DNA of 30,999 nucleotides from a virus: positions 1-30,999 of the IMG/VR virus record IMGVR_UViG_3300046532_003398, one strand, 5' to 3'. Below, in pieces: positions 1 through 30,999 of the stretch. Both the position numbers and the translations under genes were made by a program. The first letter of the stretch is position 1, and every line of letters begins with the position of its first letter. A model generated the notes under the pieces. The model was not told the DNA's origin and did not search any database. It saw only the letters and a program-made list of their open reading frames with translations.

Positions 1-39
1 GCCACATTGGAGTATTTTTTAAGCCGTGACATTTCGTGA
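1..39 (+). CDS. 3' end of an upstream gene (partial)
   Basis: The first reading frame is open from the window edge and stops at TGA 37-39. It encodes a tail ending in S-R-D-I-S. The last codons lie inside the GTGAC repeat of the next promoter. Three complete genes in the window end the same way (D-I-S at 3795, 8506 and 14176), which supports a real gene end here. The hydrophobic L-E-Y-F-L before the tail resembles the last strand of the GDLV-type small proteins, but only 12 residues are visible, so the assignment is tentative. Confidence 0.4.
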   Translation, partial: ATLEYFLSRDIS

Positions 40-69
40 CTTGTGTGTATCTGGTCTCCGTGCTATACT
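26..69 (+). promoter_or_regulatory. GTGAC-repeat promoter, class A (P1)
   Basis: GTGAC at 26-30 and 36-40 (10-bp period, ATTTC between) directly abuts a -35 box TTGTGT (41-46). After a 17-bp spacer comes the -10 TATACT (64-69). The leader AGGGTAACAAGGAG leads into the gene at 93. Confidence 0.8.
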
Positions 70-92
70 TATAGGGTAACAAGGAGAACAAA

Positions 93-461
93 ATGTCAGT
101 TAAGGTTGGTGATCTGGTCGGTTTATACCGTCGTAAGACCCCAGGAATGGGGATCATCTTAGAGAAGATGGAAGATGTTTTGAATGGCTCCGGCATCGAT
201 CGTGCGGTAGCTTTTGACGTTGCACAGAACGCTGAGGGCCGAACAAGCTGGGAAAAACACAATCTGGTTAAGCAGCTATGCGGCTCTGCTATAGGTAATA
301 CTGAGTTCCTGGGGTTATTTTTTCGATACAACGAGTCGTGGTGCAAGAAGCCTAAAACTAGTTTTGTGAAGATTAAGTGGTTTAGACAACCGGGATCATA
401 CGCGAGTAGAATAATAGATAGTGAGGGATGGTACCCTGCCGATTGGGTAAAGAACAAGTAG
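93..461 (+). CDS. GDLV-type small protein, long version
   Basis: This is a member of the small family repeated through the window. The shared pattern is an N-terminal (M)-K-V-G-D-L-V, a G-x-G-I-I-x strand, a V-x-V-x-W strand, and a final W/L-E-hydrophobic strand. Here K-V-G-D-L-V is at residues 4-9, G-M-G-I-I-L-E at 18-24 and F-V-K-I-K-W-F at 91-97, so about 65 residues are inserted between the second and third strands. At 122 residues it is twice the usual length. The ATG is preceded by AAGGAG. A small SH3/KOW-like beta barrel is inferred from the pattern; molecular function is unknown. It is the first gene of the operon from P1. Confidence 0.85.
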   Translation: MSVKVGDLVGLYRRKTPGMGIILEKMEDVLNGSGIDRAVAFDVAQNAEGRTSWEKHNLVKQLCGSAIGNTEFLGLFFRYNESWCKKPKTSFVKIKWFRQPGSYASRIIDSEGWYPADWVKNK

Positions 462-468
462 TTATTAT

Positions 469-714
469 GTGGTGGAATCTAAGTTTAAAAAGGGTGATTT
501 GGTTAAAGCGTGTTATGCGTTCTACGACTATTTTTATCCTCTGGATGACGTCGACGATTTGTTCTATCCATGGCGTGGAATCGTGATCAATCTTTATTTT
601 GATGAAGATTACTTCGGTGATGAAGCGGTCTATGATGTGTTATGCACTGATGGAATACAGCGACTATTTGCCGAGTGGGAACTAATACTGCTTCAGTCTG
701 CCAGTAAGTCATAG
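469..714 (+). CDS. GDLV-type small protein
   Basis: An 81-residue protein with F-K-K-G-D-L-V-K at residues 6-13, a W-R-G-I-V-I strand in the middle and a closing W-E-L-I-L-L strand, the family layout. It is rich in Asp, Tyr and Phe between strands. The start is GTG at 469 (GTG at 472 is an alternative). An ATG at 467 is in the wrong frame. It lies 7 nt after the preceding gene and presumably shares its transcript. Function unknown. Confidence 0.75.
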   Translation: MVESKFKKGDLVKACYAFYDYFYPLDDVDDLFYPWRGIVINLYFDEDYFGDEAVYDVLCTDGIQRLFAEWELILLQSASKS

Positions 715-735
715 CAATCTTTTTTCAGAAAGTGC

Positions 736-764
736 TTGACTTCTTTAATCAGATTTGGTATAAT
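736..764 (+). promoter_or_regulatory. Sigma70-type promoter of the tRNA cluster
   Basis: TTGACT (736-741), 17-bp spacer, TATAAT (759-764), ending 16 bp before tRNA-Leu. Unlike the operon promoters in this region it has no GTGAC repeat, so the tRNAs are probably expressed under different control. Confidence 0.75.
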
Positions 765-780
765 AATAGAGTAAGTAAGA

Positions 781-867
781 GGGACAGTGGTGGAATCGGT
801 AGACACAAGAGACTTAAAATCTCTCGCTCGATTGAGCATGCGGGTTCGAGTCCCGCCTGTCCTACCA
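781..867 (+). tRNA. tRNA-Leu (anticodon UAA)
   Basis: An 87-nt class II tRNA with a long variable arm. Acceptor GGGACAG pairs with CTGTCCT (one G-U). The anticodon stem AGAGA/TCTCT encloses loop CTTAAAA, giving UAA. The T arm is GCGGG-TTCGAGT-CCCGC and CCA is encoded. It reads UUA/UUG codons. It is the first tRNA after the promoter at 736. Confidence 0.95.
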
Positions 868-996
868 TCTAGAGGGCACGAAGAGTATTATGAAAATACA
901 TTAAGAACAGGGGAGATCGCTAAGCTGAATGATTTGGAAGTATTCGTTTATACTTATAAGGGAGAGCTTGTGAATATCAAGTCCCGATGGAGATAA
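868..996 (+). pseudogene. ORF fragment downstream of tRNA-Leu, no clear start
   Basis: The frame after the tRNA stays open to TAA at 996 and encodes a plausible protein end (G-E-I-A-K-L-N-D-L-E-V-F-V-Y-T-Y-K-G-E-L-V). There is no ATG or GTG with a ribosome site; a CTG at 925 or TTG at 934 is possible. It may be the 3' end of a gene whose front was replaced by the tRNA, or a very small gene with an unusual start. The alternating hydrophobic pattern suggests beta strands, but no family is recognised. Confidence 0.3.
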
Positions 997-1000
997 TACG

Positions 1001-1207
1001 ATGAGTTTTAATCAGAGAGATATGTGGGAGGCTCAGGTAGAGCGGTTGACGAAACACTGTCAGAGCTTGACACGAAAAGTTGAAGAGTTAGAGGCGAGAT
1101 TAGAATATTTTGAAGGAGTTGTCGCGACCTTATTGGTTGCGCTTAAAGAGGGAGGTGTATTGGTCGATAGCAGTGAAGAATCTGAATCGACTGAATATGA
1201 GTTTTAA
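1001..1207 (+). CDS. Small coiled-coil protein
   Basis: 68 residues. The first about 40 form a heptad-like amphipathic helix (V-E-R-L-T-K-H, S-L-T-R-K-V-E-E-L-E-A-R-L), followed by a hydrophobic stretch G-V-V-A-T-L-L-V-A-L and an acidic Ser/Glu tail. GGAGATAATACG precedes the ATG. Its stop overlaps the start of the next gene (TAATG). Oligomerisation through the coiled coil is likely; function unknown. Confidence 0.7.
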   Translation: MSFNQRDMWEAQVERLTKHCQSLTRKVEELEARLEYFEGVVATLLVALKEGGVLVDSSEESESTEYEF

Positions 1208-1410
1208 TGCAGGTACAGGCTTGGAAGGATTACTATATAGGCCAAATGGTCAAAGCGATAGGGATCCCCAACGCGGTCGGTATTGTGATAGATATTTATG
1301 TGGCAGACATAGACCTATGCTGGCTAAAAGTATTATGGTCGGATCTTGGCCCCCCCGCCAACTGGGAAAGGGCAGCATGGATCAAGCCATTTGATGAGAG
1401 AAAGATTTAG
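1207..1410 (+). CDS. GDLV-type small protein, divergent N-terminus
   Basis: 67 residues. The signature reads I-G-Q-M-V-K at about residues 11-16, then V-G-I-V-I-D-I, a W-L-K-V-L-W strand and W-I-K-P-F. The strand order matches the family although G-D-L-V has become G-Q-M-V. It starts within the stop of the coiled-coil gene, so the two are translationally coupled, and it ends 4 nt before tRNA-Lys. Confidence 0.7.
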   Translation: MQVQAWKDYYIGQMVKAIGIPNAVGIVIDIYVADIDLCWLKVLWSDLGPPANWERAAWIKPFDERKI

Positions 1411-1414
1411 AAAT

Positions 1415-1490
1415 GGGTCAATAGCTCAGTTGGTAGAGCATCGGACTTTTAATCCGGCGGCCCTGGGTTCGAGCCCCAGTTGACCCACCA
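1415..1490 (+). tRNA. tRNA-Lys (anticodon UUU)
   Basis: 76 nt. Acceptor GGGTCAA pairs with TTGACCC. Anticodon stem TCGGA/TCCGG encloses CTTTTAA (anticodon UUU). T arm CTGGG-TTCGAGC-CCCAG; CCA encoded. It reads AAA/AAG. Confidence 0.95.
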
Positions 1491-1500
1491 TTTTACATAG

Positions 1501-1577
1501 GGGCTTTTAGCTCAGTTGGTCAGAGCACTCGGCTCATAACCGAATGGTCGTAGGTTCAAGTCCTACAAGGCCCACCA
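1501..1577 (+). tRNA. tRNA with CAU anticodon (Met elongator or Ile2)
   Basis: 77 nt. Acceptor GGGCTTT/AAGGCCC; anticodon loop CTCATAA (CAU); CCA encoded. The acceptor closes with G-C, so this is not an initiator-type tRNA. The 3' half (TTGGTCG-like variable region and TTCAAGTCC T loop) also resembles tRNA-Ile2, whose C34 becomes lysidine and reads AUA. Sequence alone does not settle which. Confidence 0.9.
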
Positions 1578-1595
1578 TTAACCAAGGAGAAAACA

Positions 1596-1835
1596 ATGCT
1601 GCCATATACAGCAATATATCAAAATAGCGCTGGAGAAATCACACACAATCTTGCGACTGCATCTAATGATCGCGCCCAAGCATGGGCGCAGTTGTGCGAA
1701 ATGAAAGAAAATGAAGATGAATGTTTGATTTTGCTTGTGCCAGGAGACCATCCTGTGATACAATATAAAGATATACAGAAGAACAGGTATGTAGATTTAT
1801 TTGATAATATAAGCCCTGATAGCTCAGTTGGATAG
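1596..1835 (+). CDS. Small protein whose 3' end runs into tRNA-Arg
   Basis: 79 residues, no recognised domain. The ATG is preceded by AAGGAGAAAACA, a good ribosome site. It has an Ala-rich helix in the middle and an acidic stretch E-N-E-D-E-C. Its last 23 nt lie inside tRNA-Arg (starts 1813), which encode the D-S-S-V-G tail and stop. Such an overlap means the mRNA is cut when the tRNA is processed, unless separate transcripts exist. Confidence 0.6.
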   Translation: MLPYTAIYQNSAGEITHNLATASNDRAQAWAQLCEMKENEDECLILLVPGDHPVIQYKDIQKNRYVDLFDNISPDSSVG

Positions 1836-1889
1836 AGCATCGGCCTTCTAAGCCGAGGGTCGTAGGTTCGAGCCCTACTCAGGGTACCA
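1813..1889 (+). tRNA. tRNA-Arg (anticodon UCU)
   Basis: 77 nt. Acceptor GCCCTGA pairs with TCAGGGT (first pair G-U). Anticodon stem TCGGC/GCCGA encloses CTTCTAA (UCU). CCA encoded. It reads AGA/AGG, often rare in the host and common in AT-richer phage genes. Confidence 0.95.
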
Positions 1890-1894
1890 TATCT

Positions 1895-1968
1895 TGCCCT
1901 TTAGCTCAGTTGGTTAGAGCATCTGACTGTTAATCAGAGGGTCCGCAGTTCGAGTCTGCGAAGGGCAG
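1895..1968 (+). tRNA. tRNA-Asn (anticodon GUU)
   Basis: Acceptor TGCCCTT pairs with AAGGGCA, discriminator G. Anticodon stem TCTGA/TCAGA encloses CTGTTAA (GUU). It is the only tRNA here without an encoded CCA (followed by CTATT), so it needs host CCA addition. Confidence 0.93.
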
Positions 1969-1976
1969 CTATTAGA

Positions 1977-2052
1977 GGGGGAGTAACTCAGCGGTAAGAG
2001 TGGTCGCCTTATATGCGATTGGTCGCAGGTTCAAATCCTGCCTTCCCTACCA
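1977..2052 (+). tRNA. tRNA-Ile (anticodon UAU)
   Basis: 76 nt. Acceptor GGGGGAG pairs with CTTCCCT (two G-U pairs). D stem ACTC/GAGT. Anticodon stem GTCGC/GCGAT encloses CTTATAT (UAU). CCA encoded. A UAU anticodon reads AUA directly and is uncommon in bacteria, which use lysidine-modified CAU. Eight T residues follow (2053-2060) and may help end transcription. Confidence 0.9.
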
Positions 2053-2072
2053 TTTTTTTTAAGGATATATAA

Positions 2073-2438
2073 ATGAACGACTTTTACTTTTCAAAGGCAG
2101 CAGTGCCGCGCCAAGCCCGTCAGGCACCTGATTTGCGCGAGGGCTTGCGTGCGTATGTGACTGAACGCTTGCTAAAGGTTGCTGATGTTTGCCTGATACA
2201 TAATGAAGAACCTTATAAGAAAGAGTTTGGTACGCTTCATCGTCGCTACGCAAATATGTTGTTAATGGTTACCGAGGCGATCCAAGATGTGGATTATTTA
2301 ACTAAGTCTGTGGCTGTATGGATTCAAGAAGATTTTGAATCAGCAGCTAACGGAGCACAAAGAGACGCCGCAGGATTATGCGGCGCCGAGCTAATAAAGA
2401 TTTTAGAGATTTATAAGGAGAATGAAGAAAATGTTTAA
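2073..2438 (+). CDS. Hypothetical helical protein
   Basis: 121 residues, not recognised. Predicted largely helical, with no signal peptide or membrane segment. AAGGA precedes the ATG in a TATATAA stretch. The stop overlaps the start of the next gene (8 nt). It is the first protein gene after the tRNA block. Confidence 0.7.
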   Translation: MNDFYFSKAAVPRQARQAPDLREGLRAYVTERLLKVADVCLIHNEEPYKKEFGTLHRRYANMLLMVTEAIQDVDYLTKSVAVWIQEDFESAANGAQRDAAGLCGAELIKILEIYKENEENV

Positions 2439-2730
2439 GATGAATAAGAAAGTAGTTTGTAAAGACGGGTTTACGATGTCAGTCCAGGCGGGAGAATCAC
2501 AATATTGTCATCCCCGCGAAACTGACGCAGAAAGATACACCGAGGTAGAGATCGGATATCCGAATAGATCGGAGGATTTGCTTCTGGAGTTTGCGGAAGA
2601 CTCTCAAGCACCCACCGAGACAGTTTATCCATATGTGCCTGCTCCGCTTGTCACACTCGTTATCGCAAAACACGGCGGGATGGTAGAGGGTGAGCTACCA
2701 GCAGGCATACCCTGTTTGAGGGCAGACTGA
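2431..2730 (+). CDS. Conserved phage protein of unknown function
   Basis: 99 residues. The N-terminal K-V-V-C-K-D-G-F-T-M-S-V-Q-A followed by E-V-E-I-G-Y-P matches, from memory, a family common in phages and without assigned function. An ATG at 2422 is only 1 nt from the GGAG box; ATG 2431 has normal spacing and is chosen. A C-terminal K-H-G-G-M-V-E-G motif is also typical of that family. Stop and next start overlap (TGATG). Confidence 0.75.
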   Translation: MFKMNKKVVCKDGFTMSVQAGESQYCHPRETDAERYTEVEIGYPNRSEDLLLEFAEDSQAPTETVYPYVPAPLVTLVIAKHGGMVEGELPAGIPCLRAD

Positions 2731-2975
2731 TGCCTGAATGGGGGGCGCTCCTGATAGTTCTCGCAGGGCTTTTTATCCTGGCGCATTTGTTTAACTATTT
2801 CACCCAATCGGCTTATTGGTGGTGGGCTGACTGGCGCGCCAGCAAAGAAGACGAGAAAATGTTGAAAGAACAAGAAGAAACAGCAGAAAAGATGTTAGAT
2901 AACATAGTTAAACTAGATGATAGGAGAAAAGTAACCTTCATCGTACCTAACTATGATGATGACACGATCCATTGA
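2730..2975 (+). CDS. Small membrane protein with charged helix
   Basis: 81 residues. Residues 4-24 form one hydrophobic segment, followed by an aromatic patch Y-W-W-W-A-D-W and a Lys/Glu-rich helix (about 38-65). A single-pass inner-membrane protein with a cytosolic tail is likely. It is coupled to the upstream gene by TGATG overlap and overlaps the next small gene. Function unknown. Confidence 0.65.
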   Translation: MPEWGALLIVLAGLFILAHLFNYFTQSAYWWWADWRASKEDEKMLKEQEETAEKMLDNIVKLDDRRKVTFIVPNYDDDTIH

Positions 2976-3096
2976 ACTCTTGGGGGAACCACTAACGATC
3001 CTAGTGATAGCGATTGTGACGTTCTATGGATTCAGTTGGATATTAGAAAAGTTTGCGTATTTGATCGGATTCAGAGATGACGATGAAACGTGGTGA
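2953..3096 (+). CDS. Very small membrane protein
   Basis: 47 residues from ATG 2953 (2956 and 2959 are in-frame alternatives). It has one long hydrophobic segment (L-T-I-L-V-I-A-I-V-T-F-Y-G-F) and an acidic end D-D-D-E-T-W. It overlaps the previous gene by 23 nt and the next start by 14-20 nt, fitting the packing of this region. No homologue recognised. Confidence 0.55.
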   Translation: MMMTRSIELLGEPLTILVIAIVTFYGFSWILEKFAYLIGFRDDDETW

Positions 3097-3289
3097 TTTG
3101 GTTACGGCAATCTATGACGAACAAAGAAATATTGTATGTATTGGTTTAGTTCTGGAAGTGAGAAAAGAAAAAACAAGAAAGTACAAAACCCACAATCTCA
3201 AACGCGACGAAGCAAAGATAATGTGGTCATCCGAGCACTCACCGACTGGATGGTGGTTCGTCGACCAGCTAAGGATAGTAAGCGAATGA
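3083..3289 (+). CDS. GDLV-type small protein
   Basis: Starts M-K-R-G-D-L-V-T; then I-G-L-V-L-E-V, A-K-I-M-W and W-F-V-D-Q-L-R-I-V, the full strand pattern, in 68 residues. ATG 3083 is chosen over 3077 because the family begins directly with M-K-x-G-D. The stop overlaps the next start (ATGA). Confidence 0.75.
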   Translation: MKRGDLVTAIYDEQRNIVCIGLVLEVRKEKTRKYKTHNLKRDEAKIMWSSEHSPTGWWFVDQLRIVSE

Positions 3290-3471
3290 AAGTCGGTGAC
3301 ATCGTGCGATGGACGCTGCCGGCAGCATTCACAACGAGAGAAGTATCACCTCAAATAGGCGTTATAGTTAAGATGCATATTGGCAATGGCGCCGATGTCG
3401 CGTGGTTCGGTGATAATATGCGTATCGTCTGGACTCCGATAGTCGAGCTAAAGGTCATTTCAGTCTCGTGA
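3286..3471 (+). CDS. GDLV-type small protein
   Basis: 61 residues: M-K-V-G-D-I-V-R-W at the start, I-G-V-I-V-K in the middle, A-D-V-A-W, and a final L-K-V-I-S-V-S. It is coupled by ATGA to the paralogue before it. Its stop TGA (3469-3471) is part of the first GTGAC of the next promoter. Confidence 0.8.
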   Translation: MKVGDIVRWTLPAAFTTREVSPQIGVIVKMHIGNGADVAWFGDNMRIVWTPIVELKVISVS

Positions 3472-3521
3472 CAAATCGTGACAAACTTTTCATTGACATT
3501 CTCTTTCATATGTGAGATAAT
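3468..3521 (+). promoter_or_regulatory. GTGAC-repeat promoter, class B (P2)
   Basis: GTGAC at 3468 and 3478 (AAATC between), 10-bp gap, -35 TTGACA (3493-3498), 17-bp spacer, -10 GATAAT (3516-3521), then the leader AGGGGTAATCAAG. It overlaps the stop of the upstream gene. Confidence 0.85.
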
Positions 3522-3549
3522 ATAGGGGTAATCAAGACAGGGAGTCACA

Positions 3550-3795
3550 TTGATTAAAACTTGTAAGCACTGTAACGTGGATTTTAACACGAACTCGACC
3601 GCCAAGCGGCAAGCTGGCGGCAGGATAAACGAATGCGCGTCATGCGTGGAGGAGTTAGGGACAGAAACCGCCGTCAAATATCTGGGATTCTCAGAGGATG
3701 AGGCATCCGACATCGCGATTGTTTCCTTTGAAAGTAACGAATCGCGCGCTAATGTATCGTCAGCGTGGAAGGAAGGCGGTTGTGACATTTCGTGA
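3550..3795 (+). CDS. Small zinc-ribbon-like protein
   Basis: 81 residues from TTG 3550, with GGGAG 6 nt upstream. C5-x2-C8 and C29-x2-C32 can bind one zinc. The rest is acidic and helical (L-G-F-S-E-D-E-A-S-D-I). It is the only gene between P2 and P3. The C-terminal C-D-I-S is encoded by the P3 repeat, with TGA 3793-3795 inside the second GTGAC. Role unknown; nucleic-acid or protein binding is possible. Confidence 0.7.
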   Translation: MIKTCKHCNVDFNTNSTAKRQAGGRINECASCVEELGTETAVKYLGFSEDEASDIAIVSFESNESRANVSSAWKEGGCDIS

Positions 3796-3825
3796 CTTGC
3801 GTTTCTCACGCGCCTGCTGTATAAT
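3782..3825 (+). promoter_or_regulatory. GTGAC-repeat promoter, class A (P3)
   Basis: GTGAC at 3782 and 3792 (ATTTC between), abutting -35 TTGCGT (3797-3802); 17-bp spacer; -10 TATAAT (3820-3825); leader AAGGGTAATCAAGGAG. Confidence 0.85.
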
Positions 3826-3849
3826 AGAAGGGTAATCAAGGAGAGCTTT

Positions 3850-4230
3850 ATGGGCTATCGTTCAGATGTTGTTTTAGTTGTTGGAAAAGAGGTTATGCCT
3901 CAGTTTATGGTCACGATGGCGAAGTGCCTTGAAGCGAGATCCTTGTGCTTTGGGGAGGCAGAGAAGACGAAGGATTATGACGGCGCCGGCAATATGCTCT
4001 TCGTGTGGGAAGAGATCAAGTGGTATGATTCAAATGAAGGCATCGCGGCTATCGTAGACTTTGTGGACTGGTGCCTAAATACGAAGGTACCGCACCCTGA
4101 CGAGAAGGGCCAGCAAATCGAGGCCGATGAGTGTTTCCGTTTCGTTCGTATGGGTGAGGAAACCGACGATATTGAAGAGGCGGGAAACGGATTTTGGGAT
4201 GTAGGCGTCCGCAGGTCTATCTCATATTGA
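3850..4230 (+). CDS. Conserved phage protein with M-G-Y-R-S-D-V start
   Basis: 126 residues. The opening M-G-Y-R-S-D-V-V-L-V-V is shared by many phage and bacterial proteins of unknown function. The body has alternating strands and helices and acidic loops, with no catalytic signature seen. It is the first gene from P3, with AAGGAG 6 nt before the ATG. Confidence 0.8.
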   Translation: MGYRSDVVLVVGKEVMPQFMVTMAKCLEARSLCFGEAEKTKDYDGAGNMLFVWEEIKWYDSNEGIAAIVDFVDWCLNTKVPHPDEKGQQIEADECFRFVRMGEETDDIEEAGNGFWDVGVRRSISY

Positions 4231-4279
4231 TGACAAAACTTCGCGCCAGATTTTTCCTTTCCCACCGCAGGAAAGCACA

Positions 4280-4555
4280 ATGAAGATGACATTAGTCGTA
4301 GATACAGAGGACATCAAGGGCATCGAAGCCGCCCATAAGATGATTAGCACGATGTGCCGTCAGTATGACGTTCGCGCAACAAACCTCTCTGTCGAAATGC
4401 GATTCAGTAAAATCACATTTATCAAAGCTCTGCGCGCATATATGAAGAAGCAGCAGGACGCTGTTGAAGCAGAAGAAGTTACATTTCAAGATATGCGTAG
4501 CCTGCGTGGAGCAAAACACTTTGCAGACGCAATCTATAACGGGTGGAACCCGTGA
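4280..4555 (+). CDS. Hypothetical protein, weak L7/L12 C-terminal-domain resemblance
   Basis: 91 residues: a beta strand (M-T-L-V-V-D-T), helices, and near the end S-L-R-G-A-K-H-F-A-D-A-I. The end recalls the K-E-A-K-x-x-V-D helix of ribosomal protein L7/L12, and F-S-K-I-T-F-I-K-A-L-R recalls its K-I-x-V-I-K strand. The resemblance is slight and unproven. An AGGAAAGCACA ribosome site precedes ATG. The stop lies in the first GTGAC of P4. Confidence 0.6.
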   Translation: MKMTLVVDTEDIKGIEAAHKMISTMCRQYDVRATNLSVEMRFSKITFIKALRAYMKKQQDAVEAEEVTFQDMRSLRGAKHFADAIYNGWNP

Positions 4556-4605
4556 CATCTTGTGACAAGAAAATCATTGACTCTTAAACCCATTTATAGT
4601 ATACT
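4552..4605 (+). promoter_or_regulatory. GTGAC-repeat promoter, class B (P4)
   Basis: GTGAC at 4552 and 4562 (ATCTT between), 10-bp gap, -35 TTGACT (4577-4582), 17-bp spacer, -10 TATACT (4600-4605). The first GTGAC contains the stop codon of the upstream gene. Confidence 0.85.
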
Positions 4606-4634
4606 TATTAATATGAACAACCAGGAGGTTTCAT

Positions 4635-4949
4635 ATGGCTCAATCAATCCCCATCGTAACTAACGATATGGTCATCACACTTTGGACAGAGGGCCGAGAG
4701 GCTCGCAACCATACGAACACTCTAAAAGCCATCGCAGGCGATCTGTATTCATATAACCTCATGATTGGTCGCAGGACCGAGGGGGGCCAGTGCATCGTAG
4801 TTGACAAGACCGCGAAAGGCGGCTGCTTCCACTCGCAAACCACATCCTGTCACATCGGGCAAGCAAAGCGCGCCGCCGATATGGTAATGCATCCTCTCGT
4901 GTGGGAAGCTTCCCCGCTATCAAATGATGGCGATAGGGCGCCATTTTGA
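4635..4949 (+). CDS. Conserved phage protein of unknown function
   Basis: 104 residues. The combination D-L-Y-S-Y-N-L-x-I-G near residue 40 and S-Q-T-T-S-C-H-I-G-Q-A-K near 67-78 is, from memory, widespread in phage genomes, always without function. It is predicted beta-rich and soluble. It is the first gene of the P4 operon, which continues through six coupled genes to 5812. Stop and next start share TGATG. Confidence 0.8.
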   Translation: MAQSIPIVTNDMVITLWTEGREARNHTNTLKAIAGDLYSYNLMIGRRTEGGQCIVVDKTAKGGCFHSQTTSCHIGQAKRAADMVMHPLVWEASPLSNDGDRAPF

Positions 4950-5236
4950 TGGGCGAGTTAGTTAATCTTAAAGAGTACCGAGCCTGGAAATCTAAACAGG
5001 ACGAAGAGAAAAAACAAACGGAAAAGGGTATTGTCATTAACGAGTTAGAAGCCCTCAAAAATGCGTTGGATGCGATTGTGAAAGACCTACCAGATCAAAC
5101 ACATTCGATGACCCACCCGTCGATCGAGTCAGACCTCGATGCGTTTATGAGCAAGGGCTCCGATCCTGGAGACTTGGATGGATATCTGCTGAACTTGGGA
5201 CTAACGATAGATTACGATGAAACAGACGAAACTTAA
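4949..5236 (+). CDS. Hypothetical phage helical protein
   Basis: 95 residues, starting M-G-E-L-V-N-L-K-E-Y-R with a Lys/Glu-rich helix after it, a start seen in several phage hypothetical proteins. The acidic C-terminal half (D-P-G-D-L-D-G-Y-L) may be disordered. ATG 4949 is chosen because it overlaps the previous stop. The last 20 nt overlap the next gene. Confidence 0.7.
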   Translation: MGELVNLKEYRAWKSKQDEEKKQTEKGIVINELEALKNALDAIVKDLPDQTHSMTHPSIESDLDAFMSKGSDPGDLDGYLLNLGLTIDYDETDET

Positions 5237-5474
5237 AGCATCGCCGCAGTTTAAGATTGGGGACTTCGTACTCGTCAAAGAAGGCACTCATTGCGAAGAT
5301 ATGCCGGCATCACGTATGGGACATGTCCAGGGCTATGCTAACGGCTCCCGGCTTTATAATAAACACGGCGTAACGGTAACACCCTGTGATAGCTATTACT
5401 TATACATGACAAACGGAACAACACTAAAGTTCCACGAAATGTTTTTAGAACTGGTGGAAGATGAAGGTGGGTGA
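5217..5474 (+). CDS. GDLV-type small protein with N-terminal extension
   Basis: 85 residues. F-K-I-G-D-F-V-L-V is at 12-20 after an 11-residue basic extension; then M-G-H-V-Q-G-Y, Y-Y-L-Y-M and a closing M-F-L-E-L-V. The last 14 nt overlap the next family member, so its E-D-E-G-G tail is fixed by that gene's start. Confidence 0.7.
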   Translation: MKQTKLKASPQFKIGDFVLVKEGTHCEDMPASRMGHVQGYANGSRLYNKHGVTVTPCDSYYLYMTNGTTLKFHEMFLELVEDEGG

Positions 5475-5649
5475 TCTGGTAATCATAAAGAAAGGCCACA
5501 CGGGATGGAGCCCCAGCCCCACGGGGATCGTGATCGCGATGCCTCGCTCTACCAGCTCGCGCGGGTTCATCAAAGTTCATTGGTCGTGGGATATCGGATT
5601 TACCGATGAGCGATGGGGCGCCCTGGAGGTTATCAATGAAAGCCGGTGA
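5461..5649 (+). CDS. GDLV-type small protein
   Basis: 62 residues: M-K-V-G-D-L-V-I-I, T-G-I-V-I-A, F-I-K-V-H-W-S-W, W-G-A-L-E-V-I-N-E-S-R. Overlaps by 14 nt at both ends (5461-5474 and 5636-5649). The upstream GGTGGAAG serves as ribosome site inside the previous coding sequence. Confidence 0.85.
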   Translation: MKVGDLVIIKKGHTGWSPSPTGIVIAMPRSTSSRGFIKVHWSWDIGFTDERWGALEVINESR

Positions 5650-5812
5650 TCTCGTTAAACATTATAGAGCCGATTGGCTCGGTGTTATCACGAGGGTGCG
5701 GAAGCTACACCATAATCCGGCTGGGATCCAGTACGTTGAGCTTGTATGGCTCTTCACCGGTCAGCCCGATCGCTGTGCGCCAAGCCTTTTGCTGATGGTC
5801 AGTGAATCGTGA
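5636..5812 (+). CDS. GDLV-type small protein, last of the P4 operon
   Basis: 58 residues: M-K-A-G-D-L-V-K, L-G-V-I-T-R-V, Y-V-E-L-V-W and a final L-L-L-M-V-S-E-S. GGAGGTTATCA precedes the ATG within the previous gene. Its stop TGA (5810-5812) is part of the P5 repeat. Confidence 0.8.
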   Translation: MKAGDLVKHYRADWLGVITRVRKLHHNPAGIQYVELVWLFTGQPDRCAPSLLLMVSES

Positions 5813-5852
5813 CATTTCGTGACTTGACCTCGACCATCGATTGTTGTATAAT
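5809..5852 (+). promoter_or_regulatory. GTGAC-repeat promoter, class A (P5)
   Basis: GTGAC at 5809 and 5819 (ATTTC between), abutting -35 TTGACC (5824-5829); 17-bp spacer; -10 TATAAT (5847-5852); leader AAGGGTATCAAGGAGG. Confidence 0.87.
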
Positions 5853-5876
5853 AGAAGGGTATCAAGGAGGTACAAC

Positions 5877-6218
5877 TTGAAGATTGAACTTGACGAAACT
5901 GAACTCACCCATATCCTCGATTCCCTGCACGAGCGGATTGACGATCTTGCGGATACACTGACATTTGGCGAGGATCCTATGACTCGGGATTTGATCGCGG
6001 AGTTGACCGCGCTAACTGACGATCTCCGCGAAGCATCTGCTCGCCGTGATGACGGCTGGGATGACATCCCTGCGCTCGATGCTGGCGCTGAGTTTATCCA
6101 GGCAGGCATTGACGCGCGCGAGCGGGTTAAAGCGTCCTCACGGGCAGCAGAGCGCCGCTCAGAGCGTATACTGGCCGGCACTGCGAGCCCCGTCTCTAAC
6201 GATCCCATCGACTGGTAG
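5877..6218 (+). CDS. Hypothetical helical protein (TTG start)
   Basis: 113 residues starting at TTG 5877 with AAGGAGG 7 nt upstream. An earlier in-frame TTG overlaps the -10 box and cannot be the start. A short strand K-I-E-L-D is followed by long acidic/basic helices. Ala, Arg and Asp content is high. No family recognised. It is the first gene of the P5 operon. Confidence 0.75.
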   Translation: MKIELDETELTHILDSLHERIDDLADTLTFGEDPMTRDLIAELTALTDDLREASARRDDGWDDIPALDAGAEFIQAGIDARERVKASSRAAERRSERILAGTASPVSNDPIDW

Positions 6219-6225
6219 GTTAAAT

Positions 6226-6549
6226 ATGATTATTTGGGTTTTGTCTGGAACTTATGAGGGCGAGCAGTTTGCAAGCTCACACTTGACCGAGAAGGGCGCC
6301 GCACTGGCGGCTATCGGTGATGTGCTATCCCTGCTCGATATAAACGATGAGGATGGCGCGCGCGGAGTGATGAAGAATAGCGACATTGAGCTGTCGGATG
6401 AAGAGGATACCATAGAATGGGATCTGGTCAAGATGCGAGCAATGCCCCGTGAGGAGTTGTGGGTGATTTTTAGCGAGTGGAACGAATACACGTGGGATAT
6501 GCATGCGGGTTATAATGTAGAAGTTATCAGGACGGAGCTAACCGCATGA
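6226..6549 (+). CDS. Hypothetical acidic protein
   Basis: 107 residues. The start I-I-W-V-L-S-G-T-Y-E-G looks like a beta strand, followed by helices with many Asp/Glu and an E-L-W-V-I-F segment. It begins 8 nt after the previous stop; ATGA overlap couples it to the GDLV gene after it. No signature recognised. Confidence 0.7.
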   Translation: MIIWVLSGTYEGEQFASSHLTEKGAALAAIGDVLSLLDINDEDGARGVMKNSDIELSDEEDTIEWDLVKMRAMPREELWVIFSEWNEYTWDMHAGYNVEVIRTELTA

Positions 6550-6746
6550 AAGTCGGTGATTTGGTAAAGTTGGGAGGCGGCGCACGAGATGTCTGGGGCC
6601 TGCCGACCGGCGTTGCTGTGCTGCTTGAAAAGCTGCCAAGGAACGATAGGCTTGAATACGACTGGAGAGTTTTCGTTGATGGAAGATCCATCGAGCTTGG
6701 GCGCCAGATAGAGCAATCAGCGGAGGTAGTAAATGAAAGTCGGTGA
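6546..6746 (+). CDS. GDLV-type small protein
   Basis: 66 residues: M-K-V-G-D-L-V-K-L, T-G-V-A-V-L-L, W-R-V-F-V-D-G, and S-A-E-V-V-N-E-S-R. It starts inside the previous stop (ATGA) and overlaps the next paralogue by 14 nt. Confidence 0.83.
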   Translation: MKVGDLVKLGGGARDVWGLPTGVAVLLEKLPRNDRLEYDWRVFVDGRSIELGRQIEQSAEVVNESR

Positions 6747-6924
6747 CCTCGTAATCTTCAATGAACATCAGAAATGGGCGCATCGCGTGCAGCCCGGTCT
6801 TGTTATCGAGGTTGGCGTATACGTTGGGCGCAAGGACGTTAAAGTTATGTGGAGCTACAAAGGCAAGAAGTATTGGAACACCGAGAAGTCGCGAGAACTG
6901 GAGGTTATCAGTGAAAGTCGGTGA
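6733..6924 (+). CDS. GDLV-type small protein
   Basis: 63 residues: M-K-V-G-D-L-V-I-F, P-G-L-V-I-E-V, V-K-V-M-W, L-E-V-I-S-E-S-R. Fourteen-nucleotide overlaps with both neighbours; GGAGGTAGTAA before the ATG is in the previous gene. Confidence 0.83.
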   Translation: MKVGDLVIFNEHQKWAHRVQPGLVIEVGVYVGRKDVKVMWSYKGKKYWNTEKSRELEVISESR

Positions 6925-7069
6925 TCTGGTGCGAAAGAAGCAGCCTTCAAAGTTCAAGGGCTACGGGATCATCGTCAGGGAAGGATCTTCACCCTGTGTC
7001 ATCGTTGTCTGGTCGGATGGAGGTCCACCGTTCAAGACCACAAGGCGCTCACTGCGCCCCCTTGTCTAA
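6911..7069 (+). CDS. GDLV-type small protein (GTG start)
   Basis: 52 residues, among the shortest members: V/M-K-V-G-D-L-V-R, Y-G-I-I-V-R, C-V-I-V-V-W-S-D-G-G-P-P. It starts at GTG because the junction reads AGTGAAAGTCGGTGA instead of AATGAAAGTCGGTGA. The final W/L-E strand is missing or replaced by R-S-L-R-P-L-V. It ends the P5 operon 3 nt before P6. Confidence 0.78.
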   Translation: MKVGDLVRKKQPSKFKGYGIIVREGSSPCVIVVWSDGGPPFKTTRRSLRPLV

Positions 7070-7072
7070 ACC

Positions 7073-7116
7073 GTGACATTTCGTGACTTGCGTTTTGCTC
7101 TCGCATGTGAGATAAT
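7073..7116 (+). promoter_or_regulatory. GTGAC-repeat promoter, class A (P6)
   Basis: GTGAC at 7073 and 7083 (ATTTC between), abutting -35 TTGCGT (7088-7093); 17-bp spacer; -10 GATAAT (7111-7116); leader AGGAGTAATCAAGGAG. Confidence 0.87.
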
Positions 7117-7139
7117 ACAGGAGTAATCAAGGAGACGAT

Positions 7140-7262
7140 GTGTCTAAGAAAGCTAAAACCCGCAACTGGCTCGCAGTGCGGGCACATCTGCGTTCGGGTG
7201 CTGGAAAGCACAAGGACAAGTCCAAGTATACCCGCAAGGTCAAGCACAAGGGGGCACAATGA
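7140..7262 (+). CDS. Very small, highly basic protein
   Basis: 40 residues from GTG 7140 (AAGGAG 7 nt upstream): about one third Lys/Arg plus several His, with K-H-K-D-K-S-K-Y-T-R-K-V-K-H-K near the end. The overlapping ATG at 7138 is in another frame that would run past the next gene's start. Composition suggests nucleic-acid or ribosome binding. Similar tiny basic proteins exist in phages; function unknown. It heads the P6 operon and overlaps the next gene by ATGA. Confidence 0.65.
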   Translation: MSKKAKTRNWLAVRAHLRSGAGKHKDKSKYTRKVKHKGAQ

Positions 7263-7471
7263 AAGTCGGTGACCTCGTTAAACTTACGCGCGACAGCGAC
7301 TATCAGCCTCAGATTTTCAGGCGCGGTATGGTCGGCATCGTGGAATGGATTGAGCCGATGGAGCGTGCCTCTGGCGAGCCCTTCGTGGATGTGCGCGTCT
7401 CTGGCGCTGGCGATCGTCCAGTCGTTTCCTATCTCGCGATGGATCTGGAGGTAATCAATGAAAGTCGGTGA
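7259..7471 (+). CDS. GDLV-type small protein
   Basis: 70 residues: M-K-V-G-D-L-V-K-L, M-V-G-I-V-E-W-I, F-V-D-V-R-V, M-D-L-E-V-I-N-E-S-R. First of seven consecutive family members in the P6 operon. Confidence 0.85.
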   Translation: MKVGDLVKLTRDSDYQPQIFRRGMVGIVEWIEPMERASGEPFVDVRVSGAGDRPVVSYLAMDLEVINESR

Positions 7472-7640
7472 TTTGGTAAAGGTAAAGCTCACACACGGAC
7501 GCGAGCCCATCACAGGGCTTATAATCGAGCTTAAAGAAGATGAATATAATACTGTTGCTCTCGTCAAGCCAATAGCATCCGAGCATCGCCTGATGTATGC
7601 TAACCCGTTGGACATCGAGGTTCTCAATGAAAGTCGGTGA
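7458..7640 (+). CDS. GDLV-type small protein
   Basis: 60 residues: M-K-V-G-D-L-V-K-V, T-G-L-I-I-E-L, V-A-L-V-K-P, L-D-I-E-V-L-N-E-S-R. GGAGGTAATCA ribosome site within the previous gene; 14-nt overlaps on both sides. Confidence 0.85.
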   Translation: MKVGDLVKVKLTHGREPITGLIIELKEDEYNTVALVKPIASEHRLMYANPLDIEVLNESR

Positions 7641-7770
7641 TCTGGTAAGAGATCGCTATGGTGATATTCCCGTGGGACTTGTCATAGCGCTGCGTGAACT
7701 TGAGGTGCTTGTTCTGCACGGGGCGATACAGAAGTGGTATCGTCGGGATGCTTTTGGAGTGTTCGCATGA
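7627..7770 (+). CDS. GDLV-type small protein, shortest copy
   Basis: 47 residues: M-K-V-G-D-L-V-R, P-V-G-L-V-I-A-L, L-E-V-L-V-L-H-G, then W-Y-R-R-D-A-F-G-V-F. It starts in the 14-nt overlap with the previous gene and ends in ATGA with the next. The core strands are all kept, so it probably defines the minimal fold. Confidence 0.75.
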   Translation: MKVGDLVRDRYGDIPVGLVIALRELEVLVLHGAIQKWYRRDAFGVFA

Positions 7771-7943
7771 AAGTCAGTGATTTGGTTAAAGTTGTTTACG
7801 ATGATGGTGAGAAGGAAATGGCTACGATGCCATATACCGGCATCGGCATTGTTGTGAAAATCGAAGAAGCTGCCGATGCGACATGGATCCATCTGCATAC
7901 AGGCGAAGAGTTCAAAATAGACAAGTTGGAGATTGTAAAATGA
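7767..7943 (+). CDS. GDLV-type small protein
   Basis: 58 residues: M-K-V-S-D-L-V-K-V (Gly replaced by Ser), I-G-I-V-V-K-I, W-I-H-L-H, K-L-E-I-V-K. The ATGA junction gives it an L-E-I-V-K end instead of N-E-S-R. Confidence 0.8.
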   Translation: MKVSDLVKVVYDDGEKEMATMPYTGIGIVVKIEEAADATWIHLHTGEEFKIDKLEIVK

Positions 7944-8134
7944 AGTGGCCTGATTTGAAAGTCGGTGACCTCGTTAAAGTTAGGCTGAAGTGGGGGCAAC
8001 CCTCGATTGTGGGGCTCATTGTCAAGATGTGGCACAATAGGCTGGAATGGATCTATGAGGTTCGGAATGTCAAGAGTGGGTTGCTGACCCACGCCACCGA
8101 GATAGATATGGAGGTAATCAATGCAAGTCGGTGA
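7940..8134 (+). CDS. GDLV-type small protein with short N-terminal extension
   Basis: 64 residues. M-K-W-P-D-L precedes K-V-G-D-L-V-K-V; then V-G-L-I-V-K-M-W, Y-E-V-R-N-V, M-E-V-I-N-A-S-R. ATGA overlap upstream, 14-nt overlap downstream. Confidence 0.82.
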   Translation: MKWPDLKVGDLVKVRLKWGQPSIVGLIVKMWHNRLEWIYEVRNVKSGLLTHATEIDMEVINASR

Positions 8135-8312
8135 TTTGGTTAAAGTTGTTTGCGTGGATGATCACCCGATGGGGATGATCTTGGAAGTGCGCGATCATCC
8201 GAGTGGCTACAGGATCCAGCATTATCGGGTTCAACTGTTTGGGCGGAACCTCCACCCGCGACCACATAGGCCACACCAGTATTTGAAGCATCAACTAGAG
8301 ATCGTGAAATGA
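8121..8312 (+). CDS. GDLV-type small protein
   Basis: 63 residues: M-Q-V-G-D-L-V-K-V-V, M-G-M-I-L-E-V, Y-R-V-Q-L-F-G, Q-L-E-I-V-K. The basic, His/Pro-rich loop before the last strand is distinctive. ATGA overlap with the next copy. Confidence 0.82.
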   Translation: MQVGDLVKVVCVDDHPMGMILEVRDHPSGYRIQHYRVQLFGRNLHPRPHRPHQYLKHQLEIVK

Positions 8313-8506
8313 AGAAAGGCGATCTTGTTAAAGTTAGGAAAATGAAGGGCGCCGGGATCATCCAGGCGGTTCAGACGAACCGCGAAATCTGCGGACCTAA
8401 CGGAGATTTTCACATGACGCGCCACTATAGAGTGCTTTTGAACGGCAAAATCTGGCGCATCCACGAAGCAAGTCTCATCCTTATCTCAAATCGTGACATT
8501 TCGTGA
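8309..8506 (+). CDS. GDLV-type small protein, last of the P6 operon
   Basis: 65 residues: M-K-K-G-D-L-V-K-V, G-A-G-I-I-Q-A-V, Y-R-V-L-L-N-G-K, A-S-L-I-L-I-S-N-R-D-I-S. The R-D-I-S tail is encoded by the P7 repeat; the stop lies in its second GTGAC. Confidence 0.83.
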   Translation: MKKGDLVKVRKMKGAGIIQAVQTNREICGPNGDFHMTRHYRVLLNGKIWRIHEASLILISNRDIS

Positions 8507-8536
8507 CTTGATCTTTGCTCTCGCATGTGAGATAAT
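8493..8536 (+). promoter_or_regulatory. GTGAC-repeat promoter, class A (P7)
   Basis: GTGAC at 8493 and 8503 (ATTTC between), abutting -35 TTGATC (8508-8513); 17-bp spacer; -10 GATAAT (8531-8536); leader AGGGGTAATCAAGGAG. Confidence 0.87.
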
Positions 8537-8560
8537 ACAGGGGTAATCAAGGAGAACCCC

Positions 8561-9397
8561 ATGCCATCATACACCGGAACCATTCGCTGCTCGCACTGCT
8601 ACGAGCCAGGACACAACAAGCGCAAGTGTCCACGCCTCACCAGCGAGATCAAGGAGCAATATGAACGTCAGGCGCGAGTCTCCGAGCGTTATCGGAGCGG
8701 GGAGTTTGATCACAAGCTCCGCACCGCTGGCGATGTTGAAACCAACGAGGCGCGAGAGTGGAACGTCAACTATCACGTGAACCGCGCCGAGGAGTCTCGC
8801 AAGTCATACCTCAAGCGCACGAAGATCGACCTCGCGACTGGTAAGAAGGTCACGAACAAGGCGGCGAAAGCCGAGCGCATGAAGAACGTGAAGTGTGGCT
8901 ACTGTAAGGATCGCGGGCACACCCGCCGCGTCTGCCCTGCTGTCAAGGAAGATTACCAAGTTTACAAGGCGCTTTCTGAGAAGTACAAGCAGGTAGCATA
9001 TGCGAGGCTCCAAGAGCTGAGCGTCAATATCGGCTCGATGGTCTTTACCCGTCGCTGGATATCGGGCGAGTACAAGAACACGATATATCTGGTGACCTCG
9101 TTTGAAATGCGTAACGTGGACTATCATAACCAGGGCGCGCCCTGCGTCAAGCTCACCAGCCCGCAGGGCCATGGCGACTACTGGCTAAGCGCCGAGCAGA
9201 TCGCGCACAATCTAGATGCGGGCAAGGGCTGTGCATCAGCAACACCGCTTGCGCTCAACGCGATCGCGCTGAATGGCGCTAAACTTATTAAGGAAGCGTT
9301 CCCGACCCATTCTGATCGTCCCCATCAATACGGTCGTTATGGTGAAGAAGAGGTGCGTGCGGCCCGTACAGCCCTCGGTATTCCCACCCCTCTCTGA
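8561..9397 (+). CDS. Two-zinc-knuckle protein with GDLV-like domain
   Basis: 278 residues. Two CCHC zinc knuckles are clear: C10-x2-C13-x4-H18-x4-C23 and C112-x2-C115-x4-H120-x4-C125. In other proteins this finger binds single-stranded RNA or DNA. Between them lies a Lys/Arg/Glu-rich helical region. Residues about 154-216 (V-N-I-G-S-M-V-F, T-I-Y-L-V-T-S, C-V-K-L-T, Y-W-L-S-A-E-Q-I) repeat the GDLV strand pattern, so this looks like an RNA-binding protein carrying the local module. It is the only gene between P7 and P8. A role in host or phage mRNA handling is inference. Confidence 0.85.
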   Translation: MPSYTGTIRCSHCYEPGHNKRKCPRLTSEIKEQYERQARVSERYRSGEFDHKLRTAGDVETNEAREWNVNYHVNRAEESRKSYLKRTKIDLATGKKVTNKAAKAERMKNVKCGYCKDRGHTRRVCPAVKEDYQVYKALSEKYKQVAYARLQELSVNIGSMVFTRRWISGEYKNTIYLVTSFEMRNVDYHNQGAPCVKLTSPQGHGDYWLSAEQIAHNLDAGKGCASATPLALNAIALNGAKLIKEAFPTHSDRPHQYGRYGEEEVRAARTALGIPTPL

Positions 9398-9400
9398 GCT

Positions 9401-9454
9401 GTGACATCTTGTGACATCATTTTCCTTGACCTGAAACCATTTTTCCTGTATACT
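9401..9454 (+). promoter_or_regulatory. GTGAC-repeat promoter, class B (P8)
   Basis: GTGAC at 9401 and 9411 (ATCTT between), 10-bp gap, -35 TTGACC (9426-9431), 17-bp spacer, -10 TATACT (9449-9454). It drives the AAA+ ATPase gene. Confidence 0.87.
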
Positions 9455-9467
9455 TACTGTAAGTGAT

Positions 9468-9482
9468 GGGGGATAAACCCCC
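9468..9482 (+). promoter_or_regulatory. GC hairpin in the 5' leader of the ATPase gene
   Basis: GGGGG-ATAAA-CCCCC, a perfect 5-bp G:C stem with a 5-nt loop, starting about 14 nt after the -10 box and ending 12 nt before the GGAG ribosome site. It could protect the mRNA 5' end or affect initiation. No U tract, so not a terminator. Confidence 0.5.
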
Positions 9483-9505
9483 GCCGATGCCTCTGGAGGC
9501 TCTCA

Positions 9506-10585
9506 ATGTCCGTCGATTTCGCAACCTTTACCTCTGTCGTTTCTCACATCCTCGACGCGCGCCTTCCGGTGCTGCTTCGTGGGCGTCATGGAGTCGGCAA
9601 GTCTCAAGTCGTTTACCAGATCGCAGACGCGCGAGAGCTGCCCGTAGTGGAGCGCCGCGCCTCTCAGATGACTGAAGGCGATCTTCTCGGTCTGCCCGAT
9701 ACCACCGATACCGCGAGTGGCCGCAAGGCTACCACCTGGAACGCGCCTGACTGGCTCGTCACTGCCTGTGAGCAGCCCGTAGTCCTCTTCCTCGATGAAG
9801 TGGACCGCGCGACCATGGAAGTGCGTCAGGGGCTCTTTGAGCTTACCGACTCCCGCAAGATCAACGGCTGGCACCTGCACCCTGAGACGCTGATCGTCGC
9901 TGCCGTCAATGGCGGCGAGCACGGCGCCCAGTATCAGGTGGGCGAAATGGACCCGGCAGAGCTTGACCGCTGGACCGTGTTCGACGTCGAGCCCTCCGTT
10001 GAAGATTGGCTCAAGTGGGCGAATGGCAAGGTTAACGGGATCCTGTGGGACTTCGTTAATATGAACCGCGCGCACCTGGAGCACATCGGTGACTTCGAGC
10101 CTAACAAGGTTTATCCTTCTCGTCGCTCGTGGGTTCGCTTCAACGATACCTCTACTCCTGCCGATGTGTTCGGTGAGGAAGGCGATCGCGATCTCCTCTT
10201 CAACCTCGCAACTGCATTCGTCGGTTTCGAGGCTGCGGTTTCCCTCCGTGACTTCGTTGAGAAGTACGAATGGCAGGTAACCATTGAGGATATCCTTGAT
10301 GCCGGCGATCTATCTAAGACTATCCAGTGGGGCATCAATGACCACTCCGCGATGATCGAGAAGTTCGAGGCCGCCGCAGTCTTCAAGGAGACCCTGACCT
10401 CCGAGCAGGTTGCTAACCTCGCTGCCTACTTCGTCAGCCTGCCCTCCGAGGTAGCGATGAAGCTCTGGACCGTCCTGGGCGACACCGATAACATTGATAA
10501 TGTTGTCGCGCTCCACAAGGCTGAGACCGCCGATGGTAAGCGAGTGAGCGATCACCTTGTTGAAATCCTGGGCGGTTCTCAGTAA
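9506..10585 (+). CDS. MoxR-type AAA+ ATPase
   Basis: 359 residues. Walker A G-R-H-G-V-G-K-S at 26-33, Walker B V-V-L-F-L-D-E at 92-98 followed by V-D-R-A, sensor-1 N135 in V-A-A-V-N, and a likely arginine finger near D-R-W (about 154-156). This is the AAA_5/MoxR group. These ATPases remodel protein complexes together with a VWA-domain partner, and a VWA protein is encoded two genes downstream. Length fits the family. Leader hairpin and GGAG box precede ATG 9506. It ends in a TAATG overlap with a GDLV-type gene. Confidence 0.92.
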   Translation: MSVDFATFTSVVSHILDARLPVLLRGRHGVGKSQVVYQIADARELPVVERRASQMTEGDLLGLPDTTDTASGRKATTWNAPDWLVTACEQPVVLFLDEVDRATMEVRQGLFELTDSRKINGWHLHPETLIVAAVNGGEHGAQYQVGEMDPAELDRWTVFDVEPSVEDWLKWANGKVNGILWDFVNMNRAHLEHIGDFEPNKVYPSRRSWVRFNDTSTPADVFGEEGDRDLLFNLATAFVGFEAAVSLRDFVEKYEWQVTIEDILDAGDLSKTIQWGINDHSAMIEKFEAAAVFKETLTSEQVANLAAYFVSLPSEVAMKLWTVLGDTDNIDNVVALHKAETADGKRVSDHLVEILGGSQ

Positions 10586-10794
10586 TGCGATCGCCGCAGG
10601 TGGGGGATCTCGTCTATCTGCGCGATAGGACCGGTGACGATCCCGTCGTTAAACATCACGGCGCAGGGATCGTCACTCACATTCAAGCATTTGATCAGAG
10701 TATGGATTATCCACACATCAGTGTTAAATGGCTCAGATCTGAAGAAACACACAAGTTCTTAGAAAAGGATCTGATGGTGCTCCATGAAGCGTGA
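10585..10794 (+). CDS. GDLV-type small protein in the MoxR operon
   Basis: 69 residues: P-Q-V-G-D-L-V-Y-L at 4-12, G-A-G-I-V-T-H-I, I-S-V-K-W, D-L-M-V-L-H. It starts inside the ATPase stop codon, so it is translated along with it, and overlaps the next gene by 11 nt. The position between the ATPase and its VWA partner hints at adaptor use, which is speculative. Confidence 0.8.
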   Translation: MRSPQVGDLVYLRDRTGDDPVVKHHGAGIVTHIQAFDQSMDYPHISVKWLRSEETHKFLEKDLMVLHEA

Positions 10795-10987
10795 GTTAAA
10801 TATAGGCGATCTCCTCATTTCTCGCGACACCGGCAAGCCTGGGTTGATCATGGGGATGCGCGAGGGCAGAAAGAACGAGTATGGGAGCGCCAGCCGAAAG
10901 CGCAAGGTCTATCGCATCTTTGACGATGGCCGACAATACTGGCTCCACGATATCGAGGTACGAGCCAAGTTCAAGATCAACCCGTGA
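10784..10987 (+). CDS. GDLV-type small protein
   Basis: 67 residues: L-N-I-G-D-L-L-I at 5-12, P-G-L-I-M-G-M, Y-R-I-F-D-D-G, W-L-H-D-I-E-V. Basic (net positive, with K-N-E-Y-G and R-K-R-K loops). The stop is part of the first GTGAC of P9. Confidence 0.78.
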   Translation: MKRELNIGDLLISRDTGKPGLIMGMREGRKNEYGSASRKRKVYRIFDDGRQYWLHDIEVRAKFKINP

Positions 10988-11037
10988 CATCTTGTGACAT
11001 CATTTCTGTTGACTTCCCCCTCCCTTTCCTGTATACT
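10984..11037 (+). promoter_or_regulatory. GTGAC-repeat promoter, class B (P9)
   Basis: GTGAC at 10984 and 10994 (ATCTT between), 10-bp gap, -35 TTGACT (11009-11014), 17-bp spacer, -10 TATACT (11032-11037), leader ending AATAAGGAG. Confidence 0.88.
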
Positions 11038-11062
11038 TGTGAAGTAATAAGGAGATCCCCTC

Positions 11063-12310
11063 ATGTCTGACCAGCCCTTTAATCTCAACCTGCACGCCGC
11101 GCGCCTCCTGATGCGCGAGCCCTTCTTTGCTGCTCTCTCGCGTCGGATTGATAAGACACCGACCACTGCGATCCCGACTGCCGGCGTCCGTGTCAATCCA
11201 CACCGCGCACAGTTCGAGCTGCTCTATAATCCTGAGTTTATGGGCGCCCTGAGCGATGAGCATAAGCTTGGCGTTCTGATGCATGAGTTCTATCACATTA
11301 TTTTCGAGCACGTGACCGGGCGCAAACCATCCGATGGTCTCAAGCGCATCGATAATATTGCCATGGATCTCGCGATCAACGGCTTGCCCGAAATGAAGGG
11401 CAAGCTTCCATGCGAGTCTGATCCTGGCCCGATAATGCCCTCTGGCGAGCCTATGAAGGGTGTTCTACCCGGCGAAGGTCCATTTGTTGACCTGCCCTCT
11501 GGCAAGTCTTACGAGTGGTATCTGGAGGCTCTCAAGGATATGCAGGAGGAGCAAGGCGAAGGCGGCGAAGGTCAAGAGGGCGAAGGCTCTGGCCAGCCTG
11601 GAGATGGCGATCCGTTCGATGGCGCCGATAGCTTCGATGATCACGATGGTTTCGGGGAGGGCGATAGCACCACCACCGAGATCGCAAAGGAGCGTCTCAA
11701 GGATACACTCAAGAAAGCCGCCGAGGAAGCCGAGAAATCCCGCAACTGGGGATCCGTCTCCTCTGGCATGCGTCAAGACATCCTCGATCGCATCCAGACT
11801 AAAATAGATTGGCGCAAGGTGCTACGCTACTTCGTCAAGACCAGCCAGCGCAGCGACAAGCGATCAACGCCTCGTCGCTTGAATAAGCGGTATCCCCGTG
11901 TCCATCCTGGCAAGCGGGTAACTCGTCACGCTAAGATCGCGGTCAGCATCGACCAGAGCGGATCGGTGGACGATCGGATGCTCGCCGCTTTCTTCTCAGA
12001 GCTTAACAAGCTAGCTGAAATCGCAGAGTTCACGGTGATCCCGTTCGATTCTGAGGTTGGAGAGGATAAGGTCTATGTATGGAAGAAAGGCCAGCACTGT
12101 AAGACCGAGCGCGTGATGTGCGGAGGCACTTGCTTCAACGCTCCCACTAAGTATGTCAACAAGCACGCTTTTGACGGGCATATCATCCTGACAGATCTGT
12201 GTGCTCCCAAGCCGATCGCTTCAAAGTGTCAGCGCATGTGGATGACTACAAGCGCATATGCCGCTCGCCCCTACTTTCAGACGAATGAGCGCGTTATCGC
12301 GATCGATTGA
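11063..12310 (+). CDS. VWA-like metallopeptidase (MoxR partner)
   Basis: 415 residues. The N-terminal domain has the zinc-peptidase motif H74-E-F-Y-H78 within L-M-H-E-F-Y-H-I-I-F. A Gly/Glu/Asp-rich linker spans about 165-205, then a helical part and a C-terminal VWA domain with a MIDAS D297-x-S299-x-S301 (I-A-V-S-I-D-Q-S-G-S). This is the DUF2201 architecture, known in bacteria beside MoxR ATPases, as here. The VWA domain would bind metal and a client; the ATPase would remodel it. The HExxH is intact, so proteolysis is possible but unproven. AAGGAG precedes ATG. Confidence 0.88.
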   Translation: MSDQPFNLNLHAARLLMREPFFAALSRRIDKTPTTAIPTAGVRVNPHRAQFELLYNPEFMGALSDEHKLGVLMHEFYHIIFEHVTGRKPSDGLKRIDNIAMDLAINGLPEMKGKLPCESDPGPIMPSGEPMKGVLPGEGPFVDLPSGKSYEWYLEALKDMQEEQGEGGEGQEGEGSGQPGDGDPFDGADSFDDHDGFGEGDSTTTEIAKERLKDTLKKAAEEAEKSRNWGSVSSGMRQDILDRIQTKIDWRKVLRYFVKTSQRSDKRSTPRRLNKRYPRVHPGKRVTRHAKIAVSIDQSGSVDDRMLAAFFSELNKLAEIAEFTVIPFDSEVGEDKVYVWKKGQHCKTERVMCGGTCFNAPTKYVNKHAFDGHIILTDLCAPKPIASKCQRMWMTTSAYAARPYFQTNERVIAID

Positions 12311-12367
12311 GTTAAACATAGCCCGCTGGGGCTCGTCTCAGCACCCACCTGATCCAGGAGATCATCA

Positions 12368-12457
12368 ATGTCCCTTCTCGCCCTTATCGCCGGTTCAACC
12401 CTCTGGTTCGTTGCCCTCGCGGGTATCACGATCATTCCCTTCTACGAGGGACGATAG
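12368..12457 (+). CDS. Tiny single-pass membrane protein
   Basis: 29 residues, hydrophobic from residue 3 to 24 (L-L-A-L-I-A-G-S-T-L-W-F-V-A-L-A-G), ending Y-E-G-R. CAGGAGATCATCA precedes the ATG, a strong ribosome site, which is the main support. It lies between the VWA gene and a small basic gene. Function unknown. Confidence 0.55.
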   Translation: MSLLALIAGSTLWFVALAGITIIPFYEGR

Positions 12458-12459
12458 CC

Positions 12460-12753
12460 TTGAAGTATTATATCAGTCGTACACATCTCGCCTTAGACGC
12501 CGATGGCCGCATTTCAGGCTATGAGACGGTGCTCACCCGTCCCGACACGATCAAAGCCACCCAGGAGGCCCTCAGACGCTATAGGGCTCTTGGAATCTCG
12601 TCTCTTCACGTATGCACGCACCCTAAGAATGGGCGAAGGTATGGTAAACTTGATCGAGGCGCTGGTAAGCGCAGAGGTAAGACTAGAAAGCTTACTCTCG
12701 CGGATGTGGCTCCGGCGTTGGCTGAGCTTGCAGCAGAGGGTGACAAATCGTGA
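12460..12753 (+). CDS. Hypothetical basic protein (TTG start)
   Basis: 97 residues from TTG 12460, 2 nt after the previous stop. Begins K-Y-Y-I-S-R-T-H-L with beta-like alternation, then helices and a very basic stretch R-G-A-G-K-R-R-G-K-T-R-K near residues 66-77. Not recognised; nucleic-acid contact is plausible. The stop lies in the second GTGAC of P10. Confidence 0.65.
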   Translation: MKYYISRTHLALDADGRISGYETVLTRPDTIKATQEALRRYRALGISSLHVCTHPKNGRRYGKLDRGAGKRRGKTRKLTLADVAPALAELAAEGDKS

Positions 12754-12793
12754 CATCATTTCTGTTGACTTCTCCTCTCGATTCCTGTATACT
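12740..12793 (+). promoter_or_regulatory. GTGAC-repeat promoter, class B (P10)
   Basis: GTGAC at 12740 and 12750 (AAATC between), 10-bp gap, -35 TTGACT (12765-12770), 17-bp spacer, -10 TATACT (12788-12793), leader ending CTCGGAGG. Confidence 0.88.
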
Positions 12794-12818
12794 TGTAAAG
12801 TAACTCGGAGGTTCATCT

Positions 12819-13673
12819 ATGGCTCGTTCTACCTATGGCACCCGCTTGGAGGCTCTTATCGCAAATCCCGCGATTTCCTCACGCGATAAATCCTTTGCGG
12901 AGTCTCTCCTTCGCTTCTACGCTTCCAATCGCCGGCTGAGCGCTGGCCGCGCGCGATGTGTTAAGCAGCTTGAAGAGCGCTATAGCCCTGAGAAGCTCGC
13001 CGCCGCCCTTACGAAGGGTGCTGGTATGCTGGAGCGCCTCAACGCCGTGTGCGAGCGTACAGAGGCATCCTCCTGGGCTCGCGGGTTCGTCAATAGCTTG
13101 CAAGGTCAGATCATGGCCGGACGCGAGTTGTCAGATAAGCAGATCCCAGTGCTGGAAAAGATCGAGAGGGATCATAACGACGAGGCTATGACTGCGCGCG
13201 AGACCTGGAAGCAGGATTATCTGCTCAAGGTGGATCCCGACTGGATAGAGACGTCCACTAACGCCCGATTTTATGAAGTTGCCACGATCGCCGCCAAGTA
13301 TTATAAGCAGGCCAACTATTTCGGAGCGTTGGCTGAGAAGATCCTCAACGATGACGGATTTGTGCCCTCGATCGATCAGTACAATAAGATCACTAAGAAT
13401 AAGTTCGTTGTCAAGGTGCTACAAGCCCACTATGCGCCTCAGAAGTTCGCGGCTGGCTCGCTTGTTCAATATTCGGCTACTGCTCCTGGGCGTATTCGGA
13501 CTGCTGGAGGCAACAAGATCCCGATGGTGGTGATCATGGCTAACGCCTCGCCCATCATCAGCGCAGCAAAGGGCGCCAAGATTTACAAGGTGCTCCCAAT
13601 CGGGAGCCCTACAACGCGACTCGTTGAAGAGCGCCACTTGAAGAAGGCCCGAAAGGCCGGAGGTAAGAAATAA
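12819..13673 (+). CDS. Helical protein with C-terminal GDLV-like module
   Basis: 284 residues. The first about 200 are mostly alpha-helical with many Ala, Arg, Glu and Lys and no catalytic motif seen. Residues about 209-276 follow the local module: A-A-G-S-L-V-Q-Y, M-V-V-I-M-A, K-I-Y-K-V-L-P-I, L-V-E-E-R-H-L. The tail is basic (K-K-A-R-K-A-G-G-K-K). Cyanophage and marine-phage proteins of similar style exist, but I recognise no function. GGAGG lies upstream of ATG 12819. Confidence 0.75.
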   Translation: MARSTYGTRLEALIANPAISSRDKSFAESLLRFYASNRRLSAGRARCVKQLEERYSPEKLAAALTKGAGMLERLNAVCERTEASSWARGFVNSLQGQIMAGRELSDKQIPVLEKIERDHNDEAMTARETWKQDYLLKVDPDWIETSTNARFYEVATIAAKYYKQANYFGALAEKILNDDGFVPSIDQYNKITKNKFVVKVLQAHYAPQKFAAGSLVQYSATAPGRIRTAGGNKIPMVVIMANASPIISAAKGAKIYKVLPIGSPTTRLVEERHLKKARKAGGKK

Positions 13674-13846
13674 TGAATACTCACAACCGCGAAGAAACTG
13701 CCCTGGAGGCAGCAGCAGCCAACTGCGAATCACTGATCGCCCAACTGGCGACCTGGGCGCAGATCAAAACTGGCAATACTGAGCCATCAACCGAGGATCT
13801 TTTACTCGTGACGCTCTCGGTTATGATCACCCCAGCGGAGGCATAA
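13673..13846 (+). CDS. Small Ala-rich helical protein
   Basis: 57 residues starting in the stop of the previous gene (TAATG). E-E-T-A-L-E-A-A-A-A-N-C-E-S-L-I-A-Q-L forms an amphipathic helix, followed by a second hydrophobic helix. No domain recognised; start overlap and codon pattern support it. Confidence 0.55.
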   Translation: MNTHNREETALEAAAANCESLIAQLATWAQIKTGNTEPSTEDLLLVTLSVMITPAEA

Positions 13847-13852
13847 GCATAG

Positions 13853-14176
13853 ATGCCCGTTAAAGTTGATCAACCTCCGTTGCTCTCAGATTTCCCCAGC
13901 GGTCGATTCGCGATTTCTGGGAACGTTTGGATTAAGGTGCCCGATGATACAAAGTTCGAGGACTTAGATCGATATATGATACACGAGACCGCAAAACGCC
14001 CTGAGAGCCCTTGTGGAGCGTCAGAGAGAGCTTGGGCTGTCGTAGGCAGCAAAGGCGCCCACTATACGGTGAGAGCCAGCTACGGGCGTTATACCTGCAC
14101 GTGCAAGGGTTTCGGCTGGCGACATACGTGCAAGCACATCGATCAGGTCAAGAAAGATAATCGTGACATTTCGTGA
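13853..14176 (+). CDS. SWIM zinc-finger protein
   Basis: 107 residues. C82-x-C84-x8-C93-x-H95 in Y-T-C-T-C-K-G-F-G-W-R-H-T-C-K-H-I matches the SWIM finger (CxCx(n)CxH), a DNA- or protein-binding motif. Preceding strands (W-A-V-V-G-S, Y-T-V-R-A-S) are usual in front of SWIM motifs. The tail N-R-D-I-S is encoded by the P11 repeat. Confidence 0.8.
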   Translation: MPVKVDQPPLLSDFPSGRFAISGNVWIKVPDDTKFEDLDRYMIHETAKRPESPCGASERAWAVVGSKGAHYTVRASYGRYTCTCKGFGWRHTCKHIDQVKKDNRDIS

Positions 14177-14216
14177 CAGAGATCCGCTTGTAATCCTGGG
14201 GCGCCTGTGGTATAAT
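14163..14216 (+). promoter_or_regulatory. GTGAC-repeat promoter, class B (P11)
   Basis: GTGAC at 14163 and 14173 (ATTTC between), 10-bp gap, weak -35 TTGTAA (14188-14193), 17-bp spacer, -10 TATAAT (14211-14216). It combines the class A inner spacer with class B placement. Confidence 0.8.
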
Positions 14217-14246
14217 GATAGCATATCAAGTAAGGAGATATAAATC

Positions 14247-14465
14247 ATGAGAGACATTTCTTCCCCCATCCTTCACGCCGACGCCTGCGACCAGTTCGAG
14301 GCTGAAATCTTGCCCTTCATTCAAGAGGAATATGAGCAGGACGGTCAACCCGATTGGCCCGCTCGCCGCGAGACTTGGAATAACTGGACCGATTCACTCT
14401 GCAAGGACGGTCAGATTTCTGACTGGCAATATGAAAACTGGAGTCAGCCGCGCGTTTGCGGTTGA
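14247..14465 (+). CDS. Conserved small phage protein
   Basis: 72 residues. The C-terminal W-N-N-W-T-D-S-L-C-K-D-G-Q-I-S-D-W-Q-Y-E is a Trp-rich motif that I recall in other phage hypothetical proteins. Acidic and soluble. AAGGAG precedes the ATG. It is the first gene of the P11 operon. Confidence 0.75.
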   Translation: MRDISSPILHADACDQFEAEILPFIQEEYEQDGQPDWPARRETWNNWTDSLCKDGQISDWQYENWSQPRVCG

Positions 14466-14496
14466 TCCGAGATCACTTCTACAGGAGATATATATT

Positions 14497-15009
14497 ATGA
14501 ATGTTGAAACTTTGAAAGATTACCGCTTGACAAGTGACGAGTGGAACCTGATCCCAGGGATCGCTGCTCGTCATATGACATATGAGCGCAACCCGGCGCA
14601 TGTCGATATGCTGGTGCTGGCTGGACTCGTTGAGCACACCGATGGCGAGAGCCTCGCGCTTACGCCTGATGGCGAGGCGGCTGCGGCTGCGATCGATGTG
14701 ATCTTCGACTGGGATGACTTCGCGCATGCTGAAGGCGCTGAGAGCCCTTCTGACGGCGAGGAGACTATCACACGCGCCGAAGCCCTGGAAAGGGAGTTTA
14801 AGCCACCTGAGAGGCTTACAGTGGGCTCGCTTGTGCGTCACGTTCCAACCGGTGGCGTGGGGCTCATCACTAAGCACACGATGTACGATGATAGCTGGGG
14901 CGGATTCTATGTGGATTTCGTTAAGCCTGTTGACAATGTTATTGATGGGCGAGTTGTCAATCAGTTGACTCGGATGTTCGATCGCGCCGATGGCTTCGAG
15001 AAGGTATAA
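14497..15009 (+). CDS. Winged-helix-like plus GDLV-like fusion
   Basis: 170 residues. Residues 37-65 (M-L-V-L-A-G-L-V-E-H, L-A-L-T-P-D-G-E) match the end of a winged-helix domain: recognition helix, wing, and L-T-x-x-G. An acidic linker follows. Residues about 106-160 show the module: L-T-V-G-S-L-V-R, V-G-L-I-T-K-H, Y-V-D-F-V-K-P. AGGAGATATATATT precedes ATG 14497; upstream in-frame starts lie inside the previous gene. A DNA-binding regulator is possible. Confidence 0.75.
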   Translation: MNVETLKDYRLTSDEWNLIPGIAARHMTYERNPAHVDMLVLAGLVEHTDGESLALTPDGEAAAAAIDVIFDWDDFAHAEGAESPSDGEETITRAEALEREFKPPERLTVGSLVRHVPTGGVGLITKHTMYDDSWGGFYVDFVKPVDNVIDGRVVNQLTRMFDRADGFEKV

Positions 15010-15013
15010 AGAA

Positions 15014-15118
15014 ATGGATAAGAGAGTTAAATACGCAATAATCGCGATGGATGTAATCTGTTGGACTATGTTGGCTTTGCTGGCTGTCCACCATTTCAAC
15101 TGCCCGCTAACCTTTTGA
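15014..15118 (+). CDS. Tiny membrane protein
   Basis: 34 residues. M-D-K-R-V-K-Y then one hydrophobic segment (A-I-I-A-M-D-V-I-C-W-T-M-L-A-L-L-A-V) with two Cys. Starts 4 nt after the previous stop; the ribosome site AAGGTATAAAGAA is weak. Positive-inside charge fits an N-in single span. Confidence 0.45.
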   Translation: MDKRVKYAIIAMDVICWTMLALLAVHHFNCPLTF

Positions 15119-15139
15119 AACAGAAAGGATCCGAGACTT

Positions 15140-15268
15140 ATGAAAAAGATACTTATAGTATTGAGTGTTATAATAGCTTGGGAGTGTAGAGATAGTGTAG
15201 TCCCAGGTATAGAATCAGTAATAGCTTATGTTATGACAATAGGATCCAGTTTACTCCGATTAGCTTAG
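15140..15268 (+). CDS. Tiny protein with hydrophobic N-terminus
   Basis: 42 residues starting M-K-K-I-L-I-V-L-S-V-I-I-A-W-E-C, which resembles a signal or lipoprotein-like leader but lacks a proper lipobox. AAGGATC lies upstream. Codon use is AT-richer than the genes before it. Last gene before the repeat-bearing non-coding segment. Confidence 0.45.
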   Translation: MKKILIVLSVIIAWECRDSVVPGIESVIAYVMTIGSSLLRLA

Positions 15269-15573
15269 TTTTGATTGGGGTTTGCTTGTATATGTATTAA
15301 AAGTGTTAGAAAGTGGTGTGATTGTGTTAGTTGTTGGTATTAAAGTGGCTTTGGTTGTGTATTGTTTTGTGTTTTCGTGCGCTAGTGTGGAGGTGCTTAG
15401 GGGGCTGACGGAAGGCTTGTAGACAGCATTGCCCGTAACACGTGTGATACTGCGATGTTAGGCGTTTGTGTCACACCAGTGTTATCAACGACTTAGCTAA
15501 CGTTCGCTATAGGGAGAGAGAAACACCGCGTGACACCTGCACTATCGCCGGCTGTCGCGTTCTGTCGCATCTG

Positions 15574-15600
15574 TATACACGATACATTATACACGATACA
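15574..15600 (+). repeat. 13-bp tandem direct repeat
   Basis: TATACACGATACA occurs at 15574-15586 and 15588-15600, separated by one T (14-bp period). The spacing and non-coding location recall iterons or operator pairs. Confidence 0.7.
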
Positions 15601-15815
15601 CGCGCGGCTCACATGTGCTTGTCGCGATAACTCTTGACGGTTACTCTTCTCCCCCTATAGGAAACCTAAACCCGATCGCATCACTGCGTTGTATACAATG
15701 TTGTTACAAAAGTCTTGACACCCGAGCATATCACGTGACAGGTGAGTTAAACTAGTTTGGCGGCCCAACCGTTGCCCCGCGCTATGATCGCGAGAGTAAT
15801 GATAACAAATAATAC

Positions 15816-15844
15816 TTGCAATGTCTTCAGCATTATGTTATACT
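15816..15844 (+). promoter_or_regulatory. Sigma70-type promoter without GTGAC repeat
   Basis: TTGCAA (15816-15821), 17-bp spacer, TATACT (15839-15844), followed by AGCAAGGAG and the gene at 15866. It shares spacing and leader style with P1 but no GTGAC pair is upstream. Confidence 0.65.
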
Positions 15845-15865
15845 ATAGCAAGGAGATAATATACT

Positions 15866-16027
15866 ATGATTGAAATACTACTACTGCCGGCCAATATGTT
15901 TATGCTAGGAATGTCCAGCGCTTTCTTTGTGAGTGCATGGTTGCATACAATGCCAGCAATGCCGGCAACACCATCGAAGCCTGCACTACCAGCAAAGCCA
16001 ACGCCGACAGAATGTTCCCGAGACTAA
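15866..16027 (+). CDS. Small membrane protein with Pro/Ala-rich tail
   Basis: 53 residues. A hydrophobic first half (I-L-L-L-P-A-N-M-F-M-L-G-M-S-S-A-F-F-V) is followed by a Pro-rich tail with P-A-x-P repeats (M-P-A-M-P-A-T-P-S-K-P-A-L-P-A-K-P). AAGGAG 10 nt before the ATG and the promoter at 15816 support it. The tail might cross or contact the cell wall; unknown. Confidence 0.65.
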   Translation: MIEILLLPANMFMLGMSSAFFVSAWLHTMPAMPATPSKPALPAKPTPTECSRD

Positions 16028-16146
16028 ACAAAAAGAATATACTAAGACATATAGAAGTGCTAACCTATTGGAGTATTGTGTCAGGCATTATATACATACA
16101 CGTGCTTAACAATGTCATTACACAACGTAATAGAACTGATTGGTAG
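16012..16146 (+). CDS. Small membrane-associated protein
   Basis: 44 residues overlapping the previous gene by 16 nt. Basic N-terminus (R-L-N-K-K-N-I-L-R-H) then a hydrophobic stretch (Y-W-S-I-V-S-G-I-I-Y-I-H-V-L). No ribosome site is seen, so coupling to upstream translation would be needed. Confidence 0.4.
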   Translation: MFPRLNKKNILRHIEVLTYWSIVSGIIYIHVLNNVITQRNRTDW

Positions 16147-16184
16147 CTGTTTGTTCTGTCACAATATTGTTGTCAATGTACGTA

Positions 16185-16210
16185 CCCCCCACCCCCTCCC
16201 CCCTATGGGG
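16185..16210 (+). repeat. C-tract with short hairpin
   Basis: C6-A-C5-T-C6-TAT-GGGG. Three long C runs (G runs on the - strand) with a CCCC-TAT-GGGG foldback, in an otherwise AT-rich non-coding stretch (16147-16335) that shows no gene. Confidence 0.6.
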
Positions 16211-16335
16211 AATGTATGTCCCATGCGTTATGCCCCGGCAGAGGCCACACAAAGCCCCAGTTCAGTAGCGCTAAGAGTTTTTCGAAACTTTGCAATTGCA
16301 AAAAATGCCCCTAAAAATTTATAAGGATTTAAGAG

Positions 16336-16521
16336 ATGACAAAAGAAAGCATAGCACAAGTATACGAAGCAGCCAGCGCAGGTATATTAAGGCCACAGCT
16401 AGCCGCAAATATACTCCCAGACGTCTGTGAAACCGCGCTAGCACTATTTAAAACTGTTGAGCAACAGAAGGCTCAGATAGAAATATTGCAGAGAGCACAC
16501 TCCCCAGAATATGTCCCATAA
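16336..16521 (+). CDS. Small helical protein
   Basis: 61 residues, mainly two amphipathic helices (S-I-A-Q-V-Y-E-A-A, A-L-A-L-F-K-T-V-E-Q-Q-K-A-Q-I-E-I). AAGGATTTAAGAG precedes the ATG. Its stop overlaps the start of the following GDLV-type gene by 11 nt. Function unknown. Confidence 0.6.
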   Translation: MTKESIAQVYEAASAGILRPQLAANILPDVCETALALFKTVEQQKAQIEILQRAHSPEYVP

Positions 16522-16810
16522 TAGAAACCAGCTTGACTTTGTGAAAGGAGATCTAGTATACTTTGTAGGGTATGAAGCTTCTACAGATAGAAGCAGGTTA
16601 GGAGTGGTTATTAATGTGAAGGTAGGAGGTTCCCATTTTCCAATGTACGTGATTCATTGGTTTAAAGATAATTTGCAGTCGACGCATACTGCAACGCACA
16701 TCGACTTGGCGTATACTATTGGTACTGCCGATATGATAGGCAACGAAATTAGCGCTAAATCGCTTCACCATTTAAAAGACAGAGTAAATGATCGCAGCGA
16801 AGGTGATTAA
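16511..16810 (+). CDS. GDLV-type small protein, right-half member
   Basis: 99 residues: F-V-K-G-D-L-V-Y-F at 10-18, L-G-V-V-I-N-V, M-Y-V-I-H-W-F, then an added about 35-residue helical tail ending R-S-E-G-D. It shows that the family continues past the composition boundary, in AT-richer codons. Confidence 0.78.
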   Translation: MSHNRNQLDFVKGDLVYFVGYEASTDRSRLGVVINVKVGGSHFPMYVIHWFKDNLQSTHTATHIDLAYTIGTADMIGNEISAKSLHHLKDRVNDRSEGD

Positions 16811-16835
16811 CCAATAAATTAACTAATTATAAACG

Positions 16836-17096
16836 ATGCAAATTACAAAACAATACGTAAAAGCGCTTATCCTCGAAGAGATGACGAAAGCCGAAGTTAA
16901 AGAGCTTGTCGATGATGCCATCGAGAAAAAGCTTAAGAAAGAATTGCCGCTAGCGCTCAAAACCGAACTTGAGAAATCACTCAAGTCAAAAGAAATCAAG
17001 GCAGACATCGGCGAAATTGCAAAAAAGGTTATTAAAAAGCTTTATAAGGACCTTTCCCTCCATCATCCATATATTATTGACCGAATTAAGGTATAA
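16836..17096 (+). CDS. Helical protein with L-I-x-E-E motif
   Basis: 86 residues, strongly helical and charged. The start I-T-K-Q-Y-V-K-A-L-I-L-E-E-M resembles the short N-terminal helix found on many marine-phage virion proteins. Then E-L-V-D-D-A-I-E-K-K-L-K-K-E-L repeats. No ribosome site beyond AT-rich sequence is obvious. A structural or scaffold-related role is possible. Confidence 0.6.
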   Translation: MQITKQYVKALILEEMTKAEVKELVDDAIEKKLKKELPLALKTELEKSLKSKEIKADIGEIAKKVIKKLYKDLSLHHPYIIDRIKV

Positions 17097-17106
17097 ACTG
17101 TTTACT

Positions 17107-17283
17107 ATGATAGCAAAAGCTAAAACTGGCGATTTTATAAAAGACTTGGGCGCCCAAAAGCGTTCTTTGGGTTTTGTTGAGTGTGTTGACAAGCGCACTG
17201 AAATGATGTTGGTTAAATTTCCTAAAATAAATCGGACTTGCTGGGTTATGTGGAATAATTACGGACAATATAAGGTAATATGA
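17107..17283 (+). CDS. GDLV-type small protein, divergent
   Basis: 58 residues: A-K-T-G-D-F-I-K at 5-12, L-G-F-V-E-C-V, M-L-V-K-F, W-V-M-W, Y-K-V-I. Start at ATG 17107. It ends 1 nt before the next ATG. Confidence 0.65.
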   Translation: MIAKAKTGDFIKDLGAQKRSLGFVECVDKRTEMMLVKFPKINRTCWVMWNNYGQYKVI

Positions 17284-17284
17284 A

Positions 17285-17554
17285 ATGAAGTATATTATAG
17301 GCGCCGGCATTGGGGGTTTATTCGGCATTGGCATGCCCCTGATGATGGAATTCGATATGCATAACCCAACCAATGAAGAATATTCGAGACTAGAGGAATT
17401 CCAGCCCGCGGAAAAGGGCTCCTTTATACCCATCAAGAATATGCTGCTTATTCCGGATAATTATTGTGGGTTAATCGATTATAGCGCTATAGACCCTGCA
17501 GAACAAGCTAAAGAGTGTTTAGTGCGCTCGGAGACCGTTGTCCCTGCTATATAA
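17285..17554 (+). CDS. Hypothetical protein with N-terminal membrane segment
   Basis: 89 residues. Residues 3-20 (Y-I-I-G-A-G-I-G-G-L-F-G-I-G-M-P-L) are Gly-rich and hydrophobic, a probable membrane anchor; the remainder is soluble and acidic. No clear signal cleavage site. Function unknown. Confidence 0.6.
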   Translation: MKYIIGAGIGGLFGIGMPLMMEFDMHNPTNEEYSRLEEFQPAEKGSFIPIKNMLLIPDNYCGLIDYSAIDPAEQAKECLVRSETVVPAI

Positions 17555-17557
17555 TAT

Positions 17558-17833
17558 GTGGAAGACATAGTACTTAAGGCCGGCGGGGTTATAATCGATT
17601 ATGAGACAGGCGACGTTGGTCTTCTTGTTAGCCGGTATGATATCCTTGATCACTTGCCCACTACATTAGATTTTGGTCATAAAGACGATTACCGCGTTTG
17701 GGTTTGGGAGATCTTTTGGAGCGGCCCTGTCGCCGACCAGAATAATCGATATTTTCCCTATACTGAATCAGGGCTTTTAAATATGATTGTGGCCGGAACT
17801 TTTAAGTATATTGCTTGTTCGACAAGTAGTTAA
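17558..17833 (+). CDS. Small beta-rich protein, distant GDLV relative (copy 1)
   Basis: 91 residues from GTG 17558. V-I-I-D-Y-E-T-G-D-V-G-L-L-V at 11-24, then V-W-V-W-E-I-F-W. The next gene shows the same order (I-I-I-D-x-x-S-G-Y-T-G-M-L-V, F-W-E-V-K-W), so they are tandem duplicates. The pattern of a first strand, G-x-L-V, and V-x-W suggests a branch of the local family. Confidence 0.65.
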   Translation: MEDIVLKAGGVIIDYETGDVGLLVSRYDILDHLPTTLDFGHKDDYRVWVWEIFWSGPVADQNNRYFPYTESGLLNMIVAGTFKYIACSTSS

Positions 17834-17836
17834 TGT

Positions 17837-18139
17837 ATGCGATTTGACTTGCAAGATAGGCTCGATAGTGTTATACTAAGTATTGGCGATATAATCATTG
17901 ATCAGTTCTCTGGTTATACCGGCATGCTTGTTCATCGCAAGCACCGTATTGATATGATGGATGACGATTTGTATTTTTGGGAGGTCAAGTGGATGACTAA
18001 TGTTGAACGAGACGATTCGAATCCGAATTATACTCGTATTAGGCTAAGCGATATCCTTGAAGAAGAAGGCATTAAGCTTTCAATTGTGGTAGGAGCGATG
18101 GAATGGCATTCAATAAATGGAGGAACTTTTGAGTTATAA
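17837..18139 (+). CDS. Small beta-rich protein, distant GDLV relative (copy 2)
   Basis: 100 residues. S-I-G-D-I-I-I-D-Q-F-S-G-Y-T-G-M-L-V near 15-32 is the closest link between this pair and the G-D-L-V proteins; then Y-F-W-E-V-K-W-M and L-S-D-I-L. It starts 3 nt after copy 1. Confidence 0.67.
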   Translation: MRFDLQDRLDSVILSIGDIIIDQFSGYTGMLVHRKHRIDMMDDDLYFWEVKWMTNVERDDSNPNYTRIRLSDILEEEGIKLSIVVGAMEWHSINGGTFEL

Positions 18140-18146
18140 TTGGAAT

Positions 18147-18587
18147 ATGTATAAAGTGTTTAGTAATGGCAATCGTGCGAAAGCACCGTTTGCTGTGGTG
18201 GATGGAGAGGATTGCAAGAGTGATGACTTTCGTGCGGTGGTAGGGAAAATTTTAGAGGAAAAGTTTGGCGAAAAAGCTGCGCTTACAACCTATAAAATTA
18301 TGCGCGCTGACCTGCCCCAAGAGGAAAGGGTTGACGATGAAGAGAGAAAAAATTTGGTCTTAAGAAACCGAGTGCTTTCACAAAAAATCAATGATTTGGG
18401 GCTCGATCTTCAAAACATCAAATCTTCGGGGGCCCTGATTTTATCCGGTGAGACCAATTGGGAGTGGCAGTGGTGCGTTATCCGTATGGCGTCTAATCAA
18501 TTCATTGCAGCCCTCTCGCCGCCATTTGATATTATTAGTGGAGCGCATGCGTGGATAAACAAAGAAATCGAAAAAATAACCATATAA
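18147..18587 (+). CDS. Hypothetical protein
   Basis: 146 residues from ATG 18147; ATG 18117 would add 10 residues and overlap the previous gene. N-terminal F-A-V-V-D-G and a helix, a charged hinge (Q-E-E-R-V-D-D-E-E-R-K), and a C-terminal W-E-W-Q-W-C-V-I-R strand. No family recognised. It overlaps the next gene by 37 nt. Confidence 0.65.
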   Translation: MYKVFSNGNRAKAPFAVVDGEDCKSDDFRAVVGKILEEKFGEKAALTTYKIMRADLPQEERVDDEERKNLVLRNRVLSQKINDLGLDLQNIKSSGALILSGETNWEWQWCVIRMASNQFIAALSPPFDIISGAHAWINKEIEKITI

Positions 18588-18805
18588 GATGGGATGTTTT
18601 TGAAGGTGATTTAGTCAAGGTTAAAAAATATGCTCTTGACGGCGAAGTCTATTATGAATCAGGTATCGTTATATCTGATAAAATAAATGATCAGATCCTT
18701 ATGTTTCCTTATGTTAACATTTATGTCTTCAAATCAGCCACCGTGGAGAGGCATTTACCCAACACAGTTGAAATAATTTCTTCGAAAAGCGATGGTCGCT
18801 CATAG
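18551..18805 (+). CDS. GDLV-type small protein with basic N-terminus
   Basis: 84 residues from GTG 18551: a basic extension (K-Q-R-N-R-K-N-N), F-E-G-D-L-V-K-V-K at 17-25, S-G-I-V-I-S, V-N-I-Y-V-F, T-V-E-I-I-S. A later start is possible but none has a better ribosome site. Confidence 0.7.
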   Translation: MDKQRNRKNNHIRWDVFEGDLVKVKKYALDGEVYYESGIVISDKINDQILMFPYVNIYVFKSATVERHLPNTVEIISSKSDGRS

Positions 18806-18825
18806 TTAAAAATGAGGGCGACATT

Positions 18826-18987
18826 TTGTTACATAAGTTATTAGAGTGGTCTGCAATTATTGGAATCCCAGCAAATATTGGTTTGCTGGGATTTGGTGTT
18901 TATCACGATAGCACTTACTTTCAGGTTTTAGCTTTAGTAAATATTTTGCTCCTTGGTATGATTTTTATGCATAAGAAAGATAATTAA
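18826..18987 (+). CDS. Possible small two-span membrane protein (TTG start)
   Basis: 53 residues from TTG 18826 with AGGG 8 nt upstream. Two hydrophobic segments (A-I-I-G-I-P-A-N-I-G-L-L-G-F, V-L-A-L-V-N-I-L-L-L-G-M-I-F-M) and a H-K-K-D-N end. A perfect 12-bp hairpin lies in the first segment, so this stretch may be an RNA element instead. Confidence 0.45.
   Translation: MLHKLLEWSAIIGIPANIGLLGFGVYHDSTYFQVLALVNILLLGMIFMHKKDN
18864..18893 (+). promoter_or_regulatory. Perfect 12-bp RNA hairpin
   Basis: AATCCCAGCAAA (18864-18875), loop TATTGG, TTTGCTGGGATT (18882-18893). No U run follows, so it is not a standard terminator; it could be an mRNA processing or stability element upstream of the secreted protease gene. 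Confidence 0.6.
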
Positions 18988-19004
18988 AGTTAAAGGAGAA
19001 TATT

Positions 19005-19730
19005 ATGAAAAAACTATTAGCATTATTATTAGGACTCTCTATTTCTGGGGCTGCGATCGCTGCGCCAATTGGAGATTATCAAACAGTTTCTATAAACGAA
19101 TCTTTGACTAAAATTGAAAAGAAGGTAAGAGAATCTGCAGTTAAAATAACAGATGGATATGGCCATGGCTCGGGAGGTATTATACAGTACCACGATTTAC
19201 AATTAGTTCTCACAGCTCAACATGTTGCAAATGGTCGTATTGGTCAGCAATACTATGTTTTAAACGGCTCTACAATGGAATCTGCTCTATTAATTTATGC
19301 GGATCCTCTGCACGATATTTCTGTTTTATATTTAAGCGACGACAATGCATTAGAAGGAAGAGGAATGAAATACTCTCCTAGGCAAGATCTTATGCCTATC
19401 GGAGGGGAAATCACCTATTCTGGTCACCCTTCCTGGCACAGTTTGATGACATACCGCGGTTATGTTGCCGGAGTTGAAACACTTGCTGGCCGAGGGCCAC
19501 AGCTTATGCTTAATACTTATGGATGGTTTGGATGCAGCGGTTCAGTAATTTATGATACAGATGGCAGCATAGTTGGCATATTATGGGGAGTTGATGTTGA
19601 GCAGCGTCCGGACCTACAAGTTCAAGAAAATATGATCTGGGTTGCTCCAATTCAAAATCTAGATATTAAGCTCGTTATCAATGAATTGTGTGATGCGCTT
19701 GAAGGGCGCCCTAAAGCCTGCAGAAAATGA
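19005..19730 (+). CDS. Secreted trypsin-like serine protease
   Basis: 241 residues. A signal peptide (M-K-K-L-L-A-L-L-L-G-L, A-A-I-A cleavage near residue 20) sends it to the periplasm or outside. The catalytic triad is visible: H73 in L-T-A-Q-H-V, D104 in L-H-D-I-S-V-L, S178 in F-G-C-S-G-S. The fold is the chymotrypsin/DegP type without a PDZ domain. AAAGGAG precedes the ATG. It overlaps the Nudix gene by ATGA. Possible roles are attack on envelope proteins or maturation of virion parts. Confidence 0.88.
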   Translation: MKKLLALLLGLSISGAAIAAPIGDYQTVSINESLTKIEKKVRESAVKITDGYGHGSGGIIQYHDLQLVLTAQHVANGRIGQQYYVLNGSTMESALLIYADPLHDISVLYLSDDNALEGRGMKYSPRQDLMPIGGEITYSGHPSWHSLMTYRGYVAGVETLAGRGPQLMLNTYGWFGCSGSVIYDTDGSIVGILWGVDVEQRPDLQVQENMIWVAPIQNLDIKLVINELCDALEGRPKACRK

Positions 19731-20176
19731 ATAAATGGAATAAATTTCTCACCGAGGGTGAGTTAAAAACAATCGGGGTTGTCGCTTGTCTTAATGATAA
19801 GCAACAATTTCTTGTTATTAGACGCTCCGATATCGATGATCGCGCGGGTCAGTGGACTATTCCGGGTGGTCATATTGATGAAAAAGACACGTCTGTGGAA
19901 GATGGGGCGATAAGAGAATTAAAAGAAGAAACAAATTTGACTTGTAGTGTCTCCGATTTAATTTATATAGGCGAACCAAAAACAGAAAAGTTTTATTTTC
20001 TGACTCAAAAATGGTCTGGAGAAGTAAAAGTTAACAAACCCAACCCAGAAACGGGAGAAATTGAACACGATGACTGGGAATGGCTTACAATTGAAGAGAT
20101 AAAAGACATAGAGAATAGTGAAATTCCGATCTATTTACTGGAGAAAGCGATCGAGATCTCCAAAAATGATGACTGA
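19727..20176 (+). CDS. Nudix hydrolase
   Basis: 149 residues. The Nudix box runs from G-G-H-I-D-E-K-D at 47-54 to R-E-L-K-E-E-T-N-L, with one extra residue before R-E and N in place of the usual last Gly. The catalytic R-E-x-x-E-E core is intact, so hydrolysis of a nucleoside diphosphate linked to another group is likely; the substrate is unknown. The first 12 residues, M-N-K-W-N-K-F-L-T-E-G-E, resemble T4 capsid-targeting sequences with a cut after L-T-E, so it may be packaged in the head. Confidence 0.88.
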   Translation: MNKWNKFLTEGELKTIGVVACLNDKQQFLVIRRSDIDDRAGQWTIPGGHIDEKDTSVEDGAIRELKEETNLTCSVSDLIYIGEPKTEKFYFLTQKWSGEVKVNKPNPETGEIEHDDWEWLTIEEIKDIENSEIPIYLLEKAIEISKNDD

Positions 20177-22805
20177 CGAAGAAATATTGCACAAAGCTAC
20201 GCTTTTGCTTGAACACATCTCGGAAAAAACCGATTTATCCCCAAAATCTCTCTTAAGAGAGGTCAACGAAGACGAATTGCGAGCAATTGCGAAAGTTTTA
20301 GAACGAATTGCCGAAGACCCGAATGGGATTTTGGCTTTTGACGACCTTTTTGGTGACAGAGTGCGTTTTGTTGTGCCCTTTCCAGTAAAAGACGCCAACT
20401 CCGAGCTTGGTCAGTTTGTTTATGATCTTGAACAAGACTTAAAAGTCGAGCCCGATTATGATAATGGAATGATTTCGCTCAAAAGAGAATGGGTAGACCA
20501 CAGTGATCGCTCATCCCATGGGCAGCCTACTGAAACTTCAAAAACGTTAAGAAAGAATATCAAGATGAAGATTGGTAAATATTTTGTTAAATTAGATGAG
20601 TTAGCAAAGGAGTGGAAAGAAATAAGGCAAAAAATTGGTGAGCGACTGTATAAAGACCCTCCTCGGCTGGCCAACGCGCGTTGGTCGCAGCACTATGACA
20701 CCGTAGATGAAATGCAGGTTTTAGACCATATCGAGCTTAAACGTTTAAACCAACTACGAAATCAGTTAGAACTTTATGTGGGATCAGCACTGCCGGCCAC
20801 TATAAATAAATATATTATGTCTAAAGATGCTAAAGAAAAGTGGATAGAGAAAGAACAACTCAGACGAGACCTTCAAGACAAGGGTGACATTGAGCATAAC
20901 AAAGAGCCCCGCAAAAGAAAACCGATAGTACCCCCAGACACTGAATTTAAGGTTATGGGTGATTATTGGGTGAATAAAGCTAAATGGATCAAAGAAAATA
21001 TTAATACACTTGAAAACAGCCAATATTCTATTATTATGACGCGACATCCGATTGATATTATGAGAATGTCGGATTTTGAGAATATAACTTCTTGTCACAC
21101 CCCTCCTTCTCGACAAGGCGGTACAGGAGAATACTATAAATGTGCTGTTGCGGAAGCTCAGGGCCATGGCGCGTTGGCATATGTTGTAGAGACCGAGGAT
21201 CTACTCTCGGAAACCAACACAAGCAATATAGAAAGTGCTGGCCAAGAGCTAAATGATGCCGAAGAGATTTTTGGAGATGATAACCGATATGTCTCTTCAG
21301 ATTTTGATCTTACTCCTATATCTCGTACTCGGCTGCGTCAGTTTCGCTATTTTGATGGCGAAGACGAGTCATCTGAAGGTAAAGAACTCGCGGTGCCAGA
21401 AAAAGTCATTTATGGTGAAAAGATTGCTGGCTTTATTAGTAGAGTTACCGGTTGGGCGAGAGAGAAACAAGAGAATTTGTTTGAAAAACTACCCAGAAAA
21501 GATGGAAAGATCAATTTAGATAATTTTGAGATATATGGAGGCTCCTACGAAGATACTTCTAATGCTCTGGGGCGTAAAGTGTTAATGATGCAATTGATGG
21601 GATTAGGCTCTAATAGCTTTGTTGGCAATGTTAAACAGAATACAGAGACAGAAGACAATCTTCCTCCAGATTGGGGTGGAATAACCACCGAACAAGTTCA
21701 AGCTGAAGTTGATGAAATTGCCGCTAAGTGGAATAGAGATTATTATTCCGTTAACGTTAAAGGTATTGCACAAGACAATGCTGGAGAAGAAGAGACAATT
21801 GTAATAGCACTTGACCCTGTAATAATAATCGAGTGGGATATTGATGAGTGGGCAAGGCTCCCCAATTATGAGGATATGGGAAATTGTATTAGTTATTTGC
21901 TCGATAATGGCAACGGAACTATTGCTAACAAAGAAGAACAAGATAAAGTTGATAGAGCAAAAGCGCAAGGAAATTACAGCCGTTGGGATCCAAATTATAA
22001 TGTTTCATATAGTAACTCTTATTTAGATTTACACAGCTACATCGGTAAAGTAACCGAGAGCGGAGGTGATATAATTAAAGCTATTATTAGAATCAATCCT
22101 GAAAAGACTATTGGTTGGATGAAAGAAGTCGCACTCTATAATTATGGAGAAGAGTTTGAATTTGAGAGTTTTTGTGAGGTCTTAAACCTCATCGACAAAC
22201 AAGCGGAGGGTATTAAAGAAGGCATCGAGAAATATTTCAAACAAGAAGGCTATATTGATGGCGGGGCTTATATGAAACTCGCGCAAGAGATTGAAAATAA
22301 GGAACTCGATTCCTACTATTGGGATGTAGAATATGACGGAGAACATTTCGAAGAATCTTACGAAGCGTGGGCTAAAATATCTTATGATTTCGATCCTGAA
22401 GACTTAGGAGTTGAGCCCCGCATCTTATTTGAGATTTTAGACTCTCGCGACTTTAGACTTAAATTAAGAAGGAATTTGACGGAACCAGCTATGAAAGAAG
22501 TTGGATCCGATTATTATCTTATGATTCGCGATAAGAGCGCAGTAGAAAGTGGAGAGGACATTCGCTATAATATCACTTTTAAAGTCGACGCAGACGCGCC
22601 TAACGAGCTTGTAGAACAGTTTCGCGAGCTAGTTACCGGTGACATGGATGACGAAGACGAAATTAAGAAAGCCTTTTTGGGTGCTTTACAGGAAGAAGCC
22701 CAGAAAAACGGCGTTGAATTTAATGTGACAGAAGAGGAGGAAGAAAAAGTTCGCGATTTCGATAGTCTTAAAGATCTCGGAGAAGTGTGGAGAAGATTTA
22801 TATGA
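20166..22805 (+). CDS. Large phage protein of unknown function
   Basis: 879 residues from ATG 20166 (20169 also possible), overlapping the Nudix stop. N-terminal part helical and charged; about residues 275-345 contain S-C-H-T-P-P-S-R-Q-G-G and Y-Y-K-C-A-V-A-E-A-Q-G-H-G-A, a Cys/His-rich well-conserved-looking core; then mixed alpha/beta and a very acidic C-terminus (T-E-E-E-E-E-K). Not assignable to a family by eye. Position and size suggest a virion-associated protein or injected enzyme. Ends in ATGA overlap. Confidence 0.8.
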   Translation: MMTDEEILHKATLLLEHISEKTDLSPKSLLREVNEDELRAIAKVLERIAEDPNGILAFDDLFGDRVRFVVPFPVKDANSELGQFVYDLEQDLKVEPDYDNGMISLKREWVDHSDRSSHGQPTETSKTLRKNIKMKIGKYFVKLDELAKEWKEIRQKIGERLYKDPPRLANARWSQHYDTVDEMQVLDHIELKRLNQLRNQLELYVGSALPATINKYIMSKDAKEKWIEKEQLRRDLQDKGDIEHNKEPRKRKPIVPPDTEFKVMGDYWVNKAKWIKENINTLENSQYSIIMTRHPIDIMRMSDFENITSCHTPPSRQGGTGEYYKCAVAEAQGHGALAYVVETEDLLSETNTSNIESAGQELNDAEEIFGDDNRYVSSDFDLTPISRTRLRQFRYFDGEDESSEGKELAVPEKVIYGEKIAGFISRVTGWAREKQENLFEKLPRKDGKINLDNFEIYGGSYEDTSNALGRKVLMMQLMGLGSNSFVGNVKQNTETEDNLPPDWGGITTEQVQAEVDEIAAKWNRDYYSVNVKGIAQDNAGEEETIVIALDPVIIIEWDIDEWARLPNYEDMGNCISYLLDNGNGTIANKEEQDKVDRAKAQGNYSRWDPNYNVSYSNSYLDLHSYIGKVTESGGDIIKAIIRINPEKTIGWMKEVALYNYGEEFEFESFCEVLNLIDKQAEGIKEGIEKYFKQEGYIDGGAYMKLAQEIENKELDSYYWDVEYDGEHFEESYEAWAKISYDFDPEDLGVEPRILFEILDSRDFRLKLRRNLTEPAMKEVGSDYYLMIRDKSAVESGEDIRYNITFKVDADAPNELVEQFRELVTGDMDDEDEIKKAFLGALQEEAQKNGVEFNVTEEEEEKVRDFDSLKDLGEVWRRFI

Positions 22806-23158
22806 AACTCCTACTTGAACAATGGCGAGGGTATTTAAACGAAGCTACCGAAGACAGCGATGAGCAAGTCTATATTCACGGGACGACTCCTGTTGGAGCT
22901 AGAGCAATTCAACAGAGCAAATCTTTGCGCGGTGGTAGTTCACAATTCGCGTATAGATTCGATCCAGACGATGAAGAAGAAACTAGAGAGCAAATAGAAG
23001 ACATTCGCGCTTATGCCCGCGCCAAGAACGCTGATAGGGCGTATATCATTTACTTTAAAACTTTAGAGGCACCCACTCGCATCCGAGGAGTTCGCGTGGC
23101 TTGGGATCTTCCAGAACTGCCGATTGAAATAGATAAGGTAGTGGAGATAGAATTATGA
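22802..23158 (+). CDS. ADP-ribosyltransferase-like protein with capsid-targeting start
   Basis: 118 residues from ATG 22802. M-K-L-L-L-E-Q-W-R-G-Y-L-N-E-A resembles the T4 internal-protein leader (cut after hydrophobic-x-E). Then V-Y-I-H-G-T-T-P-V-G-A-R-A-I starts at about residue 23: H-G-T followed by a helix is typical of ADP-ribosyltransferase-fold proteins, and A-Y-I-I-Y-F-K later fits a core strand. It is shorter than T4 Alt or ModA, so the enzyme call is tentative. Overlaps neighbours by 4 nt on both sides. Confidence 0.55.
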   Translation: MKLLLEQWRGYLNEATEDSDEQVYIHGTTPVGARAIQQSKSLRGGSSQFAYRFDPDDEEETREQIEDIRAYARAKNADRAYIIYFKTLEAPTRIRGVRVAWDLPELPIEIDKVVEIEL

Positions 23159-23745
23159 AACTATTAATACAGAATGATAATATATTCAAGCTTGATTTAA
23201 TAAAGTTTGATCAATCAAAAATTCTGGAAGCATATAAACAAGCAGTTGAAAGAATAGGATTTACCGAAGGCTTGGTCAATTGTATTAGTATAACAAAAAA
23301 TGTTGACAATGATGAAAACGATCCTCGGGGAATTTTTTGGACACAAGATCAAAATTACAATGAGGTCCAAATAGAAAATAAGGTAGATGAGAGTAAATAT
23401 ACTTTATTCGAGAACAAATTAAAAGACACATACTTTCACACCATTTATCAAGAACTTTCTCTTCATTTTGGTCTTGGAAGGGTTAGAATTCTTAAATTAG
23501 GTTCTCGCAAGTCTTTGAGTTTTCATAAAGATCCAGAACCTCGCATTCATATTCCTATTATTACAAATCCAGGCGCCCTAATGATTGTAGAAAATTTTGC
23601 TGGTCATATAAAAGCAAATGGTGATGCATATTTTGTTGATACAAGAAAATATCACACTGCACTAAACGGTGGGAGTCATGATAGAATTCATATGGTAGCA
23701 ACGATATTAAAATCGCACTTTTATCAAAAGCTGATTAGTTATTGA
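23155..23745 (+). CDS. 2-oxoglutarate/Fe(II)-dependent oxygenase, Asp/Asn hydroxylase-like
   Basis: 196 residues. Iron ligands H124-x-D126 in S-F-H-K-D-P and H167 in R-K-Y-H-T-A-L-N-G-G, with R177 in H-D-R-I-H to bind 2-oxoglutarate; R-I-H-I-P-I follows the first ligands. This is the aspartyl/asparaginyl beta-hydroxylase-like cupin group, common in marine phages. The substrate is unknown (protein side chain or small molecule). It precedes the Fe-S genes by 25 nt. Confidence 0.82.
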   Translation: MKLLIQNDNIFKLDLIKFDQSKILEAYKQAVERIGFTEGLVNCISITKNVDNDENDPRGIFWTQDQNYNEVQIENKVDESKYTLFENKLKDTYFHTIYQELSLHFGLGRVRILKLGSRKSLSFHKDPEPRIHIPIITNPGALMIVENFAGHIKANGDAYFVDTRKYHTALNGGSHDRIHMVATILKSHFYQKLISY

Positions 23746-23770
23746 TGTTAAACTTAATGGAGACGATCTT

Positions 23771-24151
23771 ATGGCTTATAGTGATAAAGTAATTGAACAT
23801 TACGAAAATCCTCAGAATATTGGTTCTATGGATAAAGAAGATTCTAATGTTGGCACCGGATTAGTTGGCGCGCCGGCGTGCGGAGATGTAATGAAATTAC
23901 AACTTCGTATTAGTGATGATGGTATTATTGAAGATGCTAAATTTAGAACTTTTGGTTGTGGTTCAGCAATTGCATCAAGTTCTTTAGTTACTACAATGGT
24001 AAAGGGAATGTCGGTAAAAGAAGCTAACCAAATAAAAAATTCAGATATCGCGAAAGAACTATCGCTTCCACCAGTTAAAATACATTGTTCAGTATTAGCG
24101 GAAGACGCTGTAAAATCAGCTATAAAAAATTGGAAAGAGAAGCAAAAATAG
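23771..24151 (+). CDS. iscU: IscU Fe-S cluster scaffold
   Basis: 126 residues, full length. The cluster ligands C37, C63 and C106 sit at the same positions as in E. coli IscU, with D39 in A-C-G-D-V-M, H105 before C106, and the L-P-P-V-K HscA-binding motif at 99-103. It would accept sulfur from host IscS and hand clusters to carriers with the host HscA/HscB chaperones, which are not encoded here. GGAG lies 8 nt upstream. Tight operon with nfu-like and iscA-like genes (1-2 nt gaps). Confidence 0.95.
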   Translation: MAYSDKVIEHYENPQNIGSMDKEDSNVGTGLVGAPACGDVMKLQLRISDDGIIEDAKFRTFGCGSAIASSSLVTTMVKGMSVKEANQIKNSDIAKELSLPPVKIHCSVLAEDAVKSAIKNWKEKQK

Positions 24152-24152
24152 A

Positions 24153-24404
24153 ATGATCTCAATACAAAATAAAATACATCAAATTTTTGAGGAAGATATC
24201 AATCCTTCTCTCGATTTACATGCAGGCAGTGCTACTGTAAACGATATCAATATTACTGATAACAAAATCAAAATCAAAATTAAGTTTCGAGGGAGTTGCG
24301 TTGGATGTCCTTCATCTGAAACCTCTACCCTATTAGGAATTCAAGCATACTTAGAAGAAGAAATACAAGGTTATAAAATTATAATTATTAAAGAGGATGA
24401 TTAA
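24153..24404 (+). CDS. Nfu (NifU C-terminal) domain protein
   Basis: 83 residues. R-G-S-C49-V-G-C52-P-S-S is the Nfu CxxC motif, which bridges a 4Fe-4S cluster between two subunits. Only the Nfu domain is present, without the A-type domain of bacterial NfuA. It would receive clusters from IscU or IscA and pass them on. The start lies 1 nt after the IscU stop and the next gene follows directly. Confidence 0.9.
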   Translation: MISIQNKIHQIFEEDINPSLDLHAGSATVNDINITDNKIKIKIKFRGSCVGCPSSETSTLLGIQAYLEEEIQGYKIIIIKEDD

Positions 24405-24731
24405 ATGGCTATTACAATTACTAGCGAAGCAATTAACAAAATTGAAAATATTAAAAAAATGAGTCAAACTCCTGATGCTTGCTTGAGGATCTCTTTAAAA
24501 GGTGGCGGATGTTCTGGTTTTATGTATCATTACGATTTTGTTGAAGAACCGATGGAAAATGATAAAGTATTTACTTTTGATACCCTTACAATCTGCATCG
24601 ATAAAAAATCATATTTATTTTTAAATGGAACTGAGATAGATTATCAAGAAGATTTAATGAAGTCTGGTTTAGTATTCAAAAATCCCAAAGCAAACAGGAC
24701 TTGTGGGTGTGGTGAGTCAGTTTCTTTCTAA
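24405..24731 (+). CDS. iscA: A-type Fe-S carrier (IscA/ErpA/SufA family)
   Basis: 108 residues. C36 in G-G-G-C-S-G-F and C100-x-C102 in T-C-G-C-G-E-S-V-S-F are the three ligands of A-type carriers, at family spacing. E. coli IscA and ErpA cannot be told apart by eye, so the symbol is approximate. It completes the scaffold-carrier set in the phage operon. Confidence 0.92.
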   Translation: MAITITSEAINKIENIKKMSQTPDACLRISLKGGGCSGFMYHYDFVEEPMENDKVFTFDTLTICIDKKSYLFLNGTEIDYQEDLMKSGLVFKNPKANRTCGCGESVSF

Positions 24732-24737
24732 ATTAAA

Positions 24738-25079
24738 ATGTTTGAATATAAAGCAAAATTAATTCGAGTAATCGATGGTGATACAGTAGACGCTAAAATC
24801 GATCTAGGTTTTGACGTGTGGGTAAGAAAACGTATCCGTCTGCACGGTATAGATGCTCCTGAGAGCCGTACAAAAGATTTAGAGGAGAAAGCCCTAGGTA
24901 TAAAAAGTAAAGAGCGTCTAACTGAATTATTGGCCAAAAACAATAATGAATTTATTTTAGAATCCCACGGAATAGGTAAATACGGAAGATGTTTAGGAGT
25001 ACTACTTACAGGTACCATTGGCGAAATTAATATAAATGATACCTTGTTATATGAGGGTCACGCTATAAAATATAAATAG
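24738..25079 (+). CDS. Staphylococcal-nuclease-like nuclease
   Basis: 113 residues. The thermonuclease active-site residues are all present: D13 (V-I-D-G-D-T-V), R34 and D39 (R-I-R-L-H-G-I-D-A-P-E), E42 and R84 (K-Y-G-R). A Ca-dependent, broad nuclease active on DNA or RNA is expected. There is no signal peptide, so it acts in the cytosol or virion. Length is the core domain only. Confidence 0.88.
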   Translation: MFEYKAKLIRVIDGDTVDAKIDLGFDVWVRKRIRLHGIDAPESRTKDLEEKALGIKSKERLTELLAKNNNEFILESHGIGKYGRCLGVLLTGTIGEININDTLLYEGHAIKYK

Positions 25080-25091
25080 GATTTGTTTATA

Positions 25092-25412
25092 ATGTCAAAC
25101 GATCAAGGCTGGGAAACATATTCCAAGTTAGTTTTACAACAGCTTGAAACTCTTAATAAGGGTATTGAGAGTATGCGCACAGAGTTGCAAGCGGTTAAAG
25201 AACAAATAACTAAAATTAAAGCGAAAGAAGATCGTCTAGAAGAAATTAAAATATGGAAAGAGAAGATTGATGAAGTTGCGTCACCCTCTCAAATGAAATA
25301 TGCCTTTCGAGATCTTGAAAACTTAAAAACATTTAAGACAAAAGCTGTTACAATATTTGCAGTTATTCAATTTGGTATGGCCGCGGCCCTATTTGCTATG
25401 AATTTTGTTTGA
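25092..25412 (+). CDS. Coiled-coil protein with C-terminal membrane anchor
   Basis: 106 residues. Starts M-S-N-D-Q-G-W-E-T-Y; heptads from 15-60 (L-E-T-L-N-K-G-I, L-Q-A-V-K-E-Q-I); the last about 20 residues (A-V-T-I-F-A-V-I-Q-F-G-M-A-A-A-L-F-A-M) form a tail anchor. Similar proteins are frequent in T4-like marine phages, function unknown; a lysis or envelope role is possible. TATAAATA (25071-25078) lies just upstream. Confidence 0.75.
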   Translation: MSNDQGWETYSKLVLQQLETLNKGIESMRTELQAVKEQITKIKAKEDRLEEIKIWKEKIDEVASPSQMKYAFRDLENLKTFKTKAVTIFAVIQFGMAAALFAMNFV

Positions 25413-25522
25413 TAAATAATCTCAGTATTTATGGAGAATTAAAGAATACTTCTCTTTTAGGAACTCGCGGATATCATAATAAAAATCAGTATTCGTTTTT
25501 AAGTTTATTCAAATCTAGTTAA
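25409..25522 (+). CDS. Possible very small protein (TTG start)
   Basis: 37 residues from TTG 25409, overlapping the previous stop. Y-G-E-L-K-N-T-S-L-L-G-T-R-G-Y-H-N-K-N is not low complexity and looks protein-like, but there is no independent ribosome site. Otherwise this 114-nt gap would be empty. Confidence 0.35.
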   Translation: MINNLSIYGELKNTSLLGTRGYHNKNQYSFLSLFKSS

Positions 25523-25526
25523 TTTA

Positions 25527-25814
25527 ATGGCAAATAAACAAGCACCAAATGACCTTGTTAGGAGAATATTAAAACAAATCTCCGGAGATCTAACTGAAAA
25601 GGATAAACTTATTCCAGAAGTTGCTGTCGACGGTTCAGGGGATATATGGTGTTGGGATCCAGCTCATAGAATACATAAAAAGATCTATAGAGGAATTAAA
25701 GCTTTTATAATACAAGAAAATTTTGATGATTTAGGAAGAACTTTAATTTATACTATGGTAGGTGATATGGTTTGTATCGAACCCGACGATCTAATACATA
25801 CAGGATACGATTAA
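25527..25814 (+). CDS. Hypothetical small protein
   Basis: 95 residues: an N-terminal helix (D-L-V-R-R-I-L-K-Q-I), then V-D-G-S-G-D-I-W-C-W-D and an alternating region with M-V-G-D-M-V-C-I-E-P-D-D-L near the end. No family recognised. Ends in a TAATG overlap with the next gene. Confidence 0.6.
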   Translation: MANKQAPNDLVRRILKQISGDLTEKDKLIPEVAVDGSGDIWCWDPAHRIHKKIYRGIKAFIIQENFDDLGRTLIYTMVGDMVCIEPDDLIHTGYD

Positions 25815-25966
25815 TGTTATTTAAATTTGGAAAATTTTGGCAAACCATTGCTTTAGTTATAGGAGTATGGATTTTTTATGGGATATGGGGTTTTGAGTTT
25901 ACAACTATAACTCTTTTGTCTTTGATTTTCGCCTCGACATTAAAAAACACAAGAAAACTATTATAA
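25814..25966 (+). CDS. Small two-span membrane protein
   Basis: 50 residues, aromatic-rich: I-A-L-V-I-G-V-W-I-F-Y-G-I-W-G-F then I-T-L-L-S-L-I-F-A-S, with Lys/Arg at both ends (two spans, both ends cytosolic). Coupled to both neighbours with no gap. Confidence 0.6.
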   Translation: MLFKFGKFWQTIALVIGVWIFYGIWGFEFTTITLLSLIFASTLKNTRKLL

Positions 25967-26170
25967 ATGTCGAGAAAAAAGAAGAAAATAATTAAAAAAA
26001 TCTTCGAGATCGAGATTATCAACCGAAGAACTAAAAAATACAGAAAAGTTAATCTTAAAGACAAAGAAAAAATTGTTTATAATGAAGAGCTTGGCGAATT
26101 TCAGTTATTACCTTATATAAGTGCTAGTTATGACGAGGATTGTAACCCACCCAAATCAGATAATGGATGA
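25967..26170 (+). CDS. Small basic protein
   Basis: 67 residues, with R-K-K-K-K-I-I-K-K at the N-terminus and R-R-T-K-K-Y-R-K following, then an acidic end (Y-D-E-D-C-N). Nucleic-acid binding is plausible; no domain recognised. Overlaps the next gene by 8 nt. Confidence 0.55.
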   Translation: MSRKKKKIIKKIFEIEIINRRTKKYRKVNLKDKEKIVYNEELGEFQLLPYISASYDEDCNPPKSDNG

Positions 26171-26429
26171 AAAAGACAATTTTGGCGAAATAGCTGCAAA
26201 GATCTTCGATATCGGTGATATAGTCGAGTGGTCTACATGGAATCGAGACATTGATGACTGGAATTCACACTATGGCATTGTTATCGAGATAAAAAACGAG
26301 ATTAGATCGGGTAGACTGGTATCAATTTCTACTGTTAAACCGGTAAATGATATAGCTAGCGAAATCGAGTTCTTTACAGTTAGTTTAAAACTTATCTCTA
26401 AGTCAAATTCAAAGGGAGATACACAATGA
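26163..26429 (+). CDS. GDLV-type small protein, right-end member
   Basis: 88 residues: D-I-G-D-I-V-E-W at 16-23, Y-G-I-V-I-E-I, I-S-T-V-K-P-V, V-S-L-K-L-I-S. It sits among virion and metabolic genes, far from the main array, so the family is spread over the genome. Confidence 0.68.
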   Translation: MDEKDNFGEIAAKIFDIGDIVEWSTWNRDIDDWNSHYGIVIEIKNEIRSGRLVSISTVKPVNDIASEIEFFTVSLKLISKSNSKGDTQ

Positions 26430-26767
26430 TGTCAATTGTCGACCATATAGCTGTCCTTGTCGATGATTTAGCCATTGCAGAGGAGTGGTACACTAAAAGA
26501 TTAGACGGAAAGGTAACTTTTCGCGACCCGAAGTACATAAGAATGAGTGTTTCCAACACAAACATCGCTTTAATCGATAAAAAGCACTATCCTTACCCTC
26601 ATTTTGGTATTTTAGTCGAAAAAATAGAAGATTTACCGATAGAATTGGGAGAAGCAGTCTATCATCGCGATGGAACTGCTGGAGTTTATGTAAAAGACCC
26701 ATTTGGTAACTATTTAGAGTATATTTGGTATTCTGACGAACAAAAAGAGGTATTTTTAAATGAATGA
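26426..26767 (+). CDS. VOC (glyoxalase/dioxygenase-fold) protein
   Basis: 113 residues, a single VOC domain: D-H-I-A-V-L-V-D-D-L-A at 6-16 with a metal-type His, H-F-G-I-L-V in the second module, and a C-terminal G-N-Y-L-E-Y-I with the metal Glu. The family binds a divalent metal and small substrates (methylglyoxal adducts, antibiotics, ring compounds); which one is unknown. GGGAG precedes ATGATG. Confidence 0.82.
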   Translation: MMSIVDHIAVLVDDLAIAEEWYTKRLDGKVTFRDPKYIRMSVSNTNIALIDKKHYPYPHFGILVEKIEDLPIELGEAVYHRDGTAGVYVKDPFGNYLEYIWYSDEQKEVFLNE

Positions 26768-27662
26768 CATTTTAAAAGACTTAATTCAGCAATTTTTGCC
26801 CTTTGCGCAAGAAAAAATGGGTTTTTCGAGGCCTCCAAGACTGTTTTTGCGTCAAGATCACGAAAATGCGGCTGATCCATTGGGTAAAACGGGCTTTTAT
26901 GACGTTGAAAAGGAGTCTATTACACTCTATACTACCGGTCGACACCCAAAGGACGTGTTGCGTTCTTTGGCTCATGAGTTACAACATCACACTCAAAATT
27001 GTAATGGAGAGTTTAATAATGTCAAAAATATGGGTGAAGAGGGATATGCACAGAATAATCCACAGCTACGAACCATGGAATTCAAGGCTTATATGGCATC
27101 AATGTGTGTAAGAGATTTTGAAGATGGTCTAAAGCTACAAAGAGAGACTATTTACTACGAACATTTACAAAAAGGAGATAATGTTTCAATGTCTATAAAA
27201 AATTGGAAGAATCGGGAGCTAAAAAGTCTCCTTTCAGAAGCGTGGGGATTTAAATCTGATCTCACCAAGTTAAGTGAATATGCAACGGATACGGTACCTC
27301 CTACAGGTGAGAAAGTCCCACCGGTTGATGAGGACGACGACGAGGAATCATTAGAAGAAATGGGCTGCGGTGATCACGCCGGCGCTCCCGAAGATATGGG
27401 AGTGATGGTTATGGATGATGGAGAAGATGGCGCGCCAGGGATGGATATGCCTGAAGAGGGTGGCATACAAGGATTGGCTGCAAAAGCTATAGAAGCAATT
27501 CAAGCTCTAGCCGATGCCGCGGCAGGCACGGAAGACAATATGATGGATAACGATATGATGGATAACGATATGATGGGAGAACGTGGGGGCCACGAGTTAG
27601 AAGATCCTCGTCTTCGCGAAGTGGTTAGAAAAGTGCTTAAAGAACTCAATAAAGGAAAGTAA
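26760..27662 (+). CDS. HExxH metallopeptidase with nested C-terminal product
   Basis: 300 residues. N-terminal zinc peptidase: H72-E-L-Q-H76 in S-L-A-H-E-L-Q-H-H, with E107 in T-M-E-F-K-A-Y as likely third ligand. Residues from about 144 (M-S-I-K-N-W-K-N-R-E-L-K-S-L-L-S-E-A) look like a separate protein start with a prohead-protease-type site L-L-S-E|A; AAAGGAG lies 11 nt before that in-frame ATG (27189). The C-terminal part is acidic with M-M-D-N-D repeats and a final helix V-V-R-K-V-L-K-E-L. It may encode a protease and a core/scaffold protein in one frame. Confidence 0.78.
   Translation: MNDILKDLIQQFLPFAQEKMGFSRPPRLFLRQDHENAADPLGKTGFYDVEKESITLYTTGRHPKDVLRSLAHELQHHTQNCNGEFNNVKNMGEEGYAQNNPQLRTMEFKAYMASMCVRDFEDGLKLQRETIYYEHLQKGDNVSMSIKNWKNRELKSLLSEAWGFKSDLTKLSEYATDTVPPTGEKVPPVDEDDDEESLEEMGCGDHAGAPEDMGVMVMDDGEDGAPGMDMPEEGGIQGLAAKAIEAIQALADAAAGTEDNMMDNDMMDNDMMGERGGHELEDPRLREVVRKVLKELNKGK
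27189..27662 (+). CDS. Possible internal-start product of the metallopeptidase gene
   Basis: 157 residues from in-frame ATG 27189, preceded by AAAGGAG. It would carry the S-L-L-S-E-A motif near its N-terminus and the acidic Met/Asp/Asn-rich half, like small prohead core proteins of T4-like phages. Expression as a separate product is inferred only from the ribosome site. Confidence 0.45.
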   Translation: MSIKNWKNRELKSLLSEAWGFKSDLTKLSEYATDTVPPTGEKVPPVDEDDDEESLEEMGCGDHAGAPEDMGVMVMDDGEDGAPGMDMPEEGGIQGLAAKAIEAIQALADAAAGTEDNMMDNDMMDNDMMGERGGHELEDPRLREVVRKVLKELNKGK

Positions 27663-27665
27663 CCC

Positions 27666-30155
27666 ATGGGGTCTGCTGACCAGAACGTAACTCTCATAAA
27701 AGAGGGCAGCGCCAATACACATCTTACCCATCTTGAAGAGTTGGTACTTACACAAGGCCCTCAAGGTTATGAGATGGCGCGCTCTTTTCTTTTGGAGCTT
27801 CTTGAAACTCTCAAAGGAAATTCAAATGCGAGTATTCAAACCTCCGTTAAATGGGATGGGGCGCCTGCTATATTTGCTGGTATTAACCCGGAAAATGGTA
27901 AGTTTTTTGTGGGAACTAAGTCTATTTTTAACAAAGTTCCAAAAATAAATTACACCGAAGAAGACGTAATAAAAAACCATGGTCATGCTCCCGGACTCGT
28001 CGACAAGCTAACAAAAGCATTAAAATATTTACCTCAATTGGGAATCACTAATATTCTCCAAGGTGATTTTATGTTTGACGATGAAATGCTCGATGTAGTG
28101 GAAATCGATGGGGAGCCGCATTATCGCTTTAAGCCAAATACAATTGTTTATGCTGTCCCTGTAAATTCTGATATTGGTCGAGAAATCGGACAATCAAAAT
28201 TTGGTATTGTGTTTCATACAACATATAGCAATTTAGATGGGGGAGCTACTTTTGGCGCGGATGTAAGTACTCTTAATAGGGCGCCTGGAGTTTGGTTTGA
28301 TGACGCATTTTTCACAGATGACACTGGTACTGTAACTCTTACCGAAAATGAAGAACGAAGAATTGTTAGTTTAGTTGAAAAGGCAGACGCAGTTAATGAA
28401 AGAATAAATTATAATGATCTGCCGATGGCTATGTTAAATATTTATATTAACAGCGAAATTAAATCTGGCCAGTTTATAGAAAACCCTGAAAGTTCTCTCG
28501 AAGGATTTGTTAATTGGTACACAACTCGTAGTGATGCGGCTATTGACAAGTTAAAAACAAGCAAGGGCCAAGAACGAAAACGAGACCAACAGCAACAAAC
28601 ATTACAAACATTTGAGGGCAAGAGAGAAGATATCCTTAATCTTTTTCGAGTATCTCGACTTTTATTTGAAGCCAAGAATATTTTTATCGAAAAATATAAT
28701 AACGCGGTCTATAATACAAAACATTTTGTAGATGATGGTTCGGGAGATCTCGTAGCCACTAATCCAGAGGGATATGTAGCAGTAGACCACGCAGGAAATG
28801 GAGTTAAATTTGTAGATCGTTTAGAATTTAGTCGAGCAAACTTTTTGGTAGATAAATCTGCCAAATTTGTCCAAGAAAACCTCTCTAAATTTACTATCCA
28901 AGTTTCCAAAGATAAACAAGTAACAAAAACCATCGGAGAATGGCTCGAAGAGATTAAAAACGCCAACCACACGTACCAGAAGCCCCCTCAGCTGGTTTAT
29001 AAAGATATTCTGGCTGGTACTCCCATTGTAGAAATTGTAAGCCAGGAAAACGCTGAGAAGACGATTTACAATGCTGTCATTACTTATGTGAATAATTTGC
29101 GAGAAGAAGATGAGAGCGAAGATCCTGTTGTGGATGAAGAATTTACCGGACGAACTATTGCGCTTGTTCCAGGTTCAATGAAGCCGCCTACGATTGGGCA
29201 CGTGGGAATGATTGAACGCTACTCAGAAATGGTTGCGAAAAGACCTAATGGTAGCGTATTTGTTTTTGTTTCAAATCCAACGGCTATATTCAAAAAAGGT
29301 AAGAAAAAAGGTCAGCTAAAGAGTGCGCGCGGTTTTCCAGGAAGAGAACAGGGTATCTCACAAGATGAAGCAGTTGAACTTCTTAAACGAATGTTACCAA
29401 AAGATATGCTAGCGCCAGTCGGGAATGTTGAAATTAGAAAAACCTCTCATGCATCACCTATGAGTCCAGTATACGATTTTGTTTCCCCTAAAAATATTAA
29501 AGATATTGAGCAAGCGCGCAGTGGAGATATTATTATTTTAGGATCTTCAACAAAAGGTGGTGATGCTGATCGATGGAATGATATTATAAACAATCAAAAT
29601 GAAAGAGTTAGACCTGGAGTTACAGTTAATAATATGCCAGTCGATCCAATCATACATTCTTCAAGCGAACTTGGGTTATCATATCTAAAATATTTAAATT
29701 CTGCGGAAGGCAACGAGATATTAAATTCACTTCCTACACTTTTAAAAGCTCGCGAGAAAGATCCCGATTTAGATATTGAAGACATTGATTTAGAAAATAT
29801 TAGTGCTAGCGATGCTAGATATCTTATGGGCTTCTTACATAAAGGCGTTCCAGCACCACAATATACAGCTGCCAGAAGATTGATAAAAGCTTTTTTTGGA
29901 GAGGATTCAGAAGAAATTTTAAAATCTATAGGATACGAATTTGAGACCGAAATTGAAAAACCAGAAGAATTAGACGAAACATCGGGTGCTGGTGCTGCCG
30001 GCGGTTTTTCGGGAAATATTGTCCCAGTAAAAAGTTCCAGGTCAGAGAAACCTGGAAACCGCAAAAAGAAAATAGAAACGCAAAAAGAAATTATTGATAC
30101 AAGTTTAATTGATAATGTTATGAGACTAATTATGGAAAGAGGTATATTAAGATGA
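27666..30155 (+). CDS. Ligase-like nucleotidyltransferase fused to HxGH nucleotidylyltransferase
   Basis: 829 residues. The N-terminal half has a ligase-type motif I, K62-W-D-G65 in S-V-K-W-D-G-A-P-A, a G-D-F-M-F motif-III-like segment near 133-137, E368-G-Y-V and K381 as likely motifs IV and V. The C-terminal half has G503-S-M-K-P-P-T-I-G-H512 (T/HxGH of the cytidylyl/NMN adenylyltransferase superfamily) and G-S-S-T-K near 626-630. Similar large proteins are annotated as cytidylyltransferases in marine T4-like phages. An RNA ligase/NAD-type role is inference. It ends in a helix with M-R-L-I-M-E-R-G. GGAAAG lies upstream of ATG 27666. Confidence 0.78.
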   Translation: MGSADQNVTLIKEGSANTHLTHLEELVLTQGPQGYEMARSFLLELLETLKGNSNASIQTSVKWDGAPAIFAGINPENGKFFVGTKSIFNKVPKINYTEEDVIKNHGHAPGLVDKLTKALKYLPQLGITNILQGDFMFDDEMLDVVEIDGEPHYRFKPNTIVYAVPVNSDIGREIGQSKFGIVFHTTYSNLDGGATFGADVSTLNRAPGVWFDDAFFTDDTGTVTLTENEERRIVSLVEKADAVNERINYNDLPMAMLNIYINSEIKSGQFIENPESSLEGFVNWYTTRSDAAIDKLKTSKGQERKRDQQQQTLQTFEGKREDILNLFRVSRLLFEAKNIFIEKYNNAVYNTKHFVDDGSGDLVATNPEGYVAVDHAGNGVKFVDRLEFSRANFLVDKSAKFVQENLSKFTIQVSKDKQVTKTIGEWLEEIKNANHTYQKPPQLVYKDILAGTPIVEIVSQENAEKTIYNAVITYVNNLREEDESEDPVVDEEFTGRTIALVPGSMKPPTIGHVGMIERYSEMVAKRPNGSVFVFVSNPTAIFKKGKKKGQLKSARGFPGREQGISQDEAVELLKRMLPKDMLAPVGNVEIRKTSHASPMSPVYDFVSPKNIKDIEQARSGDIIILGSSTKGGDADRWNDIINNQNERVRPGVTVNNMPVDPIIHSSSELGLSYLKYLNSAEGNEILNSLPTLLKAREKDPDLDIEDIDLENISASDARYLMGFLHKGVPAPQYTAARRLIKAFFGEDSEEILKSIGYEFETEIEKPEELDETSGAGAAGGFSGNIVPVKSSRSEKPGNRKKKIETQKEIIDTSLIDNVMRLIMERGILR

Positions 30156-30949
30156 ATAAAGAAGAAAAAGTTCTTAGAGAGAATATAAGACAGTTAATCA
30201 AATATGTCAAGCAAAAAAAGTTAACTGAAGAAGAAGAAATTCGCAACTCGCTGAAAGAGTTAATGAAATTAGAACTTAAACAAATGTTATTAGAGGAGGA
30301 GCCTCCGGAGGTTGATCCTTCACCAAATAAATCTACTGGAATTAATGTTCTTGAGGATTTACTTAAAAAAATAATCCCAGTGTTCAGGGATGATTATAAA
30401 TTAATGACCACAGATAAAGCTCAGAGAGATTCTTTTAGAGCACATATTATAAAATCTATTGTAGATACTCTTACACCGGTTCGAGAAGATGATCAAGCAC
30501 CTTTAGCTTTAGCTACTGAGAGTCTAGATGAAGAAATAGAGGTTGAAATTGGAGATTCTGATGAAGATAAATTTATCGATATTAGACCTGATTCCGAGCA
30601 GAAAGAAGACGAAGAGCCAATAGATCCTAGAGCTGATTTCGGAAAAGGATTGGAGGATGCCGATACAACTGGTAGAAATATGTCTTTCAATACAATGAAA
30701 AAAACAACGACTAGTATGATTGATTCATTTGAGCTGCTTGATAATCCTGAAGATCAAGAAATATTTTATGATTGGTTAATTGCTAACACAAAATTATATT
30801 TTGATAAGTTTGAAGATGAAATGTCGGTTAGTGTTGAAGAGCCGACCAACCAAGCTTATAAGACAACTGTAGACAACGAAAGCGCCGCGAGCGAGCTTTC
30901 TCCCACTCCAGAGGACCCAAGCTGGCCAGAGCCCGAAAGTGATGCATAG
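30152..30949 (+). CDS. Acidic virion/scaffold-type protein
   Basis: 265 residues, very acidic, starting with a helix E-N-I-R-Q-L-I-K-Y-V-K-Q-K-K-L-T-E-E-E, the L-I-x-x-x motif style of marine-phage structural proteins. Two predicted helical domains are separated by disordered Asp/Glu/Pro regions, with a Pro/Ser/Glu tail. It overlaps the ligase fusion by ATGA. A capsid-core or tail-assembly role is plausible; none is proven. The remaining 50 nt of the window are AT-rich and end in TTGAC, perhaps the next -35 box. Confidence 0.7.
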   Translation: MNKEEKVLRENIRQLIKYVKQKKLTEEEEIRNSLKELMKLELKQMLLEEEPPEVDPSPNKSTGINVLEDLLKKIIPVFRDDYKLMTTDKAQRDSFRAHIIKSIVDTLTPVREDDQAPLALATESLDEEIEVEIGDSDEDKFIDIRPDSEQKEDEEPIDPRADFGKGLEDADTTGRNMSFNTMKKTTTSMIDSFELLDNPEDQEIFYDWLIANTKLYFDKFEDEMSVSVEEPTNQAYKTTVDNESAASELSPTPEDPSWPEPESDA

Positions 30950-30999
30950 GAAGACTTATTTGAGATTGTTTTAGATTAATTTTAAATAATTCACTTGAC

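Follow-up and report, generated by a model that had tools for sequence, protein, structure and literature searches.

Tandem TGAC repeats at two distances, differing by one helical turn, upstream of sigma70-type promoters in uncultured marine T4-superfamily phages

Background

OmpR-family regulators bind boxes built as tandem direct repeats, each unit about 10-11 bp long, with the core TGTCA-N6-TGTCA in the Pho box, which classically overlaps the -35 element, and GTAAA-N5-GTAAA in the CpxR box. Direct repeats with a 10-bp period are also found at the sigma70 promoters activated by lambda CII, where the two copies straddle the -35 element. In Salmonella, the PhoP box consists of two directly repeated hexamers (hexamer-N5-hexamer) with a period of 11 bp; a box 12 nucleotides from the -10 element is the presumed sigma-contact arrangement, a box at 23 nucleotides needs the alpha-CTD, and a box at 33 nucleotides gives about half strength (PMC3335776). 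Among phages, T4-like early promoters are of the host sigma70 type, with an A-rich, UP-like upstream element spanning -40 to -44, and many precede novel ORFs, while T4 middle promoters have a MotA box at -30 instead of a -35 element (PMC1524935).

Regulation in uncultured marine phages of the T4 superfamily is almost unknown. Here we describe a promoter class in such phages for which comparative sequence alone yields the regulon and its geometry, along with natural variants in the hundreds. We found no description of this class in the literature that we searched, which took in only a minority of subscription journals. The stretch of DNA analyzed here (the window; 30,999 nucleotides, positions 1-30,999 of IMG/VR record IMGVR_UViG_3300046532_003398) is a genome fragment of a marine, uncultured phage of the T4 superfamily, and its promoters are given in window positions.

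Results and discussion

Eleven promoters with a GTGAC direct repeat

The exact sequence GTGAC-N5-GTGAC occurs 11 times on the plus strand of the window and not once on the minus strand, and the reversed control pattern has no match in the window. With up to two mismatches allowed, the window contains 45 matches, compared with 14.6 +/- 4.2 in shuffled sequences. Beside each exact site we took the best promoter among all -35 starts 0-40 bp downstream and all spacers of 15-19 bp. This unconstrained search confirmed the original prediction that every site goes with a sigma70-type promoter with a 17-bp spacer. The sites also fall, exactly as claimed, into two classes: the -35 element directly follows the repeat at five (class A, offset 0) and begins 10 bp further downstream at six (class B, offset 10), with the -10 element following the end of the repeat by 23 and 33 nucleotides, respectively. 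A 17-bp spacer combined with an offset of 0 or 10 is present at 1.8% of 3,000 random window positions. In all 11 promoters the -35 hexamer lies outside the repeat, and neither class overlaps it.

P1, class A, 26-69, plus strand: repeat 26-40, -35 TTGTGT 41-46, -10 TATACT 64-69; before ORF 93-461
P2, class B, 3468-3521, plus strand: repeat 3468-3482, -35 TTGACA 3493-3498, -10 GATAAT 3516-3521; before ORF 3550-3795
P3, class A, 3782-3825, plus strand: repeat 3782-3796, -35 TTGCGT 3797-3802, -10 TATAAT 3820-3825; before ORF 3850-4230
P4, class B, 4552-4605, plus strand: repeat 4552-4566, -35 TTGACT 4577-4582, -10 TATACT 4600-4605; before ORF 4635-4949
P5, class A, 5809-5852, plus strand: repeat 5809-5823, -35 TTGACC 5824-5829, -10 TATAAT 5847-5852; before ORF 5877-6218 (TTG start)
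P6, class A, 7073-7116, plus strand: repeat 7073-7087, -35 TTGCGT 7088-7093, -10 GATAAT 7111-7116; before a small ORF with its start near 7138
P7, class A, 8493-8536, plus strand: repeat 8493-8507, -35 TTGATC 8508-8513, -10 GATAAT 8531-8536; before zinc-knuckle-like ORF 8561-9397
P8, class B, 9401-9454, plus strand: repeat 9401-9415, -35 TTGACC 9426-9431, -10 TATACT 9449-9454; before MoxR-like AAA ATPase ORF 9506-10585
P9, class B, 10984-11037, plus strand: repeat 10984-10998, -35 TTGACT 11009-11014, -10 TATACT 11032-11037; before DUF2201/VWA-like ORF 11063-12310
P10, class B, 12740-12793, plus strand: repeat 12740-12754, -35 TTGACT 12765-12770, -10 TATACT 12788-12793; before ORF 12819-13673
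P11, class B, 14163-14216, plus strand: repeat 14163-14177, -35 TTGTAA 14188-14193, -10 TATAAT 14211-14216; before ORF 14247-14465
For contrast, 736-764, plus strand: repeat-free sigma70-type promoter upstream of the tRNA-Leu gene 781-867

A promoter class confined to one gene block

The phages with repeat-bearing promoters are an uncultured marine family with genomes of roughly 200 kb, and among the window's relatives we identified 577 distinct promoters of this class. All are restricted to one block of ~10-20 kb and nearly all lie on one strand, with ~4-14 co-directional repeat promoters per genome among small-protein and ATPase genes. The repeat has two linked forms: most promoters have YTGAC with an 11-bp period, and those of the window's relatives have GTGAC with a period of 10 bp (period of 11 bp in 537 promoters, 10 bp in 40). 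The form seen in the window is a lineage variant of the commoner one, and it is found at two places on the ATPase tree, thus giving no support to one single change of regulator specificity. Consensus strings show half-sites and their spacing kept throughout the family, whereas the spacer varies, as do the 9-10 bp that precede the -35 element.

In relatives without the motif, the orthologous ATPase gene has an A-rich UP-like stretch where the repeats would stand, and promoters outside the block in repeat-bearing genomes have ordinary A-rich stretches; no such stretch was seen at the repeat-bearing promoters themselves. Repeat promoters are absent from the isolates Va1 (1-50 kb), Mel-JY01 and immuto (1-150 kb), of which Mel-JY01 and immuto are the nearest. 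Among 84,980 bacterial and archaeal genomes the pattern is nearly absent, with one match in a contig of the phage family and the other an isolated site. Host promoters with the same consensus, which a host regulator might lead one to expect, did not surface in this set, perhaps because the sites in the host are degenerate or because the host has yet to be sequenced. As hints only to the host, a contig of the family was binned in a Neomarinimicrobiota MAG, and IscU is 72-74% identical to the IscU of Vibrio and Aeromonas. A role as replication iterons was rejected: the unrelated enterobacterial phages G007, G008 and G010 carry the repeat inside a replication gene, whereas the window copies are all promoter-linked.

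Two apparently interchangeable positions in helical phase

Offsets from repeat to -35 element among the 577 promoters are 0 (32), 9 (71) and 10 (474). A wider scan added a few tens at 20-22, where the array includes a third copy, while half-turn offsets are essentially unoccupied. In a positional profile of 601 promoters with a 17-bp spacer, TGAC is concentrated at -25 (255) and -14 (244) relative to the -35 element, compared with an expectation of 2.8 per position, and the control CAGT profile is flat. These offsets support the idea of a protein that binds one face of the DNA at either of two positions separated by a full turn. Because the repeat keeps its position relative to the -35 element with spacers of 16, 17 and 18 bp, contact with RNA polymerase at the -35 or upstream side is favored.

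It had been suggested further that class A corresponds to class II activation through sigma and class B to class I activation through alpha. This assignment is not supported, given that neither class overlaps the -35 element and that orthologues switch class; a class II-type box, overlapping or replacing the -35 element, is found at none of the 11 window promoters. At Salmonella PhoP boxes, the class A distance of 23 nucleotides already calls for the alpha-CTD, and the class B distance of 33 nucleotides retains about half strength (PMC3335776). P1, P3, P5 and P7 are class A in the window, but most of their classifiable orthologues are class B (39 of 43 classifiable relatives for P7). Class is therefore not tied to gene function, and we rejected the two classes as gene-specific regulatory modes. 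The poorer -35 boxes ascribed to class A are real in the window (mean of 3.6 versus 5.0 of 6 matches, counted by hand from the 11 hexamers) but not in the family, where the GTGAC promoters with a 10-bp period average 4.58 matches in class A and 4.80 in class B (Mann-Whitney P = 0.53), so that compensation for poor -35 boxes was rejected as well. The two positions thus resemble equivalent placements more than separate regulatory modes, and repression of one class, though conceivable, has no specific support. As a set, these promoters could serve to test both the rules of helical phasing for activators (offsets of 0 and 10 bp occur, 5 bp does not) and the evolutionary interchangeability of two positions, together with a joint change of half-site and period.

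Comparison with known systems

The repeats share with OmpR/PhoB-type boxes the tandem 10-11-bp period and the whole-turn positions upstream of a sigma70 -10 element. Like PhoP boxes, they stand 23 and 33 nucleotides before the -10 element, one turn apart; unlike PhoP boxes, whose number and orientation differ between promoters and which often replace a good -35 element at 12 nucleotides, they have a single orientation, retain the -35 element and are TGAC-based, and no such regulator is encoded in the 14 phage records searched. Reverse-complemented, the phage sequence TGACA-N6-TGACA gives the Pho-box core, but classical Pho boxes overlap the -35 element and run the opposite way. The CpxR box has the same 5+5 layout with another core sequence. 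Lambda CII sites resemble the repeats in their 10-bp period, although both phage half-sites are upstream of the -35 element. T4-like early promoters also combine a sigma70-type core with an upstream element, which here is a tandem TGAC repeat rather than A-rich. As at T4 MotA middle promoters, there may be dependence on an activator near the -35 element, but all 11 window promoters keep that element and the site is upstream of it.

A tandem activator site as the preferred explanation

On balance, the repeats are probably a tandem activator site just upstream of a sigma70-type promoter, helping to recruit RNA polymerase and tolerated at two positions. We infer that an activator would fill the two half-sites on one DNA face, directly upstream of an intact promoter, and once bound would recruit RNA polymerase, most likely via the alpha-CTD and/or sigma region 4. 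The site would be tolerated at either of two places that differ by a helical turn, with the repeat ending 23 or 33 nucleotides before the -10 element, and the sites together would form a regulon with some 4-14 co-directional promoters within a single gene block. The activator could be the phage's own or a host protein, such as a response regulator of the OmpR/PhoB type, whose boxes share this geometry. The exchange of repeats for an A-rich stretch at the place of an UP element counts for activation; on the other side, all -35 boxes match at least half of the consensus, so an activator may not be needed.

A phage-encoded OmpR/PhoB regulator was looked for and not found, PF00486 (Trans_reg_C) being absent from 14 phage records, with the positive control detected in 10 of the 14 genomes. 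Two small phage proteins bear on the search for the regulator:

Window 4280-4555, plus strand: member of a ~90-aa family, weak candidate regulator from phylogenetic profile
G011 141596-141853: sigma-region-4-like protein, 86 aa, Pfam Sigma70_r4 E 1.7e-8

No cognate regulator was found when 96 conserved proteins of genome G011 were compared with Pfam and 40 of these with PHROGs; the best 25 families listed include no other obvious DNA-binding regulator, and weak matches may lie beyond them. By phylogenetic profile the best candidate is the ~90-aa family, present in all nine repeat-bearing genomes tested and in one of five repeat-free genomes (initially none of five, until a profile search added the motif-less G018). 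Its AlphaFold models are helical and of low confidence (pLDDT 72.6 and 75.5), with no fold match, and the family may be regarded as a weak candidate for the regulator. Tentatively, and with a limited chance of being right, we suggest that a phage-encoded activator lacking a recognized DNA-binding fold controls about ten promoters, and that lineages changed half-site (YTGAC to GTGAC) and period (11 to 10 bp) together. If so, these genomes hold a natural record of an activator and its promoters changing geometry in helical phase. Finding the protein would reveal a new activator if it is the phage's, and if it is the host's, a block of phage genes placed under host regulation.

Alternative explanations

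The repeats could instead be operators at which a phage or host repressor shuts the promoters off, for example at the end of early transcription. Strong promoters with common operators are a frequent phage arrangement, and the sites adjoin or stand close to the -35 element, where a bound protein could block polymerase. Operators, however, are usually free to vary in position and in many cases lie over the core promoter, whereas here the spacing to the -35 element is exact to one or two positions over hundreds of diverged promoters, class B repeats end 10 bp upstream of it, and relatives have a UP-like stretch at the repeat position. Repression thus seems unlikely.

That same UP-element region, A-rich in relatives, invites an explanation with no dedicated regulator, in which the repeats substitute for an UP element in binding the host alpha-CTD, or act as extra -35-like boxes holding RNA polymerase, the majority unit TTGAC being the -35 core. 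We judge this to be a poor prospect: the alpha-CTD prefers the minor groove of A-tracts to TTGAC, the host polymerase evidently reads the A-rich stretches of promoters outside the block, and the half-sites have no -10 element at a usable distance.

Since sigma70 region 4 reads TTGACA, the sigma-region-4-like helix-turn-helix protein listed above, which occurs in 16 of 24 family records searched, might bind tandem TTGAC as pseudo -35 elements. We rejected this protein as the regulator, and the idea is very improbable: the protein is also encoded in the motif-less genomes G017-G020, its recognition helix (SFARIKQIE) is identical in GTGAC and YTGAC lineages, and F/A replace R584/E585, which we take to be -35 base contacts of sigma70. 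A role in late transcription is equally likely for it.

Mere duplication of a promoter cassette by recombination, leaving a repeat without function, would fit the many promoters in a single block and the spacer sequences partly common to window sites (P6 and P7), but is extremely unlikely in view of half-sites and spacing that are kept while flanks vary, and of orthologues that shift class by whole turns.

The repeats also overlap coding sequence: the TGA in a GTGAC copy doubles as the stop codon of the upstream ORF at at least 8 of the 11 window sites. At P2, the first GTGAC contains the stop of ORF 3136-3471.

Geometry of the repeat promoters

The window, a virus record of 30,999 bp, contains 11 exact copies of GTGAC-N5-GTGAC on the plus strand and none on the minus strand. 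A reversed control pattern has no exact match there, and near-matches to the repeat (up to two mismatches) reach three times the shuffled expectation. Leaving the -35 start free from 0 to 40 bp downstream of each repeat and the spacer free from 15 to 19 bp, we found the best promoter at offset 0 at five sites (class A: P1, P3, P5, P6 and P7) or offset 10 at six (class B: P2, P4 and P8-P11), with a 17-bp spacer in all 11, confirming the coordinates and class calls of the original prediction. This geometry occurs at 1.8% of random window positions. At eight or more of the sites, the TGA inside a GTGAC copy doubles as the stop of the ORF that precedes it. The promoter of the tRNA-Leu gene carries no repeat. 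Many small paralogous proteins with a KVGDLV-like start, in runs with overlapping start/stop junctions, are encoded at about 1-18100; a stretch at about 15010-15860, almost without ORFs of 50 aa or more, separates the repeat-promoter block from the following genes.

Phage family and distribution of the motif

The MoxR-like ATPase downstream of P8 has homologues in 80 IMG/VR loci (62-91% identity, contigs up to 205 kb). G011, a 195-kb relative, encodes T4-type terminase, portal, capsid and tail-sheath proteins, a DnaE-type polymerase and GroEL; its nearest isolates by terminase are Flavobacterium phage immuto and Microcystis phage Mel-JY01 (44-48%). The window and its relatives belong to the T4 superfamily, in which they form a clade without cultured members. 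A G011 protein (9060-10202, minus strand), kept in several large relatives, has a tubulin/FtsZ-like glycine-rich motif as judged by eye. The window also encodes an IscU-like Fe-S scaffold protein (23771-24151), found among the other family genomes compared only in the motif-less G019. Its 72-74% identity to Vibrio and Aeromonas IscU, and the placement of one family contig in a Neomarinimicrobiota MAG, are weak hints to the host.

The 80 loci hold 601 sigma70-like promoters with 17-bp spacers. Among these, 255 have TGAC at -25 relative to the -35 box and 244 have it at -14, against 2.8 expected per position; a control motif gave a flat profile, and spacers of 16 and 18 bp left the positions unchanged. 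A pair-anchored scan agreed, placing period-11 pairs at offsets 10 (454), 9 (65) and 0 (7) and period-10 pairs at 0 (27) and 10 (15), with further pairs about 20-22 bp off where a third copy is present. Once duplicate sequences were removed (577 promoters), the base preceding TGAC was G in 36 and 38 of 40 period-10 repeats; of 537 with period 11, 527 and 531 had T or C there. Repeat period and first base vary jointly in the family. The observation made in the window stands and reaches across a large phage family.

Long genomes carry 8-14 repeat promoters, confined to one block and nearly all on the same strand; G014 has one outlier, and G012 and the partial G001 have four promoters each. Elsewhere in these genomes, promoters carry no such repeat, and A-rich DNA often precedes their -35 box, as it does upstream of the ATPase orthologue in motif-less relatives. 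No repeat promoter was found in five long relatives, nor in Mel-JY01, immuto (150 kb) and Vibrio phage Va1 (50 kb). When 84,980 bacterial and archaeal genomes were scanned for the class B pattern, the only matches were a family contig and a lone site in a Clostridia MAG. Motif states cluster on the ATPase tree; GTGAC with period 10 appears at two places, and a single origin is conceivable.

A proposed protein site at two positions

The original prediction proposed a protein bound to the same DNA face in both classes, which could make class II-like contact with sigma region 4 in class A and class I-like contact with the alpha subunit in class B, or could repress one class. The geometry gives good support to a single protein that works, in phase, from either position. 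The assignment of contacts by class is the weak part, because the -35 box lies outside the repeat in both classes and because of how the distances from repeat end to -10, 23 nt (A) and 33 nt (B), compare with PhoP. PhoP boxes are active at 12, 23 and 33 nt before -10: at 12 nt the box is thought to touch sigma, at 23 nt the alpha-CTD is required, and at 33 nt output is about half (PMC3335776). Across the family, classes A and B show no difference in -35 quality (P = 0.53, in the GTGAC promoters of period 10).

Gene-by-gene comparison of orthologous promoters also tells against the split, since orthologues differ in class. At P7, the window and its close relatives (4) have class A and 39 relatives have class B; P3 orthologues divide into 3 of class A and 18 of class B, P5 orthologues into 2 and 10. 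Classifiable P1 orthologues are class B, as are P8-P11 wherever the repeat could be classified. Class A thus belongs mainly to the GTGAC lineage, although the non-redundant set also has eight class A promoters with period 11.

The best-supported reading of these sequences is a tandem site for a putative activator that would touch RNA polymerase from upstream; the site could be used at two interchangeable positions in helical phase. The repeats resemble OmpR/PhoB-type boxes in kind and are putative members of that class, since the search of the phage records found no regulator.

Candidate regulators

No Trans_reg_C domain was detected in 14 phage records. Among the Pfam matches listed for conserved G011 proteins, there was one clear DNA-binding candidate:

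G011 141596-141853 (L272:1596-1853), (-), a small protein, rich in Cys, whose helix-turn-helix resembles that of sigma region 4

It has no match in the phage collection. It is an unlikely regulator of the repeat promoters, since 16 of the 24 family records searched carry it, motif-less ones among them, and its recognition helix is the same in both motif lineages; it is possibly a late-transcription factor. A family of about 90 aa (window 4280-4555) tracks the motif best (9/9 records with it, 1/5 without); its structural model was poor and no match was found.

GTGAC-N5-GTGAC arrays also occur in Epsilon15/phiV10-like enterobacterial phages (L057:2331-3221 in G010, similarly in G007 and G008). 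Those of G010 lie within the replication-initiation gene, resemble origin iterons and are unrelated to the window's promoters.
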